Part shown: in pieces, positions 1 to 64,000 of the stretch | How the letters are laid out: every line of letters begins with the position of its first letter | Position numbering within the stretch: the first letter of the stretch is position 1 | From: Halomonas sp. KG2 | Lineage (GTDB): Bacteria > Pseudomonadota > Gammaproteobacteria > Pseudomonadales > Halomonadaceae | DNA: 64,000 nt | Assembly (NCBI GenBank): GCA_030440445.1 | Contig: CP098528.1 | Span: 1-64,000, forward strand | Direction of reading: 5' to 3' | Program-made: the position numbers and the translations under genes | The notes under the pieces: generated by a model | The model's input: only the letters and a program-made list of their open reading frames with translations | Database searches by the model: none | What the model was told of the DNA's origin: nothing

Positions 1-1467
1 GTGTCACTCGCGCTTTGGCAACAGTGCCTGGACTACCTGCAGGACGAACTGAATTCACAGCAGTTCAATACCTGGATACGTCCGCTGCAGGCAGAAGAAG
101 GAGAGACCAATGAGCTGCGCTTGTTGGCGCCGAATCGCTTTGTGCGCGACTGGGTGAGTGATAAGTATTCAAAGCGTATCAGCGAGCTGATGCGAGAACT
201 TGCGCCATCCAAGCCTCCCAAAGTCAGTTTGACGGTAGGTAGCCGCCGTGTGGCCGCACCTGCGCCTCAGCCAAGAGATTTGGGTAATCCGGTCTCTGCA
301 TCTCCCTCAAGGCAAGCATCGCCTGCGGTTCATACGCCGCCAAGGGGAGACCTTGCTGATGAGCGAGAAATTGATCAACTGCGGGAAGAGTCACCGAATC
401 GGCGAGGAAATGAGCGCCAGGTACAGGTTGAAGGCAGCCTCAAACATGGTAGTGGTCTTAATCCTAATTTTACCTTCGATACCTTTGTTGAAGGTAAATC
501 GAACCAGCTCGCTCGTGCGGCATCTCGTCAGGTATCTGAAAATCCTGGCGGCGCCTATAACCCGCTGTTTTTATACGGTGGCGTTGGTTTAGGTAAAACA
601 CACTTGATGCACGCTGTCGGTAACGCCCTGGCTGGCCGCCGTGAAAATGCCCGTGTGGTGTATCTGCACTCTGAACGCTTTGTCGCGGATATGGTGAAAG
701 CACTGCAGTTAAATGCGATTAACGACTTCAAGCGCTTTTATCGCAGCGTTGATGCGCTACTTATTGATGATATTCAGTTTTTTGCTGGAAAAGAGCGTTC
801 CCAGGAAGAGTTCTTCCACACCTTTAATGCATTATTAGAGGGTGGGCAGCAAATGATACTTACCTCTGACCGCTATCCAAAAGAGATTAGTGGTGTGGAG
901 GAGCGTCTGAAATCGCGCTTTGGCTGGGGCCTGACAGTGGCTATTGAGCCGCCAGAGCTTGAAACCCGCGTAGCGATTTTAATGAAAAAGGCAGATCAGG
1001 CGAAAGTTGATCTCCCGCATGATGCTGCCTTCTTTATTGCTCAGAAGATTCGCTCAAACGTCCGCGAGCTTGAAGGTGCGCTGAAAAAGGTGATTGCAGA
1101 TTCGCATTTCATGGGGAAAACCATTACCCAGGACTTTATTCGCGAATCGCTTAAAGACCTGTTAGCGCTTCAAGATAAGCAGGTAGGCGTTGATAATATT
1201 CAGCGAACGGTTGCCGAATATTACAAAATTAAAGTTGCCGATCTGCTTTCTAAACGCCGCTCTCGTTCCGTCGCACGGCCGAGGCAAGTTGCTATGGCGC
1301 TAGCTAAAGAGCTGACAAATCACAGCTTGCCGGAAATAGGCGATGCCTTTGGTGGCCGTGATCACACGACCGTGTTGCATGCTTGCCGTAAGGTAAAAGC
1401 GCTGCAAGAGGAAAATGCGGATATTCGTGAAGATTACAAAAATCTTCTTCGCCTGCTAACTAGTTAA
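1..1467 (+). CDS. dnaA: Chromosomal replication initiator protein DnaA
   Basis: AAA+ ATPase that binds DnaA boxes at oriC, melts the origin and loads the helicase. The N-terminal domain opens with [22 protein letters not shown] variable, charged linker follows (about residues 90-150). Walker A GGVGLGKT lies near residues 193-200, Walker B LLIDDIQF near 251-260, and the C-terminal box-binding signature [11 protein letters not shown] near 451. At 488 residues it is full length for the family. The start is GTG at the first base of the window, so its ribosome site and promoter, and probably oriC, lie outside. It heads the usual dnaA-dnaN-recF-gyrB series. Confidence 0.98.
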
Positions 1468-1522
1468 CCGTTATCGTTTGGGCCTGCACTGCGGGCCTTT
1501 CAGGATAGAAACCGGAGTACCG

Positions 1523-2626
1523 ATGAAATTTACTATTTCCCGAGAGGCGCTGCTTCGCCCGCTGACTCTGGTGGCGGGCGTAGTCGAACGGCGCCAAACG
1601 CTACCAGTACTTTCTAATGTACTGATCCAAGTAGAAGGGGATCAGGTAGCATTAACCGGTACCGACCTAGAAGTAGAGCTAGTGGGCCGTACCGTGGCGA
1701 GCCAAGTTGATCAAGAGGGTGCTGCCACGGTTCCTGCTCGTAAGCTAATGGATATCTGTAAATCGTTGCCTGATCAATCTGAGATTCAGCTGGCGGTAGA
1801 AGAGGGGCGTGCCGTACTGCGCAGTGGTCGTTCGCGCTTTACACTTTCGACGCTGCCCGTTGCAGAGTTTCCAAATATTGAAGATGCTGATGGTAGTCAG
1901 GAGCTTAGTGTGCCCAGGGGGACATTGAAGCACCTGATTGAGTCAACGTCTTTTGCAATGGCCCAGCAGGATGTTCGCTATTATCTGAACGGCATGCTGC
2001 TCGAAATTCAAAGTAATTTGTTGCGCACCGTTGCCACTGATGGGCACCGCTTAGCTATGTGCTCACGGCCTATCGATATTGTGGTTGACCAAGCGCAAAA
2101 GCTAATCGTACCGCGGAAAGGTATCTTAGAGCTTTCTCGCTTATTGGACGATAGTGATGAACCGGTAAGCCTTACCCTGGGCTCAACCCATGTTCGCGCT
2201 CATACCGGCGACTTTACGTTTACCTCTAAGCTGATTGACGGCAAATTCCCTGACTATGAGCGTGTAGTGCCGCGCAACGGCGATAAAGTATTAATCGCTG
2301 AGCGTGCTGAATTGCGTCAGGTGCTTTCACGTACTGCCATTCTCTCGAATGAGAAATATCGTGGTGTGCGGCTGTACCTTGAGGAAAACAATCTTAAAGT
2401 AATGGCCAATAACCCTGAACAGGAAGAAGCCGAAGAGAATGTGGCCGTTGAATATAATGGCGGAGCCATGGAAGTTGGCTTTAACGTAGGTTACTTGGTA
2501 GATGTGCTTTCGGTACTGGATGAGGATCGAGTGCAGATGACGCTGGCGGATCCCAACAGCAGTGCGCTGTTAGAAGAACCTGGCGGCGGTGATGCGCTTT
2601 ATGTTGTTATGCCGATGCGGCTATAG
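1523..2626 (+). CDS. dnaN: DNA polymerase III beta subunit (sliding clamp)
   Basis: Ring-shaped processivity clamp that tethers Pol III to DNA. The 367-residue product has the three-fold clamp architecture. It opens MKFTISREALLRPL and ends with the typical hydrophobic tail VVMPMRL. The reading frame is open to 1478, but ATG 1523 fits the family N-terminus and has CCGGAG upstream. It begins 55 bp after dnaA, with no clear terminator between, so cotranscription with dnaA is likely. A strong hairpin terminator follows the gene. Confidence 0.98.
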   Translation: MKFTISREALLRPLTLVAGVVERRQTLPVLSNVLIQVEGDQVALTGTDLEVELVGRTVASQVDQEGAATVPARKLMDICKSLPDQSEIQLAVEEGRAVLRSGRSRFTLSTLPVAEFPNIEDADGSQELSVPRGTLKHLIESTSFAMAQQDVRYYLNGMLLEIQSNLLRTVATDGHRLAMCSRPIDIVVDQAQKLIVPRKGILELSRLLDDSDEPVSLTLGSTHVRAHTGDFTFTSKLIDGKFPDYERVVPRNGDKVLIAERAELRQVLSRTAILSNEKYRGVRLYLEENNLKVMANNPEQEEAEENVAVEYNGGAMEVGFNVGYLVDVLSVLDEDRVQMTLADPNSSALLEEPGGGDALYVVMPMRL

Positions 2627-2650
2627 CCCGCAATAGCTGGCTAATGAGGG

Positions 2651-2680
2651 CGGCGCTTCTGATGGCAGAAGCGCCGTTTT
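2651..2680 (+). terminator. Rho-independent terminator after dnaN
   Basis: Perfect 11-bp stem (arms 2651-2661 and 2666-2676, CGGCGCTTCTG type) with a 4-nt loop, followed by TTTT. It would separate dnaA-dnaN transcription from recF-gyrB, or attenuate read-through into recF. Confidence 0.85.
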
Positions 2681-2731
2681 CGCGTTTTAAAGGATGGCAG
2701 GTTTTATGGTCTTATTTACTGGCAGTCGTTA

Positions 2732-3835
2732 ATGAGTGTGTCTCGGTTAAATCTTCAGGGGCTGCGTAATTTAGCGCCAGTTGAGATGTGCCCTGCATCC
2801 CGTATTAATGTGATATACGGCGTTAACGGCAGTGGTAAAACTAGCCTGCTGGAAGGTATTCATATCTTAGGAATGGGGCGCTCTTTCCGAACTCGTCAGC
2901 TTAAACATGCTATACAGTCTGAGGCGCCCTATATGACGCTCTACGGCCGTTTGGCAGGAGACCCTGAGGTTACGCTCGGTGTGAGGAGAATGCGCGCTCA
3001 GCGCGAGTTAGAGTTGCGTTTGCGTGGAGAGAAAGGCGTCCGCTTGGCCGAATTGGTTGAAGCTATGCCGTTGCAGCTAATAAATCCAGATGCCTTTCGC
3101 CTTCTCGAAGGATCGCCCGCAGGTCGCAGAGAGTTTTTGGATTGGGGAGTGTTTCACGTGAAACACTCTTTTCTCGACGCATGGAAGCGAACGCGCCGCG
3201 CGGTGAAACATCGGAATGCGCTCCTTAGGCGTGGTAGAATAGTCCCAAGCGAAATAGCAGTATGGGAGTACGAGTTAGCTACCTGGGGGGAGCAGATGGA
3301 TGCACTCAGGCAAGCATGGTTCAACGAGTTCTTGCCGGTATTCGATGAAACCTTAAAGGAACTGATCTCTCTACCCGATTTAACGCTGCGTTATGTAAGA
3401 GGCTGGGATAAGCAGCGCGCCCTTGCGGACGTTTTGCAGGATAGTCGTCAAGCGGATCAGCAAATGGGCTTTACCCAGCAGGGGCCGCAGCGAGCAGACT
3501 TGCGAATCAGATTAAACAAGCAGCCTGCTGTTGAAGTCCTTTCCAGAGGCCAGCAAAAGCTGGTGGTTAGTGCATTAAAGCTTGCCCAGGGGCGGCTTCT
3601 GGAAAGTACCACACAACGACACTGCATCTACTTAATCGACGATTTACCAGCGGAGCTAGATAGCACGCACCGAAATCGGTTTTGCAATTTGCTTGAAAAG
3701 ATGCAGTGTCAGGCATTTATTACAAGCGTCGAACCCTCCGCGCTTCGTGGTATATGGGAACCCTCAACAGATGTCGGGATGTTTCACGTGAAACAGTCCA
3801 GTCAAGGGTTAAGCCAATTACTACCGGACGGGTAG
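2732..3835 (+). CDS. recF: DNA replication/repair protein RecF
   Basis: SMC-like ATPase that, with RecO and RecR, loads RecA at single-strand gaps. The 367-residue product has Walker A GVNGSGKTSLLEGIH near residues 30-44, the ABC signature LSRGQQKLVV, and Walker B YLIDDLPAELD. The start ATG 2732 matches the family (MSVSRLNLQGLRNL), but I see no good Shine-Dalgarno sequence, so expression may depend on upstream translation. Two exact parS sites lie inside the gene, encoding V140-H145 and M350-Q355. The second falls in a short C-terminal tail after the conserved core. Confidence 0.97.
   Translation: MSVSRLNLQGLRNLAPVEMCPASRINVIYGVNGSGKTSLLEGIHILGMGRSFRTRQLKHAIQSEAPYMTLYGRLAGDPEVTLGVRRMRAQRELELRLRGEKGVRLAELVEAMPLQLINPDAFRLLEGSPAGRREFLDWGVFHVKHSFLDAWKRTRRAVKHRNALLRRGRIVPSEIAVWEYELATWGEQMDALRQAWFNEFLPVFDETLKELISLPDLTLRYVRGWDKQRALADVLQDSRQADQQMGFTQQGPQRADLRIRLNKQPAVEVLSRGQQKLVVSALKLAQGRLLESTTQRHCIYLIDDLPAELDSTHRNRFCNLLEKMQCQAFITSVEPSALRGIWEPSTDVGMFHVKQSSQGLSQLLPDG
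3150..3165. promoter_or_regulatory. parS site 1 (ParB-binding centromere) inside recF
   Basis: Exact TGTTTCACGTGAAACA, the near-universal chromosomal parS sequence. The palindrome extends to 20 bp (3148-3167). It is read in the recF frame as VFHVKH within the conserved LDWGVFH segment, so the bases serve both protein and ParB binding. Confidence 0.95.
3780..3795. promoter_or_regulatory. parS site 2 inside the recF 3' end
   Basis: Exact TGTTTCACGTGAAACA, 630 bp from site 1. It encodes MFHVKQ (residues 350-355) in the RecF C-terminal tail. A ParB dimer loaded here would spread over recF and gyrB. Confidence 0.95.
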
Positions 3836-6295
<2,460 letters not shown>

Positions 6296-6311
6296 TGTGT
6301 TTATCAGCGTG

Positions 6312-6327
6312 TGTTTCACGTGAAACA
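6312..6327. promoter_or_regulatory. parS site 3 after gyrB
   Basis: Exact TGTTTCACGTGAAACA in the short convergent gap between gyrB and gmhB, 17 bp after the gyrB stop codon and before the terminator hairpin. It is 2.5 kb from site 2. Confidence 0.95.
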
Positions 6328-6366
6328 GTGCGATAGGCACTAATAAACTTAGTCAGATGAAAAATA

Positions 6367-6405
6367 AAACGCCGCGCCTAATTAAATAGGAGCGGCGTTT
6401 TTTTT
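6367..6405 (+). terminator. gyrB terminator
   Basis: Stem AAACGCCGC (6367-6375) pairs with GCGGCGTTT (6392-6400), and the T-run continues to 6405. The A-run on the left arm gives it some activity in the opposite direction as well, which suits the convergent gyrB/gmhB arrangement. Confidence 0.85.
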
Positions 6406-6448
6406 GCGTAGCTAGAGTAGAGGGAGGGAGAGGGCGGAAGAAACTCCA

Positions 6449-7003
6449 TTACTGCTGTTGGCATAGCCAATCTGCAAATGCCGCTAGATCGGGATAAACA
6501 AGCGTATTTTCAAGATTAGTATGATTGGCTAGCGTTTGCTCTCCTTTGCCTGTTCTGACCAGTACAGAGCGACATCCTACTGATTCACCCGCTCTGAGAT
6601 CTCGCAGGCTATCGCCAACCATCCAACTGCCAGCGAGACTCTCCATTGCTAATTGCTGCTGAATTTGCAAAAGCAATCCTGGTAAGGGTTTTCGGCAAGC
6701 GCATTGATCATCGGGGCCGTGAGGGCAGTAAGCAATATGGGCAATACGTCCACCTTTCGCTTCAACCAGTGCCGTTAAGCGCTCATGCATTGAATGGAGC
6801 GTTGCCTCATCATAATAGCCCCGTGCAATACCCGACTGATTGGTCGCTATTGCCACGGTGTATCCTGCCTGGGTTAGCTGGGCAATAGCATCGATCGCTG
6901 AAGGGTAGGGCACCCATTCGTCTAGTGACTTAATATAAGCATCAGAGTCGTGATTAATGACGCCATCACGATCAAGTATCACCAGTTGGTTGGCCGAGAT
7001 CAT
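6449..7003 (-). CDS. gmhB: D-glycero-beta-D-manno-heptose-1,7-bisphosphate 7-phosphatase
   Basis: HAD-superfamily phosphatase that removes the 7-phosphate from heptose 1,7-bisphosphate in ADP-heptose synthesis for LPS core. The 184-residue product has the nucleophile motif LDRDGVIN (D11 and D13) and the zinc-binding cluster YCPHGPDDQCACRKP. The frame is open further upstream, but that extension begins by translating the parS palindrome (MFHVKH). ATG 7003 has a good AAGGAA ribosome site 6 bases upstream and fits the family, so I use it. Later steps (hldE, hldD, heptosyltransferases) lie at 10-21 kb. gmhA is not in the window. Confidence 0.93.
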   Translation of the reverse strand: MISANQLVILDRDGVINHDSDAYIKSLDEWVPYPSAIDAIAQLTQAGYTVAIATNQSGIARGYYDEATLHSMHERLTALVEAKGGRIAHIAYCPHGPDDQCACRKPLPGLLLQIQQQLAMESLAGSWMVGDSLRDLRAGESVGCRSVLVRTGKGEQTLANHTNLENTLVYPDLAAFADWLCQQQ

Positions 7004-7067
7004 AGAGTTCCTTATTCGCACATCACTGTATTCTTTTAGAGTAATGGCTACATAGTCATTGGGCGAG

Positions 7068-7083
7068 TGTTTCACGTGAAACA
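7068..7083. promoter_or_regulatory. parS site 4 upstream of gmhB
   Basis: Exact TGTTTCACGTGAAACA (palindrome extended to 7066-7085), 65 bp upstream of the gmhB start codon. Bound ParB could also affect the gmhB promoter region. It is the last of four sites within 3.9 kb. Confidence 0.95.
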
Positions 7084-7145
7084 CTTAGTCGGCGTAACCC
7101 CGAGTTTAGTCTTAGGGTAAGAGAGGCAAGACAAATGTGAAGAGC

Positions 7146-7176
7146 GAAAAAAGCCCGGCTTACGAGAGCCGGGCTT
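7146..7176 (-). terminator. Terminator of the glyQ-glyS operon
   Basis: Read on the minus strand, a perfect 10-bp stem AAGCCCGGCT/AGCCGGGCTT (7167-7176 with 7151-7160) is followed by a run of Ts (A-run at 7147-7152 on the plus strand). It lies about 48 bp past the glyS stop. Confidence 0.9.
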
Positions 7177-7223
7177 GCTGCTGTTGCTATTTGAGCGGAG
7201 TAAACCGATAGCGTGACAGCGCC

Positions 7224-9290
7224 TTATTGCGGCAGTTGAGAAATATCCGCCACCTCAAGGAACAGTGCTTGCAGGCTGGCAAGCAGTGCCAAGCGGTTAT
7301 GGCGGACAGCGTCGTCATCGGCCATCACCATTACCTGATCGAAAAAAGCATCGACAGGTTCACGTAGCGTTGCCAGCGCATCTAGTGCCTGCTGGTAGTC
7401 GCCGGCTGAAAATAACGGAGCCACTTGCTGCTGACTGGTCGTTACTGCATTGAACAGCGTCTTCTCAGCTTCTTCCTGAAGCAGGCTCTGATCAACCTGG
7501 GTACTACCGTTGTGTTCTTGCTTGCTCAGGATATTAGAAACTCGCTTGTTCGCGGCAGCCAAAGCAGCGGCTTCTTCCCGCTGTGCAAAGGCCTTAACGG
7601 CACGCAAGCGACGAGCAAAATCCAGCGGTTTAGTTACTGGGCGAGCGCGTACCGCCAAGTACATTTCAGCACTAATACCTTCTTCTTGGCCCCAGGCGCG
7701 GAAGCGATCCAGCATGTAGGTCAAGACGTCTTCCACCAAGCCTTCCGCCTTAGGCAGGCCTTGGTGCTGTTCTGCGGCTACGCTGAGTAGCTCGCGAAGA
7801 TCTAAATTAAGCTGACCTTTGACCAGGATGTTAAGCACACCAATAGAGGCGCGGCGTAGGGCAAACGGATCCTTTGCGCCGGTTGGGCGTTGTCCAATAC
7901 CAAAGATACCAACCAGGGTATCTAGCCGATCAGCCAATGCTAGCGCTTGGCCTGCAAGGCTTTGTGGAATGTCGTCACTAGCAAAGCGGGGCAGGTACTG
8001 CTCTTCTAATGCCTGAGCAACCTCAGCTGGTTCACCATCCTGTTCGGCATAATAGCGGCCCATAATGCCCTGAAGCTCTGGAAATTCGAGCACCATCTCG
8101 GTGACCAAATCGCACTTGGCCAGTGCCACTGCACGCTGCGCATGGTTCACATCTGCATTAATGTGCTCGGCAATATACGTTGCTATGGCTGTGCTGCGAC
8201 GTGCTTTGTCAGCCAAGGTGCCTAACTGTTGTTGGAATACCACGCTTTCCAACTGAGGAATACGTGAGGCAAGAGTACGCTTCCGGTCAGTTTCGTAGAA
8301 GAAGGCTGCATCGGCCAAGCGTGGGCGAATGACCTTTTCATTGCCGGAAATCACCTGTTGCGGATCAGCGCTGTCGATATTCGAAATTGTAATGAACAGT
8401 GGTTTCAGCTTGCCTTGGTCATCCAGCAGGTGGAAGTACTTTTGGTTAGCCTTCATGGACGAGATTAAGCACTCGGCGGGCACTTCCAGAAAGCGTTCAT
8501 CGAAGCTGCCGGTTAATGCGACTGGCCATTCGACCAGGCCGCTGACTTCTACCAACAACTCTTCATCGATAACGGCATTGGCTTCTTGAACCTCTGCTTC
8601 AGCTAATACCTGTTCACGAATGCGTTCGCGGCGCCGCTGGCGATCGGCTAGGACGTAGGCATTTTCCAGTGCGGCTAGGTAGTCATCGGCATGTTCAAGC
8701 TGAATGGCATCTGGCGCATGGAAGCGGTGGCCAAAGGTGGTACGGCTAGCCTGAAGGCCAAGCGCTTCTGCGGCAATGACGTCGCTGCCATACAGAGCAA
8801 CTAGCCAGTGAACTGGGCGGGAGAACTCAACGCGTGACGAACCCCAGCGCATATTCTTAGGTACCGGTAGCGATTGTAGCGTTTTGCGAACCATCTCTGG
8901 CAGCAGCGCCTGTACCGTCTCGCCTTGCTGCTGTTCGCGGAAACCAAGCCAAGTGCCTTTATCGGTTTCTAGATGAATCAGCTCATCAACGCTGACGCCG
9001 CAAGAACGCGCGAAGCCTTCGGCTGCTTTGGTGGGCACGCCGTCCTTGAAAGCAGCGGCTAGGGCAGGACCACGACGCTCAACCTCACGGTCAGGCTGCT
9101 TGTCTGCAAGCCCGCTAACCTGTACTGCTAAGCGGCGCGGAGTCGCGTAAGCGGCGATGCTTTTGAAGGAAATCTCGGCTTCTTGCAGGCCTTTTTCGAT
9201 GCCGGCAGCAAATGCATCGGAAAGTGTATCCAGCGCAGCGGGAGGAAGCTCTTCGGCACCTAGTTCTAATAGAAGCGTATCAACAGCCAT
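7224..9290 (-). CDS. glyS: Glycine--tRNA ligase beta subunit
   Basis: Beta subunit of the bacterial alpha2-beta2 glycyl-tRNA synthetase; it binds tRNA-Gly and supports charging by the alpha subunit. At 688 residues it matches E. coli GlyS (689). It opens with the typical LLLELGAEELPPAAL, and KANQKYFHLLD and FFYETDRK segments occur mid-protein. Its ATG overlaps the glyQ stop codon by one base (TAATG), so the two are translationally coupled. A terminator follows at 7146-7176. Confidence 0.97.
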   Translation of the reverse strand: MAVDTLLLELGAEELPPAALDTLSDAFAAGIEKGLQEAEISFKSIAAYATPRRLAVQVSGLADKQPDREVERRGPALAAAFKDGVPTKAAEGFARSCGVSVDELIHLETDKGTWLGFREQQQGETVQALLPEMVRKTLQSLPVPKNMRWGSSRVEFSRPVHWLVALYGSDVIAAEALGLQASRTTFGHRFHAPDAIQLEHADDYLAALENAYVLADRQRRRERIREQVLAEAEVQEANAVIDEELLVEVSGLVEWPVALTGSFDERFLEVPAECLISSMKANQKYFHLLDDQGKLKPLFITISNIDSADPQQVISGNEKVIRPRLADAAFFYETDRKRTLASRIPQLESVVFQQQLGTLADKARRSTAIATYIAEHINADVNHAQRAVALAKCDLVTEMVLEFPELQGIMGRYYAEQDGEPAEVAQALEEQYLPRFASDDIPQSLAGQALALADRLDTLVGIFGIGQRPTGAKDPFALRRASIGVLNILVKGQLNLDLRELLSVAAEQHQGLPKAEGLVEDVLTYMLDRFRAWGQEEGISAEMYLAVRARPVTKPLDFARRLRAVKAFAQREEAAALAAANKRVSNILSKQEHNGSTQVDQSLLQEEAEKTLFNAVTTSQQQVAPLFSAGDYQQALDALATLREPVDAFFDQVMVMADDDAVRHNRLALLASLQALFLEVADISQLPQ

Positions 9291-10249
9291 TATGCGTCTC
9301 CCTGGTCGGCTAGTAGTTCGCGGCGTAGGGCTTCGGGCGCCATTGGGAATCCTTCTGCTTTACGAGACTCAAAATAGGCAGTGGCGACATCCCGCGCCAT
9401 GGTGCGAACGCGCAGAATAAAGCGCTGGCGTTCGGTCACGGAAATCGCATGACGAGCATCTAACAGGTTGAACGTATGGGATGCTTTCAAAACCTGCTCG
9501 TAGGCAGGCAGCGGCAGATTGGCTACCAGGAGCTTACTGCACTCTTTTTCCTGGTGGTCAAAGGAGGCAAATAGCTGATCAACGTCAGCATGCTCAAAGT
9601 TATACGCCGACTGCTCGCGTTCATTTTGAAGATAAACATCGCCGTAGCTGACCTTGCTGCCGTCGGGGGCGATGGCCCATACCAAGTCATATACGCTATC
9701 GACGTTTTGCAGGTACATGGCGATACGCTCAAGCCCGTAGGTGAGCTCACCAGTAACGGGGTAGCATTCAATGCCGCCTGCCTGCTGGAAATAAGTAAAC
9801 TGAGTGACCTCCATGCCGTTGAGCCACACTTCCCAACCAAGGCCCCAGGCACCCAGGGTAGGAGATTCCCAGTTATCTTCCACGAAGCGCACGTCATGGA
9901 CGAGAGGATCGAGCCCCAGGCGCTTTAAAGAGCCTAAATAGAGATCCTGCAGATTGCTGGGCGATGGCTTCATTACCACCTGAAACTGGTAATAGTGCTG
10001 TAGGCGGTTGGGGTTTTCACCGTAGCGGCCGTCTGTTGGACGGCGGGAAGGCTGCACATAGGCCGCGTTCCAGGTTTCTGGACCAATTGCCCGTAGGAAG
10101 GTAGCAGGGTGGAAGGTGCCCGCGCCGACTTCCATATCGAGAGGTTGGAGAATGACACAGCCCTGTTCTGCCCAGTATTGTTGCAGAGCAAGGATCAAGC
10201 CTTGAAAGGTCGACACATCGGGTGTCGATTGGTTTGTCGAGACACTCAT
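9290..10249 (-). CDS. glyQ: Glycine--tRNA ligase alpha subunit
   Basis: Catalytic class II subunit that activates glycine and charges tRNA-Gly together with GlyS. The sequence [18 protein letters not shown], then [19 protein letters not shown] and [19 protein letters not shown], is diagnostic. The frame is open to 10279, but ATG 10249 (MSVSTNQ) gives 319 residues, nearer the family length of about 300. glyS follows with a one-base overlap. The gene is divergent from hldD across about 110 bp that should hold both promoters. Confidence 0.96.
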
Positions 10250-10359
10250 CGCGGAAAGCACCGTTGGCCATGAATTCATAGGCCGTCAAGTATACAATCA
10301 CAGAGAGATGGGTTATAGGCACGTTAGCCAACAGAGCTGTTTTTGGTGAGGAGAACGAG

Positions 10360-11316
10360 ATGATCGTTGTAACAGGCGGGGCTGGTTTTATCGGTGCCAA
10401 TATTGTCAAAGCGCTGAACGCTCGTGGCCGCGATGATGTGATGGTGGTTGATGACCTACGTGACGGCACTAAGTTCGTCAATTTAGCTGACTGCACGCTG
10501 GCAGATTATCTGGATAAAGATGATTTTCTAGCGCGGATTAAAGCTGCATTGCGAGGTGAGTCAGTCGATTTGCCGACCATTGATGCTATTTTCCATGAGG
10601 GTGCGTGCTCCGATACGACGGAGTGGGATGGGCACTACATGATGGAGAATAACTTCGAGTACTCAAAAGTGCTGCTTAACTACTGTGAAGCGTTAGGCAT
10701 TCCATTTCTATACGCATCATCGGCGGCTACTTACGGCGGTAGCGAGGTGTTTAAAGAGGCGCCTGAGCACGAAAAACCGCTCAACGTCTATGGCTACTCT
10801 AAGCTGTTGTTTGATCAGCACGTGCGCTCTCGCTGGGATGAGTTGACGACGCAAGTAGTTGGCTTTCGCTATTTCAATGTTTATGGCCCCCGTGAACAGC
10901 ATAAGGGCAAGATGGCGAGTGTCGCCTACCATAACCATTTACAAATTCGCAATGGGGAAACGTTAAAGCTGTTTGGCGCTTACGGCGGTTATGAGGCAGG
11001 AATGCAGAGTCGTGACTTTGTTTTCGTTGGCGATGTGGTCGACGTCAACCTGTGGTTTTTAGATAACCCTCATGCGTCCGGTATTTTTAATTTGGGCACC
11101 GGGCGAGCAGAGCCGTTCAAAGCTATTGGCGAGGCTGTAATCGGCTTTTATGGTCAGGGTGAAATTGACTACATACCCTTCCCTGAAGAACTAAAAGGCC
11201 GCTATCAAAGTTACACGCGTGCAGATATCAGCAATCTGCGTGCCTCAGGTTGCGATGTTGAGTTCAAAACCGTTGCCCAAGGTGTGAAAGCCTACTTGGA
11301 GTGGCTAAATGGCTAA
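10360..11316 (+). CDS. hldD: ADP-L-glycero-D-manno-heptose 6-epimerase
   Basis: Extended short-chain dehydrogenase that converts ADP-D-glycero-D-manno-heptose to the L-glycero form used for the LPS inner core. The 318-residue product has the Rossmann motif GGAGFIG (residues 6-12), the catalytic YGYSK (Y144, K148) and the family sequence [15 protein letters not shown] strong GAGGAG ribosome site precedes ATG 10360. Its stop overlaps the waaF start, so both form one unit. Confidence 0.97.
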
Positions 11317-12355
11317 TTCTGCCAAGCGCATATTGGTGGTCGGCCCTTCGTGGGTCGGCGATATGGTGATGGCGCAAAGCCTGTTTATGACCTTGAAAGA
11401 CCGTAACCCAGGGGCAACCCTTGGGGTGGTCGCTCCGGCATGGTCACAGCCTATTTTGGAGCGTATGCCTGAGGTAGACGAGGTGCTTCCATTGGCAGTA
11501 GGACATGGTGAATTTGGCCTAGCCAGCCGCCGTGAGCTGGCTGCCCGTTTACGAGGACGCTTTGATCGTGCCATTGTTCTGCCACGCTCTTGGAAAGCGG
11601 CGCTGGTGCCCTTTATGGCACGTATTCCCGAGCGCATCGGTTTTTTGGGTGAACACCGTTACGGCTTATTGAAAGAGCGCCGCAAGTTGGATAAGCAGGT
11701 GTTGGATCAAACGGTTAAGCGGTTTGTTTCTCTGGGCCTGCCGCTGGAAGAAGCCATACAAGGCGAATTTGAGATTCCGACACCGCGTTTAACGATTGAT
11801 CGAAATAACTTGGTCAATTTACGTCTTACTCACGCGCTATCGTCGCGTCCAGCTATTGGTATGATGCCAGGAGCGGAGTACGGGCCCGCTAAACAGTGGC
11901 CGTTAGGCTATTTCCATGCGTTAGCAGTGCGACTGGTTAAGGATGGATTTGAGGTGCGTGTGTTTGGCGGGCTGAAAGATCATGCCGCTGGAGATAGCAT
12001 TGTGAAAGGGTTGCCCCACGCGCATAACTTATGCGGCAAAACCCAATTGGCGGATGCGGTAGATCTATTGGCAGACTGCCGTCAGGTGGTCACCAACGAT
12101 TCAGGCTTAATGCACGTTGCCGCCGCGGTAGGCGTGCGCATTCACGCTCTGTACGGCTCTTCATCTCCTGCTTATACACCCCCCCTAACCGATAATGCTG
12201 TCATTCACTATCTGGCGCTTTCCTGCTCACCTTGCTTTAAGCGTACTTGCCCGCTGGGGCATACTAACTGTCTGAATGATTTAGGCGTGGAGCAAGTGTA
12301 CCGAGCGATGCGTGTCGATAGTCAGCGTGCTAACGGCGCTCACGTTAGCGCATAA
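11309..12355 (+). CDS. waaF: ADP-heptose--LPS heptosyltransferase II
   Basis: GT9 glycosyltransferase adding the second heptose to the LPS inner core at the cytoplasmic face. At 348 residues it matches WaaF of E. coli. It has N-terminal [19 protein letters not shown], the donor-site region [15 protein letters not shown], and the C-terminal [14 protein letters not shown] and ALYGSSSP. The start overlaps hldD by 8 bp, with GGAG inside the hldD 3' end. Its 3' end overlaps the convergent gene at 12345 by 11 bp. Confidence 0.93.
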
Positions 12356-13997
12356 TCTCGACTTCATCAGCCTGATCAGCAGGCGTTTCTATGACTTGTT
12401 GGTCGGCGCTTGCTTGGGGTTCGCGCCGTTGAGGGGTCAGTCCTTCCCAAAGACGGTGCTGTAAGGCGGTCTCTTCCCGGAGCCGCTCGTTAAGCACCTC
12501 AAGCCCATGCGTTTCAACCAGCGTTGGTTGACTGCTAAGTAGAGATGCCCCGAGCCCTGCACGGTTATCGCTAAGCGGTAGGCCCATAGCGTCCAAAATA
12601 GTCGGGAATACGTCTAACATTGTCGCCCCCCGATGCACTGTCAGCGGTGAGATACCTTCGCCCAGCATGATCAGCGTATTGTCTCGATCTAATGTTGTCA
12701 GTTGATCCCAAACCGATACCCGCATCGTGAGGTGGTCGCTGAGCACGACAACCAATGTATTTTCAAGCAGGCCTTCTTGTTCAAGACGCTCAATAAGGTC
12801 ACGCGCCTGGCTTGCTGAACACTTCACCGAATATAAGATATCTTGACCATCGAATTCACCCTGACGGTCTAGGCATGTCTGTGAGGGAAAACCGTTAGGG
12901 GCGTGACCAGCAATGCTTAGATTAACCACTGCCCATGGGCCGTCATCTTGTTCACTCAAACGACGAATCTCATCCACCGTAAAATCGTAAAGTGTGTCAT
13001 CGTATAGACCCCAGCTATTTAAGTACTCTGGATCCTTGAGTTCCGCTGAAAGCTCTTCCTTGCCCTTTACCGTATTAAACTGATGGCCACGATAGAAGAG
13101 TCCTTTCCCGGCAAACTGAGCACTCGCTCCACCCAAATAGCTAAGCCGATAGCCTTGAGCTGCTAACACATCACCCAGACAATCGACGCCGGGAACTACT
13201 TTGGAAAGCGGCTCGAACTGACTGTCGTGCAAAAGTCCCGCAGGCATCAGCGGCACGCCACACTGGCTAGCAATCATGCCTGCCATGGTCCAGCCAGTGT
13301 TTTCCATTTGCTGGATACCTTCAAAGACCAGTCCGCGTTCGCCTAACGCGGTTAAGTCAGCATAAGCATCACCAAATAGCTCATTGCTATACGTACGCTC
13401 AATGCTTTCCAGGTACATGACCAGAAGGTTAGGCGTATTAGCTTGATCGTCCGTGAGCGGCGGCACGTAACGGCGATCTAGCCAGGCACCATCATCCGTT
13501 ACAATGGCCGCGCTGCGTTGCCCTAAACCGTAAAGCATTGGATTTGCGGCTAATAAGAGAAGGGCAACGAAGCGTTCAGTGAGCCGCCATCGCTGATCAT
13601 TCCGCGTGATCCAGGTAACAGATGCCAGCACTGCGATGACGCTCATTGTGTAAATAACGGCAGTGATCATTTTTCCAGCACCGCCATGTTCGGCCATGCC
13701 CGCTTGAAGGTGGAAAAACACCGCACCTAAATCAACATTGCCAAAGCTATCAGCTAAGTAGATATAAACGCCTAGTAAGCTGAGCGGTGCCAGCGACCAA
13801 GGCCACACCGGGCGGTAGCGGGCGTTTAGCGGAGCTCCCCAGCGTAACTTGATGCCGAAGCCTACCCACACGGCGGCTGTAAAAAATAGTGTCCACCAAG
13901 GTAGCCGAGTAAGCACGGTGAGGGCATAGCCAAGACAGATGCCGATCACGAGCAGTGGCAACCATGGAGTAAGTTTGAGTGACCTTAGTGCTGGCAT
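12345..13997 (-). CDS. OpgB/MdoB-like phosphoglycerol transferase (membrane sulfatase-fold enzyme)
   Basis: Integral membrane enzyme of the alkaline phosphatase/sulfatase superfamily. It has about five hydrophobic segments in residues 10-160, then a periplasmic catalytic domain. Motifs recall E. coli OpgB (MdoB), which moves phosphoglycerol onto osmoregulated periplasmic glucans: MYLESIERTY, TMAGMIASQCGVPL, CLGDVLAAQGY, FAGKGLFYRGHQF, WGLYDDTLYDF and VVLSDHL. At 550 residues it is much shorter than E. coli OpgB (763). The LPS context makes a core or lipid A decoration role possible; the substrate is inference. GGGAGA lies 4 bases before ATG 13997. It overlaps the waaF 3' end by 11 bp. Confidence 0.7.
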   Translation of the reverse strand: MPALRSLKLTPWLPLLVIGICLGYALTVLTRLPWWTLFFTAAVWVGFGIKLRWGAPLNARYRPVWPWSLAPLSLLGVYIYLADSFGNVDLGAVFFHLQAGMAEHGGAGKMITAVIYTMSVIAVLASVTWITRNDQRWRLTERFVALLLLAANPMLYGLGQRSAAIVTDDGAWLDRRYVPPLTDDQANTPNLLVMYLESIERTYSNELFGDAYADLTALGERGLVFEGIQQMENTGWTMAGMIASQCGVPLMPAGLLHDSQFEPLSKVVPGVDCLGDVLAAQGYRLSYLGGASAQFAGKGLFYRGHQFNTVKGKEELSAELKDPEYLNSWGLYDDTLYDFTVDEIRRLSEQDDGPWAVVNLSIAGHAPNGFPSQTCLDRQGEFDGQDILYSVKCSASQARDLIERLEQEGLLENTLVVVLSDHLTMRVSVWDQLTTLDRDNTLIMLGEGISPLTVHRGATMLDVFPTILDAMGLPLSDNRAGLGASLLSSQPTLVETHGLEVLNERLREETALQHRLWEGLTPQRREPQASADQQVIETPADQADEVEIMR

Positions 13998-14130
13998 GCG
14001 TCTCCCGAAACGAGTGTTGATAGAGTAAAGACATACGGACGCATAGTGATCACAAAATCAGGTGAGAGACTGCCCGGTAGTAGAGGTATCTTTTGATATC
14101 AACACGTCGTGATAGAAAATTTACAACGTA

Positions 14131-14883
14131 TTATAGGCGGTTATTAACATTATTTTTGGCATATTTCCAAAAAACGCCATTTGCATTAGCCACAGATATA
14201 GTAAGCCCACGCCAGCCATCCAGTATGCCGAGGCGGAAAAAATAAGTGCGTATAAATGCGTAAAGTGCCTTGAGAAATATCAGCGCAAAAGGATAATGCT
14301 TGAGTTTTTTTGATGATGCGCGAAGGTCTGAATAGCGATTTATCTTATCAAGGAACTGAGCGAGGTCGTTAACGGCAAGATGTTCAATTTTTCCATTAAG
14401 CTGAGAAACTTCTGTATTCTTTGCTAAGCTTACTGACTCATGAACAGCGGCATCATTAAAGTTACCTGTGTTACGGTTAAACAGTCGAATTAACCAGTCA
14501 TTTCCCCAGCCAGAGTGGTGAACGGGTTTACCCAGCATCCAGTTTTCGCGCAATATTTTGCCAGCCTGCTGAGGTGTTGCAGTGGCTACCCAGTCATTAA
14601 TCGCAGCGTTAAGCTCTTTTGTTGGCGCTTCGTCAGCATCTATTGAGAAGATCCAGTCATATTTTGCTAACGATACGGCAGCACGCTTGGTAGGGCCAAA
14701 GCCTAAAAATTCACCATGGTGTAATGTTGTATTGGAGTAGGCTTGTACAATGCTACATGTGTCGTCTGTGGAGCCGTTGTCATATACCACGACATCGTCA
14801 TAGCACGTCAAGGCGTCTAGTGTTCGGCTAAGTGTCGCGGCCGCATTGCGAGTAATGATAACGACGCTCACATCCATAGACAT
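14131..14883 (-). CDS. Family 2 glycosyltransferase (WaaE/KdtX-like, LPS core)
   Basis: GT2 (GT-A fold) enzyme of 250 residues. It has VSVVIITRNAAATLSRTLDAL at the N-terminus, VVYDNGSTDDT, and the DxD-type metal site FSIDADEAP. The sequence resembles WaaE/LgtF enzymes that add glucose to heptose I of the inner core; the acceptor is inferred from family and neighbours. A hydrophobic stretch near residues 200-220 suggests membrane association. Base composition is lower in G+C than hldD/waaF. It is divergent from the GT4 gene, with very little space between. Confidence 0.75.
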   Translation of the reverse strand: MSMDVSVVIITRNAAATLSRTLDALTCYDDVVVYDNGSTDDTCSIVQAYSNTTLHHGEFLGFGPTKRAAVSLAKYDWIFSIDADEAPTKELNAAINDWVATATPQQAGKILRENWMLGKPVHHSGWGNDWLIRLFNRNTGNFNDAAVHESVSLAKNTEVSQLNGKIEHLAVNDLAQFLDKINRYSDLRASSKKLKHYPFALIFLKALYAFIRTYFFRLGILDGWRGLTISVANANGVFWKYAKNNVNNRL

Positions 14884-14960
14884 TTATTCACACCCTGCTC
14901 TGGTGGTTGGTAGATACAGTACTATACCAGGGTGATGGCAACGATTTGTATGAGGGCAAT

Positions 14961-15992
14961 TTGCATATTATTCACGTTAACCTTGCCAAAGGTTTTCGCG
15001 GTGGAGAACGCCAGACAGCGCTGCTAATTCAAGCCTTGCAACGGCATGTAGGTCAGCAAACGCTGGTATGCAGAAAAGATTCTCCATTGCGTAATGAGCT
15101 TCAATGCATTGAGAACTTAAGATTTGTAGATGCTAACCAGCAGATGGCTGGGCATAGGCAAGCTGGCCGCGCATCGGTGGTGCATGCTCATGAAGCTAAA
15201 GCGGTGCACTGGGCGTGGTTGCATAAGCGTATATACGGCACACCCTATGTGGTGACTCGCCGAGTGGATACACCCATTAAAGATAAATGGGTGAATCGAC
15301 TGTTCTATCGTGATGCAGACCGCTGTGTCGCTATTTCATCGATTATTCGGCAACAGCTATCACACTGGAATAAGAATGAAGTATTAACGATTCCTAGTGC
15401 GATGACGGGATTTACAGCGGATGCCCAAGTTGCTGCTCGCTTTCGTGCTAGCTATCCAGGCCGCTTTATTGTCGGCCATATTGGTGCATTAGTTGATCGT
15501 CACAAAGGTCAGCGGGTACTACTTGAAGCTGCGGAACGATTACAGCATAGCCATCCCGAAGTGCTGTGCGTTTTTTTTGGTCGAGGGGAGGATGAGGAAG
15601 AACTTCACTTGGAAAGCAGCCACTTAAAAAATGTTGTATGGGCTGGCTTTAAGCCTAATATTGGTGATTTTATTCCAGCGCTGGATCTGTTTGTTTTTCC
15701 GTCTCGCAACGAAGGTCTAGGCTCAGTTCTTTTAGATGTTATGGATGCAAACGTGCCTATTGTTGCTAGTAATGTTGGCGGCATTCCTGATTTAATTAAA
15801 CATGGTGAAACAGGTTTTCTAGTAACGCCAGGAAGTAGTGAAGAAATCGAGAACTGGATAGTAAAGCTAGCAAAAAATAAACAGATGAGAGAGTCTGCGG
15901 TTGAGAATGCACGTCATCTTTTAGAGTTTTATAGTAAAGAAAAAATGGCTGAAAATTATCTCGATGTCTATAAAGGAATTATTTTTAAATGA
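14961..15992 (+). CDS. Family 4 glycosyltransferase (LPS core or O-chain)
   Basis: GT-B fold glycosyltransferase. N-terminal HIIHVNLAKGFRGGERQT fits a GT4 acceptor domain, and the C-terminal donor domain has VGHIGALVDRHKGQRVLLEAA, FVFPSRNEGLG and ASNVGGIPDLI. No ATG fits. TTG 14961 has GAGGG 4 bases upstream and gives 343 residues. An alternative TTG at 14907 adds 18 residues without conserved features. The last few hundred bases become AT-rich. The stop overlaps the next start (ATGA). Confidence 0.75.
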   Translation: MHIIHVNLAKGFRGGERQTALLIQALQRHVGQQTLVCRKDSPLRNELQCIENLRFVDANQQMAGHRQAGRASVVHAHEAKAVHWAWLHKRIYGTPYVVTRRVDTPIKDKWVNRLFYRDADRCVAISSIIRQQLSHWNKNEVLTIPSAMTGFTADAQVAARFRASYPGRFIVGHIGALVDRHKGQRVLLEAAERLQHSHPEVLCVFFGRGEDEEELHLESSHLKNVVWAGFKPNIGDFIPALDLFVFPSRNEGLGSVLLDVMDANVPIVASNVGGIPDLIKHGETGFLVTPGSSEEIENWIVKLAKNKQMRESAVENARHLLEFYSKEKMAENYLDVYKGIIFK

Positions 15993-16903
15993 ACGACTTT
16001 TTAAAAGTTAAATGCATCGCTATATTTTTACATAATAGGCCTTTTTTTGGTGCATATGTAGTTCATATTCCTTTTTTAGTCGCTGTTAAGGAAAGGTATC
16101 CAAATGCTATATTGGTGGGTATCTCTAAGAATTCAGGGGCAGATTTCCTAGTTGAAGCAGGTTTTATAAATGAACTTGAAGTGATTGACGGCTTTAGCAC
16201 CGCTAGCTTAAAAATAAAATATAATTTCGATATTGGTTTTAACTTGCGTCCTTCTAGCGTTGGGACTTCTCTACAAATGTTAAAGCTGCGAATTCCTTAT
16301 AGAATAGGATTTAAAAAATTCGGAGCGTTTTATACGCACTCGGTACCTCTTGATGTCACTACCTACAGGGCAGACCTTTTCTTATCCCTGCTAGGGATAT
16401 CATCAACATTAGATATTGTTCCCTGTTTGAAAAAACATATTGAGTCTGATGGAACATTAAACAATAAAATTGTACTTGCTCCTGGGGCTGGGGGGGAAGA
16501 AAAAAAATGGTCGCTTGCTAATTATATTCAGCTAGCAAGAAAGATTGCTGAGTTAAGATCAGAGGAGATTGTTTTTCTCACAGGACCAAAAGAAGAAGAG
16601 GAAAAGAACATCCTTGAGCAAGAAGGGTTTGCTGTTATTCATAGCCCTGATGTAACTACTCTTTTTAGATTGGTAAATAGTTGTAAACTATTTGTCAGTA
16701 ACGATTGTGGCCCCTCGCATGTCGCTCATATAATGGGAGTGAATCAAGTGGTTGTTTTTAAAGAGTATTTATCCGAATGGTTTCTTGAGAGAGATAACAG
16801 CGGTTATGTTTCATCACAAGCAGACCTTTCATCAATTACTCCTGATGAGCTAATAAACTGCGCATCGAAAATCCTCGCGTGTGAAGTTGGCGCTGAAAAA
16901 TAA
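15989..16903 (+). CDS. Family 9 glycosyltransferase (heptosyltransferase-like), AT-rich
   Basis: 304-residue protein with GT9 features: IVLAPGAGGEEKKWS, then CKLFVSNDCGPSHVAHIMGV as in heptosyltransferases. The N-terminal half is divergent and the usual GDVVLT-type motif is weak (FGAYVVHIPFLVAVKERYP). It overlaps the GT4 gene by 4 bp. Runs of A and T (for example 16240-16330 and 16490-16620) and codon choice differ sharply from hldE/waaA, which suggests horizontal acquisition. Donor and acceptor are unknown. Confidence 0.7.
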   Translation: MNDFLKVKCIAIFLHNRPFFGAYVVHIPFLVAVKERYPNAILVGISKNSGADFLVEAGFINELEVIDGFSTASLKIKYNFDIGFNLRPSSVGTSLQMLKLRIPYRIGFKKFGAFYTHSVPLDVTTYRADLFLSLLGISSTLDIVPCLKKHIESDGTLNNKIVLAPGAGGEEKKWSLANYIQLARKIAELRSEEIVFLTGPKEEEEKNILEQEGFAVIHSPDVTTLFRLVNSCKLFVSNDCGPSHVAHIMGVNQVVVFKEYLSEWFLERDNSGYVSSQADLSSITPDELINCASKILACEVGAEK

Positions 16904-16906
16904 AGG

Positions 16907-17674
16907 TTAACGGTTATAACCTTTTAATATGATGGACAGCACACTATGGCAATGGAATTTTTTTAGCGACCTTGCCAGGCGGTTTATATTGTGTTCCTGC
17001 CACTTACCTGGTGGCCGTAGGCGGCAGCGGTCCAGATCAATCAGCCAGGGTTCGCCCAGGGGGTCGATCAAGATATTGCGCGCATTTAGATCAACATGAT
17101 CAAGGCCTGCTTGATGGAAGCGCTTGATCATTGCGCCAACGCGCTGAAGTAACGCCTCACCTGCTTCCCCTGCCGCCAATAAGCTAGCCAGCGCCTGAGC
17201 GCCTGGAATCCTAACGGTGATAAGCGCCGCTTCATACGTAGGGCCGTAACGCATAACACAGCAGGCAACGGGGCGTGGCACTGGCAGTCCCTGGTCGTAC
17301 AGCGCAGCGTTTAAGCGCAACTCGCGAAACGCACGGGTGCGCTCTTCACCCAGCCACAGGTAGCGTTTCTCGCTTAGCTTGGCGATCAATCCGCCGCGGC
17401 GATAAGGGCGCAATACCCACTGCTCTGAATCACTGGCCTTTAAGAAAAAACTGCTCCCCCTTCCTGGTGCTTCCCCGACGATTAAATTACGCTCACGCCA
17501 ATAGGCCTGATGAAAAAGCTCAGGATGAAGTGGGTGTGACTGCCCTTGAGACCGTTGTTGCGATCGTTGTTGAGATCCATGTTGCGACAGTTGGTGTGAC
17601 GTGGCAGCGTCACTTAAACTGTCTACATCATGTAAAATCAGCCAATTTCTTTGCCGGAGTGCCGCTAAGCGCAT
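16907..17674 (-). CDS. kdkA: 3-deoxy-D-manno-octulosonic acid (Kdo) kinase
   Basis: Eukaryotic-like kinase fold enzyme that phosphorylates Kdo on lipid A. The 255-residue product has WVLRPYRRGGLIAKLSEKRYLW, the catalytic loop HVDLNARN (residues 193-200, D195) and the metal-binding LIDLD (211-215). Residues 27-47 form a Gln/Ser-rich insert made of near repeats (HGSQQRSQQRSQGQSH) that looks like replication slippage. ATG 17674 overlaps the ATG of the divergent GT9 gene. GAGAGGG precedes it on the minus strand. Confidence 0.88.
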   Translation of the reverse strand: MRLAALRQRNWLILHDVDSLSDAATSHQLSQHGSQQRSQQRSQGQSHPLHPELFHQAYWRERNLIVGEAPGRGSSFFLKASDSEQWVLRPYRRGGLIAKLSEKRYLWLGEERTRAFRELRLNAALYDQGLPVPRPVACCVMRYGPTYEAALITVRIPGAQALASLLAAGEAGEALLQRVGAMIKRFHQAGLDHVDLNARNILIDPLGEPWLIDLDRCRLRPPGKWQEHNINRLARSLKKFHCHSVLSIILKGYNR

Positions 17675-18770
17675 GAAGCCCTCTCTGCCTGCTCAACCTA
17701 ACCATATTGCCATTTTGCGCCTCTCCGCGTTGGGAGATGTGTGCAATCTTGTGCCCACGGTGCGTGCGTTGCAGCGCCAATGGCCGCACGCTCGCATTAC
17801 CTGGATAATCGGCAAGGGGGAGCACAGTTTACTGGCGGGGCTTTCTGGGGTCGAGTTTGTTGTCTATGACAAGTCCTCCGGTCTTGCGGGCATGCGCGCC
17901 CTGTGGAAAGAGCTTTCCGATACTCGCTTTGATGTACTGCTGCACATGCAGCAAGCGATACGCGCCAGCGTGCTTTCGCTTGGCCTCAAGGCCAATGTAC
18001 GAGTGGGCTATGATAAGTCGCGCGCCAAAGACGCTCAGCACTGGTTTACACAGCATCAGCTTGCGCCGCATCCTAACGCCCATGTGTTGGAGTCGTTTAT
18101 GGACTTTGCTCGCTTGCTCGGCGTAGAAGATGATCGATTGGAATGGAATCTGGCCGTACCACCGCTGGCCTATGAAGAAGCCCGCGGGGTTAGTGGCGAT
18201 ACGCCATATTTGGTCATTAATCCTTGCAGCAACGCACGGCTGCGTAATTTCCGCAATTGGTCGGTGGAAGGCTATGCCAGCGTGATTGAACATGCTTGGG
18301 TACACCATGGTCTGAAGAGCGTGTTGACCGGTGGGGGGAGTTCATTAGAGCGAGAAATCGGCGATCAAATTGAGGCGCTATGTCAACCGGATAGCGTTAT
18401 TAATGCTATCGGCGGTACGTCGCTCAAAGGCGTGCTGGCGTTGATTGACAATGCCCGTGCGGTTATTGCCCCCGACACGGGGCCGGCGCATATGGGGAAT
18501 GCCATGGGCACGCCCACGCTTGGCCTCTATGCGACCACCAACCCCCAGCGTGCCGCGCCTTATTGTTGGCGGGATTTTGCGGTCAATGCTTATCCCGAAG
18601 CGGTTCGCACGTATCTGAATAAATCCGTCGATGAGGTTAGCTGGGGACAGCGAGTACGCCATGCGGATGCCATGGATTTGATCAAAGCCGACGACGTGAT
18701 TGCTAAGCTAGACGCGCTGCTGGCGTATACCGCAGTGCCGCCAACAACAGGACCTTCGGATGAGAGTTGA
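17673..18770 (+). CDS. Family 9 glycosyltransferase (probable LPS heptosyltransferase I type)
   Basis: GT9 protein of 365 residues with the N-terminal motif [20 protein letters not shown] and the C-terminal [23 protein letters not shown]. WaaF is at 11309, so this could supply the first heptosyl transfer (WaaC role), but it is not close enough to WaaC by eye to name it. The frame is open to 17601, antisense to kdkA. I use ATG 17673, which fits the family N-terminus; the nearest GGAG is 13 bases away, so the start is uncertain. The 3' end overlaps hldE by 11 bp. Confidence 0.82.
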
Positions 18771-20190
18771 TTTAACCGCCCTGGAACATGCCCGCGTATT
18801 GGTGGTGGGGGATGTGATGCTCGACCGCTACTGGCATGGTGGCACGTCGCGTATTTCACCCGAAGCGCCGGTGCCGGTGGTGCGTGTCGAAGATGCTGAT
18901 GATCGTCCCGGTGGCGCGGCGAACGTGGCACTGAATGTGGCTTCTCTAGGCGGCCACGTCGCCCTGGCCGGTGTGGTGGGCGAGGATGAGAACGCCGAGC
19001 TGCTGACGTCGCGTTTGACGGCTTCGAATGTAAGTACTTACTTTCAGCGAAGCCCAGGGATACCAACGATTACCAAGCTGCGTGTGATGAGTCGTAATCA
19101 ACAGCTACTGCGGCTGGATTTTGAGCAGCGCCTTGATGGTGTCGATACCACCGCTCTGCTGGAGCAGGTCGAAAAAGCGCTGCCTGATTGCGATGTGATG
19201 ATTCTTTCCGACTACGGTAAAGGAACGCTTAACCAGGTCGAGACGCTGATTCAGATGGCGCGGGCTTTTGGCAAACGAGTGCTGGTCGATCCGAAAGGCC
19301 AAGATTTTAGTAAGTATCGTGGGGCGAGCTTGATTACGCCTAACTTAACCGAGTTTGAAGCGGTGGTTGGTCACTGTGCCAATGACGATGTTCTTGCCCA
19401 GCGCGGAGAAGCGTTGCGCGCTGAGCTTGAGTTAGAAGCGCTGCTGATCACTCGCAGTGAAAAAGGTATGACGCTTATTCGTGAAGACCACGCACCGCTC
19501 CATTTACCCACCCGAGCCCAGGAAGTGTTCGACGTGACTGGCGCTGGCGATACCGTGATTGGCCTGATGGGGCTCGCGCTAGCATCAGGCCATGCATTGC
19601 CAGAAGCGATGATGCTGGCCAACTTGGGGGCGGGCTTAGTGGTGGCCAAACCGGGAACGGCGACGCTCTCGATAGCCGAGCTCTACACCGCGCTACACGG
19701 CGACAAGCTGGCTGAGTTTGGGGTGATTGACCAAGCCCCGCTGGTCGACGCTGTGCGTGCTGCCCAACTGCGTGGCGAGCGCGTGGTGATGACCAATGGC
19801 TGCTTTGATATTCTTCATGCAGGACACGTGGCCTACTTGGAACAAGCCAAACGCCTGGGGGATCGCCTCATCGTTGCGGTGAATGATGATGCCTCTATTG
19901 GCCGTTTGAAAGGCCCTAAACGGCCAATCAATCCGCTTAACCGCCGCATGCAAGTACTGGCTGGGTTAGGCGCTGTCGATTGGGTCGTGCCATTTAGTGA
20001 CGATACTCCCCAAGCGCTAATTGAAGCCGTTTTGCCGGATATTTTGGTGAAAGGTGGCGATTACCGCCCTGAAGATATTGCAGGAGGGGAGGCCGTTATC
20101 GCCAACGGCGGCGATGTAAAAGTACTTGGCTTTGAAGATGGCGTATCGACCACCGCAATGATTAGCTCCATCCTGGATCGCGAGGGCTAA
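18760..20190 (+). CDS. hldE: Bifunctional heptose 7-phosphate kinase / heptose 1-phosphate adenylyltransferase
   Basis: Two-domain enzyme of ADP-heptose synthesis. The N-terminal PfkB-type kinase (about residues 1-318) has [13 protein letters not shown] and the catalytic [11 protein letters not shown] near 262. The C-terminal cytidylyltransferase-like domain has [15 protein letters not shown] near 346 (HxGH). At 476 residues it matches E. coli HldE (477). It overlaps its upstream and downstream neighbours (11 bp and 1 bp), forming a GT9-hldE-waaA unit. A SlmA-like palindrome lies in codons 91-94. Confidence 0.97.
19030..19041. promoter_or_regulatory. Candidate SlmA-binding site in hldE
   Basis: GTAAGTACTTAC, a perfect 12-bp palindrome matching the SlmA site pattern (GTGAGTACTCAC in E. 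coli, with G/A and C/T at the third and tenth positions). It is read as VSTY in HldE. It is one of six such sites between 19 and 36.5 kb. Confidence 0.7.
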
Positions 20191-21479
20191 TGGCGTCGCC
20201 GATTTGGCCTCGGCTTATTTATTCAGCGGTGCTTTATATGTTGTCGCCGCTGATTGGCTGGCGCATCTGGCGTGAGCAAGTACTTACTTACTCGCGCTTG
20301 CAGCGGCTTGGTATGCGTTTGGGGACGCTTCCCCCTGGGCCGCGCATTTGGTTGCACTGTGCCTCGGTGGGGGAAGTGCGCGCTGCCCGTCCGCTAATAG
20401 AGGGTTTGCTGGCGCGTTACCCTCAGCACAGCCTGCTGTTGACCACAATGACCGCCACGGGTGCTCAGCAGGTTCAAACACTCATCGGTGAACAAACCGC
20501 GCCGGATCAAGTAAGGCTTGCTCACTGCTTCCTCCCTCTGGATTTTCCGGGAGCGGCCAAGCGTTTTATTACCCGCGTGCAGCCCACTCTTGCCATTCTG
20601 TTTGAAACCGAACTGTGGCCCAATCTGCTACACGCTTGTCACCAACAAGCAGTACCTGTCGCGGTAGTCAACGGGCGGCTATCGCCACGAGCCTTTGCAC
20701 GCTATCAGCGCTTGCGCTCGTTAATGGCGAGTGCATTAGCTAACGTCACATGGCTGGCTGCTAAATCTGTCCAAGATGCCGAGCGCTTTCAGGCACTGGG
20801 TTGCCGCGCAGCAGCAATTCATGTCGTTGGATCGTTAAAATTTGAGGTGCCTTCTCAGGAAAAGGCTCTGAAAGAGAGTGAGTACTTACTTCAGTCTTGG
20901 GGCGCGCGCCCAGTGTGGGTGGCAGGTTCCACCCGCGACGGGGAAGAAGCACTGCTCTTGGAGGCCCACCGTCAGCTATTGCAGCGCTTTCCAACAGCGT
21001 TATTGGTATTGGTGCCGCGACACCCGCAGCGTTTTGATGAAGTGGCCAAGCTGTGTGCCCAGGGCGGCTGGGCACTAAGCCGTCGTAGCCAGCAGCAGGC
21101 CGTGACGCCACAAACGCAGATTTACCTGGGGGATACGCTAGGTGAGCTGGCAACGCTGTATGCAGCAGGGCATGTGGCCTTTGTTGGCGGTAGTTTGGTG
21201 CCGTTGGGCGGGCACAACGTAGTGGAGCCTGCGGCGCTGGGCAAACCAGTGCTCTGCGGTCCTTCGCTTGACAACTTTAGCGATGTGGCCGAGCCGCTAT
21301 TAGCGGTAGGCGCGTTAAGCGTGGTGGAAACACCCGATGCCTTAGCCGACGCGCTGGCCGAGCGGCTGGCAACGCCATCATTTGCGCTGCACATTGGGCA
21401 GGCTGGGCGAGAGGTAGTTGAAGCCCATAGAGGCGCATTGGCGCGCACGCTCGATGGGCTTAGTCAGTGGTTAACGTAA
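20190..21479 (+). CDS. waaA: Kdo transferase (lipid IVA 3-deoxy-D-manno-octulosonic acid transferase)
   Basis: Membrane-anchored GT30 enzyme that transfers Kdo from CMP-Kdo to lipid A precursor. The 429-residue product opens with a hydrophobic anchor (residues 6-25). The acceptor-domain motif is [18 protein letters not shown]. The C-terminal domain has [11 protein letters not shown] and [23 protein letters not shown]. Its start overlaps the hldE stop by one base, and its end overlaps convergent rpiA by 9 bp. Two SlmA-like palindromes lie inside the gene. Confidence 0.96.
20276..20287. promoter_or_regulatory. Candidate SlmA-binding site in the waaA 5' part
   Basis: GCAAGTACTTAC, one mismatch from GTAAGTACTTAC, followed directly by a further TTACT repeat. 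It lies inside waaA, 87 bp after the start codon. Confidence 0.6.
20878..20889. promoter_or_regulatory. Candidate SlmA-binding site inside waaA
   Basis: GTGAGTACTTAC, full match to the SlmA pattern with one G/A asymmetry. It is 602 bp from the previous site and is read as part of SEYLLQ in WaaA. Confidence 0.68.
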
Positions 21480-22148
21480 CGCGGTTCGTTCTACGCCGTC
21501 CGTTTTACCCAACAGCAGTACATCGGCACCGCGCTGGGCGAATAAACCGTTCGTGACGACGCCTACAATGGCATTAATACGCGCTTCCATGGAGACTGGG
21601 TCGTCGATCATAAAGTCAAAACAGTCGATAATTTGATTGCCATTATCGGTGACTACCCCTTGTCGATAGACGGGGTCAGCACCTAGTTTGACCAGCTCTC
21701 GAGCGACGTAGGAACGTGCCATCGGAATAACTTCTACCGGTAGCGGGAAGTTGCCAAGTTGGTTTACGTATTTCGAGCCATCGGCAATGCAAATAAATCG
21801 CTTGGCGCAGGCGGCGACGATTTTTTCCCGGGTTAGCGCTGCGCCACCGCCTTTAATCATTTGTAAGTTAGCGTTTACTTCGTCCGCACCGTCGATGTAG
21901 AAAGGGACATCGCCAACATTGTTCAGCTCGAATATCTCAATACCTAGCGCCTGTAGGCGCTTAGCACTGGCTTCTGAGCTGGCAACGGCACCTTTGAAAC
22001 GATCTCTTAGCGGGCCTAAACGATCAATAAACAGGTTCGCTGTTGAGCCTGTGCCAATACCTAGCACGGTATCTTTTTCGAGATGAGGCTCAATCTCTTT
22101 AACCGCAGCATCCGCTACGGCCGCTTTCAATTCATCTTGGGTCATCAT
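21471..22148 (-). CDS. rpiA: Ribose-5-phosphate isomerase A
   Basis: Interconverts ribose 5-phosphate and ribulose 5-phosphate in the pentose phosphate pathway. The 225-residue product has [15 protein letters not shown] near residues 30-45, YIDGADEVN, and the catalytic-region [11 protein letters not shown]. Two adjacent ATGs (22148 and 22145) are possible starts; GCAGGAAAAT upstream provides the ribosome site. Convergent with waaA with a 9-bp 3' overlap, and divergent from ilvA, an arrangement shared with other gammaproteobacteria. Confidence 0.96.
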
Positions 22149-22305
22149 ATTTTCCTGCGTCAGGGTTAGGCAGTGTTCCCTAGTATAACGGCCTTAGCGC
22201 CCACTGCCGATGGAAACGCCGCTAGACGACGCTAGGCGTAATCTGCTACCAATAAAGGCTTTGCTCTCTCCCGTCAGGGCCACGTTATTTTTTTGGGATT
22301 CCCGC

Positions 22306-23820
22306 ATGCTCGAAGCAACCGTCAAAAAGATCCTCCAAGCCCGCGTTTATGAAGCCGCTTGTGAGACCCCTATTTCACCCGCTCCCTTTTTGTCGCGTCG
22401 TTTCAATAACCAAATTTTGATTAAGCGCGAAGATCTTCAGCCAGTGTTTTCTTTCAAGATTCGTGGTGCTTACAACAAAATGGCCCAGCTAACTGAAGAG
22501 CAGAAGGCCAAGGGTGTGATTGCAGCATCGGCGGGCAATCATGCCCAGGGTCTGGCTATGGCAGCCAAGCTGATGGGGGTGAAAGCAGTTATTGTGATGC
22601 CGCGTATTACGCCCGATATTAAGGTTCAGGCAGTCCGTGCTCGCGGTGCTAAGGTTATTTTGAAAGGTGATGCATTTGCTGCTGCTGCTGAACATGCTCA
22701 AGAATTGATTAAAGAGCATGGCTATACCTATATTCCGCCGTTTGATGATATCGATGTGGTCGCAGGTCAGGGCACTATTGGTGTTGAAATTCTGCGCCAG
22801 CACAGCGGCCGTCTAGACGCTATTTTTATTCCTGTCGGTGGTGGCGGCTTAATTGCAGGCGTCGCGGCGTATGTGAAATATCTGCGCCCAGATATCAAAA
22901 TCATCGCCGTAGAAGCCGAAGACAGTGCCTGTTTAAAAGCCGCGCTAGAAGCCGGGGAGCGGGTCGTACTGGATCAAGTTGGCGTATTCGCGGAGGGTGT
23001 CGCCGTCGCGCAAATCGGTGAAGTGCCCTTTTCTCTAGTACGTGACTTAATCGACGACGTTATCACGGTGAATACCGATGAGATGTGCGCGGCGGTGAAG
23101 GATATCTTTGAAGATACCCGTGCCGTCGCAGAAACGTCTGGGGCGCTTTCGCTAGCGGGCTTGAAGAAATATGTGCAGCAAACCGGTGCTGAAGGCGAGA
23201 CGTTGATATGTATTAACTCTGGTGCGAATACCAATTTTGATCGTTTGCAGCATATTGCGGAACGCACCGAGCTGGGTGAGCAGCGTGAAGCGATCTTGGC
23301 GGTGACCATTGCGGAAAACCCAGGCAGTTTTAAAAAGTTTTGCCGCACGCTAGGCAAGCGCATGGTCACCGAGTTCAGCTATCGCTATGCAGATAATAGC
23401 GAGGCTCATATCTTTGTGGGGGTTCAAGTTAAGCCGGGTGGGGAAGACCGCCAGGCGGTGATTGATAAGCTTCGTGAAGCTGGCTATCAGGTTGAAGATT
23501 TGACCGACAATGAGCTGGCGAAGCTACATATTCGCCATCTTAGCGGTGGTCGGCCTAGCGAGCGCTTTGAAGAAGAGCTCTACCGCTTTGAGTTCCCGGA
23601 GCGCCCGGGTGCGCTAATGAACTTTTTAACCCAGCTACCCCATGACTGGAATATTTCACTGTTCCACTACCGAAATCATGGTGCCGCCTATGGTCGTGTA
23701 TTGGTCGGTATGCAAGTGCCGAGCAGTGATCAAACCCATGTTGCAGAGTACTTGGATGCGATTGGCTACCGTTATTGGTGGGAGAGTGATAACCCAGCCT
23801 ATCGACTCTTCATGGCGTAA
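22306..23820 (+). CDS. ilvA: Threonine ammonia-lyase, biosynthetic
   Basis: PLP enzyme that deaminates threonine to 2-oxobutanoate, the first committed step of isoleucine synthesis. The 504-residue product has the PLP lysine in FSFKIRGAYNKM (K51), the phosphate loop VGGGGLIAG, and two C-terminal ACT-like regulatory repeats (from about residue 340; AENPGSFKKFCRTLG and EFPERPGALMNFL), so isoleucine/valine control is expected. The frame is open to 22210, but ATG 22306 fits the family start. A SlmA-like site lies 7 bp after the stop codon. Confidence 0.96.
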   Translation: MLEATVKKILQARVYEAACETPISPAPFLSRRFNNQILIKREDLQPVFSFKIRGAYNKMAQLTEEQKAKGVIAASAGNHAQGLAMAAKLMGVKAVIVMPRITPDIKVQAVRARGAKVILKGDAFAAAAEHAQELIKEHGYTYIPPFDDIDVVAGQGTIGVEILRQHSGRLDAIFIPVGGGGLIAGVAAYVKYLRPDIKIIAVEAEDSACLKAALEAGERVVLDQVGVFAEGVAVAQIGEVPFSLVRDLIDDVITVNTDEMCAAVKDIFEDTRAVAETSGALSLAGLKKYVQQTGAEGETLICINSGANTNFDRLQHIAERTELGEQREAILAVTIAENPGSFKKFCRTLGKRMVTEFSYRYADNSEAHIFVGVQVKPGGEDRQAVIDKLREAGYQVEDLTDNELAKLHIRHLSGGRPSERFEEELYRFEFPERPGALMNFLTQLPHDWNISLFHYRNHGAAYGRVLVGMQVPSSDQTHVAEYLDAIGYRYWWESDNPAYRLFMA

Positions 23821-23826
23821 AGAATT

Positions 23827-23838
23827 GTAAGTGCTTAC
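23827..23838. promoter_or_regulatory. Candidate SlmA-binding site after ilvA
   Basis: GTAAGTGCTTAC, matching the SlmA pattern with an A-to-G change at the seventh base. It sits in the gene-free stretch 23821-24047, just past the ilvA stop codon. Confidence 0.65.
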
Positions 23839-23919
23839 TAACCCCGGGATGTAGAGTTGTTAAGAAGAGTGAGCTTTTGAAAACGTTTAATAGTGCGTTA
23901 AAAATAGCACTGAAAGCAG

Positions 23920-23948
23920 TTGTCAGTCCTCTCCTATGGCCCTATAGT
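23920..23948 (+). promoter_or_regulatory. Sigma-70 promoter upstream of a 32-residue ORF
   Basis: TTGTCA (23920-23925), a 17-bp spacer and TATAGT (23943-23948). It is the only strong promoter-like element in the gap after ilvA and points at the small ORF starting at 24048, leaving a leader of about 90 nt. Confidence 0.55.
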
Positions 23949-24047
23949 CGTGGGCGAAATTAATGAGGTGTGTCATCTTGTTAGAAACATTGTTTAGATG
24001 ACGCATTAAGGACATTTGGCAACCGTGAAAGACGTTGGAGATGAGGC

Positions 24048-24146
24048 ATGCGGCGTAAAAAGCCTGATATGGTGATGGCGCTAACAGTGGTGTTTTTACT
24101 TGGAGTACTCGCCACTGGATACGCGCAAGCGCTATCGGGGAGTTAA
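24048..24146 (+). CDS. Small single-pass membrane protein (32 residues), unknown function
   Basis: Short ORF MRRKKPDMVMALTVVFLLGV followed by LATGYAQALSGS. A basic N-terminus (RRKK) precedes one hydrophobic helix (about residues 8-26), typical of a small inner-membrane protein or an uncleaved signal anchor. It has GGAG/GAGG ribosome sequences 2-11 bases upstream, a sigma-70 promoter at 23920-23948 and a strong terminator 65 bp downstream, so it has a full transcription unit of its own. I do not recognise a family. It could instead mark a small RNA gene. Confidence 0.6.
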   Translation: MRRKKPDMVMALTVVFLLGVLATGYAQALSGS

Positions 24147-24211
24147 CTTACTAAGTTGATCTCAGCGCTTTCAGCGTAAACGCTGCGCCAAACTAGTCGA
24201 GGTTGATATTT

Positions 24212-24244
24212 AAAACGGGCTGATCATTAAGATCAGCCCGTTTT
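24212..24244. terminator. Bidirectional terminator between the small ORF and fau
   Basis: Perfect 14-bp stem (AAAACGGGCTGATC, 24212-24225, with 24231-24244) and a 5-nt loop, with A-run and T-run on either side. The right arm covers the last codons and stop of fau, so it serves both converging transcripts. Confidence 0.88.
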
Positions 24245-24865
24245 AGTTGGTCGAATAACCCTTGTGTCACTAGCTATCACGTCCAACGGAATATCCCAAG
24301 GTTCGATGGGTAGCGCATCCACCTGTTGGCAGGCGTGAGCAACGCCTATGAGTGTCGGTGCTGGCCCTTGGCGGCGCATAAAAGCGAGGCTGCGATCATA
24401 GAAACCACCTCCCATGCCCATGCGATTTGCTTGCTTATCAAATCCTACCAGCGGAACAATAAGCGTATCTAGCGCCCAAGCTGGCAGGCGATTGCGCCTA
24501 TCGGCGGCAAATCGTGAGCAGGGCTCTGCGATGCCAAAACGGTTTTTAACCATGGGCGTTGATTCGCGGTAGGCAACAAACCAAAGGCGATTAGTCGAAA
24601 ATGGGCGCAATACCGGTAAGTAAATACTTACTTTTCGCTGACGAAGCCAAGGTATTAATGGTGTCGGGTCTATCTCGCCGTTAACCGGTAAATAAAGGCT
24701 AATGCGTTTCGCACGACGAATCTCAGGCAGCCCTTTAAGGCGCTGGCAAAGGGCGGTAGCGGCTTGTTTTTGCTGATCTAGGGAAAGGGTACGGCGTCTG
24801 CGTCTAAGCTCACGACGAAGCGCAATTTTATCGCCGAATGTACTGCGGGCAGCAGTATCGTTCAT
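24233..24865 (-). CDS. fau: 5-formyltetrahydrofolate cyclo-ligase
   Basis: ATP-dependent enzyme converting 5-formyl-THF to 5,10-methenyl-THF (YgfA family). It has the basic N-terminal helix KIALRRELRRRRRTLS, PLVGFDKQANRMGMGGGFYDRSL (the family signature around GMGGGFYDR), and VAHACQQVDALPIEPWD. At 210 residues it is somewhat longer than E. coli YgfA (182). It lies downstream of 6S RNA and zapA, the conserved zapA-ssrS-fau arrangement, and may be cotranscribed with 6S RNA. A widened AAGTA-type palindrome lies inside at 24616-24631. Confidence 0.93.
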   Translation of the reverse strand: MNDTAARSTFGDKIALRRELRRRRRTLSLDQQKQAATALCQRLKGLPEIRRAKRISLYLPVNGEIDPTPLIPWLRQRKVSIYLPVLRPFSTNRLWFVAYRESTPMVKNRFGIAEPCSRFAADRRNRLPAWALDTLIVPLVGFDKQANRMGMGGGFYDRSLAFMRRQGPAPTLIGVAHACQQVDALPIEPWDIPLDVIASDTRVIRPTKTG

Positions 24866-24901
24866 AACGAGCTACTCGTGACGAGCTAATCAAGACTTAG
24901 T

Positions 24902-25084
24902 GTTCCCCAGAATGCCGCTGTCGTTCTGGCCCTGAACCTACTGGTTCAGGTGGGTGGCCGCAGCCAAACCGTCAGGCTTTCCGACGCACGGACATGCACA
25001 CGGGTTTGGCTAGCATTTGGCCCCCTGGGTACTTCGCATAGGCTCGAGGGACTATAACGACTGGCGTACACCCCAGAGAACATC
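24902..25084 (-). ncRNA. ssrS: 6S RNA
   Basis: Regulatory RNA that binds the sigma-70 holoenzyme in stationary phase. Read on the minus strand it has the 5' segment GTTCTCTGGGGTGTACGCC and AGTCCCTCGAGCC, a long central bulge region, the 3' hairpin CACCTGAACC/GGTTCAGG, and a 3' end GCATTCTGGGGAAC that pairs with the 5' end. Its position between zapA and fau is the conserved gammaproteobacterial location. Ends are estimated from pairing and may be off by several bases. Confidence 0.88.
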
Positions 25085-25133
25085 TCTATCCTAACAGAGC
25101 CAGTGATAATGCCAAAGAGCCGACAGCAGGTTC

Positions 25134-25442
25134 TTACGGTTCTTTTTGTTGGCGTGTATCTGTTAGTGCCCGTTCAAGGCGGTCGTTTAGGCGGCTAAGG
25201 TTTGCTTCGCTCGCGCGGTGCTCATCCATAATCTCAAGCAATTCATGGGTGATATTTAGGGCTGCCATCACTGCAACCCGCTCACTGCCAAGAGCGCTGC
25301 TTTGGGCGTGAATGCCATTCATCGCGCGATCTAAATAGCGAGCAGCACGTTCAAGCTTAGCTTCTTCGCCAGTGTCGCAAGCAATCATGTAGCTGCGACC
25401 CAGTAGGGTGATTTCTTTGGTTGGCCGCTTCGCGTTACTCAT
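25134..25442 (-). CDS. zapA: Cell division protein ZapA
   Basis: Small FtsZ-associated protein that bundles protofilaments at the division ring. The 102-residue product has the N-terminal ZapA domain (KEITLLGRSYMIACDTGEEAKLERAARYLD) and a C-terminal coiled coil (about residues 60-100). The frame opens at a GTG (25457), but ATG 25442 has GGAG 7 bases upstream. It is upstream of ssrS and fau and divergent from ygfB. Confidence 0.93.
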   Translation of the reverse strand: MSNAKRPTKEITLLGRSYMIACDTGEEAKLERAARYLDRAMNGIHAQSSALGSERVAVMAALNITHELLEIMDEHRASEANLSRLNDRLERALTDTRQQKEP

Positions 25443-25642
25443 CAAAAACTCCGGCACAGGTCATTTTGTTGACCAATGCGTTAACATCGCTGCATAGGAA
25501 GGATAGTTGGCGTTCACTATAAGAGAGCCGCTTATGTGGGGTCAACGCACAGGCGCGCGCGCCATAAGATTCCTTCTGCGGTTTAACACCCTTTTAGACA
25601 TGTTGTTACGACGACTTCATTCCCCATTCTGTATAGCGAGCA

Positions 25643-26227
25643 ATGCCCATGTCCCTAATCAATGAACGCCAGGATTTTTCTGACGTCGCGGATGTTTTTC
25701 TTCTGCATGGAAGTATGCAGTCGCCCGCGTTTTTGGATGGCCGCCTAAGTGGTCTGTTAGCGCTTCGTGATGTGACGGCTGAAGCATGGCTAGAAGAGGT
25801 ATGCCTAAGCTTAGGGGTCGAGCAGCCGCGAGATCCTGCTAGCGCTGAACGCTTACTAGGTTGGCGGCGTCAAACGCTGGAGGCATTGAGCGCCAGCGAT
25901 TTGAATTACACACCGCTGCTACCCGATGAGCTTTTTTCACTCGCCGAGCAAGCCCAGGGGCTAAAAGAGTGGACGCTGGGTTTTATGGAAGTTGTTGAGG
26001 ACGTAGCTGATAAGGCGCTACGCGAACGCTGGTCTAAGACGCTTCAAGAGGCCATCGATGATCTCGCAGGACTCGTACAGATCGAAACCGATATCGAGGA
26101 TAGTCCTGAAAACGAAAATGATCTATTTGCGCTGACGGAACACGCGCGTATGGCGGCAATGCTGCTCTACACCGAGCAGCACCCAGGAATGCCCCAGGTT
26201 GAGCAGACCGACGCCCCCGTTCATTAA
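25643..26227 (+). CDS. ygfB: UPF0149 family protein YgfB
   Basis: YecA/YgfB family protein of 194 residues (E. coli YgfB 192), acidic and helical, with LHGSMQSPAFLDGRLSGLLAL, LPDELFSLAEQAQGLKEWTLGF and the conserved C-terminal TEHARMAAMLLYTEQHP. In pseudomonads a homologue is reported to affect gene regulation; here the role is unknown. ATG 25643 and ATG 25649 are both possible. It heads ygfB-pepP-ubiH-ubiI, 14 bp before pepP, the same order as in E. coli. Confidence 0.88.
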   Translation: MPMSLINERQDFSDVADVFLLHGSMQSPAFLDGRLSGLLALRDVTAEAWLEEVCLSLGVEQPRDPASAERLLGWRRQTLEALSASDLNYTPLLPDELFSLAEQAQGLKEWTLGFMEVVEDVADKALRERWSKTLQEAIDDLAGLVQIETDIEDSPENENDLFALTEHARMAAMLLYTEQHPGMPQVEQTDAPVH

Positions 26228-26241
26228 TATAGGAGTTATCT

Positions 26242-27582
26242 ATGTTGCCTGAGTTACTGCCTCGGCCCGCCGCTATTGCGTCGGCAGAATACCGCCAGCG
26301 CCGAGAAGCGCTCATCGCCCAGCTACCTGCCAATGCTGCGCTAGTGGTGCCAAGCGCTACCTTGGTAACGCGCTCTCACGATAGCGAATACGCGTTCCGG
26401 CAGCAGAGTGATTTTTACTACTTAACCGGCATTCAAGAGCCCGATGCGTTGCTTGTAGTGCTGCCTGGGCGCGAGGCAGGCCAAAGCGTGGTGTTTTGCC
26501 AAGACCGCGACGCCACTATGGAAGCCTGGACAGGTAGGCGACTAGGAGCCCAGGGCGTTGAGGCTCAGCATGGCATTGACCAAGCGTTTGAAAATGCTCA
26601 GCGGGAAGAGCTGTTACCAGGTCTATTGGCAGGCCGCGAACTGCTCTACCTGCCATTAGATAATCCCGAGGCGTTGAATATTGCAGAAGAGGCGTTGGCC
26701 TGCGCTCAAGCTGGCCTGCGTCGAGGTAAGCCAGCATTGAAAGGGTGGTTGGATAGCCGCCCGCTTGTTCATGAGATGCGGCTCATTAAAAGCCCCGCTG
26801 AAATTACTCTACTGCGCCATGCGGCCGCTATTTCAGCAAAGGCGCATACGCGTGCGATGCGTGTCTGCCGTCCTGGGTTAAGCGAGTATCAGTTGCAGGC
26901 TGAGTTAGAGCACGAATTCGTTTGGCAAGGTGCTAGCGGGCCTGCGTATAGCACCATTGTTGGTGGTGGCGTTAACGCTTGCGTGCTGCACTATATTGAG
27001 AACAGCGATACGTTGCAGGCCGATACACTTGTGCTGATTGACGCAGGGGCCGAGTTCGACCTCTACGCTGGGGATATTACCCGTACTTTCCCGGTTAATG
27101 GTCGGTTCAATGACGCTCAGCGGGCGCTTTATCAAGTGGTGCTAGATGCGCAAGAGCGTGCAGTGCGTGCCGTCAAGCCGGGAGCCACGCTGGCGGATAT
27201 TCACCAAGAGGTCGTGAGGGATTTAACCGCTGGACTGATCGGTCTCGGGTTATTAGAGGGCGATATGCAGGCACGCATCGATGATGAGAGCTATCGGCGC
27301 TTCTACCTGCACTCTACGTCCCATTGGTTGGGGTTAGACGTGCATGATGTAGGAACTTATCGGTTGGATGAAGAGACGCCGCGCCTGCTAATCGAAGGCA
27401 TGGTCGTCACGATTGAGCCTGGTTTATACATTCCCTGCGATGATGATATTCCTGCCGCTTACCGCGGAATTGGCATTCGTATTGAAGATGATGTCGTGGT
27501 GACCCGTGATGGGCACGAAGTGCTTACGTCAGCCGTGCCGAAGCGAATTGCTGATATAGAGCAATTAATGGTTAATAAATAA
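26242..27582 (+). CDS. pepP: Xaa-Pro aminopeptidase
   Basis: Manganese-dependent M24B peptidase that removes N-terminal residues before proline. The 446-residue product matches PepP (441). The N-terminal creatinase-like domain has FYYLTGIQEPDALLVVLPG. The metal ligands are visible in DAGAEFDLYAGDITRTF, HSTSHWLGLDVHDVG, TIEPGLYIP and GIRIEDDVVVT. AGGAG lies upstream of ATG 26242. An AT-rich gap of 86 bp with a palindrome separates it from ubiH. Confidence 0.95.
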   Translation: MLPELLPRPAAIASAEYRQRREALIAQLPANAALVVPSATLVTRSHDSEYAFRQQSDFYYLTGIQEPDALLVVLPGREAGQSVVFCQDRDATMEAWTGRRLGAQGVEAQHGIDQAFENAQREELLPGLLAGRELLYLPLDNPEALNIAEEALACAQAGLRRGKPALKGWLDSRPLVHEMRLIKSPAEITLLRHAAAISAKAHTRAMRVCRPGLSEYQLQAELEHEFVWQGASGPAYSTIVGGGVNACVLHYIENSDTLQADTLVLIDAGAEFDLYAGDITRTFPVNGRFNDAQRALYQVVLDAQERAVRAVKPGATLADIHQEVVRDLTAGLIGLGLLEGDMQARIDDESYRRFYLHSTSHWLGLDVHDVGTYRLDEETPRLLIEGMVVTIEPGLYIPCDDDIPAAYRGIGIRIEDDVVVTRDGHEVLTSAVPKRIADIEQLMVNK

Positions 27583-27609
27583 GTAGTAAAATTCTATTGA
27601 TATTTGTTT

Positions 27610-27635
27610 ATGTAATTTACATTACGAAATTACAT
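27610..27635. repeat. AT-rich inverted repeat between pepP and ubiH
   Basis: Arms ATGTAATTT (27610-27618) and AAATTACAT (27627-27635), 9 bp and perfect, around an 8-bp spacer. No T-run follows. It sits about 34 bp before the ubiH start codon, so an operator or mRNA hairpin affecting the ubi genes is possible; no regulator family can be named. Confidence 0.55.
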
Positions 27636-27668
27636 TTGCTGGGTTTGGTTTATCCGTAGGAGATGACA

Positions 27669-28907
27669 ATGCATGGGACTCAGCAGGTAAGACAGCAGCA
27701 AGCAGCTACGCTCACCCACGATATCGTTATTGTGGGAGGCGGGCTGGTCGGTGCCAGCTTGGGCTGTGCGTTAGCGCCGTTGATTGAGCGCTACGGTTGG
27801 CGTGTGGCAATTGTTGAAGCGGCCGCCTTACCTGAAAACGCTGAGAAGTCAGCGTGGCAGCCAAGCTTTGATGCTAGGGCCAGTGCTATCGCCGAAGGCT
27901 CTGCGCAACGCTTTCGCCAACTGGGTGTTTGGGAGGCGATGCGCAGTGAAGCTACCCCGATCAAGCGCATTCATATCAGCGAGCGCGGTCGTTTAGGTGC
28001 CACGAGGCTTAGCGCTCAGGAGTTGGGAGTGTCGGCATTGGGGCATGTCATTCCTAATGCTTGGATGGGGCGTGTGCTGCATCGCCATCTTCAGCAACTG
28101 CCGATTGAGTGGCACTGCCCTGCGACGGTGGCGCAACTAACGCCACAAGCTAACGGTCACCGCCTTGTACTTTCCGATGGCAGTGAACTTACGGCAGCGC
28201 TGACAATTCTCGCCGACGGCGGGCGATCTGGGCTGAAAGAGCAGTTGGGCATCAGTAGTCGTCACCGCTCTTACGAGCAAACAGCCGTCATTGCCCATGT
28301 TGGTATTAGCCAGCCCCATGAGGGGGTTGCCTATGAGCGTTTTACAGCAGAGGGGCCAATCGCACTGCTGCCACTGCCTGGACAAGCGATGGAGCTGGTC
28401 TGGACGCATGCCAGCGGCACAGAGCAGGCGCGACTAGCGCTCTCCGATGCGGCGTTTTTACGCCAGCTACAAGCTGCCTTTGGTGATCGAGTCGGGCGTT
28501 TTACTCGGGTGGGGCAGCGTTTCAGCTACCCCCTTTCGCTGATTACCGCGGAAGAGCCCGTTCGACCTGGGTTGGCGGTGTTGGGAAATGCTGCCCATGC
28601 GCTTCACCCGGTAGCAGGGCAGGGGTTCAACTTGGCGCTGCGCTCAGTGATGGATCTGGTCGAAGCACTAGCGCAGGGCGCTCAGAACCAGCGTGCTCTT
28701 GGTGATATGGACATGCTACTCGCCTTTGAGCAGCGTCGTGCGCAAGACCGTGCCAATGTCATTCGGTTTAGCGATGGGTTAGTGCGTCTATTCGGCTATT
28801 CGCTGCCCCTACTGCCGCAGGCCCGAGCCGCTGGTCTGGTAGGGCTCAATTTAGTGGGCCCGCTTCGCCGCAGCTTGGCACGCAGAGCAATGGGTCTGGA
28901 GCGCTGA
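27669..28907 (+). CDS. ubiH: Ubiquinone biosynthesis FAD-dependent hydroxylase UbiH
   Basis: Flavin monooxygenase for ring hydroxylation in ubiquinone synthesis (2-octaprenyl-6-methoxyphenol hydroxylase type). It has the FAD dinucleotide motif DIVIVGGGLVGASLG, the second FAD region LTILADGGRSGLKEQLGI, and the family signature LGNAAHALHPVAGQGFNLAL. ATG 27669 is 6 bases after AGGAG; ATG 27663 would touch the ribosome site. It is 412 residues, slightly longer than E. coli UbiH (392). UbiH rather than UbiF/UbiI is assigned from order after pepP. Confidence 0.85.
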   Translation: MHGTQQVRQQQAATLTHDIVIVGGGLVGASLGCALAPLIERYGWRVAIVEAAALPENAEKSAWQPSFDARASAIAEGSAQRFRQLGVWEAMRSEATPIKRIHISERGRLGATRLSAQELGVSALGHVIPNAWMGRVLHRHLQQLPIEWHCPATVAQLTPQANGHRLVLSDGSELTAALTILADGGRSGLKEQLGISSRHRSYEQTAVIAHVGISQPHEGVAYERFTAEGPIALLPLPGQAMELVWTHASGTEQARLALSDAAFLRQLQAAFGDRVGRFTRVGQRFSYPLSLITAEEPVRPGLAVLGNAAHALHPVAGQGFNLALRSVMDLVEALAQGAQNQRALGDMDMLLAFEQRRAQDRANVIRFSDGLVRLFGYSLPLLPQARAAGLVGLNLVGPLRRSLARRAMGLER

Positions 28908-28932
28908 TGCAACAAGTAGCTAAAGGAACGTT

Positions 28933-30189
28933 ATGAAGACGCAAACAGCGGCAACAGATGTGCCGGTTGAACGTTTTGACGCGGTGATCGTAGGCGCCGG
29001 AATGGTCGGCACGGCACTAGCAGGGCTACTGGCTAATGCTGGGATGCAAGTGGCGTTGGTTGAAACCAAAGCAGCACCACTGCGCTTAGATGCCTTTGGT
29101 GACCATCCGCCTGCCCCCAGGGTAAGTGCACTGACACCCGTTTCTCAGCGGCTGCTCTCACACTTGAAGGCGTGGCCCGCGATGGCTGCTACTAGGATAA
29201 CGCCTTACCGTTATATGCAGGTGTGGGATGCAGAAGGCAGCGGTAGCATCCATTTTTCCGCCGATGAAGCAGGTGCGCCCGTACTTGGACATATTGTTGA
29301 AAACGATGTGACATTGGCCGCGTTAAATGAGCAGGTGCTAGCGCTGCCTTCCGTTAGCACTCTCTTTGGAGTGGGCGTGGAGGCTTTGCAAACCTCTGAT
29401 AGCGGGCGCTGGCTAGTGCTGGATGATGGCCGACAATTGCATACGCCATTATTAATTGCTGCCGACGGTGCACGCTCCACCATGCGTGAATTGGCAGGGA
29501 TATCGGTGGCCGAAGAGTCTATGCAGCAAGAGGCCGTCGTTACCACCGTAAGGTGTGAAAAGTCCCATGGCGACACGGCGCGTCAGGCGTTTATCGCTGG
29601 CCATCCACTGGCTTTTTTGCCGTTAACGGTGGGCGGTGATGACCGCTACTGTTCGATTGTCTGGTCGACCACGCCTGATCATGCACATCAACTTACATCG
29701 CTCTCTAGTGAGGCGTTGGGGCAGGCGCTAAGTGAAGCCTTTGACTACCGTTTAGGTCAGATGAGTGCCGTCGATACGGCCTATCGGTTTCCGCTGATTC
29801 AGCGCCACGCCGCTCACTACGTGCAGCCTAATTTTGCATTGGTGGGCGATGCTGCCCATAGCATTCACCCGCTAGCGGGGCAGGGCGTTAACCTAGGATT
29901 TATGGATGCGGCAGTGCTGGCTGAGGAAGTGGTTAATGCATGGCAGCGAGGAGCCCCCTGGGGGGCGCTGACCACGCTGAGTCGCTACGAGCGGCGTAGG
30001 CGCTTCGATAACAGCGCCATGCTGGGGCTGATGAAAGGGTTTAAAGTGCTTTTCGGTAGCCAAGTGCCTGCATTGACGCTGGCGCGCAATATGGGGATGA
30101 GTGGTATGAATCAGTTGGTGCCGATAAAACGACTGGTGATGCGGCAGGCAATCGGAGAGCGAGGACGCTTGCCGCAATCGTGTCGTTAA
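28933..30189 (+). CDS. ubiI: Ubiquinone biosynthesis FAD-dependent hydroxylase UbiI (VisC)
   Basis: Second flavin hydroxylase of the pathway (C5 hydroxylation in E. coli). The 418-residue product has DAVIVGAGMVGTALAGLLA, LLIAADGARSTMRELAGI and VGDAAHSIHPLAGQGVNLGF. AAAGGA precedes ATG 28933 by a short gap. The pair pepP-ubiH-ubiI mirrors pepP-ubiH-visC of E. coli. The 3' end overlaps the convergent S41 protease gene by 4 bp. Confidence 0.87.
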   Translation: MKTQTAATDVPVERFDAVIVGAGMVGTALAGLLANAGMQVALVETKAAPLRLDAFGDHPPAPRVSALTPVSQRLLSHLKAWPAMAATRITPYRYMQVWDAEGSGSIHFSADEAGAPVLGHIVENDVTLAALNEQVLALPSVSTLFGVGVEALQTSDSGRWLVLDDGRQLHTPLLIAADGARSTMRELAGISVAEESMQQEAVVTTVRCEKSHGDTARQAFIAGHPLAFLPLTVGGDDRYCSIVWSTTPDHAHQLTSLSSEALGQALSEAFDYRLGQMSAVDTAYRFPLIQRHAAHYVQPNFALVGDAAHSIHPLAGQGVNLGFMDAAVLAEEVVNAWQRGAPWGALTTLSRYERRRRFDNSAMLGLMKGFKVLFGSQVPALTLARNMGMSGMNQLVPIKRLVMRQAIGERGRLPQSCR

Positions 30190-31487
30190 CGGCGCCGACG
30201 ATCCACCACGTTCAATGCTTTGAGTAAGTTCAGCGCTTCACTGAGCTGATAGTCCTCGCGTAGGCGCTGAGACATTTCAGTCCGCTCCCGGGGCATTGCG
30301 TCTTGGCCGCTTAGATGACCATCAAGATCAGCTTCGCGGATTTGACGCTGCCCCTCAGCTATTTCCAGCCGGCCGCGCACCACTTCCACGTCAGGCTCGA
30401 TACCTTGTGCTTGGATTGAGCGCCCATTGGGGGTGTAGTAAAGCGCGGTTGTCAGCTTAAGGCCTTCACCATTGCCAAGCGGCATGATCTGCTGCACGGA
30501 GCCTTTGCCAAAGCTTTCGGTGCCCATGACCACCCCGCGGCGCTGGTCTTGAAGCGCCCCAGCGACAATTTCAGCAGCCGAGGCGCTGCCACTGTTTATC
30601 AGTACCACTAGCGGCACATCACCAGCGGGTGTCTCTGGCGATGCCGAAAACGACATTTCGGTGTCGGAAAGTCGTCCTTCGGTGTACACAATTAGCCCCT
30701 CATCCAAGAAGAGGTCGGCAACGCCAACGGCGGCCTGCAAAACGCCACCTGGGTTATTGCGTAAGTCGAGAATGAGTCCCTCAAGTGGCTGCTCTCGGGC
30801 CATGCGTTCTAGCGATCTGCGTGCCTGCTCTGGGGTGCGCGACTGAAACTGACTGATTCGCAAGTAGCCATAGCCTGGTTCCAGCACTTCATGCTTGACA
30901 CTTTCGTTGCGGATCACTTCGCGCGTTAGTGTGAACTCACGCGGAGATTCCTCACCCGCCCGCAAGACGGAAATACGCAGTTGGCTACCCGGTTCGCCAC
31001 GCATCAGGTTAACCGCCTCTTGAAGCGATAAGCTGTCGGTTGGCGTTCCATCAATGGCCACAATCACGTCACGCGACATCAGACCTGCTCGTGAAGCCGG
31101 TGTATCATCGATGGGGGTGATGACCATGAGTTGGCCATTTTCTGTGCCTACTTCAATGCCAATACCGCCAAACTCACCCTGGGTGGATTCGCGCAGGCTT
31201 CGGTACTCTTCTTCGTCTAAATAGGCTGAGTGGGGATCTAGTTCGCTGAGCATGCCTCGCATGGCATTACGCAATAACGTGCGGTCGTCAACCTCTTCGA
31301 CATAGCCGCGTTTAATGCGCTCAAACACCTCAGCAAAGGTCTGGATCTCTTCAAGCGGTAGGTCATCAGCAACGCTATTTGCAGACTGAGCCATTAAGGG
31401 GAGAGGAGCAGTCAGCAGTACAAGCGGGAGCAGGGTAGCCAAAAAGCGCTTGGCAGGGGCCGATACCTTGGTAACAGATAGCGTCAT
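30186..31487 (-). CDS. Carboxyl-terminal processing protease (S41 family)
   Basis: Periplasmic serine protease of the CtpA type, 433 residues. An N-terminal signal sequence (residues 10-33, FLATLLPLVLLTAPLPLMAQ) is followed by a PDZ domain (about 95-180, FGGIGIEVGTENGQLMVITP). The S41 domain has the catalytic NSGSASAAEIVAGAL serine and GTESFGKGSVQQ lysine. It lies downstream of gpmI and envC on the same strand, as is common in gammaproteobacteria. Its work with EnvC on peptidoglycan turnover is inference. Confidence 0.92.
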   Translation of the reverse strand: MTLSVTKVSAPAKRFLATLLPLVLLTAPLPLMAQSANSVADDLPLEEIQTFAEVFERIKRGYVEEVDDRTLLRNAMRGMLSELDPHSAYLDEEEYRSLRESTQGEFGGIGIEVGTENGQLMVITPIDDTPASRAGLMSRDVIVAIDGTPTDSLSLQEAVNLMRGEPGSQLRISVLRAGEESPREFTLTREVIRNESVKHEVLEPGYGYLRISQFQSRTPEQARRSLERMAREQPLEGLILDLRNNPGGVLQAAVGVADLFLDEGLIVYTEGRLSDTEMSFSASPETPAGDVPLVVLINSGSASAAEIVAGALQDQRRGVVMGTESFGKGSVQQIMPLGNGEGLKLTTALYYTPNGRSIQAQGIEPDVEVVRGRLEIAEGQRQIREADLDGHLSGQDAMPRERTEMSQRLREDYQLSEALNLLKALNVVDRRRR

Positions 31488-31574
31488 GCGGACTCCGCTA
31501 GGCGAAAGGCAGCGCCAGAAGGCGCTGCATAAGTTGAGACATGATTGTTAATTCATAGGAGTCAGCTTATCCCG

Positions 31575-32717
31575 TCAGCGGCGTGCAATCCAACGTTGTG
31601 GATTAATTGGTTCACCGCTACGCCGTACTTCGAAGTAAAGCGCGGGATTGGTCTGCCCGCCGCTGTTGCCGACACGTCCAATTTCAGTGCCACGGCTTAC
31701 TTGCTGGCCGGGCCGCGCACTAAACTGTTGCAAGTGAGCATAGAGCGTCATGATCTGATCGCCGTGATCAATAATCAGCAGGTTGCCAAAGCCACGCATC
31801 CAGTCGGCGAATACCACGCGGCCCGTATGAACGGCTGCTACTGCACTGCCCGAATCTGCTCGGATCACGATACCGTTATAGTGCACGCCGTCTCTACGCT
31901 GGAAGGTTGCCGTAATGGCTCCTTGAACGGGCCAGGGTAAATCGCCCCGCGTGCGAGTAATGTGTGTGGTCGGTGTTGGCTCGGCTAAACGAGCCAGCTC
32001 CGCCTGTATCGCCCTTAGCTGCTGTTCGGCCTGCTCACGGCTTTGGTTAAGATCGGCTAAGCGATCTTCTTCGCTGCCATAGCGGTCATCCAGGGTCGCT
32101 ACGACGCCACGCCGTTCCTCGGTTCGCTGAGCGAGTATAGCGCTTTGCTCTTCTAGCTCGTCGGCTAAGGCATCAAGGCGTGTTTGACGCTCACTGAGCG
32201 CTTGCTCGGTATCTGCCAGCGCGGTGTCGAGGCGGCTTATATCCGTAAGGCGTTGCTGACGCGCCTGAGTCAGGCGATTTAGATACGCCTGCATTCGGTC
32301 TAGTTGGGCAGGGTCGCTTTGATTAAGGAGCAGTTTTAGTTGGGGTGTTGGCCCTAGTCGATAAAGGGCTGCCAGCTGTTGGCTCAGCGCAGCGTATTGT
32401 GATTCACGTTCACCTTCCAAGCGCTCTCGGTGCTGGCGAAGTTGGGTCGTTTCGTCGGCCAGTTGACGGCGCTCGGCCTGAAGTTGATCCAGGCGCTGGT
32501 GAGTCTCGGCAAGCTCCGTTTCCACATGGCGCAGCTCGCGTTCGGCGCTATCCCGCGCTTGCCCGGTCGCACTGAGGCGCTGGGCAGCCGCTTCGATCTC
32601 CTGGCCAATCGCATCCAACTGCTGGCGTGCGGCATTTTCATTTGGCTGGGCTAAACTTGCTGGCGCATAACCTAACGCCAGCATGAGCGCGACAGCTAAC
32701 GTCCATCGCATCAGCAT
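31575..32717 (-). CDS. envC: EnvC-like murein hydrolase activator
   Basis: Periplasmic protein that activates septal amidases. The 380-residue product has a signal peptide (WTLAVALMLALGYAPASLAQ), a long coiled coil (about residues 30-240) and a C-terminal LytM domain. The LytM HxxxD zinc motif is not intact: the segment reads HYNGIVIRADSG, with Ile or Val where Asp is expected. This fits a non-catalytic activator. ATG 32717 shares one base with the gpmI stop (TGATG); a TTG at 32720 is the only longer option. Confidence 0.88.
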   Translation of the reverse strand: MLMRWTLAVALMLALGYAPASLAQPNENAARQQLDAIGQEIEAAAQRLSATGQARDSAERELRHVETELAETHQRLDQLQAERRQLADETTQLRQHRERLEGERESQYAALSQQLAALYRLGPTPQLKLLLNQSDPAQLDRMQAYLNRLTQARQQRLTDISRLDTALADTEQALSERQTRLDALADELEEQSAILAQRTEERRGVVATLDDRYGSEEDRLADLNQSREQAEQQLRAIQAELARLAEPTPTTHITRTRGDLPWPVQGAITATFQRRDGVHYNGIVIRADSGSAVAAVHTGRVVFADWMRGFGNLLIIDHGDQIMTLYAHLQQFSARPGQQVSRGTEIGRVGNSGGQTNPALYFEVRRSGEPINPQRWIARR

Positions 32718-34279
32718 CAATCAAAATGAATCAGTGGATTACCTGTCATTGCTTCGGGCTGTGCCTGGTTCATCATGGTTAACAGCGTCGGCGCTAAATC
32801 GCACAGTCGTCCATCTTCCAGCCGCCCATTCTGCTCTCCCACGTAAATCAACGGCACCGTAAAGGTCGTGTGGGCTGTCTGCGGCGCGCCTGTTTCTGGA
32901 TGCACCATCTGCTCGGCATTGCCATGGTCAGCTGTGATCAGGCAAGCACCACCAGCACGCTCAATGGCTTCCACTACCCGGCCAACGCAAGTATCAACGG
33001 TTTCAATCGCCTTTATGGCTGCGTTGAAGTCACCGGTATGGCCAACCATGTCGCCATTGGCATAATTGCACACTATTAAGTCAAAGCGACCACTATCGAT
33101 AGCGTCCACCAGCTTATCGGTGATCTCAAAGGCACTCATCTCGGGTTTTTCGTCGTAGGTTTTAACGTCACGGGGGGAGGGCACTAAAATGCGCTCTTCG
33201 CCTGTGTACTCGGCTTCATTACCGCCAGAGAAGAAAAAGGTGACGTGGGGATACTTTTCTGTTTCTGCAATACGTAGCTGGGTTAGGCCTCGTTTAGCAA
33301 CCACTTCCCCCAGGGTGTCGGTGAGATCAGAAGGGGGAAAGGCCGCTGGGGCTGGAATGTTGGCGGCGTACTGGGTCATCGTGACTAAACCGTCGCCAGC
33401 CAGCGTAGGGCGTACACGCCGCTCAAAGCCGTTAAAATCAGCTTCAGTGATCGCGCGGGTTAATTCGCGGGCGCGGTCGGAGCGGAAATTGAGGAAAATA
33501 GCTGCATCGCCGTCTTGGAGCGTAATGGCGGTGCCCTTCAGCGGAATACTGCTAGAAGCGACAAATTCGTCGGTTTCGCCGCGCTGGTAAGCGTCGCGCA
33601 GAGCGGTTTCAGCGCTGGAAGCAATAAAGTCAGCATGGCCATCGGTCAGCAAGCGGTAGGCTTGCTCAACCCGCTCCCAGCGGTTATCACGATCCATTGC
33701 ATAAAAGCGGCCAATGACTGAGGCAACAAAGCCATTGTCGGCACCCACCAGCTCCGCTAAACGTGCATTAGCGCGCTCGATTGAGCGGAGTGCACTTTGC
33801 GGCGGCATATCGCGTCCGTCTAAAAACGCATGGATAAAAATACGCTGCGCGCCGCGCCGGGCAGCAAGCTCGGCCATGGCAATAAAGTGATCTTCGTGGC
33901 TATGCACGCCGCCGGGGGAGAGCAGCCCAAGCAAGTGGACAGCGCGGCCATTGGCAACGGCCTCGTCGATGGGCTTAGTCAGCACCTCGTTGGTGTCTAG
34001 GTCGCCGTCTTCAATTGCTTTGGTAATGCGGGTGAAGTCCTGGTAGACAATGCGTCCGGCACCAATATTCATATGGCCTACTTCGGAGTTACCCATCTGC
34101 CCGTCAGGCAGGCCCACATGGCGACCATCGGTGTGCACAAAGGCGTGCGGGCGACTGGCCCACAGTTTGTCCATGTTGGGCGTATTAGCTGCGGCCACTG
34201 CGTTGTGGGCGCTATCGGGATTGTGGCCGTAGCCATCTAAGATGATTAGCGCCACGGGGCGCGGTGCAGTTGTAGCCAT
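32717..34279 (-). CDS. gpmI: 2,3-bisphosphoglycerate-independent phosphoglycerate mutase
   Basis: Manganese-dependent glycolytic enzyme interconverting 3- and 2-phosphoglycerate through a phosphoserine. The 520-residue product matches GpmI (514). It has [12 protein letters not shown], the serine motif [26 protein letters not shown], and the metal-site [14 protein letters not shown] 34279 has GAGG 7 bases upstream; a longer frame to 34306 has none. It is coupled to envC by overlap, and the gpmI-envC-S41 order is like E. coli yibO-envC. Confidence 0.95.
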
Positions 34280-34483
34280 GAAAACCTCGTTATGTTGGTC
34301 AGCCAAGCGACATGAGGTGCTGTTTGAAACGTTGGTGAAGGTTGCTCAAACAGTTTTCAGACAACACCTTATAATCAGGGTCGCGACAGGCGCGCGCATG
34401 GGGCATCATAACGCAGGCAGCCGTTGGGCGTCATGGCCTGCGCGGTATGCCGTGTGACGTGTATACTTGTTGCGTTTCTGGAG

Positions 34484-34502
34484 GCGGCTAGGCCGCTTTT
34501 TT
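34484..34502 (+). terminator. Short GC hairpin with T-run before the rhodanese gene
   Basis: Stem GCGGC (34484-34488) with GCCGC (34492-34496), a 3-nt loop and six Ts. It stands 28 bp upstream of the start codon at 34531. No gene ends on the plus strand before it, so it could be a leader attenuator or the end of an unseen short transcript. Confidence 0.4.
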
Positions 34503-34530
34503 CTGCATAGACCAAGAGATTGTGTTCACG

Positions 34531-34953
34531 ATGATCGATCAGCTGTTCGAATTCGTAATGAACCACCCCCTACTTGTCGGGGCGTTTTTGCTGGTATTAA
34601 TAGCATGGGTGGCGTACGAAGCGCGCAGCGCCGCCACGCATGCTGTGACCTCTACCCAGGCGACTCAGCTTATTAACCGTGAAGATGCGGTGGTGCTGGA
34701 TATCCGTGAAAGCAAAGACTTTAAAGCGGGACATATTGCAGGTGCACGCAATATTCCTCAAAGCAGCCTCGACAGCCGCATGAATGAACTGGAGAAAGTG
34801 AAAAGCCAGCCGATCATCGTGGTATGTAAGCATGGCCAAAGCTCTGGTGCTGCCCAGGCAAAACTTGCTAAGGCAGGTTTTGAACGTGTCAATAAGTTAA
34901 GAGGTGGCATGGTGCAGTGGCAGGCCGATGGTCTTCCGGTGGTAAAAAAGTAA
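34531..34953 (+). CDS. yibN: Membrane-anchored rhodanese-like protein (YibN family)
   Basis: 140-residue protein with one N-terminal membrane helix (about residues 10-27, LLVGAFLLVLIAWVAYEA) and a cytoplasmic rhodanese domain. The domain has DAVVLDIRESKDFKAGHIAGA and the active-site loop VVCKHGQSSGAAQAKL. The catalytic Cys is present here. ATG 34531 and GTG 34522 are both possible starts. It precedes secB as in E. coli (yibN-grxC-secB), but there is no grxC between. Confidence 0.85.
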   Translation: MIDQLFEFVMNHPLLVGAFLLVLIAWVAYEARSAATHAVTSTQATQLINREDAVVLDIRESKDFKAGHIAGARNIPQSSLDSRMNELEKVKSQPIIVVCKHGQSSGAAQAKLAKAGFERVNKLRGGMVQWQADGLPVVKK

Positions 34954-34975
34954 TTAAGTAGCAAGTATTTAACCG

Positions 34976-34996
34976 TGCGCTGTCGCGCAATTTTTT
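34976..34996 (+). terminator. Weak terminator between yibN and secB
   Basis: Short stem TGCGC/GCGCA (34976-34980 and 34985-34989) with a TGTC loop, then one A and TTTTTT. The stem is only 5 bp, so read-through into secB is likely. Confidence 0.5.
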
Positions 34997-35023
34997 AGCA
35001 GATGAATAATTAGGAGTATCCCA

Positions 35024-35533
35024 ATGGCGGAAGATAACAACACCCCGCAGGCAGGCGCCGCAGAAGGCGAAAAGCCTCAGCTGAAGTTCTCTTTACAGCG
35101 TATCTATGTGAAAGATATTTCCTTTGAAGCGCCGAACTCACCTTCCGTATTCAAGCAGGCATTTAAGCCTAAGGTGAATCTGGATCTGAACACCACTAGC
35201 CAGAAAATAGCCGACGACCAGTACGAAGTGGTTGTAAAGGTGACTGCCCAGGTTAACGATAGCGAAACCGGCACTACGTCGTTCCTTGCAGAAGTAGAGC
35301 AAGCCGGCCTGTTCCGTATTTCTGGAATTGAAGGGGCTCAGCTGGAACAAACTCTGGGTGCGTTCTGCCCCAACTTGCTGTTCCCTTATGCTCGTGAGTG
35401 CGTTGACAATCTGGTCAACCGTGGTGGTTTCCCGCCGCTAATGCTGGCGCCGGTGAATTTTGAAGCTATGTACGCTCAGCGCAAACAGCGTGAAGCGCAG
35501 CAGGCTCAGCAAGCAGCCGAGAATACTCACTAA
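35024..35533 (+). CDS. secB: Protein-export chaperone SecB
   Basis: Tetrameric cytosolic chaperone that keeps preproteins unfolded and hands them to SecA. The 169-residue product has the core LQRIYVKDISFEAPNSPSVF, QLEQTLGAFCPNLLFPYARE and NRGGFPPLMLAPVNFEAMY. An acidic N-terminus and a Gln/Ala-rich C-terminal tail make it longer than E. coli SecB (155). AGGAG lies 8 bases before ATG 35024. Confidence 0.97.
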   Translation: MAEDNNTPQAGAAEGEKPQLKFSLQRIYVKDISFEAPNSPSVFKQAFKPKVNLDLNTTSQKIADDQYEVVVKVTAQVNDSETGTTSFLAEVEQAGLFRISGIEGAQLEQTLGAFCPNLLFPYARECVDNLVNRGGFPPLMLAPVNFEAMYAQRKQREAQQAQQAAENTH

Positions 35534-35571
35534 GTATGCATGCTGCTGACTGGGTTGCCTTACACGGCAAA

Positions 35572-36291
35572 ATGCCCCGCCTTTATGTGCCCGCTGAGTT
35601 TGCAGTGGGCGCAACTATCACTCTGCCTGACGGCCCGGCGCGGCATGTGACGCGGGTGCTACGGTTGGGCGAAAGTGCACCGCTGATGCTGTTTGATGGC
35701 AACGGCCAAGAGGCTGGCGTGCGCTTAGCCGATGTTGGTCGCAAGCAAACGACAGTGATCATCGAGGCTGTCTGGCCGGGTAGTGGCGAATCGCCGTTAG
35801 CGGTGCACCTTGGCCAAGCGATCTCGAAAGGCGACCGGATGGATTATGCCATTCAAAAAGCCGTTGAGCTGGGCGTTGCAGCGATTACCCCGCTCTACAC
35901 AGAGCGGGGTGATGTGCGTCTCAAGGGCGATCGTGAAGAGAAAAAACTGGCTCACTGGCAGGCGGTTGCGGCTAGCGCTTGTGAACAGAGTGGGCGAGCG
36001 GTTGTCCCCCCCGTCTATCCACCAAAAGCGCTGGATGATTGGCTGGCCGAGCGGCAAGAGCCGTTACGCTTGATGCTTCACCTAGCGACGGGCAATGTAT
36101 TTTCGCAACAGCCATGCCCTGCTGCAGTAGCGCTCTTAATCGGCCCAGAGGGTGGCTTAAGTGAGGCGGATATTAATGCGGCCACTGCCAGTGGCTTTAC
36201 ACCGCTGACGCTCGGCCCAAGAGTATTGCGTACTGAAACGGCGCCTGTTGTTGCGTTAACGCTGCTACAGCACCACTTCGGTGATGTGTAA
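35572..36291 (+). CDS. rsmE: 16S rRNA (uracil(1498)-N(3))-methyltransferase
   Basis: SPOUT-class methyltransferase of U1498 in 16S rRNA. The 239-residue product has MPRLYVPAEF at the N-terminus, the PUA-like RHVTRVLRLGE, QKAVELGVAAITPLYTERG, and the SAM knot sequences LLIGPEGGLSEADI and LGPRVLRTETAPVVAL. The frame is open to ATG 35536, but that ATG has no ribosome site, and 35572 fits the family. The stop codon overlaps a SlmA-like palindrome. Confidence 0.92.
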   Translation: MPRLYVPAEFAVGATITLPDGPARHVTRVLRLGESAPLMLFDGNGQEAGVRLADVGRKQTTVIIEAVWPGSGESPLAVHLGQAISKGDRMDYAIQKAVELGVAAITPLYTERGDVRLKGDREEKKLAHWQAVAASACEQSGRAVVPPVYPPKALDDWLAERQEPLRLMLHLATGNVFSQQPCPAAVALLIGPEGGLSEADINAATASGFTPLTLGPRVLRTETAPVVALTLLQHHFGDV

Positions 36292-36299
36292 GTACTCAC
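36288..36299. promoter_or_regulatory. Candidate SlmA-binding site at the rsmE stop codon
   Basis: GTAAGTACTCAC, one G/A difference from the E. coli consensus GTGAGTACTCAC. The TAA stop of rsmE lies inside the palindrome. Confidence 0.7.
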
Positions 36300-36400
36300 T
36301 TTTCAGCGCCCACTTCTCTGTACCCACTTGTAAGAGCTCATCTTTAAATATTTATTCTTAAGGAATATTTTAGGAGCTTATTTTTTAGCGGTACGCATAA

Positions 36401-36412
36401 GTGAGTGCTTAC
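36401..36412. promoter_or_regulatory. Candidate SlmA-binding site upstream of the CvfB-like gene
   Basis: GTGAGTGCTTAC, matching the pattern with A-to-G at the seventh base. It is 113 bp from the site at 36288; an AT-rich stretch with an imperfect palindrome (about 36329-36385) lies between. Confidence 0.65.
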
Positions 36413-36545
36413 TAGCTGGCTGATGCCCTGTTGAGTGGTGTCAGTCGCTGCTTATGCGCTGTCGAATTTACGTATACCGGCTGCGCTTTGCCTTGCGTGC
36501 GCAAGGCACCATAATGAAGGTCTACTTTCTGTAAGGACGGTACCT

Positions 36546-37250
36546 ATGGTCCGTGAGTCTCACTCTTCTCCCCGTTCCGCAAGCGACGCCGCTGCTCAGC
36601 TGGGTGACGTAGCCTATTTGACCGTGACGGCGGTCAATAGCACAGGGGCGTTTCTGCAATGGGGACAGCCCAAAGATGTACTGCTGCCTTATAGCGAGCA
36701 GCGCTTTCGCCCCGATCCCGGTAAGCGGGTACTGGTAATGCTGTATAGCGATGATCAAGGGCGACCTGTGGCTACCATGCGCCTGGATCGTTTTTTGACA
36801 GACGATGCTTGGGCGCTGGAAAAAGGTGATGAAGTGGCTGTGGTGGTGGCCGATCGCACCGACCTTGGAATGAAGGTAGTGGTTAATCACCGCTATTGGG
36901 GGTTGATCTATCAAGATGATATTACCCAGCCGCTGCGCCGCGGGCAGTCGCTGAAAGGCTATGTAAAGCAGCGCCGCGAAGATGGTCGTGTCGATATTTG
37001 CCTGCTCCCCCCGGGTGTGGCTCGCTTAGATGTAGTGGGTGATAAAGTATTGCAGGCGCTACGTGAAAGTGGTGGTTATCTAGCGTTGGGTGATAAAAGC
37101 TCCGCGCATGATATTAAGACGCGATTAGGTGTTAGCAAGAGTGCTTATAAGCAGGCCATCGGGCGACTTTATAAGCAGCAGTTAATTACCCTAGAGCCTG
37201 GTGCTATCCGGCTTGTACCGGGGGCGTTAACGGACGGGCAAGACGAGTAG
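36546..37250 (+). CDS. S1-like RNA-binding protein (CvfB family)
   Basis: 234-residue protein with tandem S1/OB-like domains: LGDVAYLTVTAVNSTGAFLQWG, then LPYSEQRFRPDPGKRVLVML, and LKGYVKQRREDGRVDICLLPPG. A C-terminal winged-helix segment follows (SSAHDIKTRLGVSKSAYKQA, then GRLYKQQLI). This matches the CvfB/YitL architecture; RNA binding is expected but the target is unknown. The frame is open to 36435, but ATG 36546 has AAGGA upstream and starts the conserved part. Upstream lie two SlmA-like sites. Confidence 0.85.
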   Translation: MVRESHSSPRSASDAAAQLGDVAYLTVTAVNSTGAFLQWGQPKDVLLPYSEQRFRPDPGKRVLVMLYSDDQGRPVATMRLDRFLTDDAWALEKGDEVAVVVADRTDLGMKVVVNHRYWGLIYQDDITQPLRRGQSLKGYVKQRREDGRVDICLLPPGVARLDVVGDKVLQALRESGGYLALGDKSSAHDIKTRLGVSKSAYKQAIGRLYKQQLITLEPGAIRLVPGALTDGQDE

Positions 37251-37326
37251 TCCCTAGCGACGGTTGGAGCTGTGCAGGCAGTGCGGCATACTGCTTACCT
37301 TTTGTTCATGTATGGATGTTACCCCG

Positions 37327-38283
37327 ATGAGCCAATCAACGTTGCATCTCGGTGTGGTGATGGATCCCATCAGCGACATCGCTTACAAGAAAGATACCAC
37401 CATGGCCATGCTGTGGGCGGCGCAAGAGCGCGGCTACACACTGCATTATATGGAGCAAGAAGATCTTTTCTTGAACGCAGGACAGGCTTATGCACGTATG
37501 CGCCCATTAACGGTGCATCGCGATCCTAACCATTGGTACGACCTCGGCGAAGCGGCTCAGCGCCCACTGGCGGAATTGGATGTTGTGCTAATGCGCAAAG
37601 ACCCGCCTGTCGATGCCGACTTTACCAATGCGGTCCATCTGCTGGGGTTTGCCGAGCGGGAAGGCGTTCTGGTGGTTAATCCAACGGCGGCGCTGTTGCA
37701 GTGTAATGAAAAATTATTTGCCCAGCAGTTTCCCCAGTGCTGTGCGCCCACCATTGTCGCCAGTCGTGATGACGTCCTGCGTGCTTTCCACGCGGAGCAT
37801 GGTGATGTGATTTTCAAACCCCTTGATGGCATGGGCGGTACAGGGATTTTTCATATTGGCCCTGATGGCCGCAACATTGGTGCGGTCATTGAGCAATTAA
37901 CCCTGCGCGGCCAGCGGCAAATTATGGCGCAACGCTACCTAGCCGAAATCAAAGATGGCGATACGCGTATCTTATTGGTTGACGGTGAACCCGTGCCCTA
38001 TGGGCTGGCGCGTATTCCCTCGGCGGGTGAAACTCGGGGTAACCTCGCCGCTGGCGGGCGCGGTGTCAGCCGTGAATTGACTGAGCGTGACCACTGGTTG
38101 ATTCAGCAGGTGCAACCCATGATTCGTGAAAAAGGGCTGATGTTTGTTGGTTTAGATGTGATCGGTGATTACATCACTGAAATTAACGTCACCAGTCCTA
38201 CCTGTGTACGTGAAATTGATGATCAGCGCGGCACGGACATTGCCGGAATGCTGCTGGATGCTATTGAGCGTCGTCTTAACTAA
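37327..38283 (+). CDS. gshB: Glutathione synthetase
   Basis: ATP-grasp ligase joining glycine to gamma-glutamylcysteine. The 318-residue product matches GshB. It has LGVVMDPISDIAYKKDTTMAML, VLMRKDPPVDADF, the ATP loop KPLDGMGGTGIFHI and IGDYITEINVTSPTC. The frame is open to 37264, but ATG 37327 gives the family N-terminus; no clear ribosome site is seen, so ATG 37312 remains possible. yqgE and ruvX follow, an arrangement conserved in E. coli (gshB-yqgE-yqgF). Confidence 0.95.
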   Translation: MSQSTLHLGVVMDPISDIAYKKDTTMAMLWAAQERGYTLHYMEQEDLFLNAGQAYARMRPLTVHRDPNHWYDLGEAAQRPLAELDVVLMRKDPPVDADFTNAVHLLGFAEREGVLVVNPTAALLQCNEKLFAQQFPQCCAPTIVASRDDVLRAFHAEHGDVIFKPLDGMGGTGIFHIGPDGRNIGAVIEQLTLRGQRQIMAQRYLAEIKDGDTRILLVDGEPVPYGLARIPSAGETRGNLAAGGRGVSRELTERDHWLIQQVQPMIREKGLMFVGLDVIGDYITEINVTSPTCVREIDDQRGTDIAGMLLDAIERRLN

Positions 38284-38321
38284 CCGATGCCGTTGAACGT
38301 TCTATTCGCCTAATAACGCGA

Positions 38322-38345
38322 GGCTCGCTGAGTATTCAGCGAGCC
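38322..38345 (+). promoter_or_regulatory. Perfect intercistronic hairpin before yqgE
   Basis: 10-bp stem GGCTCGCTGA (38322-38331) with TCAGCGAGCC (38336-38345) and a 4-nt loop. The yqgE ribosome site (AGGAG) follows within 2-3 bases and there is no T-run. It is therefore more likely an mRNA stabiliser or translation modulator than a terminator. Confidence 0.5.
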
Positions 38346-38356
38346 GTAGGAGACGC

Positions 38357-38914
38357 ATGCAAAGCTTTAAGCATCATTTTTTGATGGCTATGCCTCACTT
38401 GGATGACCCTAATTTTGCCGGTAGCCTGATCTACCTTTGCGACCATGATCACAATGGTTGCATGGGGGTCATCGCCAATCGTCCGCTTGAAATCACCCTC
38501 GATGCCCTCTTTGAACAGCTGTCGCTGGGGGGCGATGATAGCCCGCACCGTAATGCACCGGTCTATTATGGCGGCCCTATGCATAAGGATCGTGGCTTCA
38601 TTCTGCATATCGGTGATAGCCAGGAGTGGGACTCCAGTGTTCAGGTGGAGGACGGTATCGCGCTGACCACCTCGATGGATATTCTTCAGGCGCTTGCCGA
38701 TGACACAGGCCCCGAGGACTTTCTGGTGTGCCTAGGCTGTGCTGGCTGGGACGTTGGGCAATTAGAAGACGAGCTAAAAGAGAATGCGTGGTTGACGGTC
38801 GAAGGCCAAGGCAGCGTACTGTTTAACACCCCTCCCGCCGAGCGTCTAACCGCTGCCGCTGGCATACTGGGCGTTGATCTAAACCTGATGACCCGCGACG
38901 CGGGGCATGCATGA
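38357..38914 (+). CDS. yqgE: YqgE/AlgH family protein (UPF0301)
   Basis: 185-residue protein of unknown biochemical role; AlgH in Pseudomonas was linked to alginate regulation. It has HHFLMAMPHLDDPNFAGSLIYLC, GCMGVIANRP, YYGGPMHKDRGFILH and LGCAGWDVGQLEDELKENAWL. AGGAG precedes ATG 38357. It lies between gshB and ruvX, as in E. coli. Confidence 0.93.
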   Translation: MQSFKHHFLMAMPHLDDPNFAGSLIYLCDHDHNGCMGVIANRPLEITLDALFEQLSLGGDDSPHRNAPVYYGGPMHKDRGFILHIGDSQEWDSSVQVEDGIALTTSMDILQALADDTGPEDFLVCLGCAGWDVGQLEDELKENAWLTVEGQGSVLFNTPPAERLTAAAGILGVDLNLMTRDAGHA

Positions 38915-38926
38915 TGGTTGAGTTTT

Positions 38927-39382
38927 ATGGCTGATCGTGGGCAACGGCTAATACTCGCATTTGATTTTGGTACTCGGCGTATTGGCGTTGCGGTAGGCAA
39001 TGAGTTGCTTAATAGCGCACGCGAGCTAACGCCGCTAACCGCTCGAGACGGCATTCCTGACTGGAACGTTGTTACACGGTTAGTAGAGGAGTGGCAGCCT
39101 GACTTGTTTGTGGTTGGCCTGCCGCTGAATATGGATGGTACTGAGTCCGCAATGAGCACGCGGTCACGCAAGTTTGGTAATCGCCTGCACGGGCGCTATG
39201 GCAAGCCCTGTGAAATGGTGGACGAGCGTGGCTCTACTCGCGAAGCGAAGCAGATCGCTCATGCGGCAGGCCATCGTGGTAACTATCGAGAAGAGAGTGT
39301 CGATGGCATCGCTGCTGTGCTTATTCTAGAAGGTTGGTTTGCCCACCAAGAAGGACTTCCTGGTGGGCGGATCGCTCATTAA
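38927..39382 (+). CDS. ruvX: Holliday junction resolvase RuvX / pre-16S rRNA nuclease YqgF
   Basis: RNase H-fold protein involved in 5'-end maturation of 16S rRNA (YqgF). It has AFDFGTRRIGVAVG, DLFVVGLPLNMDGTE and VDERGSTREAKQIA. From ATG 38927 the product has 151 residues; a TTG at 38918 could add three. It is closely spaced after yqgE. Its 3' end carries an imperfect hairpin (about 39341-39368) facing pyrB. Confidence 0.93.
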   Translation: MADRGQRLILAFDFGTRRIGVAVGNELLNSARELTPLTARDGIPDWNVVTRLVEEWQPDLFVVGLPLNMDGTESAMSTRSRKFGNRLHGRYGKPCEMVDERGSTREAKQIAHAAGHRGNYREESVDGIAAVLILEGWFAHQEGLPGGRIAH

Positions 39383-39397
39383 ACCTGACGGAATGAC

Positions 39398-40423
39398 TTA
39401 ACGGTCTAGAGTGCCGGTTTGAGATGGCACAAACCAGCGCACGGGTCTCAGGTCTTTCTCAATCAGCTCATCTACCTTTAATAGCGTGGCAAAAATGGCC
39501 ATCCGCATGGGTATCCCGTTGTCAGTTTGGCGGAAAATCGCCAAACGCGGGTCACCGTTAAGATTCACGTTTAGGTCATTGGCGCCAGGGCGGCTATCTC
39601 GGGGGAGTGGGTGCATGACAATCGTACTTTGGCTGCAGCGCTGATCCAGAAAGTCGCGATTAACCATAAAGTCGTCGGAAAGCCCCTGAAAGCTCTCGTT
39701 CATTTCATCGGTAAAACGCTCTTTCTGGATGCGTGTGGTGTAAACCACGTCCAGATCTGAGAAGTCGCTGGCCAGTGAGTCACGTTGTTCGACGCGGTGC
39801 CCGCGCGACGTCACAAGGTCAATCAGCGCGGTCGGCATTTCCAGGCCCGGTGGCGATACCAGGGTAATGCGCAGCGGATCATAGAGAGACAGTAGCTTGA
39901 TCAGCGAATGCACGGTGCGGCCATATTTCAAATCACCGGTCAGCAGAATATGTGCGCCGCTGAGTGATTTACCTAAGCGCTGAAACTCTTTATCAATCGT
40001 ATAGAGATCAAGCAGTGCTTGGCTTGGGTGTTCACCTGGGCCATCCCCGCCGTTAATTACCGGCACATTGGTGGCAGCGGCGAACTCTGCTACCGATCCT
40101 TGATCTGGATGGCGCATAACAATCGCATCGCAATAGCCACTCATCACTCGACTAGTATCGTAAAGCGATTCACCCTTGGCCATAGAAGAGAAAGTAAAGC
40201 CGGTGGTATCACACACGCTTCCCCCCAGACGGCAAAACGCGGCATTAAAGCTCACGCGTGTGCGTGTACTCGCTTCAAAGAACAGATTACCAAGCACAGC
40301 ACCTTCCAGCACCCGAGTAACTTGGCGGCGACTGGCAATAGGTTCCATACGCGCTGCAACGCGTAGCAGGTGGTCAACGCTTTCGCGCTGTAATGAATCG
40401 ACAGTTAGTAGATGCTGGCTCAT
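39398..40423 (-). CDS. pyrB: Aspartate carbamoyltransferase catalytic chain
   Basis: Catalyses carbamoyl phosphate plus aspartate to carbamoyl aspartate in pyrimidine synthesis. The 341-residue product has the phosphate loop FEASTRTRVSFNAAF, HPDQGS, GDGPGEHPSQALLDL, LTGDLKYGRTVHSL and MHPLPR. It is longer than E. coli PyrB (311) and has neither pyrI nor a dihydroorotase-like pyrC' beside it. ATG 40423 has GAGG 7 bases upstream. It is divergent from the rrn operon. Confidence 0.95.
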   Translation of the reverse strand: MSQHLLTVDSLQRESVDHLLRVAARMEPIASRRQVTRVLEGAVLGNLFFEASTRTRVSFNAAFCRLGGSVCDTTGFTFSSMAKGESLYDTSRVMSGYCDAIVMRHPDQGSVAEFAAATNVPVINGGDGPGEHPSQALLDLYTIDKEFQRLGKSLSGAHILLTGDLKYGRTVHSLIKLLSLYDPLRITLVSPPGLEMPTALIDLVTSRGHRVEQRDSLASDFSDLDVVYTTRIQKERFTDEMNESFQGLSDDFMVNRDFLDQRCSQSTIVMHPLPRDSRPGANDLNVNLNGDPRLAIFRQTDNGIPMRMAIFATLLKVDELIEKDLRPVRWFVPSQTGTLDR

Positions 40424-40562
40424 CACGGACCTCAGAATGGGGGTGGGCGTTGGGGGCTATCAAGCTGGTATAAGTGTAACCGCCAATGGATTGCCGTCGA
40501 AGTGCTTTCCAACACCAAACGGTTTGGCTTAAAACTTTTTCGCACTTATCTATAAATAGCTC

Positions 40563-40591
40563 TTGCCAAGACGGCAGCGAATCCGTAAAGT
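40563..40591 (+). promoter_or_regulatory. Candidate upstream rrn promoter
   Basis: TTGCCA, a 17-bp spacer and TAAAGT followed by ACGC. The layout parallels the downstream promoter (AT hexamer then ACGCC discriminator). The -10 lies between two arms of an 8-bp inverted repeat CGGCAGCG/CGCTGCCG, which could modulate it. Confidence 0.42.
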
Positions 40592-40785
40592 ACGCATCCG
40601 CTGCCGGGGACGCACAGCGTTACCAGCGGTGATTGAAGGTGAAAACCTTCGGTTTGTCAGAGAGTTAGAAGAACTCAGCAGCAATACGCTGCGATGTCTT
40701 CCAACCCTTTTTGAAACGAGCCACGCCAGAAAGCATCGTTATCACGCTTTCTTCGCTCACTCGCTTCACTCACTCAAAACAGTGA

Positions 40786-40813
40786 TTGACAAACACCAGG
40801 AAATGCGTAGAAT
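40786..40813 (+). promoter_or_regulatory. Main rrn promoter
   Basis: Consensus TTGACA (40786-40791), a 16-bp spacer, TAGAAT (40808-40813), then a GC-rich ACGCC discriminator typical of stringently controlled rRNA promoters. The start would be near 40820, about 250 nt before mature 16S. Confidence 0.8.
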
Positions 40814-40886
40814 ACGCCTTCCTCGCTGAGGCAAGCCAGTTCATCGGTTAGCCAGTGACTTCTTCGGAAGTTCAGCAGCGAAAACA

Positions 40887-40897
40887 GCTCTTTAACA
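40887..40897 (+). promoter_or_regulatory. boxA antitermination element in the rrn leader
   Basis: GCTCTTTAACA, the boxA recognised by the NusB-NusE antitermination complex. The same sequence recurs before 23S at 42790-42800. Confidence 0.82.
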
Positions 40898-40900
40898 ATT

Positions 40901-40916
40901 TGATCAGGTAATTCAT
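40901..40916 (+). other. 5' arm of the 16S precursor processing stem
   Basis: TGATCAGGTAATTCAT is perfectly complementary to ATGAATTACCTGATCA at 42636-42651, giving a 16-bp duplex around 16S that RNase III would cut. Confidence 0.82.
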
Positions 40917-41066
40917 GTGGGCGCTTGCCGATGAGGGTGATAAATCACCAAACATCAAGGCAAGCGGTCATGAAAACGAAAGTTTGAATGAATTCGTTTG
41001 AACCTTGAGCCAAGTTTGATGCGCTTTTGTTACCTTCGGGTGACGAGTAAGCATCACAATGATTTT

Positions 41067-42601
<1,535 letters not shown>

Positions 42602-42919
42602 AACGATGCATCACTCCTCGCGGTAAGCGCTCACAATGAATTACCTGATCAGAATGCTGTTGATACGCAGTGATAAGCGTTTTCTTCATGTTGAAAGAAG
42701 AGAAAAGACCTTTTTTAAGATCTTATTTAAAAGACCTCTCTTTTCCTTTTAATGTGAAAAGCACTCGCTTATCACTGCGCATAGCAGTCGCTCTTTAACA
42801 ATGTATATCATGCTGACATAAACGTTTTAAAACGTTTATACGTAATTGTTTTGTGATACGTCTCAAGCGTATCCGGCAATCGTTATCATTGCGAGATACC
42901 AGACTCCTTCGGGTTATAG
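42602..42919 (+). other. 16S-23S spacer without tRNA genes
   Basis: 318 bp holding no tRNA-Ile or tRNA-Ala. It contains the 3' arm of the 16S stem (42636-42651), a separate perfect 14-bp stem CGCAGTGATAAGCG (42666-42679) with 42766-42779 enclosing an A/T-rich loop, boxA (42790-42800), and the 5' arm of the 23S stem ATATCATGCTGA (42805-42816), which pairs with 45904-45915. Confidence 0.85.
42790..42800 (+). promoter_or_regulatory. boxA in the 16S-23S spacer
   Basis: GCTCTTTAACA, identical to the leader boxA, placed about 120 nt before 23S. Confidence 0.82.
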
Positions 42920-45812
<2,893 letters not shown>

Positions 45813-45928
45813 ATAACACCCAAGGGGTCTGGTCGCAGTGATAACGAAAACCGGATACGCGCTTCCTGTCGGTGACAGGAGACGAGAGACGCCACAAAAC
45901 ACATCAGCATGATATGCATTACAAGTTA

Positions 45929-46047
45929 CGCCTGACGACCATAGCACGCGTGAACCACCTGATCCCATGCCGAACTCAGAAGTGAAACCGCTTAGCGCCG
46001 ATGGTAGTGTGGGGTCTCCCCATGCGAGAGTAGGTCATCGTCAGGCA
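45929..46047 (+). rRNA. rrf: 5S ribosomal RNA
   Basis: About 119 nt. The terminal helix GCCTGACGA/TCGTCAGGC closes the molecule. The core has ACCTGATCCCATGCCGAAC and GATGGTAGTGTGGGGTCTCC. It follows 23S by about 115 bp, which include the 23S 3' processing arm (45904-45915); no tRNA lies between or after. Confidence 0.96.
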
Positions 46048-46061
46048 CTTATTTAACAAAG

Positions 46062-46089
46062 AACCCAGCCAATCGGCTGGGTTTTTTGT
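46062..46089 (+). terminator. rrn operon terminator
   Basis: Perfect 9-bp stem AACCCAGCC (46062-46070) with GGCTGGGTT (46075-46083), loop AATC, then a run of Ts. A degraded copy lies at 46284-46309. Confidence 0.9.
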
Positions 46090-46138
46090 TTGCGCGGAAG
46101 AAAATCAATTAGGGACGTTCCCAAGTCACCGCACCGTC

Positions 46139-46229
46139 ATTCCCGAGTGGGCTTATCGGGAATCCACCTTGGCCTGCAGCAGCCGAAGCCCCAGTTCAAC
46201 ATGGATTCCCGCTAAGGGCCTGCGGGAAT
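46139..46229. repeat. REP-like inverted pair (BIME/MITE-like)
   Basis: Two hairpins, ATTCCCGA...TCGGGAAT (46139-46163) and ATTCCCGC...GCGGGAAT (46205-46229). The 28-bp units 46139-46166 and 46202-46229 are imperfect inverted repeats of each other, the layout of a bacterial interspersed mosaic or small miniature element. No transposase is nearby. Confidence 0.72.
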
Positions 46230-46259
46230 AACAAGGGCGGCGCGGAGGGATGGGGGGGC

Positions 46260-46312
46260 ATCGTCAGGCACTTATTTAACAAGAAACCCAGCTCATTGGC
46301 TGGTTTTTTGTT
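46260..46312 (+). repeat. Partial duplicate of the 5S 3' end plus terminator
   Basis: Starts CATCGTCAGGCACTTATTTA and continues through a degraded hairpin to TTTTTTGTTTGC, repeating 46036-46092 with a few changes. The hairpin stem has lost pairing (AAACCCAGCTCATTGGCTGG). It looks like the scar of a lost second 5S or of a duplication. Confidence 0.8.
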
Positions 46313-46674
46313 TGCACTATTGGTTATGAACTGTCTGAAAAATCCCCCCAGAGCTCCGGGCCTTGGAGAATTTTGTGTGTGTGAAAGAAAGTCACTTAGC
46401 AGGCAGCAAAAAAATTTACGAATTTATTCAATTATATAGTGAGTGATTGCGTAACAATCCTTCAAACTTCCCATCATCTCTTCAGTAGACCCAGTGGATC
46501 AAATACTTCACTATCAAGGTTCTAACAACAGTGTTTGTGCCAGGGGTTATGTCACTGAGTGTGTGTCAGAGGTAGCAGAGCGATATTGGTATTTTCTATC
46601 TGTTTCTCAGACTCTGGTGATAGGTGGCTTCGCTTAACAATTGAATAATACGCCATTGCTTGGGAGCAGGTGTT

Positions 46675-48210
46675 ATGTCGGATTGGACGTCTGGATACAT
46701 AGCGGATATTAATTATACTTATGGTTATTACACTGAACTGAATCCTTTGCGAATTGCGCTAGGATTTATCAACGCCGGTATTCGGCCGCCAAATGTTATT
46801 AATGCCTGTGAACTGGGGTTTGGTCAGGGTATTAGTACTAACATTCATGCGGCTGCTTCACAAATCAATTGGTACGGGACAGATTTTAATCCCCATCAAG
46901 CAGCCTTTGCGCAGGAGTTATCATCTATTAGCGGTGCTAATGCAAAGCTACACGATGATGCATTTGATGAATTTTGCCAGCGTGATGACCTACCTGAATT
47001 CGACTATATCGGCCTTCACGGCATATGGAGTTGGATTGCGGATGAAAACCGCGCAGTGATTGTCGATTTTATTCGCCGTAAGTTGAAGGTGGGAGGTGTG
47101 CTGTACATTAGTTACAACACACAACCAGGCTGGGCAGCCATGGTGCCTATGCGTGATCTATTAGCCGAGCACGCAGACCTTATGAGTGCTCAGGGGGCGG
47201 GCACCATTTCGAGAATTGAAGACGCGATCACGTTTGCCGAGCAGCTGGTGGCCGTGAACCCAGAGTACTGTAATGCTAACCCCCAGATTAAGAATCGCTT
47301 AGAGAAGATTAAACAAGATAATAAAAATTACATAGCTCATGAATACTTTAATCGTGATTGGGAGCCGATGGCATTTGCTAAAATGGCACGCTGGCTAGAG
47401 CCTGCCAAGATGGATTGGGCTTGCAGTGCGCGATATGCAGATGCCATTGAAAGTATTCAGTTAACCAATGAGCAACAGGCCCTAATTAATAACATCCCTA
47501 ACCCGCTATTTCGCCAGTCGGTGCGTGATTTTTGTGAGAACCGTCAGTTTCGTACCGATTACTGGGTAAAAGGGGCGCGCCGTTTAAGTGGGCTTGATAA
47601 AGATGAAATGCTAGATGGTCTTCGCGTGATTATGGGGGTGCCGCGTAAAGATGTGCAGCTAAAAATCGCAGGGCGACTGGGTAACTTTGATTTGCCTAGC
47701 AATATTTATACGCCGCTGCTAGATGCACTTTCATCCTATCAACCGATATTTGTATCCGAACTTTGGCAGGTTGCAAAAGAGCATGGAGTGGGGCGTTCTG
47801 CATTGAACAGTGCAATTGCCATACTGGCATCAAAGGGTATTATTTTGCCTGCCCAGTCCGACGATGATATTTCTAAGGTAGCGTCCAAGACTGGTCGACT
47901 AAATCGTTTTTTAATGAGCCAGTCAAGAAGCACGACTGAGTTGAGTTATCTCGCAAGCCCGGTGACAGGAGGTGGTGTCGCTGTCTCGCTCTTCCATCAG
48001 TTTTTCCTGCTTGCCACGTTAGAGGGCGGTGATGACGCTAAAACGTTAGCTACTTTTGCATGGCGTATTTTGGCGTCTCAAAACAAATGCCTGCTTAAAG
48101 AGGGCAAGCCAGTTTCGGATGAGAATGAGAATTTGGCTGAGCTTGAGCGTCAGGCTGGTGATTTTCTAGACAAGCGATTACCCCTCTACCGAGCGTTAAA
48201 AATTATCTGA
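46675..48210 (+). CDS. Class I SAM methyltransferase with methyltransferase regulatory domain
   Basis: 511-residue protein. The N-terminal Rossmann methyltransferase has YTYGYYTELNPLRIALGF, motif I ACELGFGQGISTN, GTDFNPHQAAFAQELS and YIGLHGIWSWI. This is the pattern of proteins carrying a methyltransferase regulatory domain (PF10119 type) in the middle, followed by a helical C-terminal half resembling a winged-helix module (ELWQVAKEHGVGRSALNSAI). Substrate unknown; some relatives methylate protein lysines. ATG 46675 is downstream of GGGAG. Composition near the start is AT-rich and the gene stands alone after rrn. Confidence 0.75.
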   Translation: MSDWTSGYIADINYTYGYYTELNPLRIALGFINAGIRPPNVINACELGFGQGISTNIHAAASQINWYGTDFNPHQAAFAQELSSISGANAKLHDDAFDEFCQRDDLPEFDYIGLHGIWSWIADENRAVIVDFIRRKLKVGGVLYISYNTQPGWAAMVPMRDLLAEHADLMSAQGAGTISRIEDAITFAEQLVAVNPEYCNANPQIKNRLEKIKQDNKNYIAHEYFNRDWEPMAFAKMARWLEPAKMDWACSARYADAIESIQLTNEQQALINNIPNPLFRQSVRDFCENRQFRTDYWVKGARRLSGLDKDEMLDGLRVIMGVPRKDVQLKIAGRLGNFDLPSNIYTPLLDALSSYQPIFVSELWQVAKEHGVGRSALNSAIAILASKGIILPAQSDDDISKVASKTGRLNRFLMSQSRSTTELSYLASPVTGGGVAVSLFHQFFLLATLEGGDDAKTLATFAWRILASQNKCLLKEGKPVSDENENLAELERQAGDFLDKRLPLYRALKII

Positions 48211-48338
48211 TCAGTAGGGTGTGTTACTGCCATATAACATGTGTGTAGCGACGGTTGTCGCTGCACGCATGTCTCGAGGTTGAAGACGGTTATCTTGCTT
48301 GGATTTATGTCAAAATGTTGCTCTCACGGAGGAACGCT

Positions 48339-49682
48339 ATGACACAGATGCAATGGGACCAATTATTATCCCCTCAACGTCTTCACGATAAACGCCCTGG
48401 CGGTGTGCGTGAAGCAACCCATGAAATCGGGCGAAGCCCTTTTCATAAAGATCATGATCGTATCGTTTTCTCGGGCTCCTTCCGCCGTTTGGGTCGGAAA
48501 ACGCAAGTGCATCCACTGACTGAAAATGATCATATCCATACACGCTTGACCCATTCACTGGAAGTCGGTTGCGTTGGTCGCTCGCTAGGCATGATTGTGG
48601 GCGAGTTACTAAGGGATCGTCTGCCTGGCTGGATAACACCCGCTGACTTAGGGGTGATCGTCCAGACAGCGTGCTTAGGACATGATATTGGCAACCCCCC
48701 ATTTGGTCATGCCGGTGAATATGCGATTCGTGATTGGTTTCGGCGAGCTCAAAAAAGTGGCTTGCTAGATGGTTTGTCTGATGCGGAGCGTGATGACTTA
48801 CTAACCTACGAAGGCAATGCCCAAGGCTTCCGTGTTATTACCCAAATTGAGTACAACCAGTTTAATGGTGGCATGCGGTTATCTGCCGCTACGTTAGGTA
48901 CTCTGCTTAAATACCCCTGGACGGTACGCTACAGCGGGCGTGCTGGAAAATTCGGTTGTTACCAGTCTGAACAGGCGCTGTTAAAAGAAGTGGCTGAGGC
49001 TGTCGGGCTTCTTCCTCAAGGAGATCAGCGTTGGTGTCGTCACCCGCTTGCCTGGCTTGTCGAAGCGGCTGATGATATCTGCTACGCCCTGCTTGATTTA
49101 GAAGATGGCTTAGAGATGGGGATTCTTCGCTATGAGGAAGTGGTCGAGATACTGCGTCAGATCGCGGGTGAATTCCCTCCAGAATACGCTGAGATGGAGA
49201 GGCGGAAAGTATCTCAACGGCGTCGAATTGCCTTACTGCGTGGCGCCGCTATGGAACGTGCGGTGAATGATGTGGGGGCGGTTTTTGTGCAACATGAGCA
49301 AGCGTTGCTCAGCGGAACGTTAGGCCAGGATTTATTGGAGCTATGTCACCCTAACCTGGGGTGGGGCGTTCAAGCGGCAAAGCAGTTAGCGCGTGAGCGC
49401 ATTTTTCAAAATGAGCGCAAAGCCAAACTTGAAATTGGTGCCTATACGACGCTGGGAATTTTATTGGAGGCATTTATTGGTGCTGCTAACGAACTGCACC
49501 ACACAGGGCATAGCTCATTCAAGCACCAGCGCGTGCTGGCGTTGATTGGTGAAAATACGCCATTGCCGTCCTGGACGCTCTACGATAGCTATCGGCGCAT
49601 GCTGGATTTTATTGGTGGAATGACCGATCACTATGCTGTCGACCTCGCGCAAGAAATGGGTGGGCGCTTGCGCGGTAATTAA
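48339..49682 (+). CDS. dgt: Deoxyguanosinetriphosphate triphosphohydrolase (dGTPase)
   Basis: HD-domain enzyme that hydrolyses dGTP or other dNTPs to the nucleoside and triphosphate. The 447-residue product has [20 protein letters not shown], the metal ligand sequences [11 protein letters not shown] and [17 protein letters not shown], and [18 protein letters not shown] 48339 has a strong GGAGGA ribosome site 5 bases upstream; the longer frame to 48255 lacks one. It is convergent with the NERD gene, only 4 bp apart. Confidence 0.93.
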
Positions 49683-49686
49683 CCTT

Positions 49687-50595
49687 CTATACGGAGGGTT
49701 GACGCAGGTGTTTGAGCTCCATAAGGCGTGCACGCTCAATGAGTAGATGAATCACTTTATCGTGAATGGCATCGCTCATCTGGCCAGGGGTGAGCTCGGT
49801 TAGTTGACGAGATAGCTGCTCACCGCTAACGACTAATATATCGGGTGCAGCTTCGCTAGTATCAACGTCCCAACCCGGCAAAACCAATACACCTTGTACC
49901 GGCACAGGAACACCACAACGACGCTCAAGCCATTGCGTCAGCCAACTAACACCCTGACGTGTTTTATGCAGAGGGCGGCGTTCTTGCCAGTGAGGAAAAC
50001 GTAGCCGCTCACGCTCAACCGCTACGCTATTAAGCTCCTTACCATTGCTGCCAATCGCTAATGCTCTTGCACGTGTTTCTACCACGAAAACGCCATGTGG
50101 TGTGACAACGACATGGTCAATAGTAAAGCTATCGGTGGGGACGTCGTGAAACACATAATAAGGGTGGGCTTCTGGCCTCACCATGCGTTCAAGTTCTTGG
50201 CCAACGGCTAATTCACAAGCTAAACCGAGTTTCAGACGGCGAATGCGCTGATAATCGCGCACAAGTAGTAGTGAAAAAGCCAGCACTAACAGCGTGCTAA
50301 GTAAGCCATATAATGCCCACTCCACCCAGTCTTGCTTCTCCACAAACAGCATACGGCCCATGCCATACACCAGCGGGGCAAGGCTAATAATGGGACCGAG
50401 TGCACCGTTTAAAAACAGGCTAGAAAAAGCTTGATCAAGGCGATGCCGCAGAGCTTGGCCGGGTTCACGCAAGGGAGCATTAAAGGGAGACTGAACGCGT
50501 GCATCGTGAAGGCTACGCAGCGCCAAGACAATGCCACCCATGGCCGCCATGGGAAACAGGAAAATGAGTGGTAGCAGGTATTCTAACCAATTCAT
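49687..50595 (-). CDS. Membrane protein with NERD domain
   Basis: 302-residue protein with three predicted membrane helices: near residues 4-25 (YLLPLIFLFPMAAMGGIVLA), 60-78 (GALGPIISLAPLVYGMGRML) and 88-107 (ALYGLLSTLLVLAFSLLLV). A cytoplasmic NERD (nuclease-related) domain follows, with TIDHVVVTPHGVFVVETRA. The role of such proteins is unknown; DNA or RNA processing is only suggested by the fold. ATG 50595 starts the first helix. It lies downstream of the SUI1 gene on the same strand. Confidence 0.75.
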   Translation of the reverse strand: MNWLEYLLPLIFLFPMAAMGGIVLALRSLHDARVQSPFNAPLREPGQALRHRLDQAFSSLFLNGALGPIISLAPLVYGMGRMLFVEKQDWVEWALYGLLSTLLVLAFSLLLVRDYQRIRRLKLGLACELAVGQELERMVRPEAHPYYVFHDVPTDSFTIDHVVVTPHGVFVVETRARALAIGSNGKELNSVAVERERLRFPHWQERRPLHKTRQGVSWLTQWLERRCGVPVPVQGVLVLPGWDVDTSEAAPDILVVSGEQLSRQLTELTPGQMSDAIHDKVIHLLIERARLMELKHLRQPSV

Positions 50596-50653
50596 TGCAG
50601 TGCCTTGCCCTTTAGTGCTTTGCCTCAAGACAGAGCGCTATCACAGAGGTGTG

Positions 50654-51028
50654 TCAACCACCTGCTAATTTAACTTGGTAGCCTAACGATGTTAATGCTT
50701 GCTGTAGCGTTTCCCGATGATCGCCCTGAATTTCGATAATGCCATCCTTTACAGCACCACCAGTGCCACAGCGTTTCTTCAATGTCTTAGCAAGCGTTTT
50801 CAACTCCGCACTGGAAAGCGGTATACCACTAATGGTGGTGACTCCTTTTCCCTTGCGTCCACTGGTTTCGCGTCGGATTCGCACAATGCCGTCTAAATCA
50901 GCAATGCGCGCTTGCTCGCTGGTATCTGCGCAGCGGCATTGGTCGATAGACTCGCGGCAGCTTGGGCAAGTCTTGCCTTGCTCTGTTGAATACACAAGGC
51001 CGCCGAGCTGGTCACGTAATGAAGCCAT
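50654..51028 (-). CDS. yciH: SUI1/eIF1-like translation factor YciH
   Basis: 124-residue protein with an N-terminal Cys cluster (CPSCRESIDQCRC) and the SUI1 domain (IVRIRRETSGRKGKGVTTISG, then LKKRCGTGGAVKDGIIEIQG). It is the bacterial counterpart of eIF1 and may influence start-codon fidelity. ATG 51028 starts the conserved part. It begins 2 bp after the HAD gene ends, so the two are one operon. Confidence 0.9.
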   Translation of the reverse strand: MASLRDQLGGLVYSTEQGKTCPSCRESIDQCRCADTSEQARIADLDGIVRIRRETSGRKGKGVTTISGIPLSSAELKTLAKTLKKRCGTGGAVKDGIIEIQGDHRETLQQALTSLGYQVKLAGG

Positions 51029-51030
51029 AC

Positions 51031-51729
51031 TTATTTCTCTATTGAATGTTGAGGCACTGGCATCTGCCACTTTTCATGAGTAAGGCGCTCAACGACTGCA
51101 GGTAGCTGATACATGTTGCTGATCATAATAGCGCCTTCAGGCGTAGTTTCAGCGTCTGGGTAGCGATTCAAGTGAATGACAGTCATACCCGCTTGTAGAG
51201 CTGCCCTTACGCCAACGAGTGCGTCATCGATGGCAATACAATCACTTGCTGAAAAACCCATGATACTAGCTGCATGAAGGTGAAGACAGGGCTCTGGTTT
51301 CCAGCAGTTAGCGGTATAACCGCTGAACAAACGCTTCCCAAAGTAGCTGGCGAGGCCGGTTGCTTGTAAAGCAGTATGAATTTTGCTTTCTGGGCCATTA
51401 GATACAACCGCACTCGGGTAATTACTCAGTACTTCAAGGGATTCATGGACGCCAGGAATTGCCTTTAGCTCGCTTGATAAACGATTAGCTAAGTTGGTCC
51501 GCATCGCCTGCTCCATGCTAGCTAATTGAGCTTCATCGACACTACCGTAACGCTGCTGTAACTCTGCCACAATTCGTCGAAAACGGGCACCTCGAAACTC
51601 TCCGAGATAATCGGTGGATTTAAAGGGTAAGCCTACCGAATTTAGACCGATAGCCATTTCTTCAGCTAGAAGTGGCTCGCTATCGACGAGGGTGCCATCA
51701 CAGTCAAACAGCAAAAGTGGAAGCGGCAT
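51031..51729 (-). CDS. HAD-superfamily phosphatase (YieH/Gph-like)
   Basis: Haloacid dehalogenase hydrolase subfamily IA, 232 residues. It has the nucleophile motif LLFDCDGTLVDSEPLLAEEM, the Ser motif VVSNGPESKI, the lysine region ANCWKPEPCLH and the acidic motif CIAIDDALVG. Substrate cannot be named; sugar phosphates are usual. ATG 51729 is spaced correctly from AAGGA, while ATG 51735 touches it. It is transcribed with yciH. Confidence 0.85.
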   Translation of the reverse strand: MPLPLLLFDCDGTLVDSEPLLAEEMAIGLNSVGLPFKSTDYLGEFRGARFRRIVAELQQRYGSVDEAQLASMEQAMRTNLANRLSSELKAIPGVHESLEVLSNYPSAVVSNGPESKIHTALQATGLASYFGKRLFSGYTANCWKPEPCLHLHAASIMGFSASDCIAIDDALVGVRAALQAGMTVIHLNRYPDAETTPEGAIMISNMYQLPAVVERLTHEKWQMPVPQHSIEK

Positions 51730-51977
51730 TGTCATTCCTTGCAACGTCTTTCGCGCTGCCCGTGTTAGTTTAAGCCGACCAGACTGCTATTGAACGGGAT
51801 TTTTAGCTTTTTGTGAACACTGTTTGATAATTTTTTATAGGTTTATAGCAAGGTGCCCAAGGAAAGGGCTGAGTGATAGCCTCATTGCTGGGGCAGGAAG
51901 GGCTTTTTAAAGCAACAGCACTGATGGGTAGCCATGTTTAGACTAAGCTTTGATAACCACAAAAAAGGAGAGCTTCG

Positions 51978-52301
51978 ATGCGATTTACTCTTTGGGTGTT
52001 TTCAATTGCTTTTTGTACATCCCTACTGGTGGCAGGACAAGCGCAAGCCGAAACGTCAGACTCAGATAATACGCAGCATGACGCATTAGACGATGCGGCA
52101 TTAGAGGAGAAGTACGGTATCAAGGCAGGAGCAGTTCAGCGAGAGGAATCCATTTCCAACGACGCTGAGGAAACCAGCGACGTTGAAAGTGACCATGCTG
52201 ATAATAAAGAAGATACACAGGGAGGCACGGGAGGTACTGGTAGTGCCGAGGATGCAATTGAAAGCGGTGAGGGTGAACAGAGCAACAGCGATAATGAGTA
52301 G
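51978..52301 (+). CDS. Small acidic secreted protein, unknown function
   Basis: 107 residues. A clear signal peptide (residues 1-24, FTLWVFSIAFCTSLLVAGQAQA) is followed by a low-complexity acidic mature part rich in Asp, Glu, Ser and Asn, with a GGTGGTGS stretch near residues 82-90. AAGGAGAG lies 6 bases before ATG 51978. No domain is recognised. Very acidic exported proteins are common in halophiles. It stands alone between HAD and fba. Confidence 0.7.
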   Translation: MRFTLWVFSIAFCTSLLVAGQAQAETSDSDNTQHDALDDAALEEKYGIKAGAVQREESISNDAEETSDVESDHADNKEDTQGGTGGTGSAEDAIESGEGEQSNSDNE

Positions 52302-52349
52302 TGCTTTTAGCGTGTTAGGCGTCGCGAATTAGCGCTACACTGCGCTGCA

Positions 52350-52379
52350 ATAAAATAAGGCGACCAATCGGCCGCCTTA
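52350..52379 (-). terminator. Terminator downstream of fba
   Basis: On the minus strand, AAGGCGGCC pairs with GGTCGCCTT (one G-U pair, GATT loop; 52357-52378 on the plus strand), followed by a short T-rich TATTTTATT. It ends the tkt-to-fba gene run. Confidence 0.65.
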
Positions 52380-52401
52380 AATGGAACACGTGAAGAGAAC
52401 G

Positions 52402-53466
52402 TTACTTCACTTTAGGAGCTAGCTCGCCACGCTCGTAGCGCTGGAACATAACTTCTAAGTTGACGGGCTTAATTTTGCTCGCATTACCAGCAGTACCGAA
52501 CGCTTCATAGCGCGCAATACACAGGTCACGCATGGCGGTCACGGTTTCTTTAAGGAATTTACGCGGGTCGAACTCGGAAGGGTTCTGGGCCATAAAGCGG
52601 CGGACGGCACCCGTAGAGGCAAGGCGTAAATCGGTGTCGATGTTGACTTTACGAACACCGTGTTTAATGCCTTCGATGATCTCTTCGACCGGTACACCGT
52701 ACGTTTCCGGAATTTGACCGCCATACTGGTTAATCACTTCCAGCCACTCTTGTGGCACGGATGATGAACCGTGCATTACCAAATGCGTGTCGGGAATGCG
52801 CGCATGGATCTCTTTAATGCGTTGGATCGACAGGGTGTCGCCAGTGGGTGGCTTGGTGAATTTATAAGCCCCGTGGCTGGTGCCAATGGCGATAGCCAGT
52901 GCATCTACGTGGGTTGCTTTGACAAACTCGGCAGCTTCTTCCGGATCGGTGAGCATCTGCTCCATATCCAGTTTGCCCTCGGCGCCAATGCCGTCTTCTT
53001 CGCCAGCCATCCCCGTCTCTAAGCTACCTAGACAGCCTAGCTCGCCTTCCACGGAGACACCGCAAGCATGCGCCATTTCTACGGCACGACGAGTGACATC
53101 GACGTTGTAGTCATAGTCCATCGGTGTTTTACCGTCTTCACCCAACGAGCCGTCCATCATGACTGAGGAGAAGCCGAGTTGAATGGAGCGTTGGCAAACA
53201 GCAGGGCTAGTACCGTGGTCCTGGTGCATTACGACTGGAATATGCGGGAATTCTTCAACTGCTGCCAAGATCAGGTGGCGCAGGAAGGGGGCACCGGCAT
53301 ATTTCCGCGCGCCAGCAGAGGCTTGCACGATAACCGGCGAGTCAGTGGCGTCAGCAGCTTCCATGATGGCGCGCATCTGCTCAAGGTTATTAACGTTGAA
53401 TGCTGGAATACCGTAGCCATATTCGGCTGCGTGGTCGAGCATTTGGCGCATGCTGATCAAAGCCAT
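52402..53466 (-). CDS. fba: Class II fructose-bisphosphate aldolase
   Basis: Zinc-dependent aldolase of glycolysis, gluconeogenesis or the Calvin-type pathway. The 354-residue product has [46 protein letters not shown] and [13 protein letters not shown], the pattern of the Calvin-cycle subtype. It is the last gene of the epd-pgk-fba series, 64 bp after pgk. Confidence 0.96.
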
Positions 53467-53530
53467 GGGATCACCTTAGTTGGGTTGTATGTAGGTACAA
53501 AGGCAGTGAGCGTGCCATTTGTTTAAAGAT

Positions 53531-54700
53531 TTAACCGCGCTGAGCGGCAGCTTCGAGTGCGGCGACGGCAGGCAACTGCTTGCCTTCAACGTACTCAAGA
53601 AATGCGCCACCGCCAGTAGAGATATAGGAAACGCGGTCAGCAATGGCATATTTATCAATCGCTGCTAACGTATCACCGCCCCCTGCAATTGAGAAAGCAC
53701 TGCTGTCGGCAATCGCCTGAGAAAGCACTTCGGTTCCTTTACCAAACTGATCAATTTCAAATACACCAACAGGGCCGTTCCACAAAATAGTGCCTGCATT
53801 TTTCAGTAAGCTGGCTAAGTGGCTAGCGGTGTCGGGACCGATATCCAGAATCATTTCGTTATCGGCGACCTGATCAACTGGCTTGATGACAGCTTCTGCG
53901 GAATCAGAAAACTCAGTGGCAACGACGACATCCGTCGGTAATGGAATGGCTACTTTTTCCATGAGCGCTTTTGCCTGGCCGATTAAATCTGCCTCAAAGA
54001 GCGATTTGCCAACATTATAGCCTGCCGCAGCGATAAACGTGTTGGCGATACCACCGCCAACAATCAGTTGGTCGCATTTGTCTGAAAGGGCGGTGAGTAC
54101 GTCTAACTTGGTGGATACTTTAGAGCCGCCTACAATGGCTGTCATAGGTCGCGCCGGATTTGCCAATGCTTTTTCAAGTGCATCAAGCTCTTGGGCAAGC
54201 AGCGGTCCTGCACACGCCTGTGGGGCAAAGCGCGCCACGCCATGAGTAGAAGCCTGTGCGCGATGAGCCGTACCGAAGGCATCCATGACAAAAACGTCGC
54301 ATAACGCTGCGTATTGTTTGGAAAGCTGTTCGTCGTCTTTTTTCTCACCGTTGTTAAAGCGCACGTTTTCTAGCAGCACAACATCGCCATTAGCCAATGC
54401 TGGCGCTGTATCGAGATAATCGCTGATTAGCGTAACGGGGCGGCTAAGCAGCTCGCCTAAGCGCTCAGCGACGGGAGCGAGTGAAAACTCTTCAGCGGGC
54501 TCACCTTCAGTAGGACGGCCTAAGTGACTCATTAGCATCACTTTTGCACCTGCTTGAGCTGCTGCCTGAATGGTTGGCAGCGCCGCGCGAAGACGAGCGT
54601 CACTGGAAACACGGCCATGCTTGATCGGTACGTTAAGGTCTTCACGAATCAGCACGCGCTGCCCTTCCAGGGGCAGGTCGGTCATTTTTTGCACGTTCAT
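53531..54700 (-). CDS. pgk: Phosphoglycerate kinase
   Basis: Transfers phosphate from 1,3-bisphosphoglycerate to ADP. At 389 residues it matches E. coli Pgk (387). It has [44 protein letters not shown] and the nucleotide loop [18 protein letters not shown] 54700 has GAGGAAA upstream and fits the family; a longer frame to 54739 does not. It sits between epd and fba. Confidence 0.96.
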
Positions 54701-54748
54701 GTGAGCGGTTTCCTCGTGTTCAAGCAGATGAAAAGACATGATGCAGGC

Positions 54749-55792
54749 CTAGCGAGCGTTGCTTTTGGAAAGCGATGCCAGCCGTTGGGTGATATCCAGC
54801 ATACGATTGGCAAAGCCCCATTCATTATCAAACCAACACAGCAGCTTAATTAAGCGTGTCCCCGCGACCCGTGTTTGCGTGGCGTCTAGGATGCCAGAGC
54901 GTGGATCATGATTAAAATCTATCGATGCCATGGGGGCTTCGGTATAGCCTAATACGCCAGCTAAGCGCTGCTGACTGGCGGATCGTAGTAAGTCGTTAAC
55001 GTGCTCGGCACTCGTATCACAACGCACAGTCAATGCGGCATCCATGGCAGAGACATTAATGGTGGGTACGCGCACGTGCAGACATTCAAAACGACCGGAC
55101 AGACTTGGCATCAAGCGGCTGATCCCGACGGCCAACCCCGTGTCTACGGGGACAATCGACTGCATGGCCGAGCGTGTCAGGCGCAGATCCGTTTGATGAT
55201 AAGCATCAATGACGGGCTGGTCGTTCATGGCCGAGTGGATAGTGGTGGTAACGCCGTGTTCAAGCCCCAGTGCTTCGTCCAATACGGTGAGTAACGGGAC
55301 AAGGCAGTTGGTGGTGCATGAGGCCGCTGAGAGAATGCGGTGGGAGAGTGTGAGCTCATGTTCGTTGATGCCCCACACAATCGTCGTATCCACATCGCTT
55401 TCGGCGGGTTGAGAAAACAGCAATCGCTTAGCGCCCGCGGCTAAATGCTGCTCCGCTGTCGCACGATCCTTGAAACTTCCAGAGCATTCCAGAACTAAAT
55501 CAATGTCTAGTGCTGCCCAGGGCAGAGCCTGCGGATCACGCTCGCAAAGAACGTGTATGCGCTGGCCATTGATAAGCAGGCATTCACCGTCATTGTCTAC
55601 TTCGCCTGGGAAACGACCATGGGTCGTATCGTAGCGAGTAAGGTAGGTAATTGTCGCAAGATCAGATAGCTCATTGATAGCGACCACTTCAATTTCTGGG
55701 TGGTTGCGCTCAACCAACGCTCTTAACACGCATTGGCCAATGCGCCCGTAACCATTAATGGCAATTCGATATGTCGAGTTTGCATTAGCCAT
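54749..55792 (-). CDS. epd: Erythrose-4-phosphate dehydrogenase / GAPDH family
   Basis: NAD-dependent dehydrogenase of the GAPDH family, 347 residues. It has RIAINGYGRIGQCVLRAL, the catalytic Cys in SAASCTTNCLVPLL, TTIHSAMNDQPVIDAYH, and CWFDNEWGFANRMLD. It is closest by eye to E. coli Epd (pyridoxal phosphate route), and the gene order epd-pgk-fba agrees. No other gap gene lies here, so glyceraldehyde-3-phosphate activity cannot be excluded. Confidence 0.87.
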   Translation of the reverse strand: MANANSTYRIAINGYGRIGQCVLRALVERNHPEIEVVAINELSDLATITYLTRYDTTHGRFPGEVDNDGECLLINGQRIHVLCERDPQALPWAALDIDLVLECSGSFKDRATAEQHLAAGAKRLLFSQPAESDVDTTIVWGINEHELTLSHRILSAASCTTNCLVPLLTVLDEALGLEHGVTTTIHSAMNDQPVIDAYHQTDLRLTRSAMQSIVPVDTGLAVGISRLMPSLSGRFECLHVRVPTINVSAMDAALTVRCDTSAEHVNDLLRSASQQRLAGVLGYTEAPMASIDFNHDPRSGILDATQTRVAGTRLIKLLCWFDNEWGFANRMLDITQRLASLSKSNAR

Positions 55793-55852
55793 GTCGCGAA
55801 GCGGCTCTCAAAAAATTGCTCAATGATAGCGTATTTCAACTGAGTTTTTTTT

Positions 55853-56572
55853 TCAGCTGACCGTGCCGATCAGCCGCCAGGCGAGTGGCAGCAATAGGGC
55901 GGTAAAAATACCGGTTAAACTCATGCCTAACGAGGCAAACGCGCCGGCCGTTGGGCTAAGTTCAAAGGCTCGCACAGTGCCAATGGCATGGCCATTGAGA
56001 CCCAGTGCGAAACCAATAATGCGTTCATCGTTAATTTTAAGCAGCCGAGCAACGACACTCACGAAGGGAATAGTAACGACTCCTGTCATTAACAGCGCCC
56101 CCATGAGTAACGCTACGTTGCCGCCGAGCTGTTCAGTAATGCCGATGGCAATTGGCGCGGTGACTGATTTGGCGGCGAGTGACGCCAAAATAGTCGGGCT
56201 AGCCCCCATCAGCCAAGCAATGCCGATTGCGTAGCAGGCCGCTAGTGCGGCGGCGACTGGTAAGCAAAGTGTCAGCGGTTGCCAAAGCTCACGAATGCGC
56301 GGCAACTGTTGATAGAGCGGCATGCCTAAGGCAACGGTCGCCGGCCCTAACAAAATGGTGAGCCATGAGGCCCCTTGTTGGTAAATCGAATAAGGCAGCC
56401 CTATCGCGACAAGTGCCGCTGCTAATAGCAACGCAGCGATTAGAATTGCGGGTAGCCAAGAAGGGTTGCGCAAGCGCTTAAAAATCAGGTTGCCGAGCAA
56501 ATAGGCTGCAAGGGTAAGTCCTACAGCAAACAGCGGTGTGGCTGTTAGAGTGGACAACATATCAGTGGGCAT
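55853..56572 (-). CDS. LrgB/CidB family membrane protein
   Basis: 239-residue multi-pass membrane protein with about seven hydrophobic segments. It has KSVTAPIAIGITEQLGG and FALGLNGHAIGTVRAFELSP, the signature region of the LrgB family. LrgAB/CidAB were first described as holin-like cell death regulators; B. subtilis and S. mutans relatives move pyruvate. It overlaps the LrgA gene by 11 bp, so the two subunits are coupled. ATG 56560 is an alternative start. Confidence 0.88.
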   Translation of the reverse strand: MPTDMLSTLTATPLFAVGLTLAAYLLGNLIFKRLRNPSWLPAILIAALLLAAALVAIGLPYSIYQQGASWLTILLGPATVALGMPLYQQLPRIRELWQPLTLCLPVAAALAACYAIGIAWLMGASPTILASLAAKSVTAPIAIGITEQLGGNVALLMGALLMTGVVTIPFVSVVARLLKINDERIIGFALGLNGHAIGTVRAFELSPTAGAFASLGMSLTGIFTALLLPLAWRLIGTVS

Positions 56573-56915
56573 CTGATCGCCCAATTAGCCGTTGTAATAA
56601 CCATAACGTGGTAATCACGCTTAATAACGTCCCTAGCAATAGCGCAATGAGTATGGCGAACCACTGACCCGCGAGTTCATCCAGAATAAAGAACACGCCA
56701 ACGACGCCTGGCATAATCAACATGGCCAGCAGCGCGATTAATGGTTGTGCTGCGGCCGCCAAACTAGAAGGCACGCGCCCTAAGACGCCAAGGGTGGCAC
56801 ATAGCAGTAGCATGCCCACCACCCCCGAAGAAAAAGGCAAACCGGAGAAGTGGATGACCACTTCCCCAATTAACCAATAGCTAATTAGCCAAAGCAGACC
56901 ATTTAGCGCGGGCAT
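56562..56915 (-). CDS. LrgA/CidA family membrane protein
   Basis: 117-residue protein with four membrane helices. It has LIGEVVIHFSGLPFSSGVVGML (the family pattern of a P-x-x-G-x-x-G-M helix), PLIALLAMLIMPGVVGVFF and a basic C-terminus. It probably forms a complex with the overlapping LrgB. It begins 34 bp after tkt ends, on the same strand. Confidence 0.86.
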   Translation of the reverse strand: MPALNGLLWLISYWLIGEVVIHFSGLPFSSGVVGMLLLCATLGVLGRVPSSLAAAAQPLIALLAMLIMPGVVGVFFILDELAGQWFAILIALLLGTLLSVITTLWLLQRLIGRSDAH

Positions 56916-56948
56916 GGCAGAACCCACGCTAGATTAGCCTGCATGGCG

Positions 56949-58940
56949 TTAGCCCAGCAGCTCATTGGCCTGTTTAACAATATTTTCAACCGTAAAGCCG
57001 AAATGTTTGAACAGTTCGCCCGCAGGTGCAGATTCACCGTAGGTGGTCATGCCGATAACACGACCATCCAGGCCAACGTACTTGTACCAGTAGTCGGCAT
57101 GGCCCGCTTCGATAGCAATCCGCTTGGTGACTGCCTTGGGCAGTACACTTTCACGGTATTCCGCGTCCTGGCCATTAAAGCAGTAGGTTGACGGCATGGA
57201 AACCACGCGCACTGCGCTACCCTGCCGCTCTAGTTCTGCTGCGGCGTCCATGGCAAGCGATACTTCAGAGCCGGTAGCAATCAAAATCAGCTCGGGCGTG
57301 CCGTCGCTGTCTTTCAAAATGTAACCACCACGCTGAATAGCCGCTAATTGCGCCTTGGTGCGCTGCTGGTGAGGCAGGTTCTGGCGCGAGAGCACTAACG
57401 CGGTGGGGCCAGCGTGGCGCTTCACCGCGGCATCCCAGGAAGCCGCTGTTTCAACCGCGTCACAGGGGCGCCATGTGTTCAGGTTAGGCGTTGTGCGCAG
57501 GCTGGTTAGCTGCTCAATCGGCTGGTGGGTGGGACCATCTTCGCCCAGGCCAATAGAGTCATGGGTAAATACATAAATGGCTTGTTGGCCCATCAGTGCG
57601 GCCATCCGCACGGCGTTACGCATGTATTCCATGAAAATCAGGAAGGTCGCGCCATACGGAACGAAACCACCGTGCAGGGCGATACCATTCATCACCGCGC
57701 CCATGCCGAACTCACGTACCCCATAGTGCAGGTAATTGCCGCTAGCGTCTTCCGGCGTGATGGCTTTGGCGCCCTTCCAGAAGGTCAAGTTAGACGGCGC
57801 AAGATCGGCACTGCCGCCTAGCAGCTCGGGCATTTGCGGGCCGATAACATTCAACGCTTCAAAAGAGGCCTTACGAGAGGCAATGCTTTCACCTTTCTCT
57901 TGAGCCTGCTCAATGAGCGCGGTGGTTGACAGCTCTGCCGGTAGCTGCGCCTTCATGCGGCGCTCAAACTCTTTGGCTTCGGCTGGGAATGCGTCGGCAT
58001 AACGGGCGAAGCGGGCATCCCACTCCTGCTGACGGGTTTTGCCAGCGTTACGGGCATCCCAAGCAGAATAAACGGGCTCGGGGATATGGAACGGTGCGTG
58101 TTCCCAGCCGAGTTGCTTACGGGCGAGGGCCACTTCGTCGTCACCTAAGGGCGCGCCGTGTGCCTCTTCTTTGCCCTGTTTGTTAGGTGCGCCAAAGCCA
58201 ATGATTGTTTTGCAGATAATCAGGCTAGGCTTATCGTCGTGGCTCTTGGCTAATTCAATGGCCGCTTTGATCTCTTCCGGCTTATGACCGTCGACGTTTG
58301 GCACCACGTGCCAGCCGTACGCTTCAAAGCGCTTAGCGGTATCGTCGGTAAACCAGCCTTCCACCTCACCATCAATAGAGATGCCGTTGTCATCATACAG
58401 GGCAATCAGCTTGCCAAGCTGTTGAGTACCTGCCAGCGATGCGGCTTCATGGGAGATGCCTTCCATTAAGCAGCCGTCACCCAGGAAGCACCACGTATGG
58501 TGATCAACAATGTTGTGGCCAGGGCGATTAAACTGCGCGGCCAGCGTTTTTTCAGCAATCGCAAAACCAACGGCGTTGGCGAACCCTTGGCCCAGCGGAC
58601 CGGTGGTGGTTTCGATGCCTGGGGCGTAGCCAAATTCGGGGTGGCCAGCCGTAGGCGAATGCAACTGGCGGAAATTCTGCAGCTGTTCCAGGCTTAATTC
58701 ATAGCCGCTGAGGTGCAGCAGCGAATAAAGCAGCATTGAGCCGTGGCCATTAGACAACACGAAGCGGTCGCGATCAGCCCACTTGGGATCTTCGGGGTTG
58801 TGCTTGAGGTAGTCATTCCACAGCACCTCGGCGATATCAGCCATGCCCATAGGCGCGCCAGGGTGGCCAGATTTGGCCTTCTGAACAGCATCCATGGAAA
58901 GGGCGCGAATGGCATTGGCCAGCTCAAAACGGGACGGCAT
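56949..58940 (-). CDS. tkt: Transketolase
   Basis: Thiamine diphosphate enzyme moving two-carbon units in the pentose phosphate or Calvin-type pathways. At 663 residues it equals E. coli TktA. It has [40 protein letters not shown], the ThDP motif [35 protein letters not shown] and the C-terminal [23 protein letters not shown] lies 8 bases before ATG 58940. It heads the minus-strand run ending in fba and is divergent from metK. Confidence 0.97.
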
Positions 58941-59187
58941 GGGGGTGCTCCTCGCCTGAAAACGGAAATAATAAAGGCGCTATTGTCGCTGACTTCCCCG
59001 GCGGCGGCAAATTCTGGAGCCACGTTCTGGGAAGAACCCCCAACAGCGTGTAGACTCTGCCTCCCGAAGTGGTAGCGAAAATGGTCGTGCCGCTTCTATA
59101 TATGGGCAGGGAACTGAACTTCCTGCCATGATTTCCTGCTGATGCTGCGGTCACTCTGCAGCCGTCATACAGAGGGTCGAGAGCGCG

Positions 59188-60408
59188 ATGAGCGAATATT
59201 CCCTGTTTACCTCCGAGTCTGTCTCAGAAGGGCATCCTGATAAGATTGCCGACCAGATTTCCGACGCGGTACTAGATGCCATTATCGCCCGAGATAAACA
59301 GGCCCGCGTTGCCTGTGAAACCATGGTGAAGACAGGCGTTGCCATTATTGCTGGTGAGATCACCACCTCTGCGTGGGTTGATCTGGAAGCGCTGGTACGT
59401 GATGTGATTACCGATATTGGCTATACCTCATCTCGCGTGGGCTTTGATGGTGCAACCTGTGGGGTGATCAACCTGATCGGCAAGCAAAGCGTTGATATCG
59501 CTCAGGGCGTCGACCGCACGAAACCTGAAGATCAGGGGGCTGGCGATCAAGGGTTGATGTTTGGTTACGCGACGAACGAAACCGATTCGTTTATGCCGGC
59601 GCCAATTCACTACTCGCACCGTTTGGTTGAGCGTCAGGCGGAGCTGCGCAAAAACGGTCTGCTGCCGTGGCTACGCCCAGATGCCAAAAGTCAGGTAACG
59701 TTCCGTTATAACGCGGAAGGCAAACCCTGTGGCGTCGATGCTATCGTATTGTCTACTCAGCACGACCCGGAAATCGGCCAAGACGACCTGCGCAAAATGG
59801 TTAAGCGCGAAATCGTCGAGCAGGTGATTCCCGCTGAGTGGCTGGATGAGAATACCCAGTACCACATTAATCCGACCGGCCAGTTTGTTATTGGCGGCCC
59901 GGTGGGCGACTGTGGCTTAACTGGGCGTAAAATTATCGTCGATACGTACGGCGGTATGGCGCGCCATGGCGGTGGGGCCTTCTCTGGCAAGGATCCGTCA
60001 AAAGTTGACCGCAGTGCCGCTTACGCTGGCCGTTACGTGGCTAAAAACGTCGTTGCCGCAGGCTTGGCTGATAAGTGCGAAATCCAGGTCTCCTACGCGA
60101 TCGGCGTTGCCGAACCGACGTCGGTTTCCATCGACACCTTCGGCACCGGTAAAGTCGACGATGCTAAAATTGTCGAGCTAGTGCGTGAGCACTTTGATCT
60201 GCGCCCTTACGCGATTACCAAAATGCTCGACCTGCTACACCCGATGTACCGCCTCACGTCTGCTTATGGTCACTTTGGACGTGAGCCGTTTGAGCATAGC
60301 TACAGCTGGGTAGACGACAAAGGCCAAGTGCATACAGAAACCTTTACCGCCTTCCCGTGGGAAAAAACCGATAAAGCCGACACTCTGCGTCAGGCTGCCG
60401 GTTTGTAA
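59188..60408 (+). CDS. metK: S-adenosylmethionine synthase
   Basis: Makes SAM from methionine and ATP. The 406-residue product has [60 protein letters not shown] and [20 protein letters not shown]. It is slightly longer than E. coli MetK (384). About 250 bp separate it from the divergent tkt; I see no riboswitch fold there. A terminator follows at 60435-60468. metF lies 3 kb downstream. Confidence 0.97.
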
Positions 60409-60434
60409 ACCAAGCAACGCCTGTCGTAAGAGAG

Positions 60435-60468
60435 AACGCCCCTATGGCCTACGCCAAGGGGCGTTTTT
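60435..60468 (+). terminator. metK terminator
   Basis: AACGCCCCT (60435-60443) pairs with AGGGGCGTT (60457-60465), and an inner TGGC/GCCA helix extends the stem. TTTTT follows. Confidence 0.88.
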
Positions 60469-60504
60469 GTTGTGCGTTGAACGGGATGATAAGCCTTACG
60501 CTAA

Positions 60505-62232
<1,728 letters not shown>

Positions 62233-62237
62233 CCTAT

Positions 62238-63179
62238 TCAGAGGTCACCTAGCCCGGTAAGGCGCAGCATGAGGTGGAGATAGAGAGGAATGAGTAATGG
62301 CGCTAATAGCGTGGTGGTAAGCACCGCTAATGCTCCTTTTTGCGGTTGAATCCCTAGCTCCATCGCGACCACCACCACGTTAGAGGCCATGGGGACGACG
62401 CCTAGCAACAGTAATGCCATACCGAGTTCTGGCGTAAGCGGCCCCAGGGTCTGAAGCAATAAAACAGCGATTAGCATTACCAACGGCCAAAGCAGATATC
62501 GTAAGCCCACGCAGGTGGCAACAAAGCGGGAGTCCCAAGCATCAAGCGTCACCTGGCTAAGGGTCATGCCGATAATCATCATGCCTAGCAGGGTGTAGGT
62601 GGCAGGGAAAACGTCAAGCGAGTTCATCAGTGCGCTGGGCAGTGTCACGTTGAGTGCACTCAGCAGCAGCGCAGACAAAAACGCGTAAACCAACGGCAGT
62701 CGAGCAATTTTGATCAGACTTTGGCGCATAGAAAAGTGGCCGCGGGCGCTTAAGTAAAAACCCACCGTAAACTCGTATAGATTAATCCCTAACATGCAGA
62801 AGAGATAAAGCGTGACACCTTCTGGCGGCAGTAAAATTAGCGCCACGGGCAGGCCAAAGTAACCGGTATTGCCAGTGCCAGAGGAGAACGCTAACAGCGC
62901 CCCTTCCTGTGGCCCAAAGCGGTGCTGGGTAAACCAGCGTACGGCCAGCGCCATGGTACTTACCAAGATGAATAGCGCCAGCGTTAATAGCAGATACTCT
63001 GCCGTGGGGCCGCCGTTCATCAGTGCACGGAAAATGGTCAGTGGTGCGATCAGATAAACCAGTAATGTGGCGATGGGGCGCGGGTCGATTTTTAAGCGCT
63101 GTGCGGCAATCCACCCCAAGCCTACAAACCCCAATAACATCAGCAGTGGCCCCATTAGGGCGCTTGGTGCTAAATCCAT
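62238..63179 (-). CDS. AEC family transporter
   Basis: 313-residue permease of the auxin efflux carrier/malonate transporter family, with about ten membrane helices in two halves. It has FSSGTGNTGYFGLPVALIL, where the conserved N-x-G-Y-x-G-L-P marks the family, and VVPMASNVVVVAMELG in the second half. Substrate unknown. AGGA is 8 bases before ATG 63179. It is convergent with ligB, 5 bp apart. Confidence 0.85.
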   Translation of the reverse strand: MDLAPSALMGPLLMLLGFVGLGWIAAQRLKIDPRPIATLLVYLIAPLTIFRALMNGGPTAEYLLLTLALFILVSTMALAVRWFTQHRFGPQEGALLAFSSGTGNTGYFGLPVALILLPPEGVTLYLFCMLGINLYEFTVGFYLSARGHFSMRQSLIKIARLPLVYAFLSALLLSALNVTLPSALMNSLDVFPATYTLLGMMIIGMTLSQVTLDAWDSRFVATCVGLRYLLWPLVMLIAVLLLQTLGPLTPELGMALLLLGVVPMASNVVVVAMELGIQPQKGALAVLTTTLLAPLLIPLYLHLMLRLTGLGDL

Positions 63180-63357
63180 TTCTGCATCCTGAGTCGCTAG
63201 GTAACGACATCGTTGTGTGAATAGCTAAGTAGTTGCGTAAATAGCTAACATGAGCCGAATTAAAGGCCGACCGTGGAATCTTTCATTAGCTCCAGCGCGG
63301 CGGAAAGAGGAGAATAACCTAAATTATCACGATGTTAACGCTTTACGAGGAAGTCCC

Positions 63358-64000
63358 ATGAGCAGTCAAGAGCACCCGCTAGGTATTAGCTTTGAATTCT
63401 TTCCGCCCAGTACCGATGCAGGAAGAGAGAAGTTAATGCACGTGCGCGATGAACTGGCCGCTCGACAACCGCGCTTTTTCTCGGTCACTTATGGTGCTGG
63501 TGGTTCCACCCAAGCACGCACACGCGATATTGTGCGCACCGTTAGCCAGAGCGGCATTACGACCGCGCCACACCTTTCCTGCATTGGCAGTGAAAAAGCG
63601 CAACTGCGCGACCTGCTAGCGCAGTATCGTGAAGAGGGCGTCGACAGTTTAGTGGCGTTACGTGGTGACATGCCATCGGGCATGGGAAGCATTGGTGAGT
63701 TGCGCTACGCCAACGAACTGGTTGAGTTTATTCGCGAGGAAACCGGTGACCATTTTGATATTGCGGTGGCTGCCTATCCTGAATCTCATCCACAGGCACC
63801 CAACCTCGACAAGGATGTGGAAAACTTTGCTCGTAAAATGAAGGCTGGCGCCAACATGGCCATCACCCAGTACTTTTTTACCGCGGATGCCTACTTCCAT
63901 TTTGTTGAAAAAGCCCGGGCATTAGGTGTCGAACAGCCGATTATTCCTGGCATTATGCCGATTACTAACTACACCAAATTGGCGCGTTTTTCAGACGCCT
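63358..64000 (+). CDS. metF: Methylenetetrahydrofolate reductase, 5' part (cut by window end)
   Basis: FAD enzyme reducing 5,10-methylene-THF to 5-methyl-THF for methionine synthesis. The first 214 codons are present. They have GISFEFFPPSTDAGREKL, FFSVTYGAGGSTQARTRDIV, VALRGDMPSG, VAAYPESHPQAPNLD and ITQYFFTADAYFHFVE. GAGGAAG precedes ATG 63358 by 5 bases. No stop is reached before 64000. With metK upstream it points to a local methyl-cycle cluster; ahcY is not seen. Confidence 0.94.
   Translation, partial: MSSQEHPLGISFEFFPPSTDAGREKLMHVRDELAARQPRFFSVTYGAGGSTQARTRDIVRTVSQSGITTAPHLSCIGSEKAQLRDLLAQYREEGVDSLVALRGDMPSGMGSIGELRYANELVEFIREETGDHFDIAVAAYPESHPQAPNLDKDVENFARKMKAGANMAITQYFFTADAYFHFVEKARALGVEQPIIPGIMPITNYTKLARFSDA

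Follow-up and report, generated by a model that had tools for sequence, protein, structure and literature searches.

SlmA, its motif and the absence of that motif from the terminus region (Ter) are already known. About 50 SlmA sites (SBS) are spread over the E. coli chromosome outside Ter, mainly in coding DNA, with the consensus GTGAGTACTCAC, as reported in PMC3116907, and the E. coli protein requires T33 for DNA binding and F65 and R73 for FtsZ binding, as described in PMC4117426. Another TetR-family protein, Bacillus RefZ, affects FtsZ and has a few near-palindromic motifs (RBM) whose origin-relative places are fixed across the genus; according to PMC6657595, RefZ does not resemble SlmA significantly in sequence, and it acts in sporulation, via other residues. 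In Caulobacter, the FtsZ inhibitor MipZ is carried by the segregating origin (PMC3116907).

The halomonad palindromes described here resemble the SlmA-SBS systems of E. coli and Vibrio cholerae in the 12-bp palindrome, a TetR-family orthologue with an identical recognition helix and the FtsZ tail, and the sites are likewise mainly coding. The preliminary description had proposed an E. coli-like pattern, which stands as far as the lack of exact sites around the terminus is concerned. In contrast to the roughly 50 SBS of the non-Ter E. coli chromosome, the exact halomonad sites are concentrated more tightly, in about 50 kb beside the origin, with several of them at places shared between genera. 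A few palindromes at fixed origin-relative places together with a TetR-family candidate binder bring the arrangement nearer to RefZ/RBM, although the halomonad candidate is orthologous to SlmA. Different from MipZ, which reaches the origin through ParB, the halomonad system would use separate palindromes beside parS; these share the origin-proximal location of ParB-parS elements but differ from them in sequence and are separate from the parS-type sites at 3-7 kb.

A palindrome cluster beside dnaA

The source genome is a halomonad close to Vreelandella (Halomonadaceae), with a chromosome of 4,461,952 bases whose first base is the start of dnaA (1..1467, plus strand, a 488-aa ORF), the zero point for all origin distances; dnaA orthologues were located in 13/13 genomes searched. 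Scanning of the window, the 64-kb stretch of DNA that was analysed, recovered all six listed palindromes, none of them assigned to a strand. These are GTAAGTACTTAC in hldE, covering codons 91-94 (V-S-T-Y; 19030..19041), which is the best conserved site of the cluster; the one-mismatch site GCAAGTACTTAC close to the waaA start (20276..20287); GTGAGTACTTAC at offset 688 of waaA, including the rare Leu codon TTA (20878..20889); GTAAGTGCTTAC, 6 bases 3' of the ilvA stop (23827..23838); GTAAGTACTCAC across the rsmE stop codon (36288..36299); and the intergenic GTGAGTGCTTAC, ahead of a 271-aa ORF (36401..36412). Strict copies were absent before 19030 and after 36412 in the window, as had been noted. 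Two further one-mismatch sites were found, GTAAATACTTAC in the 5-formyltetrahydrofolate cyclo-ligase gene ygfA (24620..24631, no strand) and GTAAGCGCTCAC at 42623. The latter begins 22 bases past a 16S rRNA and is repeated at 82137 within an identical 3-kb stretch (L015/L018), and these rRNA-linked copies were excluded from the cluster as a separate repeat. Most of the cluster sites lie either well inside a coding sequence or on or past a stop codon.

A pattern scan also located four perfect copies of TGTTTCACGTGAAACA, which we take to be the parS consensus, at 3150..7083 (starts 3150, 3780, 6312 and 7068; no strand). They fall between the left-arm and right-arm palindromes of the cluster. The cluster palindromes themselves were rejected as parS, being a different palindrome from TGTTTCACGTGAAACA, with parS located elsewhere in the window.

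The palindromes are genuine and far above chance, in agreement with the excess first noted: 16 strand-matches with at most one mismatch were counted in the window, against a mean of 1.35 and a maximum of 6 in 100 shuffles. The strict pattern occurs at 12 places genome-wide, five of them at 19-36 kb, and the fully palindromic GTRAGTACTYAC at only four, 19030, 20878, 36288 and 4449640. Since the last of these lies at -12.3 kb from dnaA, so that all four span -12.3 to +36.3 kb, the cluster at 19-36 kb is the right half of a larger one. With one mismatch allowed, 42 places were found genome-wide vs 36 for a reversed-pattern control, showing that the excess is local.

Comparison with relatives refined the motif to GTRAGYRCTYAC, in which C is tolerated at position 6 about as often as T, and G at position 7 about as often as A. 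The motif is not uniformly distributed: seven exact GTRAGYRCTYAC sites lie in 60.5 kb around dnaA vs none in the 400-kb terminus region (2.04-2.44 Mb), which brackets both a dif-like site at 2,192,370 and the GC-skew switch; the permuted-motif mean in that region is just 0.43, so the zero around dif is weak evidence alone. A matrix trained on hldE and waaA sites, the own 19030 and 20878 sites included, was run over the 60.5-kb core, 503.5 kb of flanks and the 400 kb of Ter. The seven exact core sites scored 18.5-19.3, the best score in Ter being 14.7, and scores of at least 14 were reached at 9 places in the core, 12 in the flanks and 3 in Ter. Two of the 12 flank sites are rRNA copies.

Conservation among congeners and across the family

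Several sites keep their places in seven congeners. The hldE site is exact in 7/7 and the waaA site at 20878..20889 in 6/7, with one mismatch in G005. At the rsmE end, the 36288 site is exact at the aligned place in 5/7, and G003 bears an exact site just beyond the aligned block, making 6/7, with none in G001; it also occurs in G082. On the other side of dnaA, a site in thiD at -14 kb is present in 7/7, and the -12.3 kb site was not found in these seven. The ilvA site (23827) is exact in G021 and G001, has one mismatch in G005 and G003 and is missing from the other three. At the place aligned with 20276, one mismatch is seen in G021 and G001 and two or three in the other five, G006 having an exact site displaced by about 4 bases. 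The 24620 site is present in 0/7 congeners, and the 36401 stretch yielded neither an alignment nor a site in the seven. A comparison with V. zhaodongensis and other Halomonas, in which 34/80 loci were examined, found the 23827 site exact in V. zhaodongensis, with similarly placed one-mismatch versions in several other Halomonas. V. zhaodongensis also has a one-mismatch counterpart of 20276 and the 24620 site.

On six complete Vreelandella chromosomes, 20 of 43 exact sites (TA-, TG- or CA-centred, with CG-centred ones left out) lie within 50 kb of dnaA vs 0.97 expected. Distal exact sites are mostly unshared. Among 20 fetched distal stretches from G005, G006, G017, G021 and G082, a set that does not include every distal site, three groups (8/20) align among themselves and 0/20 align with the own distal loci L006-L012.

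For the wider family, 90 genomes were compared, namely nine congeners and 81 of 101 family genomes, the 20 omitted ones being distant members of g16, g18, g28, g30 and g31. The site at hldE codon 91 is exact in 54/90 genomes, with one mismatch in 11 more, and exact in 9/21 genera. The waaA site is exact in 30 and one mismatch away in 16 of the 83 genomes with aligned letters at the 20878 place, the fetched stretch having ended before it in seven. The sites thus keep fixed places over much of the family, and hldE lies about 17-23 kb from dnaA in all eleven family chromosomes in which both were located. Outside Vreelandella the cluster of exact sites is small: the five complete genomes counted have between 0 and 3 such sites close to dnaA, and for G047, one of the five, the count over the whole genome is the same as that of the control. 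As a reference, Enterobacter, expected to carry SlmA sites, has only five exact matches on its chromosome, all of them more than 48 kb from dnaA; most SlmA sites there are therefore overlooked by exact matching, and weaker halomonad ones may be too.

SlmA as the candidate binder

A search for slmA found an orthologue at 278.9 bits (NCBIfam SlmA, cut-off 120), as the reading of the preliminary description called for. The protein is 52% identical to E. coli SlmA, and its best PDB matches are SlmA structures, 4gct first. The NCBIfam SlmA model exceeds its cut-off in 98/101 family genomes. Among the 30 best-scoring family proteins, residues 41-55 are invariant and equal to those of E. coli, giving the same recognition helix, while T33 and R73 are kept in 30/30 and F65 in 27/30. 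FtsZ ends in DIPAFLRRQAD. The assignment of the palindromes to the SlmA type also held, as the own sites differ from GTGAGTACTCAC by one or two bases at 19030, 20878, 36288 and 36401 and by three at 20276, 23827 and 24620, and six genomes, each from a different genus (G038, G055, G059, G070, G075 and G083), carry the exact E. coli consensus as their hldE site.

Taken together with the origin clustering, motif and orthologue make it probable that the palindromes are origin-proximal sites of the SlmA orthologue, which would restrain FtsZ around segregated origins. From these comparisons we infer SlmA binding, its action on FtsZ here and a nucleoid-occlusion role, and the SlmA-marked origin domain suggested earlier gains support to that extent. 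The domain of SlmA sites would extend from roughly -14 kb to +36 kb relative to dnaA and would enclose parS in its middle part. SlmA dimers on the sites would be activated for binding of the FtsZ tail, and the DNA-activated protein would oppose FtsZ assembly, keeping the division ring off replicated, segregated origins; at the site-poor terminus, division would be permitted. Counting against this reading are the small exact clusters outside Vreelandella and several slmA-bearing genera (g16, g20, g23, g28, g29 and g35) with no site at either the hldE or the waaA place. The exact hldE site is found in 0/3 genomes without slmA over the cut-off (G049, G060 and G125), but 33 of the 78 slmA-bearing genomes compared lack it as well, 45/78 having it.

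It is unlikely, though worth weighing, that SlmA binds the sites for a purpose other than division, such as local gene control or organisation of origin DNA. The precedent is the chb promoter of Vibrio cholerae, where SlmA directly activates chb, as described in PMC5519180; moreover, three of the seven right-hand sites lie within the two adjacent envelope genes hldE and waaA, and 36401, 34 bases ahead of a GTG start, could be promoter-linked. Gene control fits poorly, however, with sites that are mostly not at promoters and that mark unrelated genes to the left (thiD, -14 kb) as well as to the right (rsmE, +36 kb) of the origin.

Slightly less probable is that a different origin-domain protein with an SlmA-like palindrome occupies the sites. 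Such a protein would accommodate the tolerance for C and G at positions 6 and 7, respectively, wider than the printed E. coli consensus, and a loss of sites that does not clearly track loss of slmA, as in the slmA-bearing genera without the hldE and waaA sites. The identical recognition helix and near-identical consensus point back to SlmA, as does the lack of a second SlmA-scoring protein in the genome, where the next TetR match reaches 32.8 bits.

Codon choice bears on whether the motif recurs simply with the encoded proteins. In the Thr column of the hldE site, ACT accounts for 76% of codons vs a mean of 10.5% over 24 Thr columns, and in the Leu column of the waaA site, TTA accounts for 52% vs 3.4% over 62 Leu columns. 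As both codons are rare elsewhere in these genes, selection acts on the DNA sequence at the hldE and waaA sites, as read from codon usage. Chance, or a coding constraint through conserved HldE and WaaA sequences, is accordingly very improbable: although the two best-sampled sites are coding, the hldE residues are conserved and the Val and Ser codons there are less extreme (ranks 14/53 and 3/18), coding constraint as the cause is rejected by the ACT and TTA outliers, the central waaA residue varies (Tyr, His or Arg, read from codons) while the palindrome persists, the motif ranks first among 360 permuted half-sites (51 matches in 655 kb, the permuted mean being 1.2), and the rsmE site extends into non-coding DNA.

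A proposed origin-anchored SlmA

The compact origin cluster of exact sites and their fixed positions, resembling Bacillus RefZ/RBM, are new. Within a search whose coverage left out most subscription journals, no publication dealing with SlmA sites of Halomonas was found, and among the papers listed there was nothing to the point on positional conservation of such sites; in excerpts from a Halomonas paper (PMC10857275), slmA is named just as a division gene.

Beyond SlmA occupancy, a more tentative proposal, somewhat short of an even chance, is that halomonad SlmA is an origin-anchored rather than a mainly nucleoid-wide occlusion factor, with few sites, fixed in place over much of the family and on both arms flanking parS in Vreelandella, so that the segregating origin carries an FtsZ inhibitor. 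Position and number of SlmA sites are hard to separate experimentally in E. coli because of its about 50 sites (PMC3116907). With few strong, position-fixed sites, single ones could be abolished through synonymous substitutions in order to measure what this does to division and segregation. If the origin-anchored proposal is true, the retention of rare codons at the hldE and waaA sites would show site position to matter, and not number alone, and halomonads would possess a system, built from SlmA, that parallels RefZ/RBM and MipZ, linking SlmA, RefZ and MipZ by a common logic in which an FtsZ inhibitor is carried by the origin.

Palindromes around dnaA and towards the terminus

The 4,461,952-base contig of Halomonas sp. 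KG2 begins at the dnaA start, so window coordinates equal distances from dnaA. All six SlmA-type palindromes claimed in the preliminary description were found, at 19030 (hldE codon 91), 20276 (waaA start), 20878 (waaA offset 688), 23827 (after the ilvA stop), 36288 (rsmE end) and 36401 (intergenic). With at most one mismatch, the window holds 16 strand-matches versus 1.35 expected from shuffles, whose maximum was 6. The strict 12-base pattern occurs at 12 places in the whole genome, five of them within 19-36 kb, and its fully palindromic form at four, all between -12.3 and +36.3 kb of dnaA. When one mismatch was allowed, 42 genome-wide places were counted and the reversed control gave 36; the genome as a whole thus shows no clear excess, and the palindrome signal is local.

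The non-uniform distribution expected by the preliminary description was borne out, as the exact motif occurs seven times in 60.5 kb around dnaA versus none in 400 kb around the terminus, the latter spanning a dif-like site at 2,192,370 and the point near 2.2 Mb where GC skew changes sign. The 263.5 kb to the right of the core contain three exact sites, two being rRNA-spacer copies, and the 240 kb to the left contain two. Permuted means for dnaA, right, left and terminus were 0.08, 0.25, 0.19 and 0.43, and matrix scores of at least 14 numbered 9, 6, 6 and 3, respectively; with two mismatches allowed, none of the four regions stood out. In the window, GTAAGCGCTCAC at 42623-42634 begins 22 bases 3' of the 16S rRNA and recurs at 82137 and other C1 places, with the 3 kb around 82137 identical to the first copy; these copies fit the refined motif, yet probably belong to the rRNA spacer.

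Of 43 exact sites in six complete Vreelandella chromosomes, 20 lie less than 50 kb from dnaA (0.97 expected), in a count of TA, TG or CA centres in which sites shared by descent enter more than once; CG-centred sites were excluded because many are rRNA-linked. The share within 50 kb ranges from 1/4 (genome G082) to 5/7 (G021). Only one of the other 23 sites falls in the terminus-nearest quarter (P about 0.012, in a test chosen post hoc). Some distal sites are also shared: an exact site in a transporter-like ORF is common to stretches L294, L302 and L308 (G017 3.03 Mb, G005 3.31 Mb, G082 2.80 Mb), another to L300 and L307 (G005 1.57 Mb, G082 2.54 Mb), and a CG-centred one to L309-L311.

Conservation of position in congeners and the family

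The closest named relative by HldE is Vreelandella zhaodongensis (96%) in a collection from which records very near the KG2 genome may be absent. Seven congeners (G001, G003, G005, G006, G008, G017 and G021) were aligned to the KG2 region, where blocks of at least 1 kb show 64-95% identity (highest in rRNA), and the 12 bases at each KG2 site were read. Their variants yield the refined motif GTRAGYRCTYAC, itself palindromic. It is exact in all seven at the thiD site (-14 kb, gene identified from translation) and at the hldE site, and in six at waaA offset 688, with one mismatch in G005. The rsmE-end site is exact at the aligned place in five congeners and just beyond the aligned block in G003, with none in the aligned stretch of G001. 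The post-ilvA site is exact in two and one base off in two others, the waaA-start site has a one-mismatch version in two, and none of the seven showed a site at -12.3 kb (4449640), 24620 (ygfA) or 36401. G021 carries an additional exact site in a heptosyltransferase gene, absent from KG2. As to neighbouring features, a 6S RNA (24900-25082, minus strand, Rfam RF00013, 95.8 bits) adjoins ygfA, and two ORFs resembling curlin repeats by eye directly adjoin the -12.3 kb site (L071 7708-9070, minus strand, roughly -12.3 to -10.9 kb from dnaA).

Across the family, counted without twenty distant members, hldE codon 91 carries the exact motif in 54 of 90 genomes and 9 of 21 genera, with 11 more genomes one base off; among the 83 genomes whose letters align at waaA, the site is exact in 30 (9 genera) and one base off in 16. 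Combined, one or the other is exact in 11 of 21 genera; g21 and g22 have one-mismatch sites only, and genera g16, g20, g23, g26, g28, g29, g35 and g37 have neither. The named genomes give the same picture (34 of 80 loci examined), and Aeromonas, Brenneria, Vibrio and Enterobacillus loci lack a site at that hldE place. Locus L141 (G129) retains both sites with about 14 kb of extra DNA between waaA and rpiA. In rpiA, the one-mismatch GTGAGYRTTYAC recurs at offset about 381-393 in 13 of 34 loci examined (L177-L181, L184-L188, L192, L193 and L199), and may be a weak site or reflect coding constraint.

Codon usage points to selection at the DNA level. ACT accounts for 76% of the Thr codons in the hldE-site column (mean of 24 Thr columns 10.5%, next highest 19%) and TTA for 52% in the waaA Leu column (mean of 62 Leu columns 3.4%, next highest 12%); because every column within a gene has the same ancestry, these outliers cannot be put down to relatedness alone. 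Codon choice at the hldE Val and Ser columns stands out less (rank 14 of 53 and 3 of 18, respectively). Origin-proximal family DNA totalling 655 kb (33 loci plus window 17001-40000) held the motif 51 times, against an average of 1.2 over 360 half-site permutations, motif included; the next-ranking permutations, reaching up to 24 matches, share letters with it.

SlmA as the predicted binder

The slmA homologue on which the preliminary interpretation depended is present, as a single SlmA scored 278.9 bits in the KG2 genome (next match 32.8 bits), with 52% identity to E. coli SlmA. SlmA is above cut-off in 98 of 101 family genomes, the exceptions being G049, G060 and G125; the site sequences of G125 match those of Halomonas cerina L188. 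Among the 30 best-scoring members, residues 41-55, a stretch that includes the recognition helix, do not vary and match E. coli; T33 and R73 are kept in 30 and F65 in 27 (in E. coli, T33 is needed for DNA binding, F65 and R73 for FtsZ binding; PMC4117426), and identity to E. coli averages 0.83 over residues 33-57 and 0.49 elsewhere. The KG2 FtsZ ends in DIPAFLRRQAD, and the E. coli tail reads DIPAFLR then KQAD (PMC6657595). For E. coli, PMC3116907 gives the SlmA consensus GTGAGTACTCAC and about 50 sites, mostly coding, with none in Ter.

These comparisons support the earlier interpretation of the palindromes as predicted SlmA binding sites. Several SlmA-bearing genera lack the tested hldE and waaA sites, and loss of slmA shows no clear link with loss of the hldE site among family genomes. 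Five complete genomes of other genera have 3-11 exact sites genome-wide versus 1-3 for the control, which G047 equals, and 0-3 near dnaA. Enterobacter has five exact chromosomal sites and Shewanella seven, with no clustering at dnaA; a search for exact matches thus probably misses some genuine SlmA sites. Weaker sites may lie elsewhere in Vreelandella; some were seen in the KG2 flanks.

The clustering is confirmed, and is best read as an already known type of system in a compact form whose positions are conserved. Its nearest parallel in layout is RefZ of Bacillus, likewise of the TetR family, with five motifs whose positions are conserved genus-wide (PMC6657595). DNA-bound SlmA of E. coli binds FtsZ and antagonises its assembly (PMC4117426). 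With strong sites packed beside the four parS-type copies at 3-7 kb of the window, partitioned origins would carry an FtsZ inhibitor, and the site-poor terminus would permit the division ring.
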